A stretch of DNA of 64,000 bases, taken from an uncultured Flavobacteriaceae bacterium. Lineage in GTDB: Bacteria; Bacteroidota; Bacteroidia; Flavobacteriales; Flavobacteriaceae. Of this stretch, positions 1 through 64,000 are shown one piece after another. The stretch covers positions 682,001-746,000 of the forward strand of contig CANNBV010000001.1 in the NCBI GenBank assembly GCA_947502975.1, in the 5' to 3' direction. Made by a program: the position numbers and the translations under genes. The notes below the pieces were generated by a model that did no database searches, had not been told where the DNA came from, and saw nothing but the letters and a program-made list of their open reading frames with translations. Every line of letters begins with the position of its first letter. The stretch's first letter is position 1.

Positions 1-1
1 A

Positions 2-535
2 AATAGAATCTATTCTAATGTTGGTAACGCTAAAGCTATTGGTTTAGAAGTGGGGGCTGAAATAAAACCCACTAAAAAATGGAGTAATTTTATTGGTGCT
101 AATATTTATAATTACAGTATCGATGGACGTTTTGATAATAGAGTTATTGATACTGATGCCACGATATATTCGGTAAACCTCAATTCAACATGGCGTTTTT
201 GGGATAATGCATCATTACAGTTTACCTTCAATTATCTTTCGGATAGAAATACGGCACAAGGGGAAGATTCTCGATTTTATTCGCCGAATCTTACCTTTCA
301 AAAATCATTTATGGATAATAGGTTAACAGCCACTTTACAATGGCAAAATATAGATTTAGGATTATTGGATACTAACGAGCAGCGTATCACAACATTTAGA
401 GATAACGAGTTTTTTACAACTACAAATTATATATACGAGGTAGATATGATTCTACTTAACTTGTCTTATACCTTTAAAAAAGGAAGTAACACATCTAAGT
501 TTATTGATAGTGAATTTGGAAAACGCGAATTTTAA
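2..535 (+). CDS. Outer-membrane beta-barrel family protein, C-terminal part (5' end outside window)
   Basis: The reading frame is open from base 2 and ends at TAA 533-535. The first ATG-like codon inside it is therefore not the true start, and the gene begins before the window. The visible 177 residues are alternating aromatic/polar beta strands, ending in a long hydrophobic strand and a terminal Phe (FGKREF), as in the C-terminal barrel of Bacteroidota TonB-dependent receptor-like proteins (outer membrane beta-barrel family, PF14905 type). The barrel would sit in the outer membrane. The plug and any carboxypeptidase-like N-terminal domain would lie upstream and cannot be seen, so the substrate is unknown. 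The gene converges on the phosphate transporter gene with a 9-bp gap. Confidence 0.8.
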   Translation, partial: NRIYSNVGNAKAIGLEVGAEIKPTKKWSNFIGANIYNYSIDGRFDNRVIDTDATIYSVNLNSTWRFWDNASLQFTFNYLSDRNTAQGEDSRFYSPNLTFQKSFMDNRLTATLQWQNIDLGLLDTNEQRITTFRDNEFFTTTNYIYEVDMILLNLSYTFKKGSNTSKFIDSEFGKREF

Positions 536-544
536 GATACGTGG

Positions 545-2842
545 TTATTCCTCTTCTGGTTCAGGTATTTGTGCAGGTGTAACCGATGCATCGTGAGCAT
601 TATGGTATTCTTCAAGTAAACTCATTGTCGCATTAAGTAAGTCCTTAGTTTCAAGCAATAAACTAAAATACAACGTAGTGTTTTTTGGACTGGATTCTTC
701 AGATCTAGTACGTTCAACTTGCTTTTGAATTTTATCAGTTACCGTATTAAAAATCTTGTTTTTTTCATTAAGAATTATACCAATTTGTTCAAAAGAACTC
801 GAATCAAAAGCTGCCTTAGTGTTATTAAACAATTGCTCTAAATGTGTATCTAAGTCTTTTAATTCTTTAATCTGCGTAAATTTTAATTTTTTGTGATTGT
901 TATTCACATGTTTAAAACTTGCATTAGAAATATAAGTTAAAGATTGCGCCATATCTTGTAAGTAACTTAAAATACTTATGTAAAAGTTACTGGCGTTAAG
1001 ACTTGGGTCTTCTAGGTTTTTAATGAAATAGTAAATATTGTCTCGCAAATCCTCAATCTCATTAGAAAGTTTATCTATTTGATTTTTGTTCTTCTTAAGC
1101 AGTTTTAAATTATGAGTTGCTAAGCCATTTACTGCACTCGTATATATTCTATTTCCTCTTTTAATAACGTTTGCGATATTTTTAGCACTTTCAACAATAA
1201 CGCCTTGAGTTGAGCGACTTTCGGCTTTTTCTAACTTGTCTTCTACTTTTTGTTCCTTAGATTTTTTACGATGTGTTAGGTAGTTTTTAATAAGTACTAT
1301 TACCGTAAAAATTAAAAGGGCAATAAGCGCATAAACTTCACCATAGTATAAAACAAAAGCCATAACAGCTGCAGCGACAAATGCACTTAAGGCTGTAAAA
1401 AACCAGCCTCCAATAACGTTTAATACACCGGCTACTCTATACACGGCACTTTCGCTCCCCCAAGCTCTATCTGCTAAAGATGTACCCATAGCTACCATAA
1501 ATGTTACATAAGTTGTAGATAAAGGCAATTTCATAGAAGTTGCAATGGAAATTAGTACGCTAGCAACCATTAAATTAACAGAAGCTCTTACCAAATCAAA
1601 AGCTGGTAAGTCTTTAGTTTTTATGGATGCAGAAACATTTGTAAGTTTAAATTGTTTGTCAATATATTGTTTTAATGTCACTGGTAATATGCTATTAAAA
1701 CTATCAGAAGCGGCGATACTTAATCTAACAATATTTCTAGATAGAAAGTTAGGTTGAAAACGTTCATTAACATCATCTTGACGGGATAAATCTACAGATG
1801 TTTTTACAACAGCTTTCGCTTTACTTGAAAACCATAAGGTGAGCACCATAATAACACCAGCCGCTAGTAAGATGTAAGTTGGAGTATAAATTTTTTGCCC
1901 AAGACTTTCCATACTAAATTCAGATGCAGCTAGTCCTAGAGTATTTACTTCTGGGTTAGAAAAATCTAAAAATGCTTGATATGCACCAGTTGTGGGACCA
2001 ATAAAGTTTACTAAATCGTTACCAGCAAAGGCAACAGCTAGAGCAAATGTTCCAATTACTATAATTATTTTGTAAATATTCGTTTTGAAGAATGATACAA
2101 TTACAAAGGATAGTGCCGTAAATATTAAAAAACTTATACCCAATAACGCAAAATTATTAGTAGCGATTAATGCTTTAAAATCATTACTCATAAAAGCAGC
2201 ATTTTTAATTCCTTTTATAAGTATAAAGTATAAAATAGAAGTGGTAGCAAACCCGCTAAAAATAGCGCCATAGAACTTTGGCTTATTAGAAAAGTCAAAG
2301 GAGAGTAATAACCTTGAAATAAATTGTATTAAGGCGCCAATAGTAAATGCAACAAATACCGATAATAATATGCCTAGAATAATTTCAATAGCTTTTTCAT
2401 TGTTAATGTAATTCCCTAAATCTAGTAGTGTTTGTCCGCTATCATCCGCAGTAATTTTTAAAATAGCAATACAAACAGATGCGCCAAGTAATTCAAAAAC
2501 TATAGAAACTGTAGTTGATGTGGGCAGACCTAAGGTGTTAAAGAAATCGAGTAAAAGTATGTCGGTTATCATAACCGCCATAAAAATTATCATAATTTCA
2601 TCAAACATAAATTCTCCAGGTACAAAAATCCCTTTTCTGGCAATTTCCATCATGCCACTAGAAGACATCGCTCCAAAAGCAATACCAATACTAGCTACAA
2701 TCATTAGAGTTTTAAAAGAGACTGCCTTAGAGCCTATGGCTGAATTAAGAAAGTTAACAGCATCATTACTAACACCAACAACCAAATCTGCAATTGCCAA
2801 AATAGCTAGGGCAATTAACATGTAAGAATAAATACTATCCAT
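545..2842 (-). CDS. Inorganic phosphate transporter, PiT family, with PhoU-like C-terminal region
   Basis: Predicted low-affinity phosphate symporter of the inner membrane. The N-terminal signature contains GVSNDAVNFLNSAIGSKA, and a second repeat contains the matching AGNDLVNFIGPTTGAYQAF at about residues 273-291; this internal duplication is diagnostic of the PiT/Pho-4 family. There are about 10-12 hydrophobic segments up to roughly residue 515. A soluble, charged, helical tail of about 240 residues (from KNYLTHRKKSKEQK) follows and resembles the PhoU-like domain seen in long Bacteroidota PiT proteins. At 765 aa it is much longer than classical PitA (about 500 aa) because of this tail. Start ATG 2842. 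Upstream are a near-consensus -7 box (2869-2876) and a TGTTAA/TGTTAT pair at 2897-2913, so phosphate regulation is plausible. Confidence 0.92.
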   Translation of the reverse strand: MDSIYSYMLIALAILAIADLVVGVSNDAVNFLNSAIGSKAVSFKTLMIVASIGIAFGAMSSSGMMEIARKGIFVPGEFMFDEIMIIFMAVMITDILLLDFFNTLGLPTSTTVSIVFELLGASVCIAILKITADDSGQTLLDLGNYINNEKAIEIILGILLSVFVAFTIGALIQFISRLLLSFDFSNKPKFYGAIFSGFATTSILYFILIKGIKNAAFMSNDFKALIATNNFALLGISFLIFTALSFVIVSFFKTNIYKIIIVIGTFALAVAFAGNDLVNFIGPTTGAYQAFLDFSNPEVNTLGLAASEFSMESLGQKIYTPTYILLAAGVIMVLTLWFSSKAKAVVKTSVDLSRQDDVNERFQPNFLSRNIVRLSIAASDSFNSILPVTLKQYIDKQFKLTNVSASIKTKDLPAFDLVRASVNLMVASVLISIATSMKLPLSTTYVTFMVAMGTSLADRAWGSESAVYRVAGVLNVIGGWFFTALSAFVAAAVMAFVLYYGEVYALIALLIFTVIVLIKNYLTHRKKSKEQKVEDKLEKAESRSTQGVIVESAKNIANVIKRGNRIYTSAVNGLATHNLKLLKKNKNQIDKLSNEIEDLRDNIYYFIKNLEDPSLNASNFYISILSYLQDMAQSLTYISNASFKHVNNNHKKLKFTQIKELKDLDTHLEQLFNNTKAAFDSSSFEQIGIILNEKNKIFNTVTDKIQKQVERTRSEESSPKNTTLYFSLLLETKDLLNATMSLLEEYHNAHDASVTPAQIPEPEEE

Positions 2843-2896
2843 TAAAATAGATACAAATTATAAAAAAACAAATGTCTTATTTTAAAATGAACTCAA

Positions 2897-2913
2897 TGTT
2901 AACGAAATGTTAT
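2897..2913 (+). promoter_or_regulatory. Direct-repeat regulator box upstream of the phosphate transporter gene
   Basis: TGTTAA at 2897-2902 and TGTTAT at 2908-2913 form a direct repeat with an 11-bp period, the geometry used by PhoB/PhoP-type response regulators. A reverse-strand -7-like box (GACATTTG read on the minus strand, 2869-2876) lies 20 bp away, which places the box over the -33 region of the minus-strand transporter gene. The repeat architecture is visible directly. The link to phosphate is inferred from the adjacent gene. Confidence 0.5.
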
Positions 2914-3044
2914 GTTCTAATATAAACAGATATAAATAACTCATGAAATAGCCATTGTTTAATTAGTCTGTTAATACTCTAATGTTAAGAATTCAATTTT
3001 TTTAAAAACATAAGTAACTGAAAAACAATTAATTAAAACTTCAA

Positions 3045-3072
3045 TGTTAATTTAATGTTATGTAAGTGTTGC
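3045..3072 (+). promoter_or_regulatory. Triple 11-bp direct-repeat box in front of the MORN-protein promoter
   Basis: TGTTAA (3045-3050), TGTTAT (3056-3061) and TGTTGC (3067-3072) recur exactly every 11 bp, so they lie on one face of the helix. The last half-site overlaps the -33 TTG (3069-3071) of the promoter for the gene at 3131. This is the position expected of an activator that contacts sigma from the -35 region, as PhoB does. Which regulator binds cannot be read from the sequence. Confidence 0.55.
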
Positions 3073-3099
3073 CTAAAAGTAAAATTAAATCTATATTTG
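3069..3099 (+). promoter_or_regulatory. Promoter of the MORN-repeat protein gene
   Basis: TTG at 3069-3071 and TATATTTG at 3092-3099 are separated by 20 bp. They match the Flavobacterium-type primary sigma promoter (TTG, 17-23 bp spacer, TAnnTTTG). The ATG lies 31 bp after the -7 box. Confidence 0.65.
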
Positions 3100-3130
3100 T
3101 AAAGTAATTATTAATTAAAACCCCACAGAC

Positions 3131-3448
3131 ATGAAAAAATATATAGCAATTTTAGCAGCTTTGTTTATAAGCGCTTCTGTTTTTGCACAAAAGGAAAGAA
3201 CTCTAACTCTAAATAAAGAAACTAATTTAATTGATGTAGTCTATTATCATGATAATGGTGATGTTAGCCAAACTGGGTCATACACTGCTGATGGTAAATT
3301 AGAAGGACAATGGATCAGTTTTAATGAAGCAGGTGAAAAAATTGTTACTGCTTACTATAAAAATGGTAAGAAAGTTGGAAAATGGATTTACGTGATTGAT
3401 GGAAAAATAAAAGAAGTAGATTATTCTAAAAATATCGCTTCGATATAA
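3131..3448 (+). CDS. Small secreted MORN-repeat (YwqK-like) protein
   Basis: 105 residues with a clear signal peptide (lysines, then a hydrophobic core ending SVFA-Q, cleavage near residue 20). The mature part holds two short repeats of the MORN_2 type, seen as G-x-Y-x-x-D-G-K-L-E-G-x-W and the matching Y-Y-K-N-G-K-K-V-G-K-W. Flavobacterial proteins of this type are annotated as toxin-antitoxin YwqK family or hypothetical, and their function is not established. The protein should be periplasmic or surface-exposed. It is transcribed alone between a strong promoter with phased regulator boxes and a bidirectional terminator. Its placement beside the phosphate transporter, with the same boxes, hints at a nutrient-stress role. 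That is inference. Confidence 0.8.
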   Translation: MKKYIAILAALFISASVFAQKERTLTLNKETNLIDVVYYHDNGDVSQTGSYTADGKLEGQWISFNEAGEKIVTAYYKNGKKVGKWIYVIDGKIKEVDYSKNIASI

Positions 3449-3463
3449 ATTTTAGTATCTGAA

Positions 3464-3501
3464 ATAAAAAAAGCATCATGCCATGGCATGATGCTTTTTT
3501 T
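3464..3501. terminator. Bidirectional terminator
   Basis: A perfect palindrome, AAGCATCATGCCA (3471-3483) against TGGCATGATGCTT (3484-3496), is flanked by an A tract on the left and a T tract on the right. It sits between the convergent MORN gene (stop 3448) and the lipoprotein gene (stop 3524), so it can end both transcripts. Confidence 0.9.
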
Positions 3502-3523
3502 ATTTATAAAGATTATTCCTTTG

Positions 3524-4765
3524 TTATCTAGTCCAACCAGATCCCCAAGTTGCGAAATCAGTTCCAGTACCATTACCTTCACCTGAAATAAAATCAGCTT
3601 CAGTTAAGGTATCAACACCAGTATCGTTTTTAAACTTAGTGGTAACATCTGTAAACGTTACATTGTTAACTTGTAATTCATCATCAAGAATAGCTTGTCC
3701 TGTTGGATCTGAGGTGTCATTTCCATCGACATCAAAAGCTTCTCCAAAACCAGTAATATTTACATTAGTAAAGATGGCAGCAGTACCTCTTCTTAAACGT
3801 ATAGCTTCGTAAGCGGTTGCATCAATAATTTTACCATCTTGGAATGTATTGTCAGAACCTACACCAACTATTGTTACGTTAGTAACAGTTGGGCTAGAAA
3901 AGAATAAAGGATCTGAGTTGTTACCAAAATCATCGTTATAACCATCGCACTCAAATGCTTTGTCAGAGTTTAAGGTTTCAGTTGGGTTTTGAATGTGTTG
4001 AATATAAGCATCAGTAATTGTCCCAGAATACCCCTCAGTCCAATCAATAGAGTCATCTTGAAGATTCATTACGGCAACATGACTTACATTTACGGTGCCA
4101 CCGAAAAATTCAACACCATCATCTTTACCTTCGAAGATTTGGATATAATCAACTTCAGTACCATTACCTACACCGTAAAAAGATAAACCATTGTTTTCTG
4201 ACTGCCCATCAGCAGAACCACCAGAATATTCAATTCTTACATATTTTAAAGCACCAGAATTGTCGTCAGCAATATTTCCTCCGTAAGGTAAACCAGCAAT
4301 CTCTGAAGTAGAAGTTGCAGTTCCTGTTACTGAGTTAATAGGTGCTTTTCCTAAAAGTATTAAACCACCCCAGTCTCCAGCTTCAGGACTAGAAGCATCA
4401 GAAGTAAATACGATAGGATTGTCAGCAGTACCTTCAGCGATAATTTGAGCACCTTGAGATATAGCAACATAAACGTCTGATCCAGCAGCTAAAGCTTCAA
4501 TAGTCACTCCAGCAGGAATAGTTAACGTAGCACCATCAGCAATTACTAGAGAACCATTTATTTTATAGTTTATGTTAGCATCTAATGTTAAATCTTCTGT
4601 GTAAGTTCCAGATAAGAATACATCTGTATTAACTGGAGTACTACCGCCGCCGCCATTGTTGTTTGTAATATTAAGAACAATGTCAGCTGTATCATCGTTA
4701 GCACATGACGTAAAGATTAAGGTCAATGCCACTAAGCTTAGTAAAAAATTATTTCTCATTTTCAT
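3524..4765 (-). CDS. Surface lipoprotein of unknown function, partner of the upstream TonB receptor
   Basis: 413 residues with a lipoprotein signal (lipobox LIFTSC, Cys 21) and a following DD that could favour export. A Gly-rich linker leads to a mature part rich in Asp, Asn, Gly and Thr with repeated short beta strands (for example VEFFGGTVNVSHVAV and VTNVTIVGVGSDNTF), which suggests a right-handed beta-helix. Homologues in flavobacteria are often mislabelled multidrug transporter; nothing here supports transport by itself. It lies 48 bp downstream of the TonB receptor gene on the same strand and is probably co-transcribed. By analogy with SusC/SusD pairs it may capture substrate for the receptor, but it has no SusD fold features. 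No T9SS sorting domain is visible. Start ATG 4765; an in-frame ATG at 4759 is also possible. Confidence 0.75.
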   Translation of the reverse strand: MKMRNNFLLSLVALTLIFTSCANDDTADIVLNITNNNGGGGSTPVNTDVFLSGTYTEDLTLDANINYKINGSLVIADGATLTIPAGVTIEALAAGSDVYVAISQGAQIIAEGTADNPIVFTSDASSPEAGDWGGLILLGKAPINSVTGTATSTSEIAGLPYGGNIADDNSGALKYVRIEYSGGSADGQSENNGLSFYGVGNGTEVDYIQIFEGKDDGVEFFGGTVNVSHVAVMNLQDDSIDWTEGYSGTITDAYIQHIQNPTETLNSDKAFECDGYNDDFGNNSDPLFFSSPTVTNVTIVGVGSDNTFQDGKIIDATAYEAIRLRRGTAAIFTNVNITGFGEAFDVDGNDTSDPTGQAILDDELQVNNVTFTDVTTKFKNDTGVDTLTEADFISGEGNGTGTDFATWGSGWTR

Positions 4766-4813
4766 TTTGATTTAGATATTAAAGATTTTGTGTTCGTTTT
4801 TGATTGTTTATTG

Positions 4814-7627
4814 TTAAAAGTTGTATTTGAATTGAAGTCCAATAGTAATACCTCGTTGAAAACTAGATAGTAAAACATCTCCGTCACCAGTGTTTTCTCG
4901 AATCATTTCTACTTTTGGATCTAATAAGTTTTTCGCACTAAAGTTTATTTCAGTGTTTTCCCCTAATTTATTTTTTAAGACGAAATCTAAGGTCGGTACT
5001 GCTTTTTCAATAACATTCCCTACATCACCAGAGCCTAAAGAGAAGATTCTATCTGAGGAATAGTTAAATACTAAGTTTGCAGCAGGTTTAAAATTCTCGC
5101 TAATCGTAGGTTTAAAGCTTAAATCGGCATTTACAATGATTGGCGAAGCTCCTTCTAATTCATCAGTTGCTCTGTTAAACGATGTTCCGTAAGAACCTTC
5201 AATAGAACTATAAAGATCTTGCTCTGTATGCATATAAGTGAAGTTAAATCCTGAAGAAAGGATAGCCTCTTCATCTTCATTTAAAATTAAATTCTTTCTT
5301 AATTCTATTTCAGCTCCTAAAATTTCAGCTTGCTCACCTGTTCTAAAATAACGTTGTGTTCCAGTAGCATCTGCCGCAAGTACTAAGTTGATAGGATCGT
5401 TAATTTGTTTTGCAAAAACACCTAAAGAGAATACTTCACTTTTACTGATGAACCATTCGTATTTTAAATCGAGATTGTAAATATCAGAGTAAGATTTATC
5501 TGTTAAATTCACACCTGTTCTAGTACCCAATAAATCTTGGTTACCACCAATTCGGTAACTAATACCTTCATATACAAAAGGCGCAATTTCTTTAAACTCA
5601 GGAACCGATACTGTTTTGCTTAGTGCAAAACGGATATTTTGATCATCATTAATTGCATACTTTATGTTTAAACTTGGTAATACAAAGTTTTCGTTAGATT
5701 CTGAGAATCCTGGGTCGTTTGGGCGTAAGTTAATAGCGTTGTATTCGATACTTTGGTTAAAGTTTTCGACTCTAACTCCTGGAATCACTAACCACTTTTC
5801 GCTTAAGTTAATTTCAGCAGAAAAATAACCTGCGTATATGTTTAAAGTCCCTTTGTATGTGTTTTCTAAATTCCCTGGGAAATTGGTTTGTGTAATGCCA
5901 CTCTCTGGATCAATAGGATTAAATACGTGGGTTTGATACACACCATCAACAAAGTTTTGAAGATTGAAAATGTTAGTTAAATTTCTGATATCATTAATAC
6001 CAAATGTTGATGTATTAATGTTTTTATAACCGTAGCGAATGTTATCAAAATGTCTTTCTCTTGTTTTTCCATCATAACCAACAATTAATTTTACAGTTTC
6101 AGAAGGTTTGTATGACAATGATAATCTACTATTCAACTCTTCATCTTCAATGTTTTGAAAATAACGTTGGTTGTTGAAGTTGTTGTTTTGGTCAAAACTG
6201 GCTACACTATTTGGATCATTATCTAATAGATTGTCATAACCTAATAAAGAAAAACGTTTTCTGTCAGGTTCATGAGCAAATACACGGTTATGACCAATAC
6301 CCCAATTTAATTCAATCTTGTCATCAAATTTGTGCTCACCAATTAATTGATTAACTAGTACAATATCTTGATTAAACTGTAAATTAGTTTGGAAGTATCC
6401 ACTTGGTTCATCCGAGAAATCATATAAGATACCATTACCTCCTGTACCATAAAACCCAACCTGATCAGATGAGCTATTAATTGCTAAAGAGGATAATTTT
6501 AATTTGTGATCACTATTTATTCTGTATAAGGCTGTTGCCATTGCAGTAGCCGTAGTTGAGTAATTGTATTGCTCAGTCTCAGGAAATAACTTATTATATC
6601 CTGCCGTATAATCTGCAACAAGTCCTTCTCTATATTCAAAACTATTATCAAAAGATGCAGTAACAAATAAGCTTAAACGAGAATCATCTTTAAAAGTAAA
6701 AGATTTACCACCTGAAAGACTTATTCCCATATTTATAGCAGGTGTTTCAGCCTCAATTGGATCTACACCATGAGATAAGATGACTGCAAACGGATTGTGA
6801 TTATATCTTGCATAATCACCAAAATATCCAGGTCCTTCATTTCTTAAAAATGTTTTTCCAACTGCTCTAGAGTTTACAGCAGCTCCCACTGATGCATCAA
6901 AAAATCCCTGTCCTGTATATTCTTTAGAAGTAATATCTATATTACCTGCAGAGAAATCTCCGTAAAATCTCGCAGAATAGGCTTTACTCACCCCAATATT
7001 TTCTATAACATCAGAAGAGAATAAATTTAAATCGATATTTTTCTTATTAACATCGTTTGATGGCAATGCCAAACCGTTCATAGTACTGTTTAAGTAGCGG
7101 TCTCCTAAACCACGTACGTAAACACTGTTAGAGCCTTCTTGTTTAGATATACCCGAAATTTTAGCAACCGCACCAGCAGCATCACTAACACCCTTTCTAG
7201 ATAATTCCTCGGCACCAATACTTTGCTTAATTTCAACAGCTTTCTTTTGTTCTAGTAATAAGGCTGTTTCACTTTCACGTTTAGTTGTAGTGGTAATAAC
7301 TACTTCATCAAGCGAAGCAGCACTAGCACTCATTTCTACATTAACTTCTATAGTTTCTCCGTCTACTATAGTAACTGCAATTTCTTGAGTTTCGTAACCC
7401 ACAAAACTAAAAACTAAAGTGTATGCTCCAGCGTCTAAATCTGAAAATTCATATAGACCATCAAAATCTGAAGTTGTACCTTTTGTAGTGCCTTTTATTA
7501 ATACGTTAGCAAACGCTAAAGGCTCATTATTATATTCTTTGTCCGTTAATTTTCCTTTAACAGAACCAGTTTGTGCATTAAATGCAACTGATGTAAAGAG
7601 TAGTAATAATAGTATAAAATGTTTCAT
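4814..7627 (-). CDS. TonB-dependent receptor with carboxypeptidase-like N-terminal domain
   Basis: 937 residues. In order: signal peptide (1-18, ending FNAQ), a carboxypeptidase-regulatory-like beta-sandwich (about 21-108, with DFDGLYEFSDLDAGAYTL), a plug domain (about 125-240, with YVRGLGDRYLNSTMNGLALP), and a 22-strand-type barrel ending in FKYNF with terminal Phe. The product is an outer-membrane receptor that imports a ligand using the proton-motive force through TonB-ExbBD. The ligand is not evident. Partnering is not with SusD but with the lipoprotein gene 48 bp downstream. The upstream region carries phased TGTTA-like half-sites from 7679, similar to those of the phosphate transporter and the gene at 7897, so uptake of a phosphorus compound is a reasonable hypothesis only. 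Confidence 0.93.
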   Translation of the reverse strand: MKHFILLLLLFTSVAFNAQTGSVKGKLTDKEYNNEPLAFANVLIKGTTKGTTSDFDGLYEFSDLDAGAYTLVFSFVGYETQEIAVTIVDGETIEVNVEMSASAASLDEVVITTTTKRESETALLLEQKKAVEIKQSIGAEELSRKGVSDAAGAVAKISGISKQEGSNSVYVRGLGDRYLNSTMNGLALPSNDVNKKNIDLNLFSSDVIENIGVSKAYSARFYGDFSAGNIDITSKEYTGQGFFDASVGAAVNSRAVGKTFLRNEGPGYFGDYARYNHNPFAVILSHGVDPIEAETPAINMGISLSGGKSFTFKDDSRLSLFVTASFDNSFEYREGLVADYTAGYNKLFPETEQYNYSTTATAMATALYRINSDHKLKLSSLAINSSSDQVGFYGTGGNGILYDFSDEPSGYFQTNLQFNQDIVLVNQLIGEHKFDDKIELNWGIGHNRVFAHEPDRKRFSLLGYDNLLDNDPNSVASFDQNNNFNNQRYFQNIEDEELNSRLSLSYKPSETVKLIVGYDGKTRERHFDNIRYGYKNINTSTFGINDIRNLTNIFNLQNFVDGVYQTHVFNPIDPESGITQTNFPGNLENTYKGTLNIYAGYFSAEINLSEKWLVIPGVRVENFNQSIEYNAINLRPNDPGFSESNENFVLPSLNIKYAINDDQNIRFALSKTVSVPEFKEIAPFVYEGISYRIGGNQDLLGTRTGVNLTDKSYSDIYNLDLKYEWFISKSEVFSLGVFAKQINDPINLVLAADATGTQRYFRTGEQAEILGAEIELRKNLILNEDEEAILSSGFNFTYMHTEQDLYSSIEGSYGTSFNRATDELEGASPIIVNADLSFKPTISENFKPAANLVFNYSSDRIFSLGSGDVGNVIEKAVPTLDFVLKNKLGENTEINFSAKNLLDPKVEMIRENTGDGDVLLSSFQRGITIGLQFKYNF

Positions 7628-7678
7628 TATTTTATTTAAATTTCTTGCCGCAAAGAAACTACCGTTTTGTAAAGATTG

Positions 7679-7728
7679 TGTTACCTGACGATTAAAGAAC
7701 TGTAATAAAAGTGTTAGGTTAACATTAT
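7679..7728 (+). promoter_or_regulatory. Phased half-site array upstream of the TonB receptor gene
   Basis: TGTTAC (7679), GATTAA (7690), TGTAAT (7701), TGTTAG (7712) and CATTAT (7723) start exactly 11 bp apart. The first, third and fourth are close matches to the boxes near 2897 and 3045; the second and fifth are degenerate. The array lies 52-101 bp upstream of the receptor start codon (minus strand). Confidence 0.45.
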
Positions 7729-7837
7729 CTAAAACCCACTTTTTTAAACAGTTGTTTACGGTTACTTAACATTAGAAATAGAAGACATTAGGGTTTAGTA
7801 TAATAGTATACCTTTTGACTATAGTAACTGTAATAAA

Positions 7838-7871
7838 AAAAGTCCTTTTTGTATTAACAAAAAGGACTTTT
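7838..7871 (-). terminator. Terminator after the transthyretin-like gene
   Basis: A 15-bp perfect stem (7838-7852 against 7857-7871, core AAGTCCTTTTTGT) has a 4-base loop ATTA and an A tract on its left side that becomes a U tract in the minus-strand transcript. It lies 26 bp past the stop at 7897 and separates that gene from the TonB receptor promoter. Confidence 0.88.
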
Positions 7872-7896
7872 AAATATATGGTTAACTAAATGTACT

Positions 7897-8277
7897 CTAG
7901 TTGTTTCTTGTAGTATTATCTTTTTTCTCAGAAGTAGCAAAAGCCATCGCAAGATCATCTATGGATAAACTACTAACATTTAATGAGGCTTTAATTTCTT
8001 TTGTGGTTTTAGAAGAAACTTCAGTAATTATTTCTTTAGAATCATATCCAGTGAAACTGCAAACTAGAGTATAGGTGCCATTTTCAAGGTTTTCAAAAGC
8101 AAAAGCACCATGCGCATCAGTCATTACTTTAGCGCCAGTTTCTTTTATGGTTACTTTCGCAAAAAGTAATGGATTATTGCCTTCTTCAGCATCCGTAATT
8201 TTTCCATTAATAGTTCCGTTTTGCGCCGATACAAACATCGTAGCTAGTAAGAACATGGTAAATAGAAAATGTTTCAT
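7897..8277 (-). CDS. Stand-alone carboxypeptidase-regulatory-like (transthyretin-fold) secreted protein
   Basis: 126 residues from ATG 8277. The frame extends to 8304, but the added residues precede an obvious signal peptide (MKHFLFTMFLLATMFVSAQ). The mature part is a single carboxypeptidase D regulatory-like domain (NGTINGKITDAEEGNNPLLF, then GAFAFENLENGTYTLVCSF). It matches almost segment by segment the N-terminal extension of the TonB receptor at 4814-7627, including the leader MKHF and the YTLVxSFxGY strand. No plug or barrel follows, and the C-terminus is a short polar tail. It should be periplasmic or surface-associated. It may be a remnant or a functional accessory of the receptor; the shared upstream boxes favour a functional, co-regulated gene. 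Confidence 0.8.
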   Translation of the reverse strand: MKHFLFTMFLLATMFVSAQNGTINGKITDAEEGNNPLLFAKVTIKETGAKVMTDAHGAFAFENLENGTYTLVCSFTGYDSKEIITEVSSKTTKEIKASLNVSSLSIDDLAMAFATSEKKDNTTRNN

Positions 8278-8318
8278 AAGTTTTATAACTTTTATTTGGC
8301 ACAAATAAACAGGTTTAA

Positions 8319-8379
8319 TGTAATCCAGATGTTACCAGAGCATTAATCTTAAATGATTAAAATGTTACCCTAATGTTAA
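8319..8379 (+). promoter_or_regulatory. Six-register phased array upstream of the transthyretin-like gene
   Basis: TGTAAT (8319), TGTTAC (8330), CATTAA (8341), a weak AATGAT (8352), TGTTAC (8363) and TGTTAA (8374) all start on one 11-bp register over 61 bp. A -7-like box for the minus-strand gene (TTTATTTG read on the minus strand, 8302-8309) lies 9 bp from the first half-site and 20 bp from the second. The rest of 8278-8554 shows no other clear signal apart from dgt's own upstream region. Confidence 0.5.
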
Positions 8380-8554
8380 GAGATTTTTGAAGAAATTTTA
8401 TGTAAAAATTTAACTTTGTAGTTCAGCAGTTTTTTAATGTATTTTATCTGTTTGATAGATTTTTTAAACCAGATTTTCAGTTTAAAACCAATATTATTTT
8501 TAAATAAATTAAACCAAATTCTTTAGTATCTTGCTCGTGCTTTAAATAAATACC

Positions 8555-9895
8555 ATGAACTGGGAACAATTGCTCTCTTTAAAACGCTTTGGCGACACCA
8601 ATAAACGATTACGATTAGAACAAGATGAAACGCGTTTGGGTTTTGAAGTAGATTACGATCGTATTATCTTTTCACAAGAATTCAGGAGTTTACAAGACAA
8701 AACGCAAGTCATTCCACTTTCACAAACCGATTTTGTACATACGCGTTTAACACACAGTTTAGAAGTAAGTGTTGTGGGACGTTCATTGGGACGTATAGTT
8801 GGGCAGAAAGTATTAGAAAAACATCCACACCTGCAAAATGTTCATGGGTATCAAGCTAATGATTTTGGTGCTATAGTAGCCACTGCGGCCTTAGCGCATG
8901 ACATAGGGAATCCACCTTTTGGCCACTCAGGTGAAAAATCTATAGGCGAATTTTTTAAATCGGGTGTTGGCAAAGCATATAAAGACCAATTAACCGATAA
9001 AGAATACCAGGACCTTTGCGATTTCGAAGGAAACGCCAACGGTTTTAAAATCCTCACCCAAAGCAGAGCGGGACGTGAGGGCGGACTCCGTTTAAGTTAC
9101 GCCACACTAGGCGCATTTACCAAATATCCAAAAGAATCGCTGCCTAAAAAACCAACCAAACACATAGCGGATAAAAAATATGGGGTTTTCCAATCCGAAA
9201 AAGACGCTTTTCAAGACATAGCAGACGAACTTGGACTTATAAAGCGCAGTGAAAAACACCTCAGTTACGCACGCCATCCACTGGCATATTTAGTAGAAGC
9301 TGCTGATGATATTTGCTATACCATTATCGATTTTGAGGACGGTATCAATCTTGGCCTTATTCCAGAAGAATTTGCCCTAGAGTACCTCTCTAAAGTTATT
9401 CGTGACAATATCAAACCAGAGAATTATTACGCCTTAGCCACCAAAGAAGACCGTATAGGCTATCTGCGAGCTTTGGCCATAGGCGCACTCATCAACGATG
9501 CTGTGGATATTTTTATGAAAAACGAAGACGCCATTTTAAACGGCACCTTCGATAGTGCTCTGCTGGACAAAAGTAAATTCGAAGCTCAAATAAACGACAT
9601 CATTAAAATAAGTATCGAAAACATATACCATTCCGAAGAAGTGGTTGACAAAGAAATCGCTGGTTACCAAATCATCAACAAGTTGCTCACGGTCTACACT
9701 GCCGCGGTAAACCACAGTTTCAACGGCACCGCATCAAACTACGATAAACTTATTCTCAAACGCCTACCAGAAACCATCAATTTTAGCACTCCCAATTTAT
9801 ACGAGCGTCTACTGGCCGTTTGCCATTATGTGTCCCTGCTCAGCGATAGCAAAGCCATACAAAATTTCAAAAAAATAGAAGGCGTTACGTTTTAA
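8555..9895 (+). CDS. dgt: Deoxyguanosinetriphosphate triphosphohydrolase-like protein (HD domain)
   Basis: 446 residues, the usual length for the dGTPase family. It hydrolyses dNTPs (typically dGTP) to the nucleoside and triphosphate in the cytoplasm. The metal-binding HD signature is intact: H in RLTHSLEVS, the paired HD in ALAHDIGNPPFGHSGE, and a later D in YLVEAADDICYT. ATG 8555 gives the family-typical start MNWEQLLSLKRFGD. The 3' two thirds look visibly richer in G and C, with C-ended codons, than the surrounding genes (for example around 9540-9890), although the protein looks complete. The gene is monocistronic and is followed 59 bp later by a variable-hairpin repeat. Confidence 0.95.
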   Translation: MNWEQLLSLKRFGDTNKRLRLEQDETRLGFEVDYDRIIFSQEFRSLQDKTQVIPLSQTDFVHTRLTHSLEVSVVGRSLGRIVGQKVLEKHPHLQNVHGYQANDFGAIVATAALAHDIGNPPFGHSGEKSIGEFFKSGVGKAYKDQLTDKEYQDLCDFEGNANGFKILTQSRAGREGGLRLSYATLGAFTKYPKESLPKKPTKHIADKKYGVFQSEKDAFQDIADELGLIKRSEKHLSYARHPLAYLVEAADDICYTIIDFEDGINLGLIPEEFALEYLSKVIRDNIKPENYYALATKEDRIGYLRALAIGALINDAVDIFMKNEDAILNGTFDSALLDKSKFEAQINDIIKISIENIYHSEEVVDKEIAGYQIINKLLTVYTAAVNHSFNGTASNYDKLILKRLPETINFSTPNLYERLLAVCHYVSLLSDSKAIQNFKKIEGVTF

Positions 9896-9954
9896 AACAT
9901 CATTGCTAACGTAGCGAAACAATCTCCAACATAAAACAGCGAAATTAAAACTAT

Positions 9955-10040
9955 TTGGGCGTTCCCCTAAAGGGTCGGGCTTTCACTACTCAATCCCTCC
10001 TACGTCGGGGATTTCAAACATGCCGTTCAATCCCTAACGC
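9955..10040 (+). repeat. Variable-hairpin intergenic repeat, copy A
   Basis: It begins TTGGGCGTTCCCC, continues with GGGTCGGGCTTTC and ends CATGCCGTTCAATCCCTAACGC-type sequence (core CAATCCCTAACGC at 10028-10040). Between these lies a copy-specific hairpin, AATCCC then 10 bases then GGGATT (10003-10016 region). A short terminal inverted repeat GCGTT/AACGC is present. Lies between the convergent dgt and GH16 genes. A 64-codon open frame crossing it (9955-10149) is not a gene. Confidence 0.75.
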
Positions 10041-10132
10041 GGTGTATGTTTGCTGGCGTTTGGATATTAGACTTTGTTCTGGAATATCAATATTGAAATA
10101 TAAAACTGATGTTGTCAAATTTATTAGTGAAT

Positions 10133-10993
10133 TTACTGATAAATCCTAACATAATCCACCACCATTGCGCTTTCAGAAAATGAAGGAACAATTTTGAATT
10201 GAATAGCAATATTTAGTAGTACATATTGGTCGGTAGTAAACGGCCATGTATTTTTATTTTTTCGTTTTGGGTGGTATTTATAATGTTCTATCCCATCTAC
10301 ACTAAATGTTATTTCATCTTTAGTCCATTCCGCAACATAAGTATGAAATTCAGTAGATACATTTTCTACCGTTCTACCACCTAAATTTTCAACATAATCC
10401 CCATAACTAGCGCCTGTATGAAGTGCACTTTGTACAAAATTTTGTTTACTACCCCAATGCTCCAAAATATCAATTTCCCCACATTTTGGCCACTTAGACT
10501 TTCCAAAACCTTGTGTTTCCCAATACGCTCCTTTTTCGTTGATGGTTTTATTCAGCATCCATATGGCAGGCCATGTGCCAATACCTTCAGGTAATTTTGC
10601 CCTAACTTCAATACGTCCATAAGTAAACGCAAATTTTGAATTTAATCTAGCAGAGGTATATTTTTTTGTATGCCCTTGGTCTTTAAAGGTCTCCTTTTTA
10701 GCCACAATATGTAAAAATCCATCTTTTACAAATGAATTATCTACTCTATTGGTATAATGCTGCACTTCATTATTATACCAGCTTCCATGAGGCGGCAACT
10801 TGGTTTGATGAAACCATTTCGTAGTATCAATAGCACCATCCCCATCAAATTCATCAGACCAAACGAGGGTTTCAAATTTTGAATTACTCAGAACATTAGT
10901 AATTCCAACATCTTCCGTAGTATTAAAAATTTGGAATGCAAAAAAAGGTAAGCCGATTATAATGAGAATAACTATGTATACATGCCTTTTCAT
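10133..10993 (-). CDS. Glycoside hydrolase family 16 beta-glucanase (laminarinase type)
   Basis: 286 residues from ATG 10993. An upstream open extension to 11110 would be translated repeat sequence and would bury the signal peptide. The first 22 residues form a signal/anchor segment (MKRHVYIVILIIIGLPFFAF). The GH16 catalytic motif is intact as E173-I-D175-I-L-E178, the bulged ExDxxE form usual in laminarinases and other beta-1,3-glucanases. Substrate-side aromatics are present (GTWPAIWMLN; AYWETQGFG). It would cleave beta-glucans in the periplasm or outside the cell. No T9SS domain, CBM or lipobox is visible, and it does not sit in a polysaccharide-utilisation cluster. Exact substrate (laminarin, mixed-linkage glucan or other) cannot be told from sequence alone. 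Confidence 0.9.
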   Translation of the reverse strand: MKRHVYIVILIIIGLPFFAFQIFNTTEDVGITNVLSNSKFETLVWSDEFDGDGAIDTTKWFHQTKLPPHGSWYNNEVQHYTNRVDNSFVKDGFLHIVAKKETFKDQGHTKKYTSARLNSKFAFTYGRIEVRAKLPEGIGTWPAIWMLNKTINEKGAYWETQGFGKSKWPKCGEIDILEHWGSKQNFVQSALHTGASYGDYVENLGGRTVENVSTEFHTYVAEWTKDEITFSVDGIEHYKYHPKRKNKNTWPFTTDQYVLLNIAIQFKIVPSFSESAMVVDYVRIYQ

Positions 10994-11078
10994 TATGATT
11001 GAGAGATTTAGCTTAATAAATATTGTTTTTAAAGATAAGTAATTTGTATCAAGAATAAGAATTTCTCTGTGCTTACTT

Positions 11079-11115
11079 GTTCTCGATATATCGCGTCTTG
11101 ACCAAGACATCAGAA
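11079..11115. repeat. Hairpin sequence upstream of the GH16 gene
   Basis: GTTCT at 11079-11083 is complementary to AGAAC at 11111-11115. Inside lie CGATATATCG and the tight stem GTCTTG/CAAGAC (11095-11108). The TTCTCGAT word resembles another dispersed flavobacterial repeat seen at about 17349. No function is known. Confidence 0.4.
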
Positions 11116-11133
11116 CAGATAGATGGAATAGTA

Positions 11134-12888
11134 TTATTGTATTAGGCTTCGAAAAATAGTGCTAAGACTCTTTGAATCTAACTCAGCTAAAGCCTGTAAC
11201 TCCTTCACACTGCCATGTTCCACAAACTTATCAGGAATCCCCAAAGTTTTAATAGTGTTTTTGTAGTGATATCTTGCAGCAAATTCTAAAATAGCAGATC
11301 CAAAACCACCCTTTACAGTATTGTCTTCAACTGTAACAATTATGTCATGAGTTTTAAAAATATCATGAAGTAATTCTTCGTCTAAAGGTTTTATAAAGCG
11401 CATATCATAATGCGATACCTCTAAATTAATAATGGCCTTGGTTACGTTTTTAGCAATAGCGCCAATACTTAAAATTGCCAATTGCTGACCTTGTTTTAGT
11501 GGTTTGCCTTTACCGATTTCTAGTTTTGAAAACGGTTGTTTCCAATCCAAAGTTATACCACGTCCACGAGGATAACGAATAGCAATAGGTTGTTCTAATC
11601 CTAATTGTGAAGTGTACATGATGTTACGCAATTCCACTTCATTTCGTGGCGCAAAAATAATAAGGTTTGGGATACATCGTAAATATGACATGTCAAAAAC
11701 GCCATGGTGTGTGGCACCATCTTCACCAACCAATCCAGCACGATCTAAGCAAAATATAACAGGCAAATTTTGTAACGCTACATCATGAATTATCTGATCA
11801 TAAGCTCTTTGTAAAAACGTGGAGTAAATATTACAAAACGGAATTAATCCTTGGGTTGCCATACCTGCAGCTAGTGTAACAGCGTGCTGTTCGGCAATCC
11901 CCACATCAAAAGCCCGGTCTGGAATCTCGTCCATCATATATTTTAAGGAACTTCCTGTTGGCATTGCAGGAGTAATACCTACAATCTTTTCGTTTTGTTT
12001 TGCGAGTTCAACTATGGTATGTCCAAAAACATCTTGATATTTTGGCGGCAATACCTCGGCAGACTTTGCAGCTAAATCTCCAGTTTTGGCATCAAATTTT
12101 CCAGGGGCATGGTATTTTACTTGGTCGGCTTCTGCTTGTTTTAAACCTTTACCTTTGGTGGTAATAATATGTAATAATTTTGGTCCCCCAACAGTTTTCA
12201 GGCGTTCTAGTTCTGAAATAATTTTATCCAAGTCATGACCATCAATAGGTCCCGAATAATCAAAATTCAACGCCTCAATAATGTTGTTACGCTTTTGAGT
12301 ACCTTTTTTGACGTTGGTTAAATATTGCTTTAAAGCACCAACACTTGGATCTATACCAATGGCATTATCATTTAAAATCACTAACAAGTTTGCATCGGTT
12401 ACTCCTGCATGGTTTAAACCTTCAAATGCCATCCCGCTAGCTATGGATGCATCTCCAATAACTGCTACATGGTGTTTGTTTTCTCCTTTTAATTTAGAAG
12501 CAATAGCCATACCCAAAGCTGCAGAAATAGAAGTAGAGGAGTGTCCAACACCAAAAGCATCAAATTCACTTTCGCTACGTTTTGGGAATCCACTAATACC
12601 TTTTAGCTGCCTGTTAGTGTGAAAAATATCTTTACGTCCCGTTAAAATTTTATGCCCATACGCTTGATGTCCAACATCCCACAATAATAGGTCATCAGGC
12701 GTGTTAAATACATAATGCAGCGCTATGGTAAGTTCTATAACACCTAAGCTAGCACCCAAATGACCTTCTTTTGTGGCGACTATGTTGATGATAAATTCGC
12801 GTAATTCTTGAGCCAATTGAGTAAGGTCTTCTTGTTTTAAGAGACGAAGTTTACTAGGATAGTCAATATGATCTAACAACTTTTTTTT
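11134..12888 (-). CDS. dxs: 1-deoxy-D-xylulose-5-phosphate synthase
   Basis: First enzyme of the MEP isoprenoid pathway: thiamine-diphosphate-dependent condensation of pyruvate and glyceraldehyde 3-phosphate. The TPP motif runs from GDASIASGMAFEGLNHAG to NDN. The transketolase pyrimidine-binding region is visible (VGIAEQHAVTLAAGMA), and a C-terminal transketolase domain follows. About 584-590 residues is normal length. Start choice: the frame opens at a TTG at 12906, but a perfect -7 box (TACTTTTG, 12897-12904, minus strand) overlaps that codon. Translation therefore more likely begins at GTG 12888, or TTG 12876, close to the transcript's 5' end. It feeds the isoprenoid genes elsewhere in the window (29163 and uppS). 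Confidence 0.92.
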   Translation of the reverse strand, partial: KKKLLDHIDYPSKLRLLKQEDLTQLAQELREFIINIVATKEGHLGASLGVIELTIALHYVFNTPDDLLLWDVGHQAYGHKILTGRKDIFHTNRQLKGISGFPKRSESEFDAFGVGHSSTSISAALGMAIASKLKGENKHHVAVIGDASIASGMAFEGLNHAGVTDANLLVILNDNAIGIDPSVGALKQYLTNVKKGTQKRNNIIEALNFDYSGPIDGHDLDKIISELERLKTVGGPKLLHIITTKGKGLKQAEADQVKYHAPGKFDAKTGDLAAKSAEVLPPKYQDVFGHTIVELAKQNEKIVGITPAMPTGSSLKYMMDEIPDRAFDVGIAEQHAVTLAAGMATQGLIPFCNIYSTFLQRAYDQIIHDVALQNLPVIFCLDRAGLVGEDGATHHGVFDMSYLRCIPNLIIFAPRNEVELRNIMYTSQLGLEQPIAIRYPRGRGITLDWKQPFSKLEIGKGKPLKQGQQLAILSIGAIAKNVTKAIINLEVSHYDMRFIKPLDEELLHDIFKTHDIIVTVEDNTVKGGFGSAILEFAARYHYKNTIKTLGIPDKFVEHGSVKELQALAELDSKSLSTIFRSLIQ

Positions 12889-12896
12889 CACAAAAC

Positions 12897-12904
12897 AAAA
12901 GTAC
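12897..12904 (-). promoter_or_regulatory. -7 promoter box of dxs
   Basis: TACTTTTG on the minus strand matches TAnnTTTG. A TTG lies 22 bp upstream. The GTG start follows the box by 8 bases, so the leader is very short. Confidence 0.5.
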
Positions 12905-13004
12905 AAGATTTTATAATCTTATATTCAAAATCTGATCCTAACTACCCTTAAATTGCTGCAAGTATTTACAAAACTACTTGTGTCTTCAAAAAAGAAAAAG
13001 AAAA

Positions 13005-15749
13005 ATGAAACGGATAAGTATGAAATACGTGCTACCTATTATTGCCATATTGTCTGTGATATGGGCAGAGGCACAACAAAAATTACCTGCTTCTAAATAC
13101 GGATCGAGGCTTTACGATTATTTAAATACAAATAAAAACATGCAGCATTTATCTAAAACAGATATGGCTGATATTTATTTAGATAATGAATCATATTCAA
13201 AGAAAACTGGTGTTACACATAGTTATTTACATCAATCTTATAAAGGTATAAAGATATTTAATGCCATATCTAATGCAGCTATTAAAGATGATAAAGTACT
13301 TTTTTTTAAAGATAATTTTGAGGCTAACATACAACAACGCATTAATGCTATTACACCTTCAATAAGTGCTTTACAAGCTATTAAAAATGTAGCAAATCAT
13401 TTTGAATTAGAACTAAAAGGATCTTTAGATTTATTATCATCAATACATCATAAAAATATATATTCTAAAGGAAGTTTATCTCAAGAAGACATTGTTGTAG
13501 AATTAGTGTACTGTAAGGTTGAAAACGGAACATTAAAACTGTCTTGGGATTTGGATATTTATACGTTAGATGGATCTCATTGGTATAGTGTACGTGTCGA
13601 TGCACTTGACGGAAAAATTTTAGAGGTGCACGATTGGGTGATACAGTGTAGTTTCGATCATACAATAAACCATAATCATTCCCATATTCATAAACTAAAA
13701 GAAAATGCTTCTATTGACTTATTCAAGCCTAACTTTCTAGCAGCTGATAATTCGCAATACAACGTATTGCCATTACCGATTGAGAGCCCCAACCATGGTA
13801 ACTTTCAAATAGTAAGTGAGCCAGCTGATGTATTAGCATCTCCTTTTGGGTGGCATGATACAAATGGTGTTGTTGGAGCTGAACATACGATCACCAGAGG
13901 AAATAATGTGTGGGCTCAGGATGATATAGATGGTAATAATACAACAGATGGAAGTGCACCAGATGGAAATTTAAATTTGAATTTTAATTTGCCTCTTAAC
14001 ACTTTAAATCAACCAGCGCAAAATTATTTAGATGTAGCAACAGTCAATTTATTTTACCATAATAATGTGGCGCACGATATATTGTATCGACATGGGTTCG
14101 ATGAATCTAACGGGAATTTTCAATTTAATAATTACGGAAACGGAGGACGAGAAGGAGATAATGTAATTGCTCAATCGCAAGATGGATCTGGAGTAAATAA
14201 TGCAAACTTTGCAACACCACCAGATGGTAGATCTCCAAGAATGCAGATGTTTTTGTGGACACCAAACAACAATAACGGTAATATTGCACCAGATAATTTA
14301 TCTGTTTCTGGAGGAACTGTAGCAGGAAACTACGGGTCTGTAAAACCTTCCACAGGAAACGGGGCAGATGGCATAGGTAATATAACAGGGCCTTCTACAA
14401 CACCCGTTGTTGGAACTTTAGCAGTTGTGAATGATGGAGGTGTTATACCAGAAGAAGGCTGTAGTGCTTTAATAAATTCGGCAGATATTGCAGGTAAGAT
14501 TGCGATAATTAGAAGAGGTACTTGCGCATTCACACAAAAAATTCAAAATGCTCAAGATGCGGGAGCTATCGGAGTTATTATAGCAAATCATAATAATCCA
14601 ACTAACGATCCTAACTATGTGCCGTATGTGAATATGTATGGTGTAACTGATCCTGCATTTACAATTCCTTCAATATTCATTAATTATGAAGATGGAGAAA
14701 CTATCATAAATGCTATAGAAAACGGAGAGTCATTAACTGCTACTATTGTAGATAATGGACCATTTCTTATAGATTCTAGTTTTGATAATGGTATTATAAT
14801 TCATGAGTATGCACATGGTATTTCTACACGATTGACAGGAGGAGTGTCAAATTCTGGATGTCTACAAAATAACTTTCAAATGGGAGAAGGATGGTCTGAT
14901 TGGTTTGCCCTTATGTTTACTATGAAGGCGACAGATATTGGAACAGACGGTAGAGGTATAGGTACATTTGCTAGTGGAGAAGCCACTAATGGTCTAGGTA
15001 TACGCACAAGGCAATACAGTACAGATTTTTCTATAAACGAATATACATTTGAAGCTACCAATGATGATAGGGTGGTTGGAACAGATCCTGATACAGGAGA
15101 TGATATAAGATTAAATGAAATAGTACATTACAATGGCACTATTTGGGCTACCATGTTATGGGATTTAACGTGGGCATATATTGATAAATTTGGTTTTGAT
15201 CCTGATTTTTACAATGGTACCGGAGGTAACAATAGAGTGTTAGAATTAGTTATAGAAGGTTTAAAACTGCAAGGATGTAATCCAGATTTTATTGATGGTA
15301 GAGATGGTTTATTGGCTGCGGATACCGCTTTGACAGGTGGAGAAAACCAATGCTTAATCTGGGAGGTATTTGCAAAAAGAGGTTTGGGGGTTGCGGCTTC
15401 AAGAGGAGAACTAGATGTTTTTAATGATCAGGTTGAGGATTTTAATACTCCAGATCCTTCTGATGCTAGTTTAGCTAACTGCTCTACATTAAGTACAGAA
15501 GACATTGAAGAAAATATATTTAAGATATTTCCGAATCCTGCTAGAAATACAGTCACCGTTACTACACAAGGAAATCTTGATAACGTTAGGTTTAACTTAT
15601 TTGATATTAATGGTAGGCAGGTGCTTTCACAAACTTCAAATACACCAAGACGTACAACTATAGATATTAGTGCATTACAATCTGGAATTTATGTTATGCA
15701 GATTGAGAGCAATACTGTTACTATGACAAGGAAATTGATTAAGAATTAA
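13005..15749 (+). CDS. Secreted M36 (fungalysin-type) metalloprotease with PA insert and T9SS sorting domain
   Basis: 914 residues from ATG 13005 (the frame opens upstream at a TTG). Order: signal peptide (ending WAEAQ), FTP-type propeptide (about 30-220), and an M36 catalytic domain interrupted by a protease-associated domain (about 440-580, with IAIIRRGTCAFTQKIQNAQDAGA). The zinc site is H600-E-Y-A-H604, with the third ligand in the following GEGWSDWF. A C-terminal T9SS type A domain is present (KIFPNPARNTVTV to MQIESNTVTMTRKLIKN). The enzyme would be exported through the Por system, activated by removal of the propeptide, and used to digest extracellular protein. Monocistronic; divergent from dxs. 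Confidence 0.95.
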   Translation: MKRISMKYVLPIIAILSVIWAEAQQKLPASKYGSRLYDYLNTNKNMQHLSKTDMADIYLDNESYSKKTGVTHSYLHQSYKGIKIFNAISNAAIKDDKVLFFKDNFEANIQQRINAITPSISALQAIKNVANHFELELKGSLDLLSSIHHKNIYSKGSLSQEDIVVELVYCKVENGTLKLSWDLDIYTLDGSHWYSVRVDALDGKILEVHDWVIQCSFDHTINHNHSHIHKLKENASIDLFKPNFLAADNSQYNVLPLPIESPNHGNFQIVSEPADVLASPFGWHDTNGVVGAEHTITRGNNVWAQDDIDGNNTTDGSAPDGNLNLNFNLPLNTLNQPAQNYLDVATVNLFYHNNVAHDILYRHGFDESNGNFQFNNYGNGGREGDNVIAQSQDGSGVNNANFATPPDGRSPRMQMFLWTPNNNNGNIAPDNLSVSGGTVAGNYGSVKPSTGNGADGIGNITGPSTTPVVGTLAVVNDGGVIPEEGCSALINSADIAGKIAIIRRGTCAFTQKIQNAQDAGAIGVIIANHNNPTNDPNYVPYVNMYGVTDPAFTIPSIFINYEDGETIINAIENGESLTATIVDNGPFLIDSSFDNGIIIHEYAHGISTRLTGGVSNSGCLQNNFQMGEGWSDWFALMFTMKATDIGTDGRGIGTFASGEATNGLGIRTRQYSTDFSINEYTFEATNDDRVVGTDPDTGDDIRLNEIVHYNGTIWATMLWDLTWAYIDKFGFDPDFYNGTGGNNRVLELVIEGLKLQGCNPDFIDGRDGLLAADTALTGGENQCLIWEVFAKRGLGVAASRGELDVFNDQVEDFNTPDPSDASLANCSTLSTEDIEENIFKIFPNPARNTVTVTTQGNLDNVRFNLFDINGRQVLSQTSNTPRRTTIDISALQSGIYVMQIESNTVTMTRKLIKN

Positions 15750-15756
15750 TTGGATA

Positions 15757-16776
15757 TTATTCAATATTAAAAACTATAGGTAACGTATAAACTACTACAA
15801 CAGGTTTTCCGTTTTGTGTAGCTGGAATAAAATTTGGCAATAATTCAACGGTTCGTATAGCTTCTTTTTCTAATGTTGGATGAGGAGCCCGTGCTTTTAC
15901 ATTTTGTAGATTTCCTAAAGTGTCTATTTGGAATTGTACAAAAACTTTTTGCTTTCCTGTTAAATCTTGACAAACGGATGTGTTAAAATTATCCCTTACA
16001 ATTTTTGAAATACCTTTTGAAAGATAATCACGTTTTTTTGTTATAGATAAATTTCTTGGCGTGTTTTTGAATTCTGGTGGGTTTTTCACAATTTGTATAG
16101 GAATTGGCTCATTAGGATTGATTTCAGGTATGACTATTCCAACTGTTGCAATTTCTCCCTCAATGTCTACGATTGGTGGTTCAATAACTGGTATAGAATC
16201 GGGATGTTTTGTAAAAGACTCATCTTTATTAGCATTAGTATCTATATCTCCAACAGTTTTTATGATAAAACCGTCAAGTGTTATTTCTTCAACGATATTA
16301 TCTGAAGGTTCGTTTTTTGATGATGTACAAACAGGCTTTAGAATAGAATCCATTTTTTCAATAACAGGTATACCTTCTAATACATTTACTACTTTATTAT
16401 TATTTAAAGTATCTATAACTTCGATACTATCAATTTTTTGTGAATTACCATTCTTGTTGGTACAATTAAAAAGTGTAGTACCCATAGTAATTAATAAGGC
16501 TAGTAAAAATAGCTTATGAAAATTAAGGTTTTGCTCTAATACTTTTGAAGGAACGTGCAAATTGATACTATCTAATTGTATTTGTTTGAAATGTCCACAA
16601 ATGTTTTTTTGTTTATTTTGATGTATAAAATCTTGAATTTCAACCGTATTCATTTTAGTGAAATCAATCACTGTTTTTGAGCAGGAACTGCAAAACTTTC
16701 CTTTTTCTCTTGGAGACATTTGATTCCAATCTTCGTGACAAGGCTCAGGTATAGCAATAGAATAGTATGTTTTCAT
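15757..16776 (-). CDS. TonB-like protein with N-terminal Cys-rich domain
   Basis: 339 residues. The N-terminus is a small domain with Cys13, Cys29, Cys32 and Cys60-G-H, spaced like a zinc-binding fold (PCHEDWNQMSPREKGKFC). One membrane segment follows at about 88-104 (LFLLALLITMGTTLFNC), then a long Pro/Ile/Glu-rich spacer. The C-terminal TonB_C domain (about 260-339) carries VFVQFQIDTLGNLQNVKAR and the P-N-F-I-P-A strand. The topology suggests a cytoplasmic Cys-rich head and a periplasmic TonB arm that could energise outer-membrane receptors, but no exbBD lies nearby. The same head occurs on other Bacteroidota proteins, and its role is not known to me. It converges on the M36 protease gene with a 7-bp gap. 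Confidence 0.85.
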   Translation of the reverse strand: MKTYYSIAIPEPCHEDWNQMSPREKGKFCSSCSKTVIDFTKMNTVEIQDFIHQNKQKNICGHFKQIQLDSINLHVPSKVLEQNLNFHKLFLLALLITMGTTLFNCTNKNGNSQKIDSIEVIDTLNNNKVVNVLEGIPVIEKMDSILKPVCTSSKNEPSDNIVEEITLDGFIIKTVGDIDTNANKDESFTKHPDSIPVIEPPIVDIEGEIATVGIVIPEINPNEPIPIQIVKNPPEFKNTPRNLSITKKRDYLSKGISKIVRDNFNTSVCQDLTGKQKVFVQFQIDTLGNLQNVKARAPHPTLEKEAIRTVELLPNFIPATQNGKPVVVVYTLPIVFNIE

Positions 16777-16810
16777 GAGTTAATAGCTTTCTGTAAGAGC
16801 ATCAAACTTC

Positions 16811-16840
16811 TTGCCGAAGTAAATTGAAATTGTATTTTTG
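16811..16840 (+). promoter_or_regulatory. tadA promoter, probably giving a leaderless mRNA
   Basis: TTG 16811-16813 and TATTTTTG 16833-16840 have a 19-bp spacer. The ATG at 16846 begins only 5 bases after the -7 box, where transcription is expected to start. Confidence 0.65.
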
Positions 16841-16845
16841 TTTTT

Positions 16846-17295
16846 ATGATAGAACCTTTTGATGACTCATATTTTATGAAGAAAGCCCTCAATGAAGCTG
16901 AAATGGCTTTTGAAAAGGGTGAAATTCCTGTGGGTGCAGTTATTGTTATTGATAATAAGATTATTGCACGTGGGCATAACTTAACCGAGCAATTAACTGA
17001 TGTTACTGCTCATGCCGAAATGCAAGCGATAACTGCTGCAGCAAATTTTTTAGGTGGTAAATATTTAAAAGGTTGTACGTTGTATGTGACTTTAGAACCT
17101 TGTCAAATGTGTGCTGGAGCTTTGTATTGGAGTCAGGTTTCTAGAATAGTGTATGGTGCTAGAGATGTGGAACGCGGTTGTATTAATTTGAAAACGAAAC
17201 TGCACCCCAAAACTAAGATTGAAGGTGGTGTTTTAGCAGATGAGGCTAGTGCTTTATTAAAACGCTTTTTTATTATGAAACGTAATTTGAATTGA
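16846..17295 (+). CDS. tadA: tRNA-specific adenosine-34 deaminase
   Basis: 149 residues. Converts A34 to inosine in tRNA-Arg(ACG) so that it reads CGU, CGC and CGA. The zinc-dependent cytidine deaminase fold is complete: HAE (catalytic Glu) in VTAHAEMQAI and PCxxC in LEPCQMCAGAL. The C-terminal LLKRFFIMKR helix is typical. Single gene, divergent from the TonB-like gene. No frame disruption. Confidence 0.95.
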   Translation: MIEPFDDSYFMKKALNEAEMAFEKGEIPVGAVIVIDNKIIARGHNLTEQLTDVTAHAEMQAITAAANFLGGKYLKGCTLYVTLEPCQMCAGALYWSQVSRIVYGARDVERGCINLKTKLHPKTKIEGGVLADEASALLKRFFIMKRNLN

Positions 17296-17348
17296 CCTTG
17301 TCGACTTGAACAGACAGGAATTGAAGACTTTTAATGATAGAAATTGTT

Positions 17349-17395
17349 CTCGATACGATTTCTCATACTTCGAAATCACTCGAACTGAGATAGTT
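17349..17395. repeat. Dispersed flavobacterial repeat fragment
   Basis: The words TTCTCGATACGATTTCTCAT and TCACTCGAACTGAGA, arranged as an imperfect inverted repeat, resemble sequence scattered in flavobacterial intergenic DNA. Related short fragments occur at about 11079, 22168 (TTTTCGACTGCGCTTAGGGT) and 51984. Possibly remnants of a small mobile element. Confidence 0.35.
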
Positions 17396-17441
17396 TGGTT
17401 ATCTAAAAGTTGAGGTTTTGAAACTTAGATGGCAGATAAGT

Positions 17442-17530
17442 GCGTTAGGGATTGAACGGCATGTGGAGCTCCTGACGAAGGAAGAGCGACTAGTGAAAGC
17501 CCGACCCGACCTTAGGAGGGGAACGCCCAA
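17442..17530 (-). repeat. Variable-hairpin intergenic repeat, copy B
   Basis: Reverse orientation to copy A. Constant end GGGGAACGCCCAA (17518-17530) lies 4 bp from the stop of the small gene at 17535, and the other constant end GCGTTAGGGATTG is at 17442-17454. The centre differs from copy A but again can pair (on the minus strand GCTC, TCCT and AGGAGC around TTCGTC). Confidence 0.75.
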
Positions 17531-17534
17531 ATAT

Positions 17535-17771
17535 TTAAAACTTTTTCTCTTTTTGACTTTCGCGCATTTTGTCTAGATTTTCTTTGGTAATCATATATTC
17601 TTTGAGGTCTTTGTCTTTCCATCTGTAGTAAGAGAATAGCGGGAAAACTAACAGAAAAAGAACTGCAACACCTGAACCGATATATTTTTGAGAATTTTGT
17701 GAATCTATGGAAAATCCAGTAATGATAAGACCAGCTGATAGCAATGCGAGAACTATGATGAGGTATTTCAT
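17535..17771 (-). CDS. Small two-helix membrane protein, hypothetical
   Basis: 78 residues. The first 55 form two hydrophobic segments (MKYLIIVLALLSAGLIITGF and SGVAVLFLLVFPLFSYY), followed by a charged cytoplasmic tail (KDKDLKEYMITKENLDKMRE). It starts 4 bp after the stop of the ClC gene on the same strand, so the two are surely co-transcribed. No family is recognised. It could be an accessory of the transporter, but that is only positional inference. Confidence 0.65.
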   Translation of the reverse strand: MKYLIIVLALLSAGLIITGFSIDSQNSQKYIGSGVAVLFLLVFPLFSYYRWKDKDLKEYMITKENLDKMRESQKEKKF

Positions 17772-17775
17772 GACG

Positions 17776-19557
17776 TTAATGTGTTACATTAATTAATTGA
17801 CGACGGTAGGCAGTTAAGAGTTTTGATTTGGAAATATAGCCGTAATATTTGCCTTGTTTAATTACTGGTAAATTCCATGCGCCACTGGTTTTAAATTTCT
17901 CCATAATGTTGTTCATGGTATCTTTTTCATAACTAATAATACCAGCATCGGCGTGCATTAAACTTTGTACGTCTACTTTGTCGTAAAGCTCTGAGTCGAA
18001 CATCATATGCCTAATGTCATCTAAACGAATGACGCCTAAAAACTCGTGTTGTTCATTAACCACAGGAAAGTGATTTCTGGATGATTTAGCTACTGCGTTT
18101 TTTAATACGTCACGTAGTTTCATTTCGGGTTTTAGAATAATAAAGTTGGTTTCAATTACCTTGTCTATTTCAAGCATCATTAGCACGTTTTTGTCTTTAT
18201 CGTGTGTAATTAATTCACCACGTTGTGCTAATTTCAAGGTGTAAATTGAATGTGAAATGTAATATTTGGTAATAGAGAAGGAAATGGCAGCTACCAACAT
18301 TAATGGCACGAAAAGCTCGTAGCCTCCGGTGATTTCTGCAATTAAGAAAATAGCGGTTAACGGTGCGTGTAATACACCTGCCATTAAGCCAGTCATCCCA
18401 ATTAAGGTGAAGTTAGATTCTGAAACGTTAAAATCTAATCCAAGGTTATTAATAATTTTGGCAAAGGCGTTACCTAAAGCACTGCCCATAACTAATGTTG
18501 GAACGAATACACCGCCAACACCACCAGCGCCTAATGTTGTAGTCATGGCTATCGCTTTAAAAATAGCAATACCTAAAAGTAACGCGATGACGACCCAGAC
18601 ATTTTCTAAATCTATATTAAAAGGTGTGTTACCAATAGCAGCAATATGGTCTCCTTTAAGGAGGTTGTTCATAACACCATAGCCTTCACCGTAAAGCGGT
18701 GGAATAATGTACAGCATAGTGCCAATAGCTAGTCCGCCAATAAGTAAGCGTTTCGCGCGACTTTTAAACTGTTTAAAGAAGCTATTAATACCAAAAAATA
18801 CTTTTGAATAGTATACAGACATCAATCCAGTAACGACACCTAAAATGGCATAAAAACCAATATCGTTAATTTGAAACTTATCAGTAAGTTCGAAGCGTAA
18901 CAATACATCGGTTCCCAAGAAAAAATAAGAGGTGACTACTGCCGAAACGGATGCCAATAATAAAGGTACTAATGAAGCAAACGCGATATCTAAACTAAAA
19001 ATCTCTATGGCAAAAATTATAGCTGCAATAGGGGCTTTAAACATCGATGCCATAGCACCAGCAGCAGCACAGGCGATAAGTAATAAGCGTGTTTTGGTAT
19101 TCATATGAAACAAACGAGCCGCATTTGATCCTAGTGCAGAGCCTACACTAACGGCAGGGCCTTGGAGTCCAACAGAACCACCAAAACCAACAGTTAATGG
19201 CGCAGTAATTAAAGCGGCATAAATGTTATATCTCGGAATGATACCATTACGTTTAGAAATGGCATATAACGTGGTAGAAATACCATGACCAATATGTTTT
19301 TTTAACCACGTTTGTTTAATAATGTATACCAATAAAAGGCCAATTATTGGAAGAATAAAATAGAGTGAACTTTGGTAATCTTTAAAAATGTATGAGTTGA
19401 ATAAATGCCTAATGGTATGTGTTAAGTTCTTTAGCAGTACAGTACCCATTCCTGCTAGGAAACCAACTAAAATACTAAGCATATAAATAAATTGCCTTTC
19501 AGAAATATGCTTGTATTTCCAAATTAAAAATTTACGTAAAATGCTTTTTAGACTCAT
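17776..19557 (-). CDS. ClC-family chloride transporter/channel with CBS domain pair
   Basis: 593 residues. The membrane part (about 1-430) has ClC landmarks, including the GVFVP selectivity loop (VGGVFVPTLVMG). A Bateman pair of CBS domains follows (about 450-590: NHFPVVNEQHEFLGVIRLDD and NLPVIKQGKYYGYIS), presumably a nucleotide sensor. Key positions deviate from E. coli ClcA. The external gating Glu (G-R-E-G-P, E148) is Gln132 here (G-L-Q-G-P; codon CAA). The internal proton Glu (E203, second E of FIIEEM) aligns with Ile186 (FAIEIF). The GSGIP loop reads GHGIS (90-94). In ClcA, loss of either Glu uncouples H+ from Cl-, so passive conduction is possible. Followed closely by the small membrane gene. 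Confidence 0.9.
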   Translation of the reverse strand: MSLKSILRKFLIWKYKHISERQFIYMLSILVGFLAGMGTVLLKNLTHTIRHLFNSYIFKDYQSSLYFILPIIGLLLVYIIKQTWLKKHIGHGISTTLYAISKRNGIIPRYNIYAALITAPLTVGFGGSVGLQGPAVSVGSALGSNAARLFHMNTKTRLLLIACAAAGAMASMFKAPIAAIIFAIEIFSLDIAFASLVPLLLASVSAVVTSYFFLGTDVLLRFELTDKFQINDIGFYAILGVVTGLMSVYYSKVFFGINSFFKQFKSRAKRLLIGGLAIGTMLYIIPPLYGEGYGVMNNLLKGDHIAAIGNTPFNIDLENVWVVIALLLGIAIFKAIAMTTTLGAGGVGGVFVPTLVMGSALGNAFAKIINNLGLDFNVSESNFTLIGMTGLMAGVLHAPLTAIFLIAEITGGYELFVPLMLVAAISFSITKYYISHSIYTLKLAQRGELITHDKDKNVLMMLEIDKVIETNFIILKPEMKLRDVLKNAVAKSSRNHFPVVNEQHEFLGVIRLDDIRHMMFDSELYDKVDVQSLMHADAGIISYEKDTMNNIMEKFKTSGAWNLPVIKQGKYYGYISKSKLLTAYRRQLINVTH

Positions 19558-19559
19558 TG

Positions 19560-20276
19560 TTAATTTGATGATTTTAAAATATCTGTACCCAAATATTTGT
19601 CATCTTTATTCATATACCAAGCTCTCACTTTCGGCATTTTTATACCATTAATTGTTTCCTCTTCTGAAAGTAGAATGTATTCACCATCATTTTTAGATTC
19701 CTCATGAAAAAACTGATAGATTTCCATAGCATACGTATCCTTATTGAAATAGAAATACCATGTATCTTCACCAACTGCCTTTTCATAGGTTGCCTTTAAA
19801 ACCCAATATGCTTTTCCTTTGAATGTTTTAGATGCTACTTTATCGTGAATAATAGTTCCGCCATCTTTGAGTTTCATTGGTAAACCGTATAAATAGGTGT
19901 AATAATTTTGATAGAGTTTCGCACGTTCTTTACTAAGACGTTGTTCTTTAAGAATAGCTTCTGATGGATTTTTAGAGCCGTTAAATATTATAGTTGTGCT
20001 GTCCTTATCAATGATGTATTCTGAAACCTTATCATCAACCGCTGCTTTTACAGAAAAGAATTCATTTGGTAAATCGATTTTGATATTACTGTCTCGATTT
20101 GGCTTTTCAGGAATTTCCATGGTGATGTTTAAATTCCCTTTGAAGTTTGGCCAGTTCCCGTTAGGATCGTGATAGGCTATTGCTTTTTCTAAAAGTTGTT
20201 TTCCAGTGAGTTCTTGAGAGAATCCGGAAATAGAAAAAACTATAAAAAGAAAGAATAAGTAACGTTTTATTTGCAT
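19560..20276 (-). CDS. DUF6503-type secreted protein
   Basis: 238 residues from ATG 20276 (an upstream TTG-type extension lies in the aspS terminator region). Signal peptide ends ISGFSQ. The mature protein starts with ELTGKQLLEKAIAYHDPNGNWPNF and is rich in beta strands and aromatics (YWVLKATYEKAVGEDTWYFYFNKDTY), resembling the lipoprotein-carrier-like outer-membrane lipoprotein sorting (LolA/LolB-like) shape seen in DUF6503 proteins. Biochemical function is unknown. Its stop lies 2 bp before the start of the ClC gene on the same strand, so the two could be one transcript, but a functional link is not evident. Confidence 0.75.
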   Translation of the reverse strand: MQIKRYLFFLFIVFSISGFSQELTGKQLLEKAIAYHDPNGNWPNFKGNLNITMEIPEKPNRDSNIKIDLPNEFFSVKAAVDDKVSEYIIDKDSTTIIFNGSKNPSEAILKEQRLSKERAKLYQNYYTYLYGLPMKLKDGGTIIHDKVASKTFKGKAYWVLKATYEKAVGEDTWYFYFNKDTYAMEIYQFFHEESKNDGEYILLSEEETINGIKMPKVRAWYMNKDDKYLGTDILKSSN

Positions 20277-20293
20277 GATTAAAATTAACAAAA

Positions 20294-20313
20294 AATCCCG
20301 CAAAAGCGGGATT
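20294..20313 (-). terminator. aspS terminator
   Basis: AATCCCGC (20294-20301), four-base loop, GCGGGATT (20306-20313), with an A-rich flank on the low-coordinate side giving a U tract in the minus-strand transcript. Lies 7 bp after the aspS stop. Confidence 0.85.
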
Positions 20314-20319
20314 ATATGG

Positions 20320-22074
20320 TTATGATTTTAAATTAAGTTTTAAACTTAATTCTTCTAATTGTTCATCATCTATTGGTGCGGGTGCATCTATCATCACATC
20401 GCGTCCTGAGTTGTTTTTAGGAAATGCAATAAAGTCGCGAATGGTTTCTTGTCCACCCAAAATAGCAACTAATCTGTCCAGGCCAAAGGCTAAACCTCCA
20501 TGAGGTGGTGCGCCATATTGAAAGGCATCCATTAAAAAGCCAAATTGTGCTTTGGCTTCCTCGGGTGTAAAGCCTAAATAATCGAACATTAAAGATTGTG
20601 TGTCTTTATCATGAATCCTTATAGATCCTCCACCAATTTCATTACCGTTCAGTACTAAATCGTAAGCATTTGCTTTTACTGCTCCTGGATCAGTTTTTAA
20701 TAATTCTAGTTGTCCTGGTTTTGGCGACGTAAATGGATGATGCATCGCATGGTAGCGTTCAGTATCTTCATCCCATTCTAATAAAGGGAAATCCATTACC
20801 CAAAGTGGTGCAAACTCGTCAGGTTTGCGTAAGCCTAAGCGTTCAGCTAACTCCATACGTAATGCGCTAAGCTGTGCTCTAACTTTATTTTTATCTCCTG
20901 AAAGTACACAAATTAAATCACCTGGCTTTGCTCCAGTAACTTCTGCCCATTTTGCTAAATCGTCTTGATCATAGAATTTATCTACTGAAGATTTGAACGA
21001 ACCATCGTCATTACAACGACAATACACCATGCCTAAAGCACCAACTTGTGGGCGTTTTACCCAATCTATTAGTTTATCAATGTCTTTTCTGGTATAACTA
21101 TTTGCTCCTGGAACAGCTATTCCAACCACTAATTCCGCAGTATTAAATACATTGAAATCTTTATGTTGTGTAACGTCGTTAAGTTCTCCAAATTCCATCC
21201 CAAAACGAATATCTGGTTTGTCGTTTCCGTACAAACGCATAGCATCGTCATAAAGTAGTCGCGGGAATTTTTCGATGTTAACACCATTTACTTCTTTTAA
21301 TAGATGACGTGTTAAACCTTCAAAAGCATTCAGGATATCTTCCTGTTCAATAAACGCCATTTCACAATCTATTTGTGTGAATTCAGGCTGTCTATCTGCA
21401 CGTAAATCTTCGTCTCTAAAACATTTTACTATTTGAAAATATTTATCCATACCGCCAACCATCAACAGCTGTTTAAAGGTTTGAGGTGATTGTGGTAGGG
21501 CATAAAACTGACCTTCATTCATTCGAGATGGTACCACAAAATCGCGAGCGCCTTCAGGAGTTGACTTAATTAAATAAGGTGTTTCAACTTCGATGAATCC
21601 TTCTTTAGATAAATAGTTTCTAACTTCTTGTGTTACTTTATGTCTAAAAATTAAGCTATTTTTTACTGGATTACGACGAATATCTAAATAACGATATTTC
21701 ATTCTTAAATCTTCACCACCATCTGTCTTATCTTCAATAGTGAAAGGCGGTAAGATAGCTTCATTCAAAATAGATAATTCTGATACTAAAATCTCAATAT
21801 CTCCTGTTGGGATATTAGGGTTTTTAGAGGCGCGTTCTACAACAGTTCCTTTGGCTTGAATTACAAATTCGCGTCCTAGATTTTGTGCTTGCTCTATGAG
21901 TTCTTTTGAAGTACGCTCTTCATCAAAGACTAATTGTGTAATACCGTAACGGTCTCTTAAATCTACCCAAACGATAAACCCTTTGTCTCTAGATTTTTGA
22001 ACCCAACCTGCAAGGGTAACTTCTGTATTAATATGTGCAGCTCTGAGTTCGCCGCAATTATGACTTCTGTACAT
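20320..22074 (-). CDS. aspS: Aspartyl-tRNA synthetase
   Basis: 584 residues from ATG 22074; the preceding in-frame TTG at 22083 is less likely. Charges tRNA-Asp with aspartate. Bacterial type: OB-fold anticodon-binding domain ([20 protein letters not shown]), class II catalytic core with motif 2 ([18 protein letters not shown]) and motif 3 ([13 protein letters not shown]), and a GAD insertion in the middle. A TAAATTTG -7 box (22095-22102, minus strand) precedes it; no good -33 is seen. Monocistronic. Confidence 0.97.
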
Positions 22075-22220
22075 TCTCTTCAATAATTGAGGTGCAAATT
22101 TACATAAGTTAGATGATTATATGAGTATTTACTGGCTGAATTTAATGTGGATTAGATTATGAAACAACCTTTTCGACTGCGCTTAGGGTGAGAGTTTAGA
22201 ATGGCAAAGTCAAAAAATGA

Positions 22221-22249
22221 AAAGAGCCACAATAGATTAGTGGCTCTTT
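22221..22249 (-). terminator. Terminator of the RND efflux operon
   Basis: AAAGAGCCAC (22221-22230) pairs with GTGGCTCTTT (22240-22249) around a 9-base loop. It is located 51 bp beyond the permease stop at 22300. The rest of 22084-22299 contains a short degenerate repeat word near 22168 and nothing else evident. Confidence 0.8.
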
Positions 22250-22299
22250 CCTGTCTATGAATTGAATTAGTCAAACAATCAAAAGTCTTAAAATTGTTT

Positions 22300-25200
22300 T
22301 TAAGCTTCTTCTATGCGTTGGTCCATATTAAAAACTTCTTGTTGCGTTGACACTAAACCAACTTCAGCATTTCTGTTTTTGTATAACCACATTTTAAATT
22401 TAGTAGATAAGAAGAATAAAATAGGAACAACAATTAGTGTTAAGAATGTTGCAATAAATAAACCGTAAATAACAGTCCATGCTAATGGTCCCCAGAATAT
22501 TACGTTATCACCTCCCATATAAATATTGGGGTTAAATTCACTGAATAGCGTAAAGAAGTTGATGTTGAAACCTGTTGCTAAAGGAATTAACCCTAAAATG
22601 GTTGTAATGGCTGTTAATAATACTGGACGTAAACGTGCTTTCCCACCTTTTACAATAGCTTCTATTAAATCATCTTGTTGTAAGTATTGTTCATCATCTA
22701 AGTCCAGCAATACCTTTTTTCGATCAATTAATAATTGTGTGTAATCAAGTAATACCACACCGTTATTTACTACAATTCCTGCGAGTGAAATAATACCCAT
22801 CATAGTCATCATAATTACGAAAGCACTACCAGTAATTACAATTCCTCCAAATACACCTATCAAGCTTAAGAATATAGCTAGCATGATAATGGCTGGTTTT
22901 GAAACCGAATTAAATTGGAATATTAAAATAAAGAAAATTAAACCTAAGCCTGCAAAAAATGCACTCATTAAAAATGCCATTTGTTTGTTTTGCTCTTCTA
23001 TTTGGCCTGTATAATCTACTTTAACACTATTTGGTTTTTCGGTGAAGCTTTTCATTTCACTTTGAATTTGAGAAACTATAGCGCCTGCATCTGTAAAACC
23101 TGGAGCTAATGCAGAATATAATGTAACCACACGTCTTACATCACGATGTTTTATTGCGCTAAAACCTGAATTATTACTTTGTTTAGCAACTGTAGATACG
23201 GGAATTTCCTTAATCTGTCCAGAAGCCATATCTCTAAAGGTAATTTTCTGATTAAAAATAGCACTTGTGTTATAGCGATTCTCTTCATTAAAGCGCACAT
23301 AGATATCATAATCTTCTCCGTCTTTTTTATAGATACCAGCTTTTGCTCCGAAAATAGAATTACGTAGCTGCTGACCAACCTGTCCAGCTGTCACTCCTAA
23401 CTCTCCAGCTTTTTTTCTATCCACTAGAACTTGCATTGAAGGTTTTGATTTATTAACATCTATTTTTAATTCGTCAATCCCTTGGATATTTTTAGTATTG
23501 ATAAAATCACGCATTTTTTCTGCTGTAGCAATTAATTCAGCATAATTGTCACCTTCTAATTCTAAGTTTATTGGGTATCCAGCTGGTGGACCAACAGCAT
23601 CTTTTTCAACCGAAATAGCAACACCCGGATAAATTCCTTGAAGAGCTTCCTGTACTTTTTTCAAAAGGATATTACTATCAGCGCCATCTCTAAACTTATA
23701 CTCCCGCATAGTAGCTGTTATTTTGCCGCGATGTGGCATTTCTGCAGCAGAACCACCATCAGTCTGTGGATTTCCGGCACCTTCACCAACTTGAGATACC
23801 GCACTTTCTGTCAAGAAATTAAAGTCCCCTTTCATATAGGCTTCTTCGTTTATGATTTTATAAACGCGTTGCTCAATATCATTTGTAATGGCATTGGTTT
23901 TTTTAATGTCTGTGCCTTCAGGATATTCGATATAGACAATAATTTGATTTGGTGTATTGTCTGGGAAGAATTCTACTTTGGTACGTTGGCTTCCAACTGA
24001 AGCACCAAAGCCCATAAAAGCAATAATTAATAACACAAAAGTTCCAATGGCTATGAATCCAGGCTTCCTTCCTCGCAATGCAGCTCTTAAAGTTTTTTCA
24101 TAGAAACGCTCCCATTTTGGTAAAATTTTATTTTGAAATCCATTTGCCCAAGCACGTAAGAACAAGCGATACATCCATAATAGGCCAACTACCACAACCA
24201 TTAGCGTTCCAAGACCTCTATAGCTTCCACCAAAAAGAGCAATTAAAAGACCAATACCACCAACAATTGCTGATATTTTAATGATATTTTGAAGAGGCAT
24301 TTCTTTGTCTTCTGTAGTCATGTATTGGGATACTAAGACAGAGTTGAAAAATATGGCCACAAATAAAGAAGATCCTAAAACGACTGATAGTGTAATTGGA
24401 AAATACTTCATGAATTGCCCCATTACTCCTGGCCAAAGCCCTAAAGGTACAAATGCAGCCACTGTTGTTAATGTTGAAATAATAATAGGAAATGCAATTT
24501 CGCCAATCCCTTTTTTTGCAGCTTCAATTCTCGGCATACCTTCAGACATCAAACGATACACATTTTCAACCACTACAATGCCATTATCTACTAACATACC
24601 AAGCCCCATAATTAATCCGAAAAGAATCATGGTATTCATTGTGTATCCCATTAAATTCAATATCATTAATGACATAAACATGGACATAGGAATAGCGAAT
24701 CCAACAAATAAGGCATTTTTAAATCCTAAAAAGAACATTAAAACAGTAACCACTAATATGATTCCAAAAATGATATTATTTACCAAGTCATCCACCTGAC
24801 CGATAGTTTTTGAGGATTGATCGTTGGCAATGGTAATGGTTAAATCTGGCGGAAACACATTCTCTATGGCGTCATCTACTATCACTTGAATTTGTTCTGC
24901 AGCAGCTACCATGTTTTTACCAGCACGTTTTTTAACATCAAGCATTACTACAGGATGTCCAAACTCTCTGGCATAGGTAGTTTTATCTTCATCTTTAAAA
25001 CTTACTTGTGCAACATCCCTGAGATAGATAGGATTACCTTTCTCTGATTTTACAACGAAGTTTTCAAGTTCGCTGGGGTTTTCAATTTCACCTATAATTC
25101 TGATGGTACGTCTCTGTCCGCTTGTGATTAAGTTTCCTGCAGACATGGTCATGTTCTCTCTGCTTATCGTATTGATAATATCATCAAAACTCACCTGCGC

Positions 25201-25836
25201 AGCCATCATTTTATAAATGTCTACAGCAACCTCCACTTCCTTTTCCTGAGCACCACGAATATCAACTTGTTTTATTTCTTGAAGACTTTCAATTTCATCT
25301 TCTAGATATTCACCAAACTCCTTTAGTTTATCAACTGGATAATCACCCGAAATATTAATATTTAAGATCGGAATTTCCTCAGACATACTTAAATCGAATA
25401 CATTAGGCTCAACTTTTGCACCATTGAAGGTAGGCCAATCTTCACCTGAAGTTTCTGAGTCTACTTCATCTTTTACCTTTTGTTTGGCAGCTTCAACAGT
25501 AATACCCTCATCAAACTCTACAATTACAATAGAATAATCTTCTTGAGACGTTGAGGTGATTTCTACAACATTACTTACCGTCTTAAGCTTATCTTCGATA
25601 GGGTCAGTGATTAGCTTTTCTATATCCTCAGCTGTATTACCAGGATATACTGAACTTATATAGATTTTAGTTTCCTTAATTTCAGGAAAGTTTTCTCGAG
25701 GCATACTAAAATATGCGCCAGCTCCTAAAATTAGAATAAGCGCTATTAAAACATACATGGTAGTTTTATTATTAATAGCCCATGACGATAAAGGAAACTC
25801 TTTGTCTACTTTTTTATTTTTGTTATTCTTAGTCAT
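22300..25836 (-). CDS. RND efflux permease (AcrB-like)
   Basis: 1178 residues, inner-membrane proton/drug antiporter of a tripartite pump. N-terminal membrane segment, periplasmic porter domains, GLIMGLGMLVDNGIVVVENV in TM4 (with Asp in the proton relay) and the second-half counterpart MTMMGIISLAGIVVNNGVVLLDY. It is longer than AcrB (about 1050 aa). Part of the excess is an insertion between the two halves (about residues 510-580, around GGIGLLIALFGGSYRGLGTL and VVVGLLWMYRLFL) predicting two extra membrane helices. Another part is a Gly/Asn-rich periplasmic loop near the C-terminus (SEFNPNIYMGGDNVIFWG). Last gene of the tetR-tolC-MFP-RND operon, 20 bp after the adaptor. Substrates unknown. 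Confidence 0.93.
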   Translation of the reverse strand: MTKNNKNKKVDKEFPLSSWAINNKTTMYVLIALILILGAGAYFSMPRENFPEIKETKIYISSVYPGNTAEDIEKLITDPIEDKLKTVSNVVEITSTSQEDYSIVIVEFDEGITVEAAKQKVKDEVDSETSGEDWPTFNGAKVEPNVFDLSMSEEIPILNINISGDYPVDKLKEFGEYLEDEIESLQEIKQVDIRGAQEKEVEVAVDIYKMMAAQVSFDDIINTISRENMTMSAGNLITSGQRRTIRIIGEIENPSELENFVVKSEKGNPIYLRDVAQVSFKDEDKTTYAREFGHPVVMLDVKKRAGKNMVAAAEQIQVIVDDAIENVFPPDLTITIANDQSSKTIGQVDDLVNNIIFGIILVVTVLMFFLGFKNALFVGFAIPMSMFMSLMILNLMGYTMNTMILFGLIMGLGMLVDNGIVVVENVYRLMSEGMPRIEAAKKGIGEIAFPIIISTLTTVAAFVPLGLWPGVMGQFMKYFPITLSVVLGSSLFVAIFFNSVLVSQYMTTEDKEMPLQNIIKISAIVGGIGLLIALFGGSYRGLGTLMVVVVGLLWMYRLFLRAWANGFQNKILPKWERFYEKTLRAALRGRKPGFIAIGTFVLLIIAFMGFGASVGSQRTKVEFFPDNTPNQIIVYIEYPEGTDIKKTNAITNDIEQRVYKIINEEAYMKGDFNFLTESAVSQVGEGAGNPQTDGGSAAEMPHRGKITATMREYKFRDGADSNILLKKVQEALQGIYPGVAISVEKDAVGPPAGYPINLELEGDNYAELIATAEKMRDFINTKNIQGIDELKIDVNKSKPSMQVLVDRKKAGELGVTAGQVGQQLRNSIFGAKAGIYKKDGEDYDIYVRFNEENRYNTSAIFNQKITFRDMASGQIKEIPVSTVAKQSNNSGFSAIKHRDVRRVVTLYSALAPGFTDAGAIVSQIQSEMKSFTEKPNSVKVDYTGQIEEQNKQMAFLMSAFFAGLGLIFFILIFQFNSVSKPAIIMLAIFLSLIGVFGGIVITGSAFVIMMTMMGIISLAGIVVNNGVVLLDYTQLLIDRKKVLLDLDDEQYLQQDDLIEAIVKGGKARLRPVLLTAITTILGLIPLATGFNINFFTLFSEFNPNIYMGGDNVIFWGPLAWTVIYGLFIATFLTLIVVPILFFLSTKFKMWLYKNRNAEVGLVSTQQEVFNMDQRIEEA

Positions 25837-25856
25837 TACGTCTTAGTCTTTTTAGA

Positions 25857-27035
25857 TTAGTTAGTGATCTCTAGCTCTAATATCTTCACATCCTGACCAT
25901 CTTTTACACTACGAGCCCCTTCTTCAATAATCTCTTCGCCATCAGCAATTCCTGAGAGGACTTCTATATCATCACCTTGAGTTTTACCCGTTTCTATAAT
26001 GGTACGTTTAGCTTTAGCTTTTTCTCCATTTTTATCGGCTACAGTGTATACGTATTGTTGCCCTTCAGCATTTTCAGAAATAATACTTTGAGGAATTAAA
26101 ATTGCCTTATTATTCGTGTAATCGTTAATCCTTAATTTGGCAGTAAGGTTAGGTTTTATTGTAGCATCTTTATTAGGAAAAGCTACTTCAACTTTAAAAG
26201 TTCTATTCGCAGGGTTTATAAAGTTTCCTGCTTGACGTACTTTAGCATCTACATCTTTACCAAGTACAGGGAAGTTAACTTTTACTTCTTTCCCTGGTGT
26301 AATATCAGCAACATAACGCTCAGGAACATCTGTTTCAATATACATATCATTTAGATTTACAATTCTAAATAATTGAGATTGCCCTGGCGCAACTACGGTG
26401 CCCTGTTCTGTGATGACATCGTCAATAGTTCCAGAAAACGGCGCACGAACTATTGTTTTTCCTACTTGTTGTTGTAGTTGACTTACCATTTGTTCCTGTG
26501 CTTCATAAGTAGATTTAGCTTGTAGGTATTGAATTTCACTACCTATTTTTTGATCCCATAAACGTTTTTGACGTTCAAATGTAGTTTTAGCTAAATCAGT
26601 TTGAATTTTTACTTGTGCTAATTGTTGGCTTAATCCACCATCATCAATTTTTGCAAGTGCTTGTCCTTTTCTTACTTTTTGGCCTTCCTTGACATAAACC
26701 TTAGTGAGTACTCCTCCGTATTCTGCAGTTATTACCACGTTTTGTTTTGTACTTACATTTCCTTGTAATTCTACAAAATGATTAAATTGAGTTTCTTTTG
26801 CTGTAAATGTTGTGATTAAAGGAATTTTCTCCTGAGGATCTAGTGTTTTAATCTGTTGTTCTAGTTGCTTTAATTGGGCAGAAATTTCTTGAGCTGAAGC
26901 ATCTAACTCCGCTTTTTTCTGTCTCATTGAACTTAAATCTTTTGAAGCTATGATATCTTCAACTGATTTGTTTTTATCTCCGCCACAAGATGTTAATACA
27001 ATGGCGCTAATTAGGGTTACAATTATATATCTCAT
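25857..27035 (-). CDS. RND efflux periplasmic adaptor (membrane fusion lipoprotein)
   Basis: 392 residues with lipobox LTSCGG (Cys 17), so it is anchored in the inner membrane as a lipoprotein. A short coiled coil follows (SSMRQKKAELDASAQEISAQ). The lipoyl/biotinyl-like halves flank a second helical hairpin (GVLTKVYVKEGQKVRKGQAL; VRAPFSGTIDDVITEQGTVV), then the beta-barrel and membrane-proximal domains. Links the RND permease to the TolC channel. The genes before and after are 8 bp and 20 bp away on the same strand. Confidence 0.93.
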   Translation of the reverse strand: MRYIIVTLISAIVLTSCGGDKNKSVEDIIASKDLSSMRQKKAELDASAQEISAQLKQLEQQIKTLDPQEKIPLITTFTAKETQFNHFVELQGNVSTKQNVVITAEYGGVLTKVYVKEGQKVRKGQALAKIDDGGLSQQLAQVKIQTDLAKTTFERQKRLWDQKIGSEIQYLQAKSTYEAQEQMVSQLQQQVGKTIVRAPFSGTIDDVITEQGTVVAPGQSQLFRIVNLNDMYIETDVPERYVADITPGKEVKVNFPVLGKDVDAKVRQAGNFINPANRTFKVEVAFPNKDATIKPNLTAKLRINDYTNNKAILIPQSIISENAEGQQYVYTVADKNGEKAKAKRTIIETGKTQGDDIEVLSGIADGEEIIEEGARSVKDGQDVKILELEITN

Positions 27036-27043
27036 GATGGTTG

Positions 27044-28357
27044 TTAATTTAGATTTAATAGATTTTTAAGATTTGCTTTTTTGTTGATGACGTCTATAAT
27101 AGATTGTAAATATTCTTGTTGACTGCTATACAATTGCGTTTGGGCTTGCCTTAAGTCAAAGCTACTTGCTATACCTTCTTTGAATTTAATGGTATTTTTC
27201 TTTTCAATTTTTTCAGCAAGAGCTAAATTCTTTTGTTTATTAGCATAAGTGTCTATGGCTAACTGATACTCATTTTTTGCATTTCTGAATTCAATTGCTA
27301 GTTGATTTTCAGTATCAATAAGGCTATTTTTAGCTTTGTCCCATTCAATTTTTGCACGTTGTCTCTTTGCTTTTCTACCAAAAGAGGTGAAAATTGGGAA
27401 AGTTATACTAACACCAGTAGTGGTGGTGAAAAACCATTCTTGTTCAGCTTTAAAATAATTACCAAATGACTCCGAAATACCTAAGTAGTTAGAGTTAAGA
27501 AAAGCATTTACTTTTGGTAGTTGTTCAGACTTTTCTAGCTTATATTCTAATCGCTTACTCTCTGTGTCATTCGCAGCTATTTTGTAATCAATGTTATTAC
27601 TTACAGAATGTGTGTCGCTTATCAAGTTCAAGGAAATATTCTCAACTACAAGCGATTCCAAAGTATCAGCTAATTCAATAGTTTCATTTTGCTCCAAGCC
27701 CATCAAAATTTTTAAATACCCCTTAGAAATTTCAGAAAGTGTCTCTAGGCTTCTTAGGTTGTTTTCGAGATTAGAAAGTGTTAATTGTAATTGTTCAACG
27801 TCTTCTTCTTCTGTCAGGCCATTTTCAAATATCTTTCTAGTTTCATCTAAATTATCAGATAAAACTTTGATGTTGTTTTTAGTGATTTCAATACTCTCCT
27901 TAGTCAATAAAGCATTATTGTATGCGCTTATAACATTGGTTTCAATAGTGTTAACCGTTTTGTCTTTAGCATTTTTAGAAATGTCCAAGAACACTTTGTT
28001 AGACTGTAGACCGACAATATAGCCACCATCAAAAATTAACTGATTTAGCGTTACACTAGGAGTTAATTGATGCTTAGGAAAAATAAATCCGAATACATCG
28101 CCTGGTTCAGGGTCGAAAGCTCTTATGACATTGAAATTATAATCAACCTTACCAGTAATTTGAGGTAAGCCTCTCGCTGTTGTTTCCCAAACTTGTCGTT
28201 CTGCTGCAAGAATACTTAAGTCTGCATTCTTGATGTTTCTGTTGTTCTCTAAGGCATAATTAATTGCTTCTTGCAGCGAGAATTTTTGAGGAAGCTCTTG
28301 TGCGAAAATGCCAGAAATTATAAAGAGGTTAAACAATAAAATTAATAGTTGTTTCAT
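27044..28357 (-). CDS. TolC-family outer-membrane efflux channel
   Basis: 437 residues with a signal peptide (ending SGIFAQ) and two tandem outer-membrane efflux protein repeats made of long amphipathic helices (LPQKFSLQEAINYALENNRN; IGLASSFDLRQAQTQLY-like region GIASSFDLRQAQ). Forms the trimeric outer-membrane duct of the pump. Second gene of the operon, 5 bp after tetR. Confidence 0.93.
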   Translation of the reverse strand: MKQLLILLFNLFIISGIFAQELPQKFSLQEAINYALENNRNIKNADLSILAAERQVWETTARGLPQITGKVDYNFNVIRAFDPEPGDVFGFIFPKHQLTPSVTLNQLIFDGGYIVGLQSNKVFLDISKNAKDKTVNTIETNVISAYNNALLTKESIEITKNNIKVLSDNLDETRKIFENGLTEEEDVEQLQLTLSNLENNLRSLETLSEISKGYLKILMGLEQNETIELADTLESLVVENISLNLISDTHSVSNNIDYKIAANDTESKRLEYKLEKSEQLPKVNAFLNSNYLGISESFGNYFKAEQEWFFTTTTGVSITFPIFTSFGRKAKRQRAKIEWDKAKNSLIDTENQLAIEFRNAKNEYQLAIDTYANKQKNLALAEKIEKKNTIKFKEGIASSFDLRQAQTQLYSSQQEYLQSIIDVINKKANLKNLLNLN

Positions 28358-28362
28358 GTTTG

Positions 28363-28965
28363 TTATTGATTGATATTGATGTAATTATTTAATATTTCTA
28401 ATCCTTTTGGTGTACATATGCCTCGCAAATGGTATTCTATATAGTTAGTCATAAGCATAGGCATGGAGAATTTATTTCTTGGAAATAAATCATCATCTTT
28501 AATAACCATCATTGCATTAAAATAGATTCTAGAAATGAAGTCTACGTGGATATCTTTTCTATATAATCCTTTAGCAACGCCTTTATTTAAATTGTCTGTA
28601 ACACAATCTTGCATAACACAAAATTGTTTATCCTTTAAATTTTTAAAAATTCCAGGATAGTATTTTTGCAGTTGGTATTGAGGAGAAGATTTTTCATCTT
28701 TTAGATGTTGCATTACAAAATGTTTGATACTGTAAATTTCTTCAATAGGGTTTTTGTCTAATGCACATATATTATTTATGCCTTCTGAAATAAATTGAAA
28801 GAGATGCATTGTAGATGCTTCAACTAATTTGGTCTTATTATCAAAATGTTGGTAAATGGTTTTTTTAGACATACCTAATTTATTGGCTATGTCGTCCATT
28901 GTAACACTTTTAAACCCGTAGCTTAAAAATAAATCTGTTGCTCCTAATAAAATTTTATCTCTCAT
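28363..28965 (-). CDS. TetR/AcrR-family transcriptional regulator of the efflux operon
   Basis: 200 residues from ATG 28965. The frame is open to 29082, but that extension overlaps the promoter and operator. The N-terminal helix-turn-helix is canonical (VTMDDIANKLGMSKKTIYQHF, about residues 17-37), and the C-terminal ligand domain is divergent. It is the first gene of the efflux operon and therefore probably autoregulates it. A 9-bp perfect inverted repeat lies between the -33 and -7 boxes, the classic repressor placement. Ligand unknown. Confidence 0.92.
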   Translation of the reverse strand: MRDKILLGATDLFLSYGFKSVTMDDIANKLGMSKKTIYQHFDNKTKLVEASTMHLFQFISEGINNICALDKNPIEEIYSIKHFVMQHLKDEKSSPQYQLQKYYPGIFKNLKDKQFCVMQDCVTDNLNKGVAKGLYRKDIHVDFISRIYFNAMMVIKDDDLFPRNKFSMPMLMTNYIEYHLRGICTPKGLEILNNYININQ

Positions 28966-28974
28966 AATCGAGTG

Positions 28975-29004
28975 CAAATATACTACAGGAAACTTTAGAA
29001 ACAA
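28975..29004 (-). promoter_or_regulatory. Promoter of the tetR-efflux operon
   Basis: On the minus strand TTG (29002-29004), 19-bp spacer, TATATTTG (28975-28982): a full match to the Flavobacterium consensus. The ATG at 28965 follows the -7 box by 9 bases. Confidence 0.75.
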
Positions 29005-29015
29005 TAAAAGTTTCC
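28988..29015. promoter_or_regulatory. Palindromic operator, probable TetR binding site
   Basis: GGAAACTTT (28988-28996) and AAAGTTTCC (29007-29015) are perfect 9-bp inverted repeats separated by 10 bp, and the element covers the -33 hexamer and most of the spacer. Bound repressor would block RNA polymerase. Confidence 0.7.
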
Positions 29016-29150
29016 AAAGTTTTAATGTTTTTTTAACATAGGTTTTACTTTTAGACGTTTTAGAAAGACATATAGAGGACATCCTTTGAATTTTTTTATC
29101 AAAGCATATTAACTTTTCTAAATTGGTTTCAGAAATACCCCGAATTACAT

Positions 29151-29158
29151 TATTTTTG
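29151..29158 (+). promoter_or_regulatory. -7 box directly before the polyprenyl synthase gene
   Basis: TATTTTTG ends 4 bases before the ATG at 29163. The nearest TTG (29123-29125) is 25 bp upstream, longer than ideal. Suggests a leaderless or nearly leaderless transcript. Confidence 0.5.
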
Positions 29159-29162
29159 TGCG

Positions 29163-30137
29163 ATGCTTTCCATAGAAAAATACCAAGAAGAGTTTATTAT
29201 TTATTTAGAAGAGTATAACACTCTTAAAGAACCAAAGAATCTATACGAACCTATTGATTATATTTTAGGTTTAGGAGGAAAACGCTTAAGGCCTGTGCTA
29301 ACTTTGATGTCAACAGATATCTTCGACGGTAATTACAAAGACGCTTTAAATGCTGCTTTAAGCATTGAAGTATTTCATAATTTCTCACTAGTTCATGATG
29401 ATATTATGGATGATGCGCCCTTAAGACGCGGAAAGAAAACCGTACATGAGAAATGGGATACTAATACAGGTATTCTTTCAGGAGACGCAATGTTGATTAT
29501 GGCGTATCAACTTTTTGAGAATTATAGTGCAGAAAAATTCCAGGATTTAGCAAAACTGTTTAGTAAAACAGCTATTGAAGTTTGTGAGGGGCAACAATAT
29601 GATGTTGATTTTGAAACAAGAAATGACGTTACTATTCCTGAGTATTTAAAAATGATAGAATATAAAACCGCTGTATTAGTTGGTGCTGCTATGAAAATGG
29701 GAGCAATTGTGGCGGGTGCTTCTGCTGAAGACCAACAAAATATTTATGAGTTTGGTAGAAATTTAGGTATTGCATTTCAGTTACAAGATGATTATTTAGA
29801 TGCATTTGGTGATCCAGAAACTTTTGGAAAGCAAGTAGGTGGTGATATTATTGAAAACAAAAAAACCTATTTGTATCTTAAAGCTTTAGAATTTTCTAAT
29901 GATGCAGATACAAATAAACTAACCGAATTATTTTCTTCAAGTCCAGAAGATATAAATACTAAAATAGAAGCTGCAAAAGCGTATTTTGTGTCTTCGGGCT
30001 CCGCTGAAGCTACTAAACAGGCTATACGAGATTACACTAACAACGCTTTTTCTGGTTTAGAACACCTAAACATTTCAAAAGAAAAGAAGGCATTGTTGAA
30101 AGCGTTTGGCATCAACTTAATGAACAGAACCGTGTAA
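29163..30137 (+). CDS. Polyprenyl (trans-isoprenyl) diphosphate synthase
   Basis: 324 residues. Condenses IPP with allylic diphosphates to make a long all-trans chain, most likely the menaquinone side chain. First aspartate-rich motif in HDDIMDDAPLRRG, second in QLQDDYLDAFGD; GGKRLRP and the KT motif (EYKTAVLVG) are also present. Chain length cannot be fixed reliably, but residues before the first DDxxD (IEVFHNFSLVHDD) lack the bulky pair of short-chain enzymes, so C25-C40 is likely. The stop overlaps the next start (TAATG). Confidence 0.93.
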   Translation: MLSIEKYQEEFIIYLEEYNTLKEPKNLYEPIDYILGLGGKRLRPVLTLMSTDIFDGNYKDALNAALSIEVFHNFSLVHDDIMDDAPLRRGKKTVHEKWDTNTGILSGDAMLIMAYQLFENYSAEKFQDLAKLFSKTAIEVCEGQQYDVDFETRNDVTIPEYLKMIEYKTAVLVGAAMKMGAIVAGASAEDQQNIYEFGRNLGIAFQLQDDYLDAFGDPETFGKQVGGDIIENKKTYLYLKALEFSNDADTNKLTELFSSSPEDINTKIEAAKAYFVSSGSAEATKQAIRDYTNNAFSGLEHLNISKEKKALLKAFGINLMNRTV

Positions 30138-30487
30138 TGCAATTGCCAAAAACATTTGAGGGTTTAATTGAAGAAGCTATTCAATTAGATTTATACAAAA
30201 AATTGGTTTTTCAGCTTAATAAAGATTTTCTGTTGGCCAATATCGATTTAGATTTTCATGAAGCTGTTTTGCCTTCTAGTTTAAAACTGATACTACACGA
30301 GACCATTTATAAACTTATCCAAGAGAAATTTATGGAGTACCTAAACTTACTCTATATTATTGATGTTTCTGAAAAACAAGTAAAGGCCTTGGATGGTGAG
30401 GATACTTTAAAACTTTCGGAAGAAGTTACTTTTTTAATTTTGAAACGTGAATGGCAAAAAGTGTGGTTTAGGCATACGTATTCTTAA
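30137..30487 (+). CDS. Conserved small cytosolic protein, function unknown
   Basis: 116 residues, no signal or membrane segment, mostly helical (TFEGLIEEAIQLDLYKKLVF), with aromatic, basic C-terminus (REWQKVWFRHTYS). It is translationally coupled to the polyprenyl synthase: the A of its ATG is the last base of the upstream TAA. I do not recognise the family. The tight coupling suggests a role linked to isoprenoid or menaquinone synthesis, but nothing in the protein shows it. Confidence 0.75.
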   Translation: MQLPKTFEGLIEEAIQLDLYKKLVFQLNKDFLLANIDLDFHEAVLPSSLKLILHETIYKLIQEKFMEYLNLLYIIDVSEKQVKALDGEDTLKLSEEVTFLILKREWQKVWFRHTYS

Positions 30488-30561
30488 TCTGTTAAGGAAC
30501 TATTGTTGTAAAAATGGTAGGCTTAGTGATCTAACCTAAATTTAAGTTGGTAGGTGCAAAA

Positions 30562-30630
30562 GCGATAGTAACGGTTAGCTTTTGGTGAGGTGCGCATCGA
30601 ACCAAAACTATGAGTGGATAGCGCGGTGGC
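30562..30630 (-). repeat. Variable-hairpin intergenic repeat, copy E (degraded)
   Basis: Matches the central hairpin of copy C in reverse orientation (TAGCTTTTGGTGAGG, CGCATCGAACCAAAACTAT, GAGTGGATAGC), but the outer constant ends are eroded: the GGGGAACGCCC end is replaced by GCGCGGTGGCTTGCC. Lies 21 bp beyond the stop of the barrel gene at 30651. Confidence 0.6.
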
Positions 30631-30650
30631 TTGCCATTTGCCATAAAAAA

Positions 30651-31166
30651 TTAAAAGAAGAACCGAACAAAAGGTACCCAAGGGTCTATATATATGCTTT
30701 TCTCGCTATCATGTAATACGTTATATCGTACCCCGAAAATTACATTGCCACTTCTATAGCCTGCACCAAGGAATAGAGCCGGAGACCAATAATTGTCGTC
30801 TGGTGTATTGACTTTAATGTCGTACCTACGACTTACATTAAGCTGTTCTAATTCTCCTGAGAGTTGAATTTCTTGAATTACGTTATACAAACCTATAATA
30901 CTACCACCTAAAACAGTAGTTTTATATAAATCTTTTTGATTATTAAATGTGGCATTGAGCCCAACACCCAAAGCTACTTGATTGTTAAATTCGTAAATAG
31001 CACTAGGTGCTATAGTGGCTCCAAAAAACCCGTTGCCAAAATTTAGCCCTAAGCCGCCACCGTATCTTACATTTTTCCAAAAATCATTCTGATTGCCTTG
31101 CGCATTACTGATAAGACTAATGCCTAGAAAAGCTAAAAGTAAGCTTCCAATAATTTTAGATTTCAT
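30651..31166 (-). CDS. Small outer-membrane beta-barrel protein
   Basis: 171 residues from ATG 31166 (an in-frame start 9 bases earlier is less likely). Signal peptide ends LISNAQ. The mature protein is a series of amphipathic strands (GGGLGLNFGNGFFGATIAPS; ALFLGAGYRSGNVIFGVRYN) ending in VPFVRFFF with a terminal Phe, the outer-membrane insertion signal. Flavobacterial homologues are sometimes mislabelled alpha-ketoglutarate decarboxylase. No substrate or partner is evident. Confidence 0.8.
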   Translation of the reverse strand: MKSKIIGSLLLAFLGISLISNAQGNQNDFWKNVRYGGGLGLNFGNGFFGATIAPSAIYEFNNQVALGVGLNATFNNQKDLYKTTVLGGSIIGLYNVIQEIQLSGELEQLNVSRRYDIKVNTPDDNYWSPALFLGAGYRSGNVIFGVRYNVLHDSEKSIYIDPWVPFVRFFF

Positions 31167-31205
31167 AATATTCAATTTTTAATAAAGATAGTAGATTTTG
31201 AGCAT

Positions 31206-31231
31206 AAAAAAACCACGCTGATTAGCGTGGT
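31206..31231 (-). terminator. Terminator of the OmpA-PD40 gene
   Basis: ACCACGCT (31212-31219), loop GATT, AGCGTGGT (31224-31231), with seven A's on the low side (U tract on the minus strand). It lies 190 bp past the stop at 31423, so the transcript has an unusually long 3' end or a separate small RNA is produced from 31232-31422. No other gene is seen there. Confidence 0.8.
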
Positions 31232-31422
31232 ATATTTTCTAATGGATGTTAATTAATATGTAATTCTTTATAATCGTTTTGTTGATTGCAGTTCAAAAAT
31301 ATGTTTACTCTAAGTTACCTACAAATGATTATTAGGTGTTTTAGACCATCAGACAAATTACTCGACAAAACCACAAAAGCTTTTGCTGTTTATCTATTCA
31401 TCGGTGTTTTTGTAAATTATAA

Positions 31423-33024
31423 TTAATCTAAAATAATGAACTCTACACGTCTGTTTTCTTGTAGCTCTTTGTCTGTGCAATTAGTTTTACAATCTATTTT
31501 TGGTTGCGATTCACCAAAACCCCTAAATTCTAGTCTTTCTTTCTCGATACCATTTTGTATCAAAAACTTAACTGCAGAAGCAGCACGTTTATCAGATAAA
31601 TTTAAATTGTAAGCTGCTCTACCTTTATTGTCTGTATGTGCATTGATAGATAGTTTCATTTCAGGGTTTTCAGTTAGCACAGAAACAATTTTGTTTAATG
31701 AGATATGAGATTCCTCTTTAAGACTCCATTTAGCAGAGTCAAAATAAATATTCTCTATTACTATGGCTAATTTTTCATTTACTTTCTCAATTTTAGGCGC
31801 TGTAGTTTCGAGTTCTAAATTTTTAGAATATGTGGTTTCAAAACCTTTGCTAGCACTAAAGTTGAAGGTTTCATTTACATAACCATCTTTTTCTGTACTT
31901 ATAGTGTATTCTTCAAAAGGTAAAACATTAAAATTAAAAGCTCCGTTGTTGTCCGTAAGTTGTTTTGCAACCTCGTTACCATCTTCATCTTTTAAAACAA
32001 CTACAGTATTTGGTAAGTGTATTTGACTATCAGAATGTACAACGAATCCGTTTAAAGATTGTTTTACTTCATCATTAATGGCGATATACATATCATAACT
32101 GCCTTTTCCATTTGGTCTGTTAGAAGACAAATATCCTTTGTTTCTTGAGGCTAAAAAATAGGCTACTTCATCGTGAGCTGTATTAATGGTATTACCCATA
32201 TTTCGTGGTGCTTTAACACCTTTTTCAAGTATTCTACTCACAAAAATGTCATAACCACCTATGTTTTCATGCCCGTTTGAAGAAAAATACAAATACACAC
32301 CATCTAAAGATAAAGACGGGTATTTTTCATCCGAAGGCGTATTTACATTAGGGCCTAAGTTGGTAGCTGGACCTAGTGAGCCATCACTTTTAATGTCAGC
32401 AACATAAATGTCGTAACCACCGTAGGAATTACTCATGTTTGCAGAAAAATAGATTTTCTCACCTTTAGGGTCTACAAATGGGTTTTCGATTGAAACGTTA
32501 TTCTCATTAACGGATAATAACTTATGGTTGATCCAATTACCATGAGAATCTTCTTCTAAATCTGCTTTGTATAATTTATATTCTAGAGAATTACCTTTGT
32601 CGCTTCGTGTAAAGAAAACAGTTTTCTGGTCTGGTGTAAATGTTAATTGATCTTCACTATTATTAGTATTCAATATTCTTGAGAATAGTAAAGGCGAACT
32701 TAAACTTCCATTTTCTTTTATGTCTAAACAGAATAAATCTTTGTAAGCTTCATTGGTATTTGGGTCAATTTTTGCAAGTGCACCAATTTTTTTTGAAGAG
32801 ACCATAATGAGTTTATCCATGAAAAAACCAGAGCCAAATTCTGAGTATTTCGAATTAACATCTGTGTTAATTATTTCAAAATTAAAACCGTTGTTATCTA
32901 TTTCAGCAGACGATGTTGAGGTTATATCGTTATTTATATCGTTTTCCGCAATTAACTCCGATGGACCTTGACTGAAAGCAAAACTAAAGGATAGCAAAAT
33001 GAATGCAAGTACATTAGTCTTCAT
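31423..33024 (-). CDS. OmpA-family protein with PD40 beta-propeller and carboxypeptidase-like domain
   Basis: 533 residues: signal peptide (ending SFAFSQ), WD40-like PD40 repeats (about 60-310; KIYFSANMSNSYGGYDIYVA and YLYFSSNGHENIGGYDIFVS), a carboxypeptidase-regulatory-like domain (about 325-400), and a C-terminal OmpA peptidoglycan-binding domain (about 420-533; INAHTDNKGRAAYNLNLSDK and RRVEFIIL). Probably tethers outer-membrane complexes to peptidoglycan. Similar architecture is found in T9SS-associated PorE-like proteins and in PorP/SprF-linked OmpA proteins. No PorP/SprF gene is adjacent, so a T9SS role is only possible. Confidence 0.9.
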   Translation of the reverse strand: MKTNVLAFILLSFSFAFSQGPSELIAENDINNDITSTSSAEIDNNGFNFEIINTDVNSKYSEFGSGFFMDKLIMVSSKKIGALAKIDPNTNEAYKDLFCLDIKENGSLSSPLLFSRILNTNNSEDQLTFTPDQKTVFFTRSDKGNSLEYKLYKADLEEDSHGNWINHKLLSVNENNVSIENPFVDPKGEKIYFSANMSNSYGGYDIYVADIKSDGSLGPATNLGPNVNTPSDEKYPSLSLDGVYLYFSSNGHENIGGYDIFVSRILEKGVKAPRNMGNTINTAHDEVAYFLASRNKGYLSSNRPNGKGSYDMYIAINDEVKQSLNGFVVHSDSQIHLPNTVVVLKDEDGNEVAKQLTDNNGAFNFNVLPFEEYTISTEKDGYVNETFNFSASKGFETTYSKNLELETTAPKIEKVNEKLAIVIENIYFDSAKWSLKEESHISLNKIVSVLTENPEMKLSINAHTDNKGRAAYNLNLSDKRAASAVKFLIQNGIEKERLEFRGFGESQPKIDCKTNCTDKELQENRRVEFIILD

Positions 33025-33158
33025 ATTTTGAGGGTATTAGTTGATTAACAAAAGTAAATGTATTATGAAAAAAAGTACTGAGAAATTTTTTTGGATAAAT
33101 CGTATGTAAAAATCGTTAACCTATTGTATTAGAGGGTATTCTCACAATAAGAATGTAT

Positions 33159-34673
33159 TTAAGAGTTTAATTTTAATAATTCGTCGATATAATCTCTTGA
33201 GTTTGAAAGCCTAGGAACTTTATGTTGTCCACCCAATTTATCATTTAATTTTAACCAATCATGAAATAGTTGAGGTCTAGCAATATTAATAGTGGGTTTA
33301 TTTAAAGTGATGTTGTTATAGCGCTTTGCTTCATAATCAGAATTTAAAGATTTCAGGGCATTATCGAATAATTCATTGAAGTAATTAATGTCTTTAGGAG
33401 GTGTTTTAAACTCTATAAGCCATTCATGAGCACCTTTTTCTTTACCTTTCATAAAAATGGGGGCAGCAGTAAAGTCTACAATTTCAGATTTAGTGCGTTT
33501 GCACACATTCTTTAAAGCACTTTCTGCATTTTCAATAATTAATTCTTCACCAAATACATTTATGTGATGTTTGGTTCTACCTGAAATCTTAATGCGATAC
33601 GGATTTAGCGATGTAAAGCGCACAGTGTCACCAATCTTATAACGCCATAACCCTGCATTTGTGGTGATGATTACAGCATAATTCTTATTAAGTTCAACTT
33701 CATCGAGTGGTATTGCTTTTTCTTCTGAAGTTGCATAAATATGCATTGGAATAAATTCATAGAAAATGCCGTAATCTAACATTAACAATAGTTCATCAGA
33801 ATTGTTTTGGTCCTGTATGGCAAAGAAACCTTCTGATGCATTATAAATTTCGTAATATTTAAATTGATTGCTATGAAGTATTTTTTTGTATTGATCTTTG
33901 TAAGGCACAAAACTAACACCTCCATGAAAGTACACCTCTAAATTAGGCCATACCTCCAAAAGGTTTTCTTTTCCAGTAGTTTCTAACACATTGTTTAATA
34001 ATACAAGCATCCAAGATGGTACACCTGCAAGACTCGTTACATTTTCATTAATGGTTTCATCGACAATAGCCTGCATTTTGTGTTCCCAATCACTCATAAG
34101 TGAAACTTTATTGCTGGGAGTACTGCTAAATTCTGCCCAAAACGGCATATTATCAATCAGTATTGCAGATAAATCTCCGAATATCGTACCATTTTCTTTG
34201 TATAATTCTTTACTTCCTCCAAGTCTTAAACTTTTTCCTGTAAATAATTGTGAGTCTTCATTGTTGTTTAAATACATGCACAACAAATCCTTACTGGCTG
34301 CATAGTGGCAGTCTTCTAAAGACTCTTCACTAACAGGAATAAATTTGCTTTTAGCTCTGGTAGTGCCGCTAGATTTTGCGAACCATTTAATTGGTGTTGG
34401 CCAAAAAATATTGTTTTCACCTCTTCGAGAACGTTCAATTACACCTTGCCAACCGTCATAATTTTTAATAGGAACACGTTCAGCAAAGGTTTTGTAATCT
34501 GTAATAGAAGCAAAATCATATTCCTTGCCAATTTCGGTGTTTTTAGCAAAATCAATCAAGCTTAATAATAGCTCATTCTGTACTTCATTGGGGTATTTTA
34601 GAAACAATTCAATTTGATGAAAGCGTTTCTTTAGGAACCATGATGCAATGGAATTAACTAAGGGAATTGGCAT
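33159..34673 (-). CDS. GH3-family acyl-adenylating enzyme
   Basis: 504 residues. Related to the plant GH3/JAR1 adenylate-forming amidosynthetases, which activate a carboxylate with ATP and join it to an amino acid. Nucleotide-binding motifs are recognisable: AKSSGTTRAKSKFIPVS (P-loop, about residue 100) and EIYNASEGFFAIQD (motif 2, about 280), then GLWRYKIGDTVRF and ISGRTKHHINVFGEEL. Bacterial members are common in flavobacteria; their acyl and amine substrates are unknown, and the usual name (auxin-responsive promoter family) is misleading. Single gene, divergent from the DUF2797 gene with 44 bp between start codons. Confidence 0.88.
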   Translation of the reverse strand: MPIPLVNSIASWFLKKRFHQIELFLKYPNEVQNELLLSLIDFAKNTEIGKEYDFASITDYKTFAERVPIKNYDGWQGVIERSRRGENNIFWPTPIKWFAKSSGTTRAKSKFIPVSEESLEDCHYAASKDLLCMYLNNNEDSQLFTGKSLRLGGSKELYKENGTIFGDLSAILIDNMPFWAEFSSTPSNKVSLMSDWEHKMQAIVDETINENVTSLAGVPSWMLVLLNNVLETTGKENLLEVWPNLEVYFHGGVSFVPYKDQYKKILHSNQFKYYEIYNASEGFFAIQDQNNSDELLLMLDYGIFYEFIPMHIYATSEEKAIPLDEVELNKNYAVIITTNAGLWRYKIGDTVRFTSLNPYRIKISGRTKHHINVFGEELIIENAESALKNVCKRTKSEIVDFTAAPIFMKGKEKGAHEWLIEFKTPPKDINYFNELFDNALKSLNSDYEAKRYNNITLNKPTINIARPQLFHDWLKLNDKLGGQHKVPRLSNSRDYIDELLKLNS

Positions 34674-34717
34674 ATTTATGCTATCTTTATTTTTTTAAAA
34701 ATAATACTTTTTTTTAT

Positions 34718-35512
34718 ATGACCTACCAAGGTGTTTTAAGGAAAATGGAAACTGAATTTTCAAATCCTATTCAATATTATTTAGTGTTTGAAAATGACTT
34801 CATTAACATGAATCAATTGCTCAATAAACGTATAAAAATGGAATTTGTAAAGTTTCAATGTTTGAATTGTGGCTTAGACAAACCAATTTATCGACAAGGT
34901 TTTGATAAACAGTGCTTTTATGAAACTGCAAGAGCAGGCGATTGGATTATGCGTCCAGAATTAAGCACAGCACATTTAGGTATAGAAGATAGAGATTTGG
35001 ATTATGAGAAGAAAGCACAATTGCAACCGCATATCGTATATCTTGCAAATTCTAGCAATGTAAAAGTTGGAGTAACACGAAAAAGTCAGGTACCAACCAG
35101 ATGGATTGACCAAGGTGCACATGAAGCTATTGAAATTGTTGAAGTTCCCAACCGTTACTTGGCTGGTATTACAGAAGTAGCTTTAAAAGATTATGTGGCC
35201 GATAAAACCAATTGGCGAAAAATGCTAAAAAATGAAATTGAAGATGAAAATCTGGTAGAATGGCGAGAGCGTTTAAGATCCTACATTCCAGATGAGGCAA
35301 AAGACTATTTTATAGAAAGTAATAGCGAAACTAATTTAGAATTCCCAGTACATAAATATCCAGAAAAACCAAAGAGTTTAAATATTCAAAAAGCTCATAC
35401 TTATGAAGGTACTTTAGTTGGGATAAAAGGACAGTATTTAATTTTTGAAGACGAAACTGTTTTTAATGTTCGAGCTAACGAAGGGTTGGTTTTGGGTATA
35501 TCTGTTATTTAA
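34718..35512 (+). CDS. DUF2797 protein
   Basis: 264 residues from ATG 34718; an open extension to 34667 overlaps the divergent GH3 gene and is not used. The N-terminal region has a Cys pair CLNCG and a later Cys (DKQCFYE), suggesting a metal-binding knuckle. A central GIY-YIG-like stretch (VYLANSSNVKVGVTRKSQVPTRWIDQGA) is characteristic of the DUF2797 family. No characterised function is known to me. It may bind nucleic acid, which is inferred from the GIY-YIG resemblance. Confidence 0.8.
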   Translation: MTYQGVLRKMETEFSNPIQYYLVFENDFINMNQLLNKRIKMEFVKFQCLNCGLDKPIYRQGFDKQCFYETARAGDWIMRPELSTAHLGIEDRDLDYEKKAQLQPHIVYLANSSNVKVGVTRKSQVPTRWIDQGAHEAIEIVEVPNRYLAGITEVALKDYVADKTNWRKMLKNEIEDENLVEWRERLRSYIPDEAKDYFIESNSETNLEFPVHKYPEKPKSLNIQKAHTYEGTLVGIKGQYLIFEDETVFNVRANEGLVLGISVI

Positions 35513-35514
35513 AA

Positions 35515-36138
35515 CTACAGAAAATAAAGCTGTGTACTTTGAATAAGTCCTATAATCATTAAGAGTAAGCCAGTAACTCTATTTAAAATTTGAGTGATAT
35601 TATTTACTTTATTTTTAATAATAACACTCATTCTACTGTAGGCATAAAGTGTAAGTAATTTGCCTAAATATACGCCTGAAAAAAATAAAAATAATACGGA
35701 GAATGAGGATTGTAAGGAGAGCATGAAGTTGTTATTATTTAAAACACCAAAGGCAATAACCCAATAAATTAGAACAGGCGGATTAATAATGCCAAGTATA
35801 AAACCTGTGGTATATTTTGAACGATTGCGTTTCTTTTGATTTGATTTTGAAACCGACTGCTTTTTAAAGAATAAATACCCACCAACAACAAATAATAGGA
35901 CAGCTACTGCTGTTTGCACCCATAGGTGTGTATCAAAGAAACCTTTGATTACTTCATTACAATCTAAAGCATAATAAGATAATAACACTTCTGCAACTCC
36001 AGCAGTTATAGCTATTTTAAATGCCTGTTTTACGTTTTCTCTTAGTGTTGTATTAATAACTGCAATGTTTGAAGCGCCTAATGGTAAGGCACTTAATATT
36101 GTAGCAAAAACGCCTATGAATAAGTAGATGATAATCAT
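35515..36138 (-). CDS. LysE-family amino-acid exporter-like membrane protein
   Basis: 207 residues with six hydrophobic segments. The N-terminal half contains the LysE/RhtB-type ALPLGASNIAVINTTLRENV and the helix-loop IAITAGVAEVLLSYYA; the C-terminal half repeats the pattern (NPPVLIYWVIAFGVL). Such proteins export amino acids or related small molecules across the inner membrane. The substrate cannot be told. Converges on DUF2797 with 2 bp between stop codons. Confidence 0.82.
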   Translation of the reverse strand: MIIIYLFIGVFATILSALPLGASNIAVINTTLRENVKQAFKIAITAGVAEVLLSYYALDCNEVIKGFFDTHLWVQTAVAVLLFVVGGYLFFKKQSVSKSNQKKRNRSKYTTGFILGIINPPVLIYWVIAFGVLNNNNFMLSLQSSFSVLFLFFSGVYLGKLLTLYAYSRMSVIIKNKVNNITQILNRVTGLLLMIIGLIQSTQLYFL

Positions 36139-36225
36139 ATTCTCTTTGTAGTGGAAATATCTAAATACTTACATTTTATTTGAAGATGATTTTAGTATTA
36201 TTGTAAATAAATATTCACGAAAATC

Positions 36226-37209
36226 ATGAAATTTCCATATCATCTTTTGTTATTAATACTTATAGCTAATTTTACTTATTTGCAAAAAGCGATAGCACAA
36301 CAAACGGAAAGATCAATTAGTTATGAACGAAATGATGATAATTCAATAACATTTACGTTCAATAACAGTATACCCGAAAGTGTTTATGTTGTTTTAAAGT
36401 TCGATCAACTAAGTAATACTACAGCAGGTGTTATTAAGAAGAATGTTAGTGGTTTTACGTCGGAGTTAGTTACTCTATTTCCAGATAACCCTAAAAACAG
36501 AATAGGTTTTACTTCATATTCCTACAGAACATTAACAGGAAACATTAATGCTAAGCCCGATATGAATTTTAAGTATGCGTTACCTGTAAAAAGCGGAAAT
36601 GAGATAAAGGTTAGAAATTTAGGTTATTTAGGAAATCGTTTTGGGAATACCGAGCCTAAAAATTGGAAATCGTTTCAGTTTTTAACAAAACCAAATGATA
36701 CTATATACGCCATAAGAAAAGGCATAGTTGTAAAAACTAATGACGGTGAAAGAGCAGAAACTAGAGAAGGTAGAACTTATGGTTATAGAAATAAATCCAA
36801 TTCTATAATAATAGAACATGAAGATGGAACTATTGCTAAATACGATGTGCTCAAAAACAACAGTTTTATGGTAAATATTGGAGATACAGTATACCCTTCT
36901 ACACCTCTAGCAATTGCAGGCTCTTATGATACTGACGAAAATAGCCAGCTTAGGTTAATGATTTACTATTTAGATAATATTGTTAAAGATTTAGATTTTG
37001 ATGCGAAAAGTAAAGAGAAATTTGGAAATACAACACATATCTATGCATACGTAAACCCAATGTTTTATGTGAATTCTAATGGATCTGAAGTTAGAACTTT
37101 AAATGACCTAGAAGCTTATACTGCATACTGCGATTCAGAAATTATTCAGTTTGAAATGCGTAAAAGAGAAAAAAAGCGATGGTTGAAAAGTAAAGCATTG
37201 AAGAAATAA
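36226..37209 (+). CDS. M23/LytM-fold protein, probably catalytically inactive
   Basis: 327 residues with signal peptide (ending KAIAQQ). An N-terminal beta-rich region (about 30-110) is followed by an M23-like lysostaphin fold (about 155-250): YAIRKGIVV, SIIIEHEDGTIAKYDVLKNN, VNIGDTVYPSTPLAIAG. In active M23 peptidases the next strand carries the zinc-binding HxH (HLHFEV-like); here that position reads QLRLMIYYL, so the metal site is lost. The protein is thus likely a structural or regulatory LytM factor, as EnvC/NlpD are for amidases, rather than an endopeptidase. The basic tail RKREKKRWLKSKALKK may bind cell wall polymers. Single gene. Confidence 0.75.
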   Translation: MKFPYHLLLLILIANFTYLQKAIAQQTERSISYERNDDNSITFTFNNSIPESVYVVLKFDQLSNTTAGVIKKNVSGFTSELVTLFPDNPKNRIGFTSYSYRTLTGNINAKPDMNFKYALPVKSGNEIKVRNLGYLGNRFGNTEPKNWKSFQFLTKPNDTIYAIRKGIVVKTNDGERAETREGRTYGYRNKSNSIIIEHEDGTIAKYDVLKNNSFMVNIGDTVYPSTPLAIAGSYDTDENSQLRLMIYYLDNIVKDLDFDAKSKEKFGNTTHIYAYVNPMFYVNSNGSEVRTLNDLEAYTAYCDSEIIQFEMRKREKKRWLKSKALKK

Positions 37210-37212
37210 AAA

Positions 37213-37242
37213 AATCCCGTTCACTACGAAGCAAACGGGATT
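37213..37242. terminator. Terminator between the M23-like gene and rpsU
   Basis: AATCCCGTT (37213-37221) pairs with AACGGGATT (37234-37242). An A tract on the left provides the U tract for rpsU transcripts (minus strand). The plus-strand side has only a weak T run, so it mainly serves rpsU. Confidence 0.8.
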
Positions 37243-37264
37243 GTATATATTAAAAAGGAATAAT

Positions 37265-37459
37265 TTATATATCCTCTTGGTCTCTTAAAGTTTGGATGTA
37301 AGCAGCTTTTTGTATTTCGCGACGTCTCTTTACAGAAGGCTTAGTAAAATACTGGCCATCTCTTAAGTTTTGCATCACTTTAATATTTCTATGTTTACGC
37401 TTGTAACGTTTTAAAGCGCGCTCTATATTTTCACCGTCTTTTACAATAATCTTTAACAT
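37265..37459 (-). CDS. rpsU: 30S ribosomal protein S21
   Basis: 64 residues, normal bacterial S21 length. Basic helical protein (ERALKRYKRKHRNIKVMQNL; KPSVKRRREIQKAAYIQ) that sits near the anti-Shine-Dalgarno region of 16S rRNA. In Bacteroidota, S21 with bS18 and bS6 helps to sequester the anti-Shine-Dalgarno sequence, in keeping with the scarcity of Shine-Dalgarno motifs in this window. Single gene. The 270-bp region to the next gene holds repeat copy C and nothing else evident. Confidence 0.96.
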   Translation of the reverse strand: MLKIIVKDGENIERALKRYKRKHRNIKVMQNLRDGQYFTKPSVKRRREIQKAAYIQTLRDQEDI

Positions 37460-37588
37460 ATATGTAATTTATTTTATTTTAAGCTTTTTCTAAAAGGATT
37501 GCAAATTTCTAATATTTAATTCTAAAAACCTAATTTAAAAGAGCTTTGTTTCAATTCTATTCTAAATATGTTTTTAAAAATTAATTTT

Positions 37589-37684
37589 TTGGGCGTTCCC
37601 CTCCTATAGTCGGGTCGGGCTTTCCGCTAATAGTTTTGGCTCGATGCGTGCCTCGCCAAAAGCTACCACTGCAATCCCTAACGC
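37589..37684 (+). repeat. Variable-hairpin intergenic repeat, copy C (full length)
   Basis: Constant start TTGGGCGTTCCCCTCCTA, then GTCGGGTCGGGCTTTCC; constant end GCAATCCCTAACGC. The centre is a 10-bp-class hairpin, TAGTTTTGGC against GCCAAAAGCTA with loop TCGATGCGTGCCTC. It shares its hairpin with copy E but not with A, B or D. Confidence 0.78.
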
Positions 37685-37730
37685 GGGCGTATTTGCAAAT
37701 GGTATTATTTTTCAAAAATCATAAACATTT

Positions 37731-38474
37731 TTAAAAGTGGTTTTTAAATTCAGATTTTGTTTTTTTATGTTTTTTCCAAGCTATTACTTTTACACCTTTT
37801 GAATATTGAACTATGGTTGGTGAGTTATTAATTAGTTTGCCAAACCGTTGATAATTGAATTCAAATTCTGTGATATCTAGAGTCTGTATTGGCCATTCTA
37901 AATGATGAATTTCAAATTCATTAATGTGATTCTTAGAGTCTTGAAACAAAGCATATCTTTCAGTGAGCCATTTGTCAATAGATTTTTTTTCTTCCACTTT
38001 TTTTCCAATCGTAAATTCAATATTTAAAATATCATCAAGTTTTGAATTACGAGATGTGTATTGGTTTTTAGTTCGTTTCATTTTAGAAAACCTATATGGA
38101 AGCTCAGATAATGCTTTTGCAATTATACAAGATAAGTTTGTGCCGCCTTCAATACTTAAAAAATAAACACCAGTTTTATTATTAGATTTCACATAAGTTC
38201 TAATGTTAATCTCATGGAAATTTGAAATCGGGGGAAAAGGAGGTAAGTGTTTAGGTCTAATATTTTCCATAGTAAATGCAACTACGGAAACCCAAGGGTT
38301 TCCATCAAACACATCAATTTCTAATTCTTGAGGAACAAATTTTTGTAGTTCACTTAAATCAACTTGCCAGTGCAGAAAAATGGCATCATTCCATTCTTGG
38401 TAAAATTTCCAATTCTTATTAGGAATTGGCCATGGTCTGTGATCAGTTGTATTTAAAATCTCTTTAGATTTCAT
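37731..38474 (-). CDS. DUF2071 (YqjF-like) protein
   Basis: 247 residues, cytosolic. Contains family landmarks FYQEWNDAIFLHWQVD, LEIDVFDGNPWVSVVAFTME and NFHEINIRTYVK. DUF2071 proteins have an acetoacetate-decarboxylase-like beta-barrel fold; the physiological reaction is not established. The Lys that forms the Schiff base in true decarboxylases is not obvious here. It follows another minus-strand gene by 28 bp and might be co-transcribed with it. Confidence 0.82.
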   Translation of the reverse strand: MKSKEILNTTDHRPWPIPNKNWKFYQEWNDAIFLHWQVDLSELQKFVPQELEIDVFDGNPWVSVVAFTMENIRPKHLPPFPPISNFHEINIRTYVKSNNKTGVYFLSIEGGTNLSCIIAKALSELPYRFSKMKRTKNQYTSRNSKLDDILNIEFTIGKKVEEKKSIDKWLTERYALFQDSKNHINEFEIHHLEWPIQTLDITEFEFNYQRFGKLINNSPTIVQYSKGVKVIAWKKHKKTKSEFKNHF

Positions 38475-38502
38475 TTATTTCTTAAAATACAAATAGTTTT
38501 AT

Positions 38503-39210
38503 CTATTTAATGTTTTGTATAAACTTTTCATAGTTTTTATTCCAATACTCTTCAATAAATTCCCATTTACCATCCCAATACCCTTCTTCTCTTTTAATAA
38601 ACTTGATTTGATTAATTACTTTATTATTTATTTTGTTTATGTAAATGCCATTCATTTCATCGACACCGCATCCTATTCCCCTTATATTCCCATGTCTAAT
38701 AGCTTTATTTTCTATTATTTCGAATAAATCGCTATCCCAATTACTGTCCGCACAACCACTCCTGTGGTATGAATAATAGTAGTGGGTTCCTTTGATTTTT
38801 ATTGCTGAAGGGAAATTTTCAAAATCCTCAATCTTACTAAAGTTATTTTTTTCAGGATTAAAAATCAACAATTCCTTAATTCCAGGAACATTTGTGATAT
38901 AGTCTAGTAGAACATCTGGAAATCCATCTTCATTAAAATCAGAAAACTCAAATCCAGCAGGACTACTACTGTGATTATAAATAACTTTTCCGTTAGAGTC
39001 TCTTATAGTAAAAACACCTGGTCTTTTTATACACGCATTAAATTTTATTTCATTTATTATTTGTTTTTTACAGTCTAAATAGAGTGGTTTTTCTTTACTT
39101 ATTTCTATTTGTTCAGTAGAAATACTTTCCATTTTTACTTTATTCTCTTTGCAAGAACTAAATAAAATCAGAATAAGAATTATTGATGATGTTTCTATTG
39201 CTTTTCTCAA
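38503..39210 (-). CDS. Lipoprotein with FG-GAP-like motif, hypothetical
   Basis: 235 residues with lipobox LFSSCKEN (Cys 20). The only plausible start is TTG at 39210: the frame has no ATG before the lipobox, and an in-frame stop lies a few codons upstream. The mature part has a calcium-loop-like FSDFNEDGFPDVLLDY (FG-GAP/VCBS type), and Cys residues in SGCADSN and GIGCGVDE. Resembles the XAC2610-like propeller-containing proteins, some of which occur in lysozyme-inhibitor context, but this is only a shape resemblance. Function unknown. Confidence 0.65.
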   Translation of the reverse strand: MRKAIETSSIILILILFSSCKENKVKMESISTEQIEISKEKPLYLDCKKQIINEIKFNACIKRPGVFTIRDSNGKVIYNHSSSPAGFEFSDFNEDGFPDVLLDYITNVPGIKELLIFNPEKNNFSKIEDFENFPSAIKIKGTHYYYSYHRSGCADSNWDSDLFEIIENKAIRHGNIRGIGCGVDEMNGIYINKINNKVINQIKFIKREEGYWDGKWEFIEEYWNKNYEKFIQNIK

Positions 39211-39266
39211 TTTCTGTAAAATAACTTATAAGTTTATATTATAAAACTCAATTGGCAAGTGCACCC

Positions 39267-39352
39267 GCGTTAGCGATTGAAACGGCATCCTTTTTTGTTT
39301 TTTCTACAAAAAAGATATAGTGGAAAGCGCGACCCGCAGGGGAACGCCCAAA
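39267..39352 (-). repeat. Variable-hairpin intergenic repeat, copy D
   Basis: Constant end GGGGAACGCCCAAAG reaches within 3 bp of the AsmA gene's stop codon (39355-39357); the other constant end is GCGTTAGCGATTGAAACGGCAT. The centre is a T/A-rich hairpin (on the minus strand ATCTTTTTTGT against ACAAAAAAGGAT), unlike those of A, B and C. Confidence 0.72.
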
Positions 39353-39354
39353 GA

Positions 39355-42021
39355 TCAATTAACACTATCTTTCTGCTTTTTCTTATTGCCTAACAAACCA
39401 CCTAAAACATTTTTAACTGTTTCTTCTGTAGAATTGGTTTTAGTAGAATCGGTTTTTTTATTACCAATGATGTCTTTTAAAACATTTTCAACCGTGTTGT
39501 TTTGCTGCTTTTTAATGGAATCGCTTTTGGTTTTATTACCGCCAATCACATCACCTATTAAATCTTTAACCTTATCTTTTCCTTGATTTAACAGTTTTTG
39601 TTTTTGAATCTCAATAAGCTGATTGGTAAGGTTTTTTACGCCACTTGTTAAATCTGTTTTAACGGTAGGGTTGGTAAAAACACCAGTAATATTAGTAGTT
39701 ACAGGAATGGTGATATTATTTACTTCTGCATCGTTTATTTGCCCAATAAGCCTATTGACTTCGCTGCCTAAGTATTTTGCAGGGACGTTAAATACAGCGT
39801 TATAATTAAGAGTTTTATCAAAACCGTGAGCTCCAGAAACTTCAATATCTATATCATTATATTTTAAATTAAAAGGCTTTACAGCTACTTTTCCATCGGC
39901 AAAATCTAGCTTTGTTTTTACATCTTTCAAATCTAACTTATCAAAATCAACAAAACTCAGAGAGCTTTCTAGTTTACTCAAAAGGCCATCTGTAGCACCA
40001 ATTTTTGTAGTAAGTAATTCTGCTAAAGCATCACCAGAAACAGAGTTTAGTACTGGTAAAAACTCTTTGTCTAAAGTACCAGACAAGTTTAAATTGGTGT
40101 TTAGTTTTCCCTGTAATAATTTGGCGATTGGGGCAAGGTTTTGTAGTAATTCCATGCCTTTAAAAGATTGTGCGATATCAAAATCATTAGCACCTAAATT
40201 TAAATTGAATACAGGTGTTTCAGCCTTTGTAGACACATCTCCATTGATGGATAATTTCCCGTCAAAAATAGATGAAGTCATATTTTGTAATGATGCTTTT
40301 TGATCTTTTATAAACAATGTTCCTGTGACGTTTTTTAAATTTAAATTATCATAAACTACTGTTTTGGCATCTGCTTTAATGGAACAATCTAAGAAGGCTG
40401 GAATTTTTAAAGATTCTGAATCGTTTGTAGTTTTATTGTCTTCAGAAACTGTTTCATCTTCAGACATAAAGTCACTTACTTTAAAAAGGTTTGAACTTAC
40501 ATTAAAGTTGCCCTGGAGTGTATTATCACTTAAGAGAAAGCCTAATAAATTTTTTATAGTTCCTGTTGCATTTAAATCGCTATCACCTGTTTTAGCTTTA
40601 AAATTAGATAAAGAAACTTGCCCAGGATTAAATGTCATATTAGCTTGAGAAATATGAATTGGGTTTACAATATCTTCAGAAGAAAATACAAAGTCCGTAA
40701 TACTTGCAGCACCATTATTTTTAATACGTTCGTAGGCATTGTTTTCAATAGCGTTCATATCGAACGCAGTATTAATTTTGCCTTTTAAAATACCCGTTAG
40801 TGTATTTTCAAGTTTAACAGGATATACTTTTGTAATGTTTCCTAAATTTAAAACGCCATCAATATTGGCGTTTACCAACATGTTTTTGGTGATGTTTTTT
40901 AAAGTTGCTGAAGATTTAAACACATCTTCATCAATTTTAAAATTTAAGGTTTTTATGTCTATATAAGTGTCATCCGCTTTTCCAGTTTCGTTTTTTATAC
41001 GTGTATCAATTGAAATATTATTGACGCGTTTTGGTAAATCTGGATATTTAAACGAAGCATTATTTGATGTAATACTAATATCTAAATTTGGAATGGTTTC
41101 TTCAGAGCTTAGTCCTTTTACAGCTCCTTTTACTTTAAAATCACCTGTAGTTTGTACACCTTCAATGTTTTTGGAATATGCCTTGGGTATTACTGCTAAG
41201 AAATTTTTAAAGTCAGATTCTGGATTTTCGAATGTGATGTCTATTTCTTGTCCATTTTCAACTTGTTGAATATATCCTTGAAATTCTAACGGTAAATCGT
41301 TTATAAACCCTTTGTTATCATTAAAAGTATATTTAGAGTTTTCTAAATCTAGATCAATCAAAGCATTAAGTTTAATAGGATTATTACTCAAGTAATTTGT
41401 GCTATCCATAGAAATGCTAACATTTGCTTGACTAGTGGTGTTTAACTCTGAGGTTTCAGCAGAAAACGTCCCGTGGCCTTCATGATTTAGTTCAGTGACA
41501 TGTACTAAAATTTCAGAGCCTTCATCTATATAAGTGAAGGCGCTATTTTTTATTTGATAATCTTGAATATCAAACCCAAAACTACCGTCGCTTTCAGATG
41601 TTGTTTGGTCGTTACTTTCCTTGGTAATGTCGTAATTATTGTTGCCTAATTTATCAGTTTTTAAGGTTAATAATGCTTCATCAACATTAATAGAATTCAC
41701 CACAATAGGGTCGTCACTGGCATTTTTAAACAATTCTTTTACCGACATTGTAAACGAAATATCTTTTGCTGTAGCAAAAGTTTCATCTTTAAAAGGCTCA
41801 AAATTGGTAATTACCAAATCGTTGACGTTAACATGTGCTTGAGGAAAACTTCTAATAAAACTCAAACTAACATCACTAAACTCTACTTTAGCATTAAGGT
41901 TTTGATTAATAAAGCGTTTTACCATATCTTTTATTTGCCCTTGAAAAGCAAATGGTATTACAATCAAAAGAGCAATAATAATCAGTAAAGTGATTCCGAT
42001 AATTTTAAAAGCTTTTCGCAT
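39355..42021 (-). CDS. AsmA-family inner-membrane-anchored protein
   Basis: 888 residues. One N-terminal membrane helix (IIGITLLIIIALLIVIPFAF), then a very long periplasmic beta-rich part with many short repeated strands (the AsmA/YhdP-type beta-groove), the AsmA_2 region at about 590-800 (ASLQNMTSSIFDGKLSINGD; LNLSGTLDKEFLPVLNSVSG), and a Lys/Asp/Asn-rich, low-complexity tail in which VENVLKDIIGNKK and VKNVLGGLLGNKK form two near-identical repeats. AsmA-like proteins are thought to carry phospholipid between membranes; that role is known for the family, not shown here. Confidence 0.88.
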   Translation of the reverse strand: MRKAFKIIGITLLIIIALLIVIPFAFQGQIKDMVKRFINQNLNAKVEFSDVSLSFIRSFPQAHVNVNDLVITNFEPFKDETFATAKDISFTMSVKELFKNASDDPIVVNSINVDEALLTLKTDKLGNNNYDITKESNDQTTSESDGSFGFDIQDYQIKNSAFTYIDEGSEILVHVTELNHEGHGTFSAETSELNTTSQANVSISMDSTNYLSNNPIKLNALIDLDLENSKYTFNDNKGFINDLPLEFQGYIQQVENGQEIDITFENPESDFKNFLAVIPKAYSKNIEGVQTTGDFKVKGAVKGLSSEETIPNLDISITSNNASFKYPDLPKRVNNISIDTRIKNETGKADDTYIDIKTLNFKIDEDVFKSSATLKNITKNMLVNANIDGVLNLGNITKVYPVKLENTLTGILKGKINTAFDMNAIENNAYERIKNNGAASITDFVFSSEDIVNPIHISQANMTFNPGQVSLSNFKAKTGDSDLNATGTIKNLLGFLLSDNTLQGNFNVSSNLFKVSDFMSEDETVSEDNKTTNDSESLKIPAFLDCSIKADAKTVVYDNLNLKNVTGTLFIKDQKASLQNMTSSIFDGKLSINGDVSTKAETPVFNLNLGANDFDIAQSFKGMELLQNLAPIAKLLQGKLNTNLNLSGTLDKEFLPVLNSVSGDALAELLTTKIGATDGLLSKLESSLSFVDFDKLDLKDVKTKLDFADGKVAVKPFNLKYNDIDIEVSGAHGFDKTLNYNAVFNVPAKYLGSEVNRLIGQINDAEVNNITIPVTTNITGVFTNPTVKTDLTSGVKNLTNQLIEIQKQKLLNQGKDKVKDLIGDVIGGNKTKSDSIKKQQNNTVENVLKDIIGNKKTDSTKTNSTEETVKNVLGGLLGNKKKQKDSVN

Positions 42022-42128
42022 AAAAAAGTATTTATATAAATATACGTGCGAGTTTCGGTTTCAGTCTAACTAATTACGAAGTTTAATAAAAATTTAACCT
42101 TGGAACCGCTAATGCTAACACACTCAGC

Positions 42129-42833
42129 TTAAAGTAAATCAATCTCCTCATTCACTTTTAAACTAAAGCGTTTTCTGAATAAATATACGCCGAGGTATAA
42201 AAAAGGTGTGTCACAAGCAGCAACTAATACTTTAAACAAGAACCCACTAATTAAAAGACCTTTGAAACTACTCCAAGGTAATACATCGAAAAAGCAAAGT
42301 AGAAATACTACAGAGAATGTATCTACAAATTGTGATAACCACGTGGAGAAATTATTTCTTAACCACAAGTGTTTTCCATGTGTTAGCTGCTTCCAAAAGT
42401 GATAAATACGAATATCTACAAATTGTGCAAATAAATATGCAAACATACTTGCACCAACAGCTAAAATTGTGCGTCCGAAGACGGTCGAAAACATATCGTC
42501 TTGAATTGGAGAATTTGATAAAGCTGGGACAATATCAGCAAAATACACTATACCTACAGAAAATAGCGATGCGAAAATCCCAACCACAACGATGTCATTA
42601 GCACGTTTTTTTCCATAAATCTCACTAATTAAATCGGTGATTAAAAAAGTGATGGGGTAGGGTAGAATACCAACGGATATTTCAAATAGTTTACTTCCAA
42701 ATATTTCTACATCAAAGGGATACCAATAAAAAAATTTCTGAAATATTAAGTTTGAAACTACTAGAGATGTGATAAATAAACCTCCTAAAAGTATGTAAAT
42801 ACGTTGGGCGAGTAGTTTGTCTTTTAAATTCAT
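42129..42833 (-). CDS. yhhQ: Queuosine precursor transporter
   Basis: 234 residues with six or seven hydrophobic segments and the YhhQ/ECF-like signatures PITFLITDLISEIYGKKRA and FAYLFAQFVDIRIYHFWKQL, followed by NNFSTWLSQFVDTFSVVFLLC. Imports preQ0/preQ1 for queuosine modification of tRNA. No queuosine synthesis genes are adjacent. Single minus-strand gene between asmA and murI. Confidence 0.92.
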   Translation of the reverse strand: MNLKDKLLAQRIYILLGGLFITSLVVSNLIFQKFFYWYPFDVEIFGSKLFEISVGILPYPITFLITDLISEIYGKKRANDIVVVGIFASLFSVGIVYFADIVPALSNSPIQDDMFSTVFGRTILAVGASMFAYLFAQFVDIRIYHFWKQLTHGKHLWLRNNFSTWLSQFVDTFSVVFLLCFFDVLPWSSFKGLLISGFLFKVLVAACDTPFLYLGVYLFRKRFSLKVNEEIDLL

Positions 42834-42912
42834 TTGCTTTGCTGATTTTTTTTCGACATGTTACTAAGTTAATGAACTTTTAAAATATCTTTATTTTAAC
42901 TTAGATTCTTAA

Positions 42913-43692
42913 CTAAAATTTGAGGAACTCTACACTATTTTTTTGCTCCAAAAGTGAATGCATTACACCAATATTTCCATTTGTATAAAACTCGGTTTTA
43001 GGACTTACTCTTGTTATATTAAGAAGATTGTGTTTCTCTAAAACAGCTTTGGTTTGTCGTGCTACTGCTTCACCAGAATCAATAATTTTAACATGTTTAG
43101 GTAACAATTCTAAAAGTATAGGGACAAGATATGGATAGTGTGTACAGCCTAAAACCAAATGATCAATATTGGCGTCCAGCATTGGCTGTATATATTCAGC
43201 TAACAGAGCTTTCATTTCATCAGAATTTAATTTTCCGCTTTCAATGAGTTCCACAATGCCCTTTCCTTCGCGTTCAATCACTTTTATATCTTTCGCAAAT
43301 TTCCCTGAAGTTTTAGAGAATAAAGCACTAGTAAGTGTGCCTTTAGTAGCTAAAATCCCAATAGCTTTGGTTTGGGTATGTAAGGCAGCGGGTTTGATAG
43401 CTGGTTCAATACCTATAAAAGGTATGCTATAATTTTGACGTAAATAATCAATGGCATTAGTAGTAGCAGTATTACATGCTACTACAATGAGCTTACAGTC
43501 TTTTTTTAATAATAGTTCTGTGTTTTTAATACTTAGCTCGGTAATTCGTTCTTTGCCCTTTGGTCCATATGGTGCGTTTATACTATCTGAAAGGTAAATG
43601 GTATGCTCATGTGGTAATAATTGGTGAATCTCCTTCCAAATGGAAGTGCCACCAACACCAGAATCGAAAATACCAATAGGTTTGTTACTCAT
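42913..43692 (-). CDS. murI: Glutamate racemase
   Basis: 259 residues. Interconverts L- and D-glutamate for peptidoglycan. Both catalytic cysteines are present: VVACNTATTNA and VLGCTHYPYL; the N-terminal IGIFDSGVGGTSIWKEI is typical. A TATTTTTG-like -7 box (43698-43705, minus strand) lies 5 bases before the ATG, but it falls in the A tract of the upstream ompH terminator, so promoter assignment is uncertain. Confidence 0.96.
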   Translation of the reverse strand: MSNKPIGIFDSGVGGTSIWKEIHQLLPHEHTIYLSDSINAPYGPKGKERITELSIKNTELLLKKDCKLIVVACNTATTNAIDYLRQNYSIPFIGIEPAIKPAALHTQTKAIGILATKGTLTSALFSKTSGKFAKDIKVIEREGKGIVELIESGKLNSDEMKALLAEYIQPMLDANIDHLVLGCTHYPYLVPILLELLPKHVKIIDSGEAVARQTKAVLEKHNLLNITRVSPKTEFYTNGNIGVMHSLLEQKNSVEFLKF

Positions 43693-43708
43693 ATAAACAA
43701 AAATAAAA

Positions 43709-43734
43709 AAAGCTGCTTCGTTAAAAGCAGCTTT
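43709..43734 (-). terminator. Terminator of the bamA-ompH operon
   Basis: AAAGCTGCTT (43709-43718), loop CGTTAA, AAGCAGCTTT (43725-43734), with an A tract on the low side (U tract in the minus-strand RNA). It lies 25 bp beyond the short ompH stop. Confidence 0.88.
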
Positions 43735-43758
43735 AAGTAAGTTATTTGTAAGGGTAGA

Positions 43759-44265
43759 TTAAATGCCTAAAGATGTTTTTACATCTTCTAATAAATCTTT
43801 ACCATCTGTCATAATAGCAACACCTTGAGAAGAGTCAAGAACATAATCAAAACCTTGAGCTCTTGCTACTTCTAATATTTTAGCCTTTGCTTTTTCGGTA
43901 ATTGGTTTTAATAAGTCAAACTCTTTTTTCTGTAAATCCTGCTGAGCTTTTGCTTGATACTCACGGATACTTTGTTCCATAGTTTGTACTTCTTTTGCAC
44001 GATTTGTGTTTTCTTCCTTAGTCTTTGTAGCTGCCTCTTTATCATAAAGCTCTACTTTCTTTTGAAACTCTGCTCCTAAACTTTGTAATTCAGTTTGATA
44101 TGTTTTAGAGAGTGTTTCTAATTGCGATTTAGCTTGCGCCATTTCTGGCATTGCTTGTATTAGTTCTTGGGTGTTTATATGTGCAATTTTGCTTTGTGCC
44201 CCAACAAAACTAACCATACCTATACATAAAGCAGTTGCGAATAAAATTGATTTTAAATGTTTCAT
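43759..44265 (-). CDS. OmpH/Skp-family periplasmic chaperone (short paralogue)
   Basis: 168 residues from ATG 44265 (a TTG lies two codons earlier). Signal peptide ends SFVGAQ. Mature part: SKIAHINTQELIQAMPEM, then a long coiled-coil hairpin (KKVELYDKEAATKTKEENTN) and the C-terminal strand LEVARAQGFDYVLDSSQG, the trimeric jellyfish fold of Skp. It holds unfolded outer-membrane proteins on the way to BamA, which is encoded in the same operon. Overall length matches classical Skp. Confidence 0.93.
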   Translation of the reverse strand: MKHLKSILFATALCIGMVSFVGAQSKIAHINTQELIQAMPEMAQAKSQLETLSKTYQTELQSLGAEFQKKVELYDKEAATKTKEENTNRAKEVQTMEQSIREYQAKAQQDLQKKEFDLLKPITEKAKAKILEVARAQGFDYVLDSSQGVAIMTDGKDLLEDVKTSLGI

Positions 44266-44300
44266 TTTCAAAATAGTATTAATGTGTTATAATTTTAAGT

Positions 44301-45323
44301 TTATTTATTATTATTTATGCTGTCTTTAGCTTTTTGTTTTTCTTCAAGCGCTTTTTTTCTGTCTTCTAATATTTTCTTTTTCTTTTCTTCAAGTGCTTTT
44401 TTTCGCGCTTCTCTTTCTGCTAATTTCTTTTTTCTATTTTCTTCTATAAGTTCTTCTCTTGTTTTAGTCTTTGTCTCGGTCGTTTTAGTAGTGTCGGCAG
44501 CTTTTGTTGCTTCATTTTCTGTATTAGAGGCTGCTGACTTATTTCTAGCGTCTATTTTTGCTTGTTTCGCTTTTTCTCGTTCTTCAAGAATTTGTTGACG
44601 GCGAGCATTTGCTTCTTTTTTCTTAGCTTCTCTAGCTGCTAATATTTCTTGTCTTCGTTTTTCAACAGCACTTTCTCTCTCAGCTCTTTTCTCTTCTAAA
44701 GCTTTTTCCCTAGCTTCTTGCTCTTCATTAATCTCTGGAACAGTTTCTTCTGCTTCTGCAGCTTTGCGTTCTGCTTTGGTTTGTGCTTGTTTTCGTTTTG
44801 AAGATCTGGTAATAGCTCTTAAAACTTGCTCACTGATATCGAAACGTTCTGCTGAGTATAACATAACGACATCTGCAGATTTATCAAAAATAAAATCATA
44901 CTTTCTGCTACTTGCCATATCCTGTACTGCTGCAAAAATTTGATCTTGAATTGGTTGCATCAACTGTTTTTGTTGAATCATTAAATCACCATTTGGGCCA
45001 AAACGCTTTTGTTGATAATCTAATATTTCCTTTTCCTCAAAACTAATATCTTCTTCGCGTTCTTCAATAAGTTCCGTTGTTAACAGTACTTTCTCATTGC
45101 TTAAATCTTTACGTTTTTGGGCAATTTCAGAAAGTTTTCCTTGAATTTCGTTTTTCCATTTTTGAGCTTTGTCATCCAATTGAGACATGGCTTCTTGGTA
45201 TTCAGGTACGTTTTCTAAAATATATTCCGTATCAATATATGCAATTCGTACACCTCGCTGTGCATGAAGAGAAACACTTAGCATAACTACTAATGTCAAT
45301 AAAAAAAGAACGTTTTTTTGCAT
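44301..45323 (-). CDS. OmpH/Skp-family protein with long charged C-terminal extension
   Basis: 340 residues. Signal peptide ends VSLHAQ; the Skp-like core covers about 22-175 (VRIAYIDTEYILENVPEYQE; KYDFIFDKSADVVMLYSAE). The remaining 165 residues are almost entirely Lys, Glu, Ala and Arg, with repeats such as REARKKALEEKKKKILEDRK, predicting a single long charged helix. It is a paralogue of the following gene. The extension could reach through the periplasm or bind acidic polymers, which is speculation. Lies between bamA (179 bp) and the short ompH (35 bp). Confidence 0.88.
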   Translation of the reverse strand: MQKNVLFLLTLVVMLSVSLHAQRGVRIAYIDTEYILENVPEYQEAMSQLDDKAQKWKNEIQGKLSEIAQKRKDLSNEKVLLTTELIEEREEDISFEEKEILDYQQKRFGPNGDLMIQQKQLMQPIQDQIFAAVQDMASSRKYDFIFDKSADVVMLYSAERFDISEQVLRAITRSSKRKQAQTKAERKAAEAEETVPEINEEQEAREKALEEKRAERESAVEKRRQEILAAREAKKKEANARRQQILEEREKAKQAKIDARNKSAASNTENEATKAADTTKTTETKTKTREELIEENRKKKLAEREARKKALEEKKKKILEDRKKALEEKQKAKDSINNNK

Positions 45324-45502
45324 CTGCGTTATAGTTTAATTCATTGTTTTATAAATTCTAAAAACGACAGATGATTTACTTTTCCTGTCACTCCTTATGA
45401 ACCTTATCTTCAAAATTAACGAAATTTAATCTTAAAAATTTTAATTCTCATTCAAATCATCAAAAAGGTTATTAGAAAATATCGTGCCAAAGTATTTTTA
45501 CG

Positions 45503-48079
45503 TTAGAATTGTTGACCAATAATAAAGTGCGTTTCCCAATTACCAGCAGACCCTGGTTGGCCAGGAATATCATCGAAACGACGTCCGAAATCTATACCTA
45601 ATAAACCAAATGCTGGCATAAAAATTCTTACTCCTAAACCAGCAGAACGTTTTATATTAAATGGATTAAAATCTCTAAAACTATTATAAGAATTACCGCC
45701 TTCTAAAAAGCCTAAGGCATAAATTTTAGCAGAAGCTTTTAAAGTAATTGGATATCTTAATTCTAAAGAAAACTTATTGTAAATACTACCACCATCTTGA
45801 GTAGAAAGAGATTGGTTAGGGTAACCTCTTAGCTGCACTACTTGGCGTCCATCTAGAGCAAAATTACCTAGACCATCACCACCAACAAAAAAGCGTTCAA
45901 AAGGAATGACACCTCTATCATTATTATAAGCTCCAAGAAAACCAAATTCTAAGCTTGGTCTTAAAACTAAATCTTTTGTCAATTCTGTATACCAATCAGC
46001 TTTAAAGTTAACTTTATAAAACTCTAGCCATTTAAAACGATCCTGATCTATTTCGCTTATTCTATCACTAGCGGCTATTCTATCCGCTTCAGGGTTAGAT
46101 GTATCATTTATAATTTCTTGATTATCATCACGCTCGTTGCTTAATGCTTCGTAATCTACACCATCAAATAAAGACCATGGTGGAGAGAGTTTAGCCGTAA
46201 TAGAAAAGTTAGAACCACCAGTAGGATATATAGGATCTATTCTTGTATTGTTTCGGGTTAAACCAACGGTATATGATAAGTTTTTTGAACTTCCATCTCC
46301 AAATGTAAATAGGCCAGTATTATAATTGTTTAAATCGTATACTTGATAACTTAACGCTTGGGATAATGTAAAATAGTTGTCTGGTACTGTTAAACGTTTT
46401 GCTAAACCAAGTGTAATACCAGTAATATTAAAACTTCTACTTTTATCTGGCCGTCCATTTAAACGATTAAATAAAAATTGCTTTGTATGAGACAGAGATG
46501 CAGAAAACTGTACAGGACGTTTACCACCTAACCATGGTTCTGAGAACGAAAAACTATAGGTTTGGAAAAATTGACTAGCTTGTAAGCGTAGTGCTAATTT
46601 TTGTCCATCACCCATAGGAATAGGTTTGTAAGCATCTTTCTTAAAAATATCCTTCATTGAGAAGTTATTGAACGACAAACCAAGAGTACCAATAAAGCCA
46701 CCTCCACCGTAACCCCCTTGTAATTCAATTTGACTAGATCCAGTCTCTTTTACCGAAAATTCCATATCGATAGTACCTTCGTTAGGATTCGGATTTTTAA
46801 AATCTGGAGATATCTCTTGGGCATCAAAAAAGCCTAATTGCCCAAGTTCTCGCACTGTTCTAACAACATCTTGCTTACTATACAATTGTCCTGGGCGTGT
46901 TCTTAATTCACGATAAATAACATGATCATTTGTCTTGTCGTTTCCAACAATTGATACATTATTAAAATATGCAGGTTTACCTTCGGATATTCTTATTTCT
47001 AAGTCAATAACATTGTCTTCTGCACTTACTTCCACTGGGTTGATAGAAGAGAATAGATATCCATGGTTTTGATATAAATTAGCAATATCATCACCATCTG
47101 GTTTGGTATTGTCCTGTATGCGTTTTTGAAGCATTACACCATTGTAGGTTTCACCTTCTTTTATTCTAATATATCTGTCTAATTGTTCGTCGGTGTAGAC
47201 AGTATTTCCAATAAAACTGATTTTACCAAACTTATAAAGATCACCCTCTTCTAGTTTAACATGAATTGAGATGGTTTTATCGTCATTTACAACAATACTA
47301 TCAGATAAGATACGTGCATCTCGATATCCGTTTTCAGCATATTTATCAACTACACTTGACAAATCTGCCTGATAAGCAGAATCAATAAATTTTGAGCGTT
47401 TTAAAATCCGTAAACGGTTGATTTTTTTAGTACTCTTCATCGCCTTTCTGAGTACCTTTTCTTTTAAAGCAGAATCGCCTTCAAAAGTAATATCTCTAAT
47501 TTTTACTTTTTCACCTTTATCAACTGCAACTACCATTTTTACTCGAGCTTTTTCAAGAGAGTCTTTTACCTCAATAGTATTAACATTTACTTTAGCGTTA
47601 TAAAAACCGTCTTTTCTATACTTTTTCTCAAGGAAGTTTTTTGTAGTAGTTATAAGGTTTTCAGTAACCTTTACACCTTTTTTTAGTTTGTTGTCATTAA
47701 TAATGCCTTCAACTTTACCTTTTTTAACACCTGTTACTTTTACATCTAGTAATTGTGGCAGGTCAGATAAGCGGATTTCTAAAAACGCTGTGTCACCCTC
47801 TACATTTTTAAGATAAATTTCTATATCGCTAAAAAGCTTAGAGCCCCACAGTTTCTTTATGGCATCAGCGATATCTTCTCCAGGTATTTTTATTTCTTTA
47901 CCTTTTCTTAAACCAGAATAGGCTACAACCGTTTGTTCGTTAAAGCTTGTGTTACCTGAGACAGAAACACCTCCAATGGTATATTTTTTACCATTTTCGT
48001 ACGCAATGTCTTGTGCTTGAAGTGTAAAACCAAATGCAATAAAACATATTGCAATACATTGTTTTAGGTAAGTTTTCAA
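45503..48079 (-). CDS. bamA: Outer-membrane protein assembly factor BamA
   Basis: About 858 residues. Central component that inserts beta-barrels into the outer membrane. Five POTRA repeats (about residues 25-420; for example GGVSVSGNTSFNEQTVVAYS, ITFEGDSALKEKVLRKAM and NVSIVGNDKTNDHVIYREL) precede a 16-strand barrel with the family RGYPNQSL element (VRGF-like motif as LRGY) and terminal HFIIGQQF. The frame opens at TTG 48118 inside uppS; TTG 48079 is preferred because it gives a canonical signal peptide (MKTYLKQ... ending TLQAQ) and a 10-bp gap from uppS. No ATG is available. Operon: DUF6089-uppS-bamA-ompH-ompH. Confidence 0.93.
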   Translation of the reverse strand: MKTYLKQCIAICFIAFGFTLQAQDIAYENGKKYTIGGVSVSGNTSFNEQTVVAYSGLRKGKEIKIPGEDIADAIKKLWGSKLFSDIEIYLKNVEGDTAFLEIRLSDLPQLLDVKVTGVKKGKVEGIINDNKLKKGVKVTENLITTTKNFLEKKYRKDGFYNAKVNVNTIEVKDSLEKARVKMVVAVDKGEKVKIRDITFEGDSALKEKVLRKAMKSTKKINRLRILKRSKFIDSAYQADLSSVVDKYAENGYRDARILSDSIVVNDDKTISIHVKLEEGDLYKFGKISFIGNTVYTDEQLDRYIRIKEGETYNGVMLQKRIQDNTKPDGDDIANLYQNHGYLFSSINPVEVSAEDNVIDLEIRISEGKPAYFNNVSIVGNDKTNDHVIYRELRTRPGQLYSKQDVVRTVRELGQLGFFDAQEISPDFKNPNPNEGTIDMEFSVKETGSSQIELQGGYGGGGFIGTLGLSFNNFSMKDIFKKDAYKPIPMGDGQKLALRLQASQFFQTYSFSFSEPWLGGKRPVQFSASLSHTKQFLFNRLNGRPDKSRSFNITGITLGLAKRLTVPDNYFTLSQALSYQVYDLNNYNTGLFTFGDGSSKNLSYTVGLTRNNTRIDPIYPTGGSNFSITAKLSPPWSLFDGVDYEALSNERDDNQEIINDTSNPEADRIAASDRISEIDQDRFKWLEFYKVNFKADWYTELTKDLVLRPSLEFGFLGAYNNDRGVIPFERFFVGGDGLGNFALDGRQVVQLRGYPNQSLSTQDGGSIYNKFSLELRYPITLKASAKIYALGFLEGGNSYNSFRDFNPFNIKRSAGLGVRIFMPAFGLLGIDFGRRFDDIPGQPGSAGNWETHFIIGQQF

Positions 48080-48089
48080 TTGAAATGTA

Positions 48090-48830
48090 TTAGCTAAGTT
48101 GTTCACTTGTTTTCCCAAATCGTCTTTCTCTTTTTTGATATTCTATAATAGCTTTATACAAATCTTGTTTTGTAAAATCCGGCCAAAGTGTATGGGTAAA
48201 ATACAATTCGGCATAAGCTATTTGCCAAAGCAAAAAATTACTAATACGTTGTTCGCCACTTGTTCTAATAAGCAAGTCTACGTCTGGTAAATTTTGCGTG
48301 TAAAGATGCTTATTAATAATGGATTCATCAATAGCTTCGGGCGAAATTATGTTATTTTTAACTTTATTACTAATTTCTTTAACAGTGTTTAGCAATTCTT
48401 CCCTAGAGCCATAACTAAGTGCTAATGTTAAGGTCATTCTTGCATTATCCTTAGTGGCTTCCATTACTTCTGAAAGCTCCTTGTAAACCTTTGATGGTAA
48501 TAGGTTTAGGGAGCCAATAGCAGATAGCTTTATATTATTGTCTTGTAGTGTTTTTATTTCCTTTTTTAAAGAAGATATTAACAATTTCATTAATGTTTTT
48601 ACTTCTAATTTTGGACGTTTCCAGTTTTCAGTAGAAAATGCATAAAGTGTTAAATTTTCAACACCTAATTCTGCAGATGCTTCAACTACCTGTCTCACAG
48701 ATTTTGTGCCATTTTCATGTCCAAAAGCACGTAACATCCCTTTTTGTTTGGCCCAACGTCCATTACCATCCATAATTATGGCGATATGTTTAGGTAATGC
48801 CTCAAGTAATATGTCGCTTTTTAAATCCAT
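48090..48830 (-). CDS. uppS: Isoprenyl transferase (undecaprenyl diphosphate synthase)
   Basis: 246 residues. cis-Prenyltransferase making undecaprenyl diphosphate, the lipid carrier for peptidoglycan and O-antigen. Motifs IAIIMDGNGRWAKQKG (catalytic Asp), LTLYAFSTENWKRP and DLLIRTSGEQRISNFLLWQ are all intact. Its ATG overlaps the last base of the DUF6089 stop region (48830), indicating coupled translation. Confidence 0.96.
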   Translation of the reverse strand: MDLKSDILLEALPKHIAIIMDGNGRWAKQKGMLRAFGHENGTKSVRQVVEASAELGVENLTLYAFSTENWKRPKLEVKTLMKLLISSLKKEIKTLQDNNIKLSAIGSLNLLPSKVYKELSEVMEATKDNARMTLTLALSYGSREELLNTVKEISNKVKNNIISPEAIDESIINKHLYTQNLPDVDLLIRTSGEQRISNFLLWQIAYAELYFTHTLWPDFTKQDLYKAIIEYQKRERRFGKTSEQLS

Positions 48831-49513
48831 TAATCAATGCAATAGCATGGGTTTTGTCCAAAGGTATAAGTTAGAGTTACTCCCGAAAACGTATACCAAT
48901 CGTTATTATTTATGTTTCCAAAGCGTAATTGAGTAGCATTGCTATCTGGAGCACTGCCATCAAGATTATCTGAAAATGTATAGCGGGCACCAACCTCCAA
49001 ACCTAGAATAAATTTATCAATTAGGCGCATTTTAAAACCTACGACCATAGGTATACCAAAAGCCCAACTTTTACTGTTTTCTATAGATTGAACATTATTC
49101 AAAAAGAAAGAGTTATCATATCTCGCTGCACTAATACCTGTATAAAGATATGGCGTAGCAACCGGTCTACCACTATGTAAATTAAAGTCTATAAATGTAA
49201 ATTCCATACCAGCTGAAACTTCAAACATACTATTAGTAAAGCTATAGCCTCGTTGCTGGCGTCTCGGATCGTCAGAATCTAAATCTATACCTTCTAATTC
49301 TGTAAAAATCATTGAAATTCTATATGAATGTCTTGCGCTTCTATTCCATTTATAAATACCACCAAATGCAGCCTGGTTTGGTGAAATATAATCTGTAGCA
49401 CCAACGTCTCCAATAAAGTTACTACCTCCCGCAAATATACCAATTTCATTGATTTGAGAGAAGCTAAGTTGTAGCGTTAATAAGCTAATAATTAATAGGT
49501 TTACGTGCCGCAT
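48830..49513 (-). CDS. DUF6089 outer-membrane beta-barrel protein
   Basis: 227 residues with signal peptide (ending LQLSFSQ). Family landmarks: INEIGIFAGGSNFIGDVGAT and PNQAAFGGIYKWNRSARHSY, then amphipathic strands. Found immediately upstream of uppS-bamA in many flavobacteria and therefore probably an envelope biogenesis or structural protein; its activity is unknown. First gene of the envelope operon. The C-terminus CYCID is unusual for a barrel, lacking the terminal Phe. Confidence 0.85.
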   Translation of the reverse strand: MRHVNLLIISLLTLQLSFSQINEIGIFAGGSNFIGDVGATDYISPNQAAFGGIYKWNRSARHSYRISMIFTELEGIDLDSDDPRRQQRGYSFTNSMFEVSAGMEFTFIDFNLHSGRPVATPYLYTGISAARYDNSFFLNNVQSIENSKSWAFGIPMVVGFKMRLIDKFILGLEVGARYTFSDNLDGSAPDSNATQLRFGNINNNDWYTFSGVTLTYTFGQNPCYCID

Positions 49514-49529
49514 AGCTATTTAAAGTTTG

Positions 49530-49561
49530 CAAATATAATAAATAAGATGAGCCTATTACAA
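49530..49561 (-). promoter_or_regulatory. Promoter of the DUF6089-uppS-bamA-ompH operon
   Basis: Minus strand TTG (49559-49561), 21-bp spacer, TATATTTG (49530-49537). The start codon lies 16 bases past the -7 box. Confidence 0.6.
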
Positions 49562-49611
49562 TTTGATTGAAATAGTATGAACGTAAAACAGATTTTATGC
49601 AGAATTATTGC

Positions 49612-50496
49612 CTAATTGCGGTTGTCTTCACCCCAAAGCATTTTTTTGCGAAGTGTTTTTAAAAAGCTTTCATTTAATAAATCAATCATTTTAATTTTAA
49701 AGTCTGCTTTTTTAATTTTTATAATGGTGCCATTGTCTAGAGTAGCGATTCTAGAATCTAGTGATACTAAATGCTGCTCTTCACGACCACTCACTTTTAA
49801 TTGAATTTCTGTTGAATCGGGAATTATAAGAGGGCGAGCACTCAAATTATGTGGTGCTATAGGTGTTAACACAAAACTATTTGCTCCTGGAGTAATAACT
49901 GGTCCACCACAACTTAGCGAATAACCTGTAGAACCAGTTGGTGTTGAGACAATTAAGCCATCACTCCAATAGGATGTTAGATACTCACCATCTAATAATG
50001 TTTCTACCGTAATCATGGATGTCGTATTCTTTCTACTCACAGCAATTTCATTTAGAGCAAAATTTAATTCTAAAATATCTTTGTTTTCAGGCGATGTTTC
50101 AATAGATAGTAAACTACGTTCGGAAATTTTATATTTCCCATCTATAATATTTTGTACTGCATTTTCAATGTCTTCAACCTGAATAGTTGCCAAGAAACCT
50201 AACCTTCCAGTATTGATACCAACAATAGGAATATCAAGTTCCATGACGAAGGTTATGGCTCTTAAAATCGTGCCATCACCACCTATACTTACGAGTAAGT
50301 CGAAAGATTCATCTAAAGTTTCGAAGGTTTCGAAGGTATTGTAGAATTCTCGTTTTGTAGATACGGATTTAATGAGTTCTGAAAATTCAGATTCTATAAA
50401 AACATCAACATCTTTTTGAGCCACATAATTTAACAATGTATCTACAGATGTTAACGTGTACTTATTATTAAAACGTCCAAAAACGGCTAATTTCAT
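49612..50496 (-). CDS. nadK: NAD kinase
   Basis: 294 residues. Phosphorylates NAD to NADP. The GGDG nucleotide motif is present (LLVSIGGDGTILRAITFV), as are GINTGRLGFLATI, the NE-motif region (LNEIAVSRKNTTSMI) and the Gly-rich SGSTGYSLSCGGPVI-type loop (TPTGSTGYSLSCGGP). Starts 2 bp after the CBS protein's stop on the same strand, an arrangement conserved in flavobacteria. Confidence 0.96.
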   Translation of the reverse strand: MKLAVFGRFNNKYTLTSVDTLLNYVAQKDVDVFIESEFSELIKSVSTKREFYNTFETFETLDESFDLLVSIGGDGTILRAITFVMELDIPIVGINTGRLGFLATIQVEDIENAVQNIIDGKYKISERSLLSIETSPENKDILELNFALNEIAVSRKNTTSMITVETLLDGEYLTSYWSDGLIVSTPTGSTGYSLSCGGPVITPGANSFVLTPIAPHNLSARPLIIPDSTEIQLKVSGREEQHLVSLDSRIATLDNGTIIKIKKADFKIKMIDLLNESFLKTLRKKMLWGEDNRN

Positions 50497-50498
50497 AA

Positions 50499-51158
50499 TT
50501 AAATATTTAAATATTTTTTTAAATAATCAGACCGCTCCTTTAGGTTTTGCGTAAAACTATCTTCTTCGTGTCCTGATGCTATATTATAACTGTAACGACG
50601 AAAGGTTTGAATAATATCATTAAGACTTGTGTTACCTATTTTTAAAGTTACCTGTACAATATCATTTTGCATTTTTGAAATAAATGCGCCTAAGAGTTTG
50701 CCATTGTTAGACTCTACAATTTGACTTATTTCACTAAACGAATAATCATTAATGCCTTTTTCAACAACTAAAACACCTCCAGCTTCAAAGAAAAAAGGAG
50801 ATTCATTAAATAGTCCTATGACATCATTGAGTTCGTAATACCCTATATAGTCTCCTTTTTCATTTAAAACAGGCATGATATTGGCCGAATTTTGAGCAAA
50901 AGCTTCTAAAACATCAAGCCACATGGTGTTCTCTCTAACATAAAAGTCTTCTAAACTATATAAATAATCACTTACTGATTTTTCGCCATCAAAGCAATGC
51001 ACATCGGTTTCAAAAAAAGTACCAGCAAAAACATCATTATCGTCTTTAATGGGAATATGTGAGTAAGTAAGTTGATTAAAAAGCTCTTGTAGTTCACCTA
51101 TTTTGCTACTACTACTTAGGGGCTTTATATCATTAATTATAAATTCTTGAAGTCTCAT
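50499..51158 (-). CDS. CBS-domain protein
   Basis: 219 residues. Two CBS motifs in the first 130 residues (SSSKIGELQELFNQLTYSHI and MPVLNEKGDYIGYYELNDVI), followed by an ACT-like region (VVEKGINDYSFSEISQIVES; IVQVTLKIGNTSLNDIIQTF). CBS pairs sense adenosine nucleotides. Adjacent to nadK with a 2-bp gap, so it may modulate NAD(P) metabolism or simply share the transcript. The exact partner is not known. Confidence 0.88.
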   Translation of the reverse strand: MRLQEFIINDIKPLSSSSKIGELQELFNQLTYSHIPIKDDNDVFAGTFFETDVHCFDGEKSVSDYLYSLEDFYVRENTMWLDVLEAFAQNSANIMPVLNEKGDYIGYYELNDVIGLFNESPFFFEAGGVLVVEKGINDYSFSEISQIVESNNGKLLGAFISKMQNDIVQVTLKIGNTSLNDIIQTFRRYSYNIASGHEEDSFTQNLKERSDYLKKYLNI

Positions 51159-51246
51159 GTGTACTATCTATTACAATGCAAATTAATCAAAAAAAAGCTA
51201 CTTAAGCCTGTTCTAGTTTGTATTTTTGTGTTTTAAAATTGAATTG

Positions 51247-51960
51247 ATGACAAAGTTAAGTGTTAATATTAACAAGATAGCCACATTAAGGAATTCAAGA
51301 GGCGGTGATGTGCCAAATGTAGTACAATTTGCTAAAGATGTTCAGCGTTTTGGTGCAAAAGGAGTTACCATACATCCTAGACCAGATGAGCGACATATTC
51401 GATACCAAGATGCTAGAGATTTAAAATCCGAAGTGTATACAGAGTATAATATTGAAGGCAATCCAATTCAATCATTTATGGATTTGGTTCTTGTAGTGAA
51501 GCCAACACAGGTGACTTTGGTGCCAGATGCTGAAGATGCTATAACGAGTAATGCAGGTTGGGATACCATTAAACATAAAGATTTTTTAGTTGATGTGATT
51601 AAAGAATTTCAAAATAATGGCATAAGAACTTCGATTTTTGTTGATCCTGTTTTATATCAAATTGAAGGTGCAAAAGCAACAGGAACTGATAGAATAGAAT
51701 TATATACTGAAGGGTTTGCACATCAATATGGTTTAGGACATAAAGAAGGTATTAAGCCTTATGCTGAAAGTGCGGTATTGGCAAATAAGTTAGGATTAGG
51801 TATTAACGCAGGTCATGATTTATCTTTAGATAATATTCAGTTTTTTAAAGAAAATATCCCTAACCTTTTAGAGGTGTCAATAGGGCATGCTTTAATAGCA
51901 GAAAGTTTGTATTTAGGTGTTGAAAACGTGATACAGATGTATTTACGTAAGTTGAAATAA
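51247..51960 (+). CDS. pdxJ: Pyridoxine 5'-phosphate synthase
   Basis: 237 residues from ATG 51247. Last step of DXP-dependent vitamin B6 synthesis, joining 1-deoxyxylulose 5-phosphate and amino-acetone phosphate. Landmarks: KLSVNINKIATLRNSRGGD, VTIHPRPDERHIRYQD, GINAGHDLSLDN and the C-terminal EVSIGHALIAESLYLG. Uses the product of dxs (11134). A TATTTTTG -7-like box is at 51221-51228, without a good TTG. Divergent from the CBS gene. Confidence 0.96.
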   Translation: MTKLSVNINKIATLRNSRGGDVPNVVQFAKDVQRFGAKGVTIHPRPDERHIRYQDARDLKSEVYTEYNIEGNPIQSFMDLVLVVKPTQVTLVPDAEDAITSNAGWDTIKHKDFLVDVIKEFQNNGIRTSIFVDPVLYQIEGAKATGTDRIELYTEGFAHQYGLGHKEGIKPYAESAVLANKLGLGINAGHDLSLDNIQFFKENIPNLLEVSIGHALIAESLYLGVENVIQMYLRKLK

Positions 51961-51971
51961 AACTTTTACTT

Positions 51972-52030
51972 GGTGACATAGGTTCTCGAAGTCACCAGCT
52001 AAAATTAAAAAATGTGGCTTCGAGAGCCAC
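51972..52030 (+). repeat. Pair of hairpins with alternative pairing, upstream of the hydrolase gene
   Basis: GGTGAC (51972-51977) pairs with GTCACC (51991-51996), and GTGGCT (52014-52019) with AGCCAC (52025-52030). In addition TCTCGAAG (51984-51991) is complementary to CTTCGAGA (52018-52025), so the two hairpins and one long-range helix are mutually exclusive. Located between pdxJ's stop and the ATG at 52047. May be a repeat remnant or a leader RNA structure. Confidence 0.45.
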
Positions 52031-52046
52031 AGCCACCAATAGAGAT

Positions 52047-52811
52047 ATGTTATTACATTCAAATATATTAGGAGAAGGACAACCATTCGTTATTCTACAT
52101 GGTTTTTTAGGAATGAGTGATAATTGGAAAACTCATGGGAAGAATTTTGCAGCAATAGGATATGAGGTACACTTAGTAGATCAGCGTAATCATGGACATA
52201 GTTTTCATGATGAAGCATTTAGTTATGAGGTGCTTGCGGAGGACTTAAAAAACTATTGTGAGGCGAATAATTTAAAAGATATTATTCTTTTGGGGCATTC
52301 TATGGGAGGCAAAACCGCGATGTTGTTCGCAACAGAACATCCAGAATTAGTATCGAAATTATTAGTTGCTGATATTTCCCCTAGATTTTACCCTGTGCAT
52401 CATGATGCTATCTTAAGCGGATTAAGTGCTTTGGACTTTGATATTATTAAAAGCAGAGGTGCAGCTGATAAAGCTTTGAGTGAATATGTCTCAGATGTTG
52501 GAACACGACAGTTTTTATTGAAGAATTTATATTGGATTGAAAAAGGACAATTAGCACTTCGTATTAATTTAGAAGTGTTAAAAAATGAAGTTGCTGAGAT
52601 TGGTGAGGCTTTACCAAGTTATGCTAGATTTGAAAAGGAGACTTTATTCTTGAAAGGAGATCGATCAGAATACATTGGTCTAGAAGATGAAACCATCATT
52701 AAAAATCATTTTTCAAATGTTGAAATTGCAACTATTCCTAATGCTGGACATTGGTTACATGCGGAGAATCCTAAAGCCTTTTTTGATGCTGTTCTAGCAT
52801 TTATTAAGTAA
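52047..52811 (+). CDS. Alpha/beta hydrolase (YbfF-like)
   Basis: 254 residues from ATG 52047. The frame opens at GTG 52014, but that stretch encodes the hairpin sequence. Nucleophile elbow GHSMGG (ILLGHSMGGKTAM), oxyanion region LHGFLGMSDNWK, catalytic His in NAGHWLHAENP, and the DQRNHGHS strand match the YbfF esterase family. Cytosolic. The natural substrate is unknown; related enzymes cleave short-chain acyl esters. Confidence 0.9.
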   Translation: MLLHSNILGEGQPFVILHGFLGMSDNWKTHGKNFAAIGYEVHLVDQRNHGHSFHDEAFSYEVLAEDLKNYCEANNLKDIILLGHSMGGKTAMLFATEHPELVSKLLVADISPRFYPVHHDAILSGLSALDFDIIKSRGAADKALSEYVSDVGTRQFLLKNLYWIEKGQLALRINLEVLKNEVAEIGEALPSYARFEKETLFLKGDRSEYIGLEDETIIKNHFSNVEIATIPNAGHWLHAENPKAFFDAVLAFIK

Positions 52812-52846
52812 TATATTTTGTACTTTTAAGCTAAACAAATAATCTC

Positions 52847-53194
52847 ATGAAAATCATAATCAAACTTTTAATAAATGCCCTAGCAGTTTTTATACTAGCA
52901 CATGTATTGTCAGGAGTGGCTGTTGATGGTTATTTGGGCGCATTAATTGTAGCTGTTGTACTTTCAATATTAAATCTTTTTGTGAAACCTATTTTGGTGA
53001 TTTTTACATTACCAGCTACTATTCTAACTTTAGGTCTGTTTCTTCTAGTTATTAATGCTGTAATTATCCTATTAGCAGATAAATTGATTGATGGCTTTTC
53101 CGTTGATGGATTCTTATGGGCCATTCTTTTTAGTGTTCTATTATCAATACTACAATCCATATTGCATTCACTTTTAAAAGAAGATAAAAAGTAG
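52847..53194 (+). CDS. Four-helix membrane protein (PF04020, phage-holin-like)
   Basis: 115 residues, four hydrophobic segments separated by short turns (LLINALAVFILAHVLSGVAV; VVLSILNLFVKPILVIFTLP; FLLVINAVIILLADKLI; WAILFSVLLSILQSILHSLL). The family is named phage holin or mycobacterial 4TM, but it is widespread in bacterial chromosomes without phage. No phage genes lie nearby. Function unknown. Located 35 bp after the hydrolase, possibly co-transcribed. Confidence 0.85.
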   Translation: MKIIIKLLINALAVFILAHVLSGVAVDGYLGALIVAVVLSILNLFVKPILVIFTLPATILTLGLFLLVINAVIILLADKLIDGFSVDGFLWAILFSVLLSILQSILHSLLKEDKK

Positions 53195-53218
53195 CTCTAA
53201 ATCAAATAATTAAAAACT

Positions 53219-53256
53219 TTGTTGGGATGTAAAAATGTACTAATTTTGCATCCCAA
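53219..53256 (+). promoter_or_regulatory. Promoter of tig with palindrome across the -7 region
   Basis: TTG 53219-53221, 19-bp spacer, TAATTTTG 53241-53248. The inverted repeat TTGGGATG (53222-53229) and CATCCCAA (53249-53256) encloses the -7 box, a likely operator or an upstream/5' hairpin. The ATG is at 53313. Confidence 0.6.
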
Positions 53257-53312
53257 TTTTGATTTAGGGTTTACCCATTTGTTAATTGCCTAATTAGGCT
53301 TATATCATAATA

Positions 53313-54641
53313 ATGAACATTACAAGAGAAAATTTAGATGCATTAAACGCCGTAGTAAAAGTAGATATTGCTAAAGAAGACTACAGTGATAAAGTAGAAA
53401 AGATCTTAATCGATTACCGTAAAACAGCCAATATTCCTGGTTTTAGAAAAGGACATGTGCCAATGGGAATGGTTAAAAAACAATATGGTAAAGCAGTTTT
53501 AGTGGATGAAGTAAATAAGTTATTACAAGATGCATTAAACAAATACCTTACTGAAGAAAAATTAGATGTATTAGGGCAGCCACTACCTAAACCTCAAGAT
53601 GATATAAATTGGGACGCTGATGGTTTTTCTTTTGAATTCGAATTGGGACTAGCTCCTGAGTTTGATGTAAAACTTAAAGGGAAAAAAGCAATCACACATT
53701 ACAACATTGTTGCTGATGATAAGATGATTGATGAGCAAATAGAGCGTATTCAAAAGCAATATGGAAAATTAGTATCACAAGATACTGTTGAAAAAGATAG
53801 TGAAATTACTGGTGCTTATAAAAATGAAGAGCGCGATATTGATAACACAGTGACGCTTACTTTAGATAAATTTAAAGGAAAAGCTACAGCGAAGAAATTT
53901 ATTGGTGCTAAAGCAGGAGATATTATTACATTGAAAACAAAAGGATTGTTTGATGACGATCATGATTTAATGCATGCATTAAAAGTAGAGCATGATGATG
54001 CACATGGTTTAGATATTGAAGTTACCTTTACAATTTCTGAAATTAACAAAAGAGAATTAGCAGATTTAGATCAAGAGTTGTTTGACAAATTATTCCCGTC
54101 TAAAGACGTGACTTCGGTTACAGAGTTAAAAGCTAAAATAAAAGAAGATGCTGAGAAGCAATTCAAACAGCAATCAGACCAGAAACTTTTAAATGATGTT
54201 ACTGAATATTTAGTAGACAGTACAAAATTTGATTTACCAGCAGAATTTTTAACCAAATGGATGCAAACTGCTGGCGAAACAGAAATGGATGCAGAGCAAG
54301 CTAAAGAAGAATATGAAAAGTCTGAAAAAAGTTTACGATACCAATTAATAGAAGGTAAACTTATTCAAGATAATGACATACAAGTGACAATTGATGATAT
54401 CAAAGGTCATGCTAAGGAAATGATTAAGGTACAAATGGCACAGTTTGGGCAAATGAATCCTTCTGATGAAGAACTTGAAGGTATCGCTGCAAGAGTTTTA
54501 GGAAATCAAGAAGAAGCACGCAGGATTTCTGAACAGTTAATTAGTCAAAAACTTATTGAACTTTACAAAGAAAAAGCAAACTTAAAGCTAAAGGAAATGA
54601 GTTACGAAAAGTTTGTTAAAGAAGTTTACGGCGATAAATAA
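53313..54641 (+). CDS. tig: Trigger factor
   Basis: 442 residues. Ribosome-bound chaperone for nascent chains. The N-terminal ribosome-binding domain has the signature variant IPGFRKGHVPMGMV (GFRxGxxP). The middle PPIase domain is degenerate (KDSEITGAYKNEERDIDNTV), as in many Bacteroidota, so prolyl isomerase activity is doubtful. The C-terminal helical arms follow. Heads the chaperone/protease group tig, clpP, clpX; a strong terminator follows, so clpP is transcribed separately. Confidence 0.94.
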   Translation: MNITRENLDALNAVVKVDIAKEDYSDKVEKILIDYRKTANIPGFRKGHVPMGMVKKQYGKAVLVDEVNKLLQDALNKYLTEEKLDVLGQPLPKPQDDINWDADGFSFEFELGLAPEFDVKLKGKKAITHYNIVADDKMIDEQIERIQKQYGKLVSQDTVEKDSEITGAYKNEERDIDNTVTLTLDKFKGKATAKKFIGAKAGDIITLKTKGLFDDDHDLMHALKVEHDDAHGLDIEVTFTISEINKRELADLDQELFDKLFPSKDVTSVTELKAKIKEDAEKQFKQQSDQKLLNDVTEYLVDSTKFDLPAEFLTKWMQTAGETEMDAEQAKEEYEKSEKSLRYQLIEGKLIQDNDIQVTIDDIKGHAKEMIKVQMAQFGQMNPSDEELEGIAARVLGNQEEARRISEQLISQKLIELYKEKANLKLKEMSYEKFVKEVYGDK

Positions 54642-54664
54642 TCAAATAATAATTCATTATATTT

Positions 54665-54696
54665 ATGCGCTTGAACTATTAATAGTTCAAGCGCAT
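54665..54696 (+). terminator. tig terminator
   Basis: A perfect 32-bp palindrome (ATGCGCTTGAACTATT against AATAGTTCAAGCGCAT), followed by TTTATTTA. It lies 23 bp after the tig stop. Confidence 0.9.
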
Positions 54697-54738
54697 TTTA
54701 TTTAATAATATCTTACAATTAAAACGATTAGGCCTACT

Positions 54739-55413
54739 ATGGATTACGCTAAAGAATTTGAAAAATTCGCAACAAAAGATCAAGGTATAAGTAGCACATA
54801 TTATAACAAAATTATAAGTAGTATGTATCCTACTAATCTTACTCCAAATATTATAGAAGAACGTCAAATGAATATCGCTATTTTTGATGTATTTTCACGT
54901 TTGATGATGGATCGTATTATATTTTTAGGTACAGGAATTAACGATCAGGTGGCAAACATCATTCAAGCACAATTATTGTTTTTGGAAAGTGTGGATGCTT
55001 CAAAAGACATTCAAATTTATATTAACTCTCCTGGCGGAAGTGTTTACGCAGGTTTAGGCATATATGATACTATGCAATTTATAAAACCAGATGTAGCAAC
55101 TATATGTACAGGAATGGCGGCCTCTATGGGAGCTGTATTATTATGTGCTGGGGAAAAAGGGAAACGCAGTGGTTTAACACATTCTCGTGTCATGATCCAT
55201 CAACCAATGGGTGGTGCGCAAGGTCAAGCTAGTGATATAGAAATTACTGCTAAGGAGATTTTAACCCTTAAAGAAGAACTTTACAAAATTATTAGTAAGC
55301 ATTCAGGGCAAGATTACGACAAAGTGTATGAAGATAGTGATAGAGACTATTGGATGAAAGCTGATAAAGCTAAGGAATATGGTATGATAGATGAGATATT
55401 AGCGAGAAATTAA
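54739..55413 (+). CDS. clpP: ATP-dependent Clp protease proteolytic subunit
   Basis: 224 residues. Serine protease that forms a double heptamer and degrades proteins handed over by ClpX. Catalytic Ser in [14 protein letters not shown], His in [11 protein letters not shown], and Asp about 50 residues later; [18 protein letters not shown] is typical. The N-terminus ([20 protein letters not shown]) is longer than in E. coli, as in other flavobacteria. The clpX gene follows 73 bp later. Confidence 0.97.
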
Positions 55414-55486
55414 AAAAATTCGTACTTTTACGAGTCCTAATAGACATAGTAAGCGTTAGTTTACTTCTCTCAAATTTAACTGATTA

Positions 55487-56719
55487 ATGGCAAAAGAAGA
55501 ATTAGAATGTTCGTTTTGTGGCCGAAAAAAGCCAGAAACCAACTTATTAATAGCGGGCTTAGATGCACATATCTGTGATAGGTGTATAGAACAAGCGCAT
55601 GGTATTGTTGTAGAGGAATCTAAGCAAAACGACACTAATGATTTATCTGCAGAATTAAAACTTAGAAAGCCACAACAAATTAAAGCGTTTCTTGACGAAT
55701 ACATTATTGGTCAGGAAATGACAAAAAAGGTCATGTCTGTTGCGGTTTATAATCATTACAAGCGTTTATTACAACCAGCATCAAATGATGATATTGAGAT
55801 TCAGAAGAGTAATATCATTATGGTAGGGCAGACAGGTACAGGTAAAACATTAATGGCAAAAACTGTAGCCAGAATGTTAAATGTACCTTTAGCAATTGTA
55901 GATGCTACAGTACTAACCGAAGCTGGTTATGTTGGAGAAGATGTAGAAAGTATTTTAACACGTTTACTACAAGCTGCAGATTATAATCTTGAGAAAGCAG
56001 AAAAAGGGATAGTTTTTATTGATGAAATAGATAAAATTGCCCGTAAAAGTGATAATCCATCAATTACTAGAGATGTTTCTGGTGAAGGAGTACAACAAGC
56101 ATTGTTGAAACTTTTAGAAGGTACAGTTGTAAATGTGCCACCTAAAGGAGGAAGAAAACATCCTGACCAAAAATTCATTGAGGTTAATACTGAAAATATT
56201 TTATTTATTGCTGGTGGTGCTTTTGATGGAATTGAGCGTGTCATTTCAAAGCGTTTAAATATGAAGGCAGTGGGTTATGCTGCATCTATGTCTGATGAGA
56301 TTATAGATCAAAGCAATTTACTGCAATATATTATTCCAAAAGATTTAAAGGATTTTGGTTTGATTCCTGAAATTATAGGTAGATTACCAGTACTAACACA
56401 TATGAACCCGTTAGATGCTAAAACATTAAGAGCTATCTTAACTGAGCCAAAGAATGCCATTATAAAACAATACAAGAAATTATTTGCAATGGATGAAATT
56501 GATTTCACTATTACTGATGGAGCACTTGGTTTTATTGTAGATAAGGCTATTGAATATAAACTCGGCGCAAGAGGATTACGTTCTTTATGTGAAGAGATTT
56601 TAACTGATGCTATGTTTGAATTACCAAGTAGTAATGATAAAAAGCTGAACGTTACTAAAAATTATGCAGAAGATAAGTTGACAAAAACAACACTTAAAAA
56701 ACTTAAAGCTGTGTCTTAA
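55487..56719 (+). CDS. clpX: ATP-dependent Clp protease ATP-binding subunit ClpX
   Basis: 410 residues. N-terminal Cys4 zinc-binding domain ([11 protein letters not shown]...CDRC). AAA+ module with Walker A GQTGTGKT, Walker [12 protein letters not shown], pore loop GYVGEDVES, and the IGF-type ClpP docking loop region. Recognises and unfolds substrates for ClpP encoded just upstream. Followed by a terminator. Confidence 0.97.
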
Positions 56720-56742
56720 GGTTACAGAAATTATAAATTACT

Positions 56743-56776
56743 GAAAAGCATTCTAATTTATTTAGGATGCTTTTTT
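56743..56776 (+). terminator. clpX terminator
   Basis: AAAAGCATTCTAA pairs with TTAGGATGCTTTTTT (one G-T/T-G type mismatch), followed by a T-rich run. Positioned directly after clpX and before pth. Confidence 0.8.
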
Positions 56777-56798
56777 ATTTTTACAAAAAAATGAACAA

Positions 56799-57425
56799 AT
56801 GTGTAGGTTTTTGTTGAAGCTATTTAAATCTAAAAAACCAAAAGAAGATCAAGATCCTATGAAAAAGTTTTTAATTGTTGGTTTAGGAAACATCGGAGGG
56901 AAATATGAGGAAACACGCCACAATATTGGGTTTAAAGTATTGGATTACTTTTCTAAAGCCGAAGACTTTACTTTTGAAACACAGAAACTAGGAGATGTAG
57001 CGACTTATAAATTAAAAGGTAGAACCTTTATTTTTCTTAAGCCTAGTACGTTTATGAATCTAAGCGGAAAAGCGGTAACCTATTGGTTAACAAAGGAAAA
57101 AATACCTTTAGAAAACCTTTTAGTGATTACCGATGATTTAAACTTACCCTTTGGAAGTATTAGATTAAAAACTAAAGGTAGTGATGGTGGACATAATGGA
57201 CTAAAAGATATCCAAGATAAATTAAATACAACAAAATACAACCGTTTTAGGTTTGGTATAAGTGATGCTTTTAGTAAAGGGAGACAAATAGATTATGTTT
57301 TAGGAGAATGGACGGAAGAAGAAAATGATAAGTTACTAGAACGCTTAAAGACATCAGTTGAACTCATAAAATCTTTTGCCTTAGCTGGTGTGAATAATAC
57401 GATGAATACTTTTAACGGAAAATAA
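56799..57425 (+). CDS. pth: Peptidyl-tRNA hydrolase
   Basis: 208 residues from ATG 56799. Releases tRNA from peptidyl-tRNAs dropped by ribosomes. The catalytic core begins at residue 21 (MKKFLIVGLGNIGGKYEETR, ATG 56859) with HNIGF (catalytic His), KPSTFMNLSG and the D/H region DDLNLPFGSIRLKTKGSDGG-HNG. The 20-residue basic N-terminal extension (CRFLLKLFKSKKPKEDQ) also appears in other flavobacterial Pth proteins, so the upstream ATG is kept; the internal start remains possible. Confidence 0.93.
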   Translation: MCRFLLKLFKSKKPKEDQDPMKKFLIVGLGNIGGKYEETRHNIGFKVLDYFSKAEDFTFETQKLGDVATYKLKGRTFIFLKPSTFMNLSGKAVTYWLTKEKIPLENLLVITDDLNLPFGSIRLKTKGSDGGHNGLKDIQDKLNTTKYNRFRFGISDAFSKGRQIDYVLGEWTEEENDKLLERLKTSVELIKSFALAGVNNTMNTFNGK

Positions 57426-57432
57426 TTGCTTT

Positions 57433-60078
57433 CTATTTAATAGCTATTCGTTTGGCGTATCTTTTAGTTTCATCACTCAAATACAAAATATACATTCCTG
57501 ATTGGGCACTACGTAAATTTATAGTTTCGTTTAATCTTGAGGTTTCATTAAATTGTTGTTCGTAAACCAGTCTGCCTCTCACGTCAAACACTTCAACTTT
57601 AATATTTTTTCTAGTATGTGTTGAATCTACCATAACAGTAAACTCTCCATTATTAGGATTTGGAAATATCTTCACATTTTCAAAAGCAAACTCGCTTACT
57701 TGTAAAGGCGAATGTGTTGTTTGGCAAACTTCAATAAACCAAGAGTTTAACGTGCCTGTATCTCCAGGCTGAAAATCTCCTAAACGGATAGTCCAGTCAC
57801 CTGAAATACTTTCGCCGTCAAAAGTTTGTAGCAAGTCGTTTAAAGATTTTTGAGAAATATTATTTGCTGAATTAAAACAATTAAACGCCACAGCGTTATC
57901 ATCAAAAACACCGATAATATTTTCCTCAGAATCACAATCGCTTGGAGTCTTAAGTGTTACTCTTGTATTATTTGGGCTTACTATTTCTATGGCCAAATCA
58001 CCAATATAGCTATGTGTAATATTCATACCAATATTAATATCTTCAATGGTTCCACTATCAGAGATATTTATAATATTACTCTGTGTTAAAGAACCACTAT
58101 TATCTGTAATATTAATACCAAGATTTGTCGCAGAACTGTATTGTGTGCAGGTATTAGTAACTTGAAAATCAATAGAGAAATTCTCTGCATTAATTGCGAA
58201 AAAGTTATTATTTGTGGGTTCTATCATTAATCTACATTCTGCTGAGGGCGAATTTGGAACAATCAGCGAATGACTTCCATTATTTGGAATATTGCTAACT
58301 ATTTCTGTATATGTTTCACCACCATCAGTAGACAATAATATATTTACATTTGATGCACCAGGCAAGGTATTAGTGTTATTAACATCCCAAGTGATAGTTT
58401 CGGTAGTGCCGCTAGACCATGAAATTCCTGAGGTGTTCTGCGAGGTGATTTCAAAAGGTCCAAAACTAGGATCAAAAGTAACACGCATATCGTCATGTGT
58501 ATTATTCGCGCCTCCTGCTTTGTTGTCTCTTACAGTTAGTCTAAAATCGGCAGTTCTCGCAACGTTTGGGACTTTTTCCCATTGGTTAGCATTTACTCCA
58601 AACTTTAAATCAGATAAATTTGGGAAATATCTTGTGTTGTCAATTACTGGTGGGAATGACCTATATAAAACGGCATCGTCATTTCCAGAATTAGGATTAG
58701 GAAAAACAGTTAAAGCATTGTTTTCATTGATTTGTTCCCAGCAGTATGTAATAGCGTCTCCATCGGTATCTCCTCCTGTCCCTACAAGCTTAAAAGGGGT
58801 TCCAATAGGTAGAGTTAAATCTGATCCAGCATCAGCGGTTGGAGTAGTATTTCCCGTATTGGTCTCGGTCGCACAACTTGTGGATTTTATATAAGTAGTA
58901 ACTTGTTCTATAGAAATAGCATGAAAATATGAATCACTATTTAACTGAACGTTAGCCGAAGCTGCAATTCCAGCATACCCCATTATGGTGGTTCCACTTC
59001 CAGGTTCCATCTGTACGTTTGTACCTTCATTACCATCGTGTGTCCAAGTATGGTTTGCACCAAATTGATGCCCTAATTCATGCGCTACCAAATCAATATC
59101 AAAGTTAAAACCACCAGGAGCGCTGTCGGAAGTATATGCACTACCTTTTAAACCAGACGTACAAACGCAACCGATACAACCAGCATTACCATCAAAACCG
59201 ATGGCAGATAATAAGTGGCCCACATCATAATTAGCATCACCAATTTCCATGTCTAAAGTGTTTTGTACTTCGGTATTATAATTATTAAATCCTGAATAAG
59301 GGTCAGTACCAGCATTTAGATAAATAACGTCATCATTATTGGCCGTAAGTTGCAGGGATACATTAAAATCATTTTCAAAAACTGCATTTATGTTGGTTAA
59401 TGTTGCAGCTATAGCAGCGTTAACTAAAGGTAAAGTGCCACCATGAAAGTTAGAGTATTCTCCAGTAACTGAGAGTGCTAACGTATATAATCTATGGATG
59501 CTATCGTCAGCATCTTTAAAACCATTAGTTTTATTTGTAGATTCAGATAACGCTTCTAAAGTTGCACAGTTAAAGTTTTTAGATTTTGTTAAACCATTTT
59601 TGTGTTTTACTCGGAATTGAGTTGTTTTTTGAGAATCAGGTTCCAAAACCAGTGTTTTTTCTTTTCCTAAAACAATTCCTGTAAGTCCTTTGTAAGGAGA
59701 TAAACTAAACCGAAGATAGGTTGAAGGGGTATCAATACCATAACCAATATAAGACCTTATGTCTGGATACTTTGCCTGTAAATCTGGATGCATTACGGAA
59801 GACTCCACTATGGTATATCGCCCTAATTCACCTCTAGAATTCGGAAAACTTATAATTACATTAGAGGGTTTTGAAGCGCCTTTATCGAATGTTTTTTCTA
59901 AAGTTGTGCTTAATTTTTTGTAATTAAACTCGTAAGTTAACGTCTCTTTAGAAGTGTTTTTTAGAGTGCCTTCTTTTTGCTGATGTTTTACTTTTACAAA
60001 AAAGTTATTTTGAGCAAATACCGAAAAAGCAGTTAAAAATATGGCGGTTGTAAAAACATAATGTAGTTTTGTTTTCAT
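57433..60078 (-). CDS. Secreted reprolysin-like metalloprotease with P domain and T9SS sorting domain
   Basis: 881 residues. Signal peptide (ending SVFAQ), propeptide (about 24-190), zinc metalloprotease domain (about 195-405) with the full HExxHxxGxxH motif H333-E-L-G-H337-Q-F-G-A-N-H343 and the Met-turn region (GTTIMGYAGI). Ig/PKD-like linkers follow, then a proprotein-convertase P domain (about 645-790; GDLAIEIVSPNNTRVTLKTP; GDWTIRLGDFQPGDTG), and a T9SS C-terminal domain (about 805-881; VKIFPNPNNGEFTV). Exported digestive or processing protease. Converges with pth and is divergent from ribF. Confidence 0.94.
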   Translation of the reverse strand: MKTKLHYVFTTAIFLTAFSVFAQNNFFVKVKHQQKEGTLKNTSKETLTYEFNYKKLSTTLEKTFDKGASKPSNVIISFPNSRGELGRYTIVESSVMHPDLQAKYPDIRSYIGYGIDTPSTYLRFSLSPYKGLTGIVLGKEKTLVLEPDSQKTTQFRVKHKNGLTKSKNFNCATLEALSESTNKTNGFKDADDSIHRLYTLALSVTGEYSNFHGGTLPLVNAAIAATLTNINAVFENDFNVSLQLTANNDDVIYLNAGTDPYSGFNNYNTEVQNTLDMEIGDANYDVGHLLSAIGFDGNAGCIGCVCTSGLKGSAYTSDSAPGGFNFDIDLVAHELGHQFGANHTWTHDGNEGTNVQMEPGSGTTIMGYAGIAASANVQLNSDSYFHAISIEQVTTYIKSTSCATETNTGNTTPTADAGSDLTLPIGTPFKLVGTGGDTDGDAITYCWEQINENNALTVFPNPNSGNDDAVLYRSFPPVIDNTRYFPNLSDLKFGVNANQWEKVPNVARTADFRLTVRDNKAGGANNTHDDMRVTFDPSFGPFEITSQNTSGISWSSGTTETITWDVNNTNTLPGASNVNILLSTDGGETYTEIVSNIPNNGSHSLIVPNSPSAECRLMIEPTNNNFFAINAENFSIDFQVTNTCTQYSSATNLGINITDNSGSLTQSNIINISDSGTIEDINIGMNITHSYIGDLAIEIVSPNNTRVTLKTPSDCDSEENIIGVFDDNAVAFNCFNSANNISQKSLNDLLQTFDGESISGDWTIRLGDFQPGDTGTLNSWFIEVCQTTHSPLQVSEFAFENVKIFPNPNNGEFTVMVDSTHTRKNIKVEVFDVRGRLVYEQQFNETSRLNETINLRSAQSGMYILYLSDETKRYAKRIAIK

Positions 60079-60103
60079 AACTATACTGGGGGTCTTTTAA
60101 AGA

Positions 60104-60134
60104 CAAATCTAGCTTATTTTAACGACATTAACAA
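60104..60134 (-). promoter_or_regulatory. Promoter of the reprolysin-like protease gene
   Basis: Minus strand TTG (60132-60134), 20-bp spacer, TAGATTTG (60104-60111): full consensus. The start codon lies 25 bases downstream. Confidence 0.65.
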
Positions 60135-60148
60135 TTCTTAAAAAGCCC

Positions 60149-61087
60149 ATGGGCAAGGTAATAAAAATTGAAAAATATAAATCTTCGGTACCCACGATAG
60201 TCACTATTGGAACATTTGACGGTGTTCATGTAGGACATCAAAAAATTGTAAATCGTCTTATTTCTCTAGGAAAAGAAGAGCAATTAAAGTCAATTATACT
60301 CACTTTTTTTCCGCACCCAAGAATGGTACTGCAAAAAGATTCGAGCATCAAACTCATAAATACTATTCATGAACGTAGTGCAATTTTAGATAAGCTAGGC
60401 TTAGATTATCTATTGATAAAAAAATTCACAACCGAATTTTCAAGACTATCTGCAGAAGAATTTGTAAAGCAGATTTTGGTAGACATCTTAAATGTAAAAA
60501 AGGTGATTATTGGTTACGATCATAGATTTGGAAGAAATAGAAACGCTGATATCAATGATTTGATCAAATATGGAAAAGAATTTGGATTTGAAGTTGAGCA
60601 AATTTCAGCAGAAGATATTAATAATGTTGCGGTAAGTTCTACAAAAATTAGAAAAGCCCTTTCAGAAGGAAATATAAAAATAGCAAATAGATATTTAGGC
60701 TATCCGTTTATGCTTTCTGGTACTATTGTGCAAGGTAAAGGTATTGGTAAGCAATTAGACTACCCAACTGCTAACATTAATATTGAAGAAACTTATAAAC
60801 TCATTCCAAAATATGGATCGTATGTTGTTAAATCAATTATTAATAATGAGACTGTTTTTGGCATGATGAATATTGGAATGAATCCAACTGTAAGTGGCGA
60901 TAGCGAATCTGTAGAAGTGCACTTTTTCAATTTTGAAAAATCTATTTACGGAGAAAACCTTCAGATTGATATTTTGGAGCGTATTCGTGATGAACAAAAG
61001 TTTCAATCTATAGAAGACTTAAAGCATCAGCTTAAAAAGGATAAATTATTTTCATTGAATTTCATCAATAATTACAATGCTGAATAA
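60149..61087 (+). CDS. ribF: Bifunctional riboflavin kinase / FAD synthetase
   Basis: 312 residues. Makes FMN and FAD from riboflavin. N-terminal nucleotidyltransferase with GTFDGVHVGHQKI (HxGH-like) and VSSTKIRKAL (ISSTxIR). C-terminal flavokinase with GKGIGKQLDYPTANI and the MNIGMNPTVSGD strand. Complete and of normal length. The next gene overlaps its last 11 bases. Confidence 0.96.
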   Translation: MGKVIKIEKYKSSVPTIVTIGTFDGVHVGHQKIVNRLISLGKEEQLKSIILTFFPHPRMVLQKDSSIKLINTIHERSAILDKLGLDYLLIKKFTTEFSRLSAEEFVKQILVDILNVKKVIIGYDHRFGRNRNADINDLIKYGKEFGFEVEQISAEDINNVAVSSTKIRKALSEGNIKIANRYLGYPFMLSGTIVQGKGIGKQLDYPTANINIEETYKLIPKYGSYVVKSIINNETVFGMMNIGMNPTVSGDSESVEVHFFNFEKSIYGENLQIDILERIRDEQKFQSIEDLKHQLKKDKLFSLNFINNYNAE

Positions 61088-62393
61088 TTGGCTATTCAAA
61101 CATATAGATAACTCGCAATTAGTAATTTTTAGAATCTTTTTTGGTCTACTTTGTTTCTTAGAATCTTTTGGGGCTATACTCACTGGCTGGGTAAAACGTG
61201 GTTTGGTTGAGCCAAAGTTCACTTTCACATTTATTGGTTTTGAATGGTTACAAATATTTCAAGGTGAAGGTATGTATTTGTATTATGGTATCATGGCCAT
61301 TTTTGGACTACTTATAATGGTAGGTTTTAAATACCGTATAAGTATGATAAGCTTCGCGCTACTTTGGGCAGGAAGTTACTTAATGCAAAAATCATCTTAC
61401 AACAACCATTATTATTTATTAATGCTAATAAGCGCCATTATGGTGTTTATGCCAGCACATCGTGATGTCTCCATTGATGCTAAATTGAATCCAACTATTA
61501 AAACTAACGCAATGTCAAGTTGGTGTAAATGGGTATTTGTTATTCAACTCTTTATAGTGTACACATATGCTTCGGTAGCGAAGTTATATCCAGATTGGTT
61601 AGATGGGACAGTTATGGAGGTTTTAATGAAGGGTAAAAGAAATTATTACCTCATTGGTGACTTACTGCAACAACAATGGTTACAAAATATATTGACTTGG
61701 GGTGGTATTTTTTTCGACGGATTGATTGTGCCATTATTACTTTATAGACCTACTAGAAAATGGGCTTTTATAATCTCTATTGGATTTCATTTATTCAATT
61801 CTATAGTCTTTCAAATAGGCATTTTTCCGTATTTAGCTTTAGCATTTTATTTGTTTTTCTTTCCGCCAAAAACGATTCGAAATATCTTTTTGAAGACAAG
61901 AGATTTTTATAATGAAGCTGAGGTGAAGTTGCCTAAGTTTAAGGAAACTTGCGTTGTGTTTTTTGCTATATATTTTGTTATTCAAATAGTATTACCATTA
62001 CGCCATCATGCTTTTAAGGATGATGTGCTATGGACGGAAGAAGGTCATCGTTTATCATGGCGAATGATGCTTAGAGCAAAATATGGATCAATTACTTATA
62101 CCGTTGAAGATAAAAAAACAAAAGAGAAAAGAGTGATTCGGTTAGATGATTACCTAACCAAAAAGCAACAAAAAAGTGCAAGTACAAAGCCAGATGTAAT
62201 ATGGCAGTTTTCGCAATATTTAAAAAAAGAGTTTGAGAGAAAAGGTCAAGATATAGCTGTTTATGTAAATTGTAGAATAAGTGTAAATGGTAAACCTTTA
62301 AAACGACTTATTAATCCTGAGGCAGATATTGCAAGTCAACCTTGGACACCGTTGTGTCACAGTGATTGGATTTTACCTTCAAAAACCGAATAA
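61077..62393 (+). CDS. HTTM-domain membrane protein (vitamin-K gamma-carboxylase-like)
   Basis: 438 residues. About seven to nine hydrophobic segments in the first 300 residues (IFFGLLCFLESFGAIL; LYYGIMAIFGLLIMVGF; YYLLMLISAIMVFMPAH; WVFVIQLFIVYTYASVAKL), then a soluble C-terminal part of about 140 residues. The horizontally transferred transmembrane (HTTM) domain is related to vitamin-K-dependent gamma-glutamyl carboxylase, but the carboxylase activity of bacterial members is mostly unproven. Translationally coupled to ribF by an 11-bp overlap, a pairing that may be conserved. Confidence 0.85.
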   Translation: MLNNWLFKHIDNSQLVIFRIFFGLLCFLESFGAILTGWVKRGLVEPKFTFTFIGFEWLQIFQGEGMYLYYGIMAIFGLLIMVGFKYRISMISFALLWAGSYLMQKSSYNNHYYLLMLISAIMVFMPAHRDVSIDAKLNPTIKTNAMSSWCKWVFVIQLFIVYTYASVAKLYPDWLDGTVMEVLMKGKRNYYLIGDLLQQQWLQNILTWGGIFFDGLIVPLLLYRPTRKWAFIISIGFHLFNSIVFQIGIFPYLALAFYLFFFPPKTIRNIFLKTRDFYNEAEVKLPKFKETCVVFFAIYFVIQIVLPLRHHAFKDDVLWTEEGHRLSWRMMLRAKYGSITYTVEDKKTKEKRVIRLDDYLTKKQQKSASTKPDVIWQFSQYLKKEFERKGQDIAVYVNCRISVNGKPLKRLINPEADIASQPWTPLCHSDWILPSKTE

Positions 62394-62437
62394 GTCTTAT
62401 AGTATTTCTTAAATTTGTCGCTTAAAATTTGCAAACC

Positions 62438-63706
62438 ATGCTACAAGTTCCATTTATTAGAGACAACAAAGCAGTTGTTATCGAGCGTTTATCAAAACGT
62501 AATATTGATGCAGCTAAATTGATTGACGACGTTATTGTTTTAGATGAAAAACGTAGAAGTACTCAAGCTGATCTTGATAATACTTTAGCAGAATCTAATT
62601 CAATTTCAAAAGAAATAGGGAACTTGTTTAAATCCGGAAAGGTTGAAGAAGCAAACGCCCTAAAAGCAAAAACGGGAGAATTAAAAGAAGCGTCAAAAAC
62701 ACTTACGGAACAGCTAAATACAACTGCTGAAAGTTTGCAAGAATTGTTATTTCAAATTCCTAATGTACCTCATGAATCTGTACCAGATGGAAATTCTGAA
62801 GAGGATAATGAAGAAGTGTTTAAAGCAGGTGAAGTTCCAAGTCTTCATGAAGGTGCTCAACCGCATTGGGAGCTTGCAAAAAAATATGATATCATTGATT
62901 TTGAATTAGGAAATAAAATCACTGGTGCAGGTTTTCCAGTGTATAAGGGAAAAGGCGCAAGATTGCAACGTGCATTAATCGCTTATTTTTTAGATAAAAA
63001 CACGGCAGCTGGTTACACCGAATACCAATTACCACATTTAGTAAATGAAGCTTCAGGAATTGGGACGGGGCAATTGCCAGATAAGGAAGGGCAGATGTAT
63101 CATGTTACTGAAGATAATTTGTACTTGATACCTACAGCAGAAGTGCCAGGAACTAATATTTTTAGAAACACGGTGTTGAATGAGGCCGATTTACCTATCG
63201 GAATCACAGGTTATACACCATGTTTTCGTAGAGAGGCTGGTAGTTATGGTGCACATGTTAGAGGACTAAACAGATTGCATCAGTTTGATAAAGTAGAGAT
63301 TATTAGAGTAGAACACCCCACAAAATCTTATGAGGCTTTAGATAGTATGGTAAACCATGTAAAAGGTATTTTAGAAGAATTGAAATTACCATACAGAATT
63401 TTGAGATTATGTGCTGGTGATACTTCTTTTGCATCTGCATTAACTTATGATTTTGAAGTGTTTTCCACAGCACAAGATAGATGGCTCGAAGTATCTTCTG
63501 TTTCAAATTTTGAAACCTTTCAGGCAAACCGTCTAAAATTGAGATTTAAAAATGCTAATGGAAAAAATGAATTGGCACATACTTTAAATGGAAGTTCATT
63601 AGCGTTACCAAGAATTTTAGCAGGTATTTTAGAAAATTATCAGACTGAAACTGGTATTGATATTCCAGAGGTTTTAAGATCTTATACAGGATTTGATTCT
63701 ATTTGA
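62438..63706 (+). CDS. serS: Seryl-tRNA synthetase
   Basis: 422 residues from ATG 62438; an in-frame TTG three codons earlier is less likely. Charges tRNA-Ser. An N-terminal two-helix coiled-coil arm (residues about 30-100; DNTLAESNSISKEIGNLFKS) binds the long variable arm of tRNA-Ser. Class II motif 2 (FRREAGSYGAHVRGLNRLHQF) and motif 3 (NGSSLALPRILAGILENYQ) are intact. Confidence 0.97.
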   Translation: MLQVPFIRDNKAVVIERLSKRNIDAAKLIDDVIVLDEKRRSTQADLDNTLAESNSISKEIGNLFKSGKVEEANALKAKTGELKEASKTLTEQLNTTAESLQELLFQIPNVPHESVPDGNSEEDNEEVFKAGEVPSLHEGAQPHWELAKKYDIIDFELGNKITGAGFPVYKGKGARLQRALIAYFLDKNTAAGYTEYQLPHLVNEASGIGTGQLPDKEGQMYHVTEDNLYLIPTAEVPGTNIFRNTVLNEADLPIGITGYTPCFRREAGSYGAHVRGLNRLHQFDKVEIIRVEHPTKSYEALDSMVNHVKGILEELKLPYRILRLCAGDTSFASALTYDFEVFSTAQDRWLEVSSVSNFETFQANRLKLRFKNANGKNELAHTLNGSSLALPRILAGILENYQTETGIDIPEVLRSYTGFDSI

Positions 63707-63848
63707 TAGTTTTTTCTTTCATTTTTAATATATAAAATCGATTAAATGCAGTTATTTGGCGCTGTTTAACGATTTTTAAGTGCTTTTCTTTGTGATTTAG
63801 GTTATATTTTAGAATATTACTGAACCAAATCTAATAACCTACTTAACC

Positions 63849-63971
63849 ATGAAGAATATACTACGTATTATTCTGCTTTTAGCACTGATCTTTATTGGGA
63901 GTAAAGTTTTGTTCTCAGATTTTAGTTTAGAAAAATCTGAAAATAAAACCTTGGCAGTCGTAAAAAAATAA
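63849..63971 (+). CDS. 40-residue membrane peptide, hypothetical
   Basis: ATG 63849 to TAA 63971. One hydrophobic segment near the N-terminus (NILRIILLLALIFIGSKVLF), preceded by Lys, then a polar tail ending in KK. A -7-like TATATTTT (about 63803-63810) lies upstream. A short frame can occur by chance, but the Lys-hydrophobic-polar layout and upstream promoter-like sequence support translation. No family is recognised. It could be a small membrane-associated regulator or a lone signal-anchor peptide. Confidence 0.5.
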   Translation: MKNILRIILLLALIFIGSKVLFSDFSLEKSENKTLAVVKK

Positions 63972-64000
63972 GTTTTTAATTACTAAGAGCTGTCCCCAAT

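Follow-up and report, generated by a model that had tools for sequence, protein, structure and literature searches.

Double-hairpin elements of mitochondrial DNA are mobile and palindromic and carry two hairpins; the element described here resembles them by description only, and they differ from it in being mitochondrial. Flavo-1 (RF01705) is listed in Rfam as an RNA motif and typed as an sRNA. REP/BIME repeats, known together with RAYT, are short, intergenic, multicopy and palindromic like the element, with loop variants whose abundance depends on the species; they are tagged with GTAG and CGTC, and the available part of that report mentions no swaps at orthologous sites (PMC3733652). However, the element is longer, forms a three-way junction and has no end near the 27 Y1_Tnp matches of the genus. 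The BOX element of Streptococcus pneumoniae is similarly composite, modular, small and interspersed, with a predicted stem-loop and a variable inner part. In BOX, however, the number of boxB units varies, and in the available part of that study orthologous sites differ in length and not by carrying unlike hairpins (PMC3049150). A non-exhaustive literature search found no description of hairpin exchange at orthologous sites.

We analysed a window of 64,000 nucleotides (the whole stretch of DNA) from the genome of a marine bacterium. A preliminary description of this window had reported five copies of an intergenic element with constant ends, and all five were found at the positions given (Table 1). 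The constant ends of A to D were present as an TTTGGGCGTTCCCC end and a CAATCCCTAACGC-type end, in A and C on the minus strand and in B and D on the plus strand, altered in D. The GCGTT/AACGC inverted repeat at the ends and the unlike but palindromic centres were also seen as described. Copy E exists but is more divergent, and its extent had been given too short: its outer stem is GCAAA/TTTGC rather than GCGTTA/TAACGC, so the real span is longer. Two parts had been missed, a second small hairpin, P3 (CCC..GGG), which adjoins the TTTGGGCGTT end and is also variable, and a weakly conserved TTTGGCARATANCCC-like arm outside the opposite end.

Table 1. Elements and solo palindromes in the window
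Feature	Position	Strand	Description
Element A	9954..10058	-	P2 type T2 (GAAATCCCC..GGGATTGAG), P3 CCCTTTAGGG; left arm GCCAGC..CACC within span
Element B	17429..17533	+	P2 type T3 (GAGCTCC..GAGCGAC); GACCTTAGGAGG in P3
Element C	37588..37700	-	P2 type T6 (AGCTTTTGGC..GCCAAAACT)
Element D	39251..39353	+	P2 type T1 (ATCCTTTTTTG..CAAAAAAGAT); basal variant GCG/CGC, rare
Element E	about 30547..30645	+	P2 type T6; basal GCG/CGC; outer stem GCAAA/TTTGC
P1 5' strand of D, GCGTTA	39267..39272	+	read from sequence
P1 3' strand of D, GAACGC	39342..39347	+	read from sequence
Solo palindrome (TTCTCGATACG..ACTCGAACTGA)	17344..17392	.	adjoins B; relative in tip of L023 (88% over 51 nt, E 1e-11)
Solo palindrome	52014..52041	.	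relatives in P2 tips of L008, L010 and L063, one in L175

The element is a three-way junction: P1 (GCGTTA/TAACGC) is its outer stem, P2 its long main hairpin and P3 its short second hairpin. In 57 composite rows, 93.8% of the basal-stem cells were paired, compared with 25-49% in slid controls. Double changes occurred in 7 of 11 basal-stem pairs (30 cells), a number equalled by none of 500 shuffles, which supports the proposed selection for structure and speaks against centres that had merely diverged without compensatory pairing. The base of P2 carries a conserved A.G mismatch in 229 and a G.A mismatch in 222 of 231 elements. Terminal inverted repeats, a criterion for MITEs, were found as the short, imperfect GCGTTA/TAACGC, with P1 pairs counted over many elements rather than D alone; the 79.7-99.6% of standard pairs per position (231 copies) is biased upward because the copies were gathered by these same ends.

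The copy number is well above what chance would give. The exact left end GCGTTAGSGATWG occurred 125 times in the host genome and never when the pattern was read backwards, while TTTGGGCGTTMCCC occurred 65 times against 0 for its control; the exchangeable-hairpin idea would have failed without such further copies. More than 100 copies are scattered through the host genome, and the family was present in all 12 genomes of the genus (probably Hyunsoonleella), with 8 to 125 left ends each. With fuzzy motifs we gathered 234 elements, a collection from which divergent copies such as E are absent because of the way it was made, and typed 231 of them (L091, a real short type, and false starts at L139 and L208 were omitted). 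The motif was not seen in L262 (G137), viewed in one orientation.

The covariance model of Flavo-1 (threshold 42 bits) placed D in that family at 58.3 bits, but C (32.5 bits) and E (33.4 bits) fell below the threshold and A and B gave no match up to E 10. The family thus has a partial name, which the preliminary description, unable to match the element to a named family, had missed. In the host genome the model gave 56 matches, 35 of them above threshold (D and 34 others). The base of the main hairpin and the T1 stem are the same in Flavo-1 and in the element. However, the Flavo-1 model is a single hairpin without P3, and it finds 56 places compared with 125 exact GCGTTAGSGATWG ends. Four of 30 loci read (L001-L004) had another outer part, TAGC..GCTA-like, and no P3.

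P2 occurs in seven recurring types, which are paired almost freely with the P3 classes (permutation p = 0.058 for 107 of the 115 host elements counted, leaving out false starts at L019 and L020; the P3 class was scored "other" in 31 of 234 elements). Two stem hybrids, L190 and L118, were recognised by eye, and ordinary compensatory change might relate types T3, T4 and T5. P2s of one type were hardly closer within a genome (0.195) than between genomes (0.202), and 22 of 112 host P2s were identical to a P2 of G003; these figures do not point to donors from the same genome alone.

Orthologous sites were compared using 61 pairs with homologous flanks on both sides, after 77 pairs without a two-sided pattern were dropped. 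A site that carried the element in one species could be empty in another, and P2, P3 or the tips alone often differed between orthologues and matched hairpins of other copies or other dispersed palindromes. The P2 type differed between species at 24 of 34 site clusters (clusters rather than proven separate sites, with T3 counted as two). In 40 of the 61 pairs, spread over 24 clusters, the alignment of both flanks came to 80 nt or less from the element, and the P2 type was unlike in 23 of these pairs and 14 of these clusters (clusters counted by eye, with one pair including the untyped L091; pairs within one cluster are not independent). Several pairs with unlike hairpins had flanks that aligned flush with the element, to 0-1 nt on each side. 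This supports the suggested cassette-like exchange, but of two hairpins rather than one and not completely. Both hairpins were exchanged: P2 changed with the P3 class retained in L048/L332 and in L049/L140/L357, while P3 changed with the P2 type retained in L086/L294 and in L078 (listed under L175)/L115. Exchange was only partial, since orthologous sites shared the P2 type in 0.353 of cases compared with 0.145 by chance (1 of 3000 null draws as high). Where P2 differed, there was a modest excess of retained P3 class (0.271 vs 0.144; 116 of 3000) and of retained basal variant (0.896 vs 0.805; 133 of 3000). The element was inverted at two site clusters.

Among the copies of the window, the site of B held type T2 with another P3 in G003 (L305), and the site of D held T6 in G004, G006 and G008, reversed in the last two. 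The site of E was empty in G005, G007 and G011; in G008 (L146) it combined the rare base seen in E with a long-tipped T1 hairpin.

These observations suggest that the copies are probably short, non-autonomous, dispersed intergenic palindromic repeats, extended relatives of Flavo-1, in which a structure-guided exchange replaces the arms at their existing sites. The folded single strand would guide this process: breakage or stalling at the extruded hairpin could, for example, lead to ectopic repair or to a template switch that draws on another copy via the short constant arms and swaps both arms of a stem at once. The fold would be preserved because both stem arms are replaced together. The constant arms beside P2 measure only about 12-13 bp, which is short for RecA-type recombination. 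A dedicated enzyme, cellular or element-borne, that acts on the extruded junction and swaps whole hairpins between dispersed copies, perhaps across species and with the fold as the inherited unit, is possible though doubtful. Neither a transposase (the family examined being Y1_Tnp) nor a donor event or an intermediate came to light, and looking through the ends listed (100 of 125 left, 65 of 65 right) revealed no autonomous element between them. If exchange at fixed sites is true, these repeats hold a natural record of breakage, repair and homogenisation of palindromic DNA. Repeats kept in place while their hairpins are swapped offer a natural system in which to study the exchange of folded DNA. 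Strong covariation could then arise through simultaneous replacement of both arms, which bears on the use of covariation as evidence for RNA function.

The sites could instead be insertion hot spots that lose their old element and then receive, at exactly the same place, a new one whose hairpin is different. Filled and empty states at S1 and at E agree with this, as do elements (L376, L386) that lie comparably beside the same gene in MAGs of Algibacter and Flaviramulus, but the flush flanks make it a rather improbable account. Orthologues also share P2 types more often than random elements do, rare bases are common to orthologues at D, T3 and E, and a rare P3 class was retained while P2 differed at two sites, although the overall statistics for such retention are modest. 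Ordinary divergence, with all hairpins descended long ago from one sequence and held in shape by selection for pairing, would account for the compensatory changes in the basal stems and for T3 appearing as AC/GT and GC/GC at one site in G000 and G004 (L061/L116). It is nonetheless very unlikely because identical types recur at unlike sites: 30 of 112 host P2s were letter-identical to another in the host, compared with 1 of 62 orthologous pairs, and at site S1 types T1, T2 and T4 were unlike over the entire stem (by eye; the G008 state was excluded).

A functional structured RNA with freely varying distal hairpins, as the Rfam entry implies, would likewise fit the basal covariation and the sRNA typing. 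The purine mismatches fit one strand, wobbles favour GT over AC by 24 to 8, and in 58 of 82 cases that strand had the lower predicted RNA folding energy. We consider this reading unlikely: the orientation to genes was not fixed (tandem 62 vs 48, convergent 46, divergent 18 and unclear 18 among 192, by a crude reading-frame test), and over 100 dispersed copies, present or absent between species, fit a mobile repeat. The available part of Guerin et al. (2021) describes Flavo-1 as sense or antisense alike, with many copies outside transcribed regions, which also counts against an RNA. The Flavo-1 relatives in this genus look like dispersed DNA repeats, so surveys that include them among sRNAs may have to be revised. 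It is about as improbable as repeated insertion that a Y1 (RAYT) transposase inserts REP-like palindromes into single-stranded hairpin loops and alone creates the variety. The host has two Y1_Tnp genes and certain tips are other dispersed palindromes, but such insertion leaves the swaps of whole stems unexplained and copy number does not track Y1_Tnp number: G007 (72 left ends) and G009 (15) were without Y1_Tnp matches (limit E 0.001 for G007), while G010 had 9 left ends and six matches.

The link to a RAYT or IS200-like gene raised in the preliminary description was not supported when the Y1_Tnp family was searched. The two host genes were flanked by other palindromes with no Flavo-1 match nearby, and no element end, even with one mismatch allowed, lay within about 1.5 kb of any of the 27 Y1_Tnp loci in the genus; mobilisation by RAYT was rejected. 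The GTAG/CGTC terminal tag was absent, the ends being GGTAACGCCCAAA on one side (105-copy base profile) and, by the way of collection, GCGTTAGGG on the other. A reading as attC-like recombination sites was set aside, as the polarity of the ends seems to be opposite. Comparison of S1 with the empty site suggested, by eye, that AATTTRTA is repeated there over 8-9 bp, and 230 copies showed no general excess of target duplication over shuffled flanks.

Long hairpin tips matched host DNA outside the elements in 15 of 44 cases, compared with 0 of 44 for the control. The palindrome at 52014..52041 also has relatives in the P3 tips of L026, L038, L076, L085, L086 and L097. One tip palindrome, counted over whole elements, was present in 19 of 42 elements of G002, in 0 of 113 of G000 and in 1 of 47 of G003.

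The preliminary description had reported five intergenic copies with constant ends, and direct reading of the window found all five present as described, except that E is somewhat longer and has another outer stem (GCAAA/TTTGC). An Rfam scan identified D as the RNA motif Flavo-1 (RF01705) at 58.3 bits (threshold 42), placed C and E under the threshold, and gave no Flavo-1 match for A and B. Over the host genome (4.55 Mb in 36 contigs, with the window at C1:682001-746000), the same model returned 56 matches at E <= 0.001, 35 of them above threshold. The exact element end GCGTTAGSGATWG occurred 125 times in this genome and the other exact end TTTGGGCGTTMCCC 65 times, with 0 for each backward-read control. 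The family is present at high copy number in the host.

Positions of the elements and associated features (window coordinates unless a host contig is named)
Feature	Position	Strand	Description
A	9954..10058	-	element
B	17429..17533	+	element
C	37588..37700	-	element
D	39251..39353	+	element
E	30547..30645	+	element
Palindrome	17344-17392		solo dispersed palindrome
Palindrome	52014-52041		solo dispersed palindrome
L031	C4:33021		RAYT-like Y1_Tnp gene
L032	C2:959682		RAYT-like Y1_Tnp gene

The anatomy was derived from 105 complete host copies. One strand opens with a weakly conserved arm, in many copies with CCC at its end, which leads into the outer stem P1 (GCGTTA), followed by the main hairpin P2, which starts GGGATTG and finishes AAAGCCC, then GA, a second hairpin of CC..GG type (P3), the closing P1 strand TAACGC, and CCCAAAT. 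The basal stems of this three-way junction covary. Across 57 distinct composite rows, standard pairs filled 93.8% of 627 cells, both sides had changed in 7 of 11 pairs (30 cells), and 0 of 500 shuffles reached any of five measures, while control structures slid by 1-3 columns paired only 25-49% of cells. The basal mismatches of P2 were kept (A.G in 229/231 elements, G.A in 222/231) and GT wobbles exceeded AC (24 versus 8), as expected if a single strand folds. Neither the pairing counts nor the mismatch and wobble counts are corrected for relatedness, and all come from copies gathered by their ends.

We collected 234 elements from 12 genomes of the host's genus, probably Hyunsoonleella (113 from the host, 47 from G003, 42 from G002, and 32 from the others). 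P2 was assigned to types T1-T7 with our own regular expressions, leaving three elements untyped, two of them false starts. Sites were paired on homology of both flanks; 61 pairs in 34 clusters were retained and 77 other pairs dropped. One site (labelled T3, distinct from the P2 type) falls into two clusters, which leaves no more than 33 sites. At least one pair of unlike P2 type was found in 24 of the 34 clusters, and all pairs were alike in 10. P2-type agreement at orthologous sites was 0.353 versus 0.145 by chance, a level matched in 1 of 3000 null draws. The elements there thus mostly share a common descent, and exchange is partial. P3-class agreement was 0.323 versus 0.155 by chance (24/3000 null draws). 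Among pairs with unlike P2, the effects were modest, with P3 class agreeing at 0.271 versus 0.144 by chance (116/3000) and the basal GCG variant at 0.896 versus 0.805 (133/3000). Where both hairpins were classed (53 pairs), P2 and P3 differed together in 27 pairs, P2 alone in 11, P3 alone in 8, and neither in 7.

Unlike hairpins occupy the same place with flush flanks. For 40 of the 61 pairs (24 clusters), the alignments of both flanks ended no more than 80 nt from the element, and P2 types were unlike in 23 of these pairs (one via the untyped L091) and in 14 of these clusters, as counted by eye. The clearest cases, both flush, were the loci L017/L184 (T1 versus T2, 0 nt each side) and L049/L140 (T5 versus T1, 1 and 0 nt off, with a rare P3 class common to both). 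The reverse pattern, P2 type kept and P3 changed, occurred in L086/L294 and in L078 (listed under L175)/L115.

Comparisons of window sites with sister genomes covered B, D, and E; C yielded no two-sided comparison. The B site in G003 (L305) carries T2 and another P3. At the D site, the hairpin is T1 in G003, where its tip differs, and T6 in G004, G006, and G008; the host D, homologous on one flank only, was left out of the counted pairs. All five genomes have GCG or GTG with CGC at the base, the middle basal pair C/G being found in 16/231 collected elements. The element is reversed in G006 and G008, and in either orientation the flank alignments end about 77 nt to its left and 7-17 nt to its right, so the differing unit is longer than the hairpins. 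At the E site, G008 matches E in outer stem and base but carries a T1 hairpin with a long tip, and in G005, G007, and G011 the genes on either side directly overlap.

The kept P3, the kept rare base, and the flush boundaries lead us to infer that hairpins changed by replacement in place, not by loss and re-insertion of whole elements. Folded single-stranded DNA probably guides such replacement. Copies are present in some species and absent in others: among 11 genomes read at one orthologous site (S1), the site was filled in G000, G002, G003, G004, and G006 and empty in G001, G005, G007, G009, G010, and G011. By eye, the filled S1 of the host, set against the empty site, showed an 8-9 bp repeat, AATTTRTA, and, to the left of GCGTTA, an additional arm some 45 nt long (42-43 nt in G003/G004, longer in G002/G006). 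A survey of 230 elements found no general target duplication.

P2 hairpin types recur. A letter-identical P2 was found at another host place for 30/112 host P2s, in G003 for 22/112, and in G002 for 0/112. Aligned genes of these species are about 75-80% identical, and the identical P2s of host and G003 despite this divergence suggest that hairpins have either spread between species or been strongly constrained. Same-type P2s were barely closer within than between genomes (0.195 versus 0.202 overall; 1 of 1000 permutations as large), and among 107 host elements P2 type was nearly independent of P3 class (permutation p 0.058; chi-square 57.4, 42 df). Other dispersed palindromes make up some of the long tips: of 44 such tips, 15 matched host DNA outside elements (about 143 kb compared), versus 0/44 for the backward-read control. 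The palindrome CCCGATAGCTATCGGG was found in 19/42 G002 elements, within P3 and hairpins of several types, in 0/113 host elements, and in 1/47 G003 elements. By eye, L190 and L118 are apparent hybrids, with one type's base and another type's tip. Relatives of the two solo palindromes in the window occupy hairpin tips of other copies.

Y1 (RAYT-like) transposases were rejected as tracking the element, since counts of element ends and Y1_Tnp matches do not follow each other (72 versus 0 in G007, 15 versus 0 in G009, 9 versus six in G010); element ends were found at 0/27 Y1_Tnp loci. The palindromes flanking L031 and L032 are their own, of the CGCACGAATCCTTTCGTGTGGT and CTAGTTTGTAACTAGTGCC types, and seem to form a distinct REP family. 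At G002 L114 and G008 L204, a left flank from one host element and a right flank from a second (L101/L029 and L102/L041, respectively) meet at one element, and these one-sided matches suggest rearrangements with breakpoints at elements.

For 192 elements from three genomes, a crude test on reading frames scored the gene orientation as tandem in 62 and 48 (either orientation), convergent in 46, divergent in 18, and unclear in 18. Passages of Guerin et al. (2021, PMC9723704) describe Flavo-1 in F. psychrophilum as matching sense or antisense indistinctly, with many matches outside transcribed regions, and Weinberg et al. (2010, PMC2864571) list it as a probable RNA, not cis-regulatory.

An exact element end was found in 76/395 sampled genomes of the phylum, where single matches are uninformative because some genomes gave one or two matches to the control and several of the matches read were non-elements. 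High counts outside the genus were 43 in G137, 22 in G114, and 15 in G209. G137 belongs to another family of the class, outside the host's family; its 43 are left ends known from a pattern count, and horizontal spread is possible. Other genera hold elements with the same P2 kinds (read, for example, at L270, L272, L273, L279-L281, L283, and L288). In three copies from other genera of the family (L280, L281, and L283), located near contig ends, P3 forms a near-perfect and very long hairpin (GAGAGGC..GCCTCTC).
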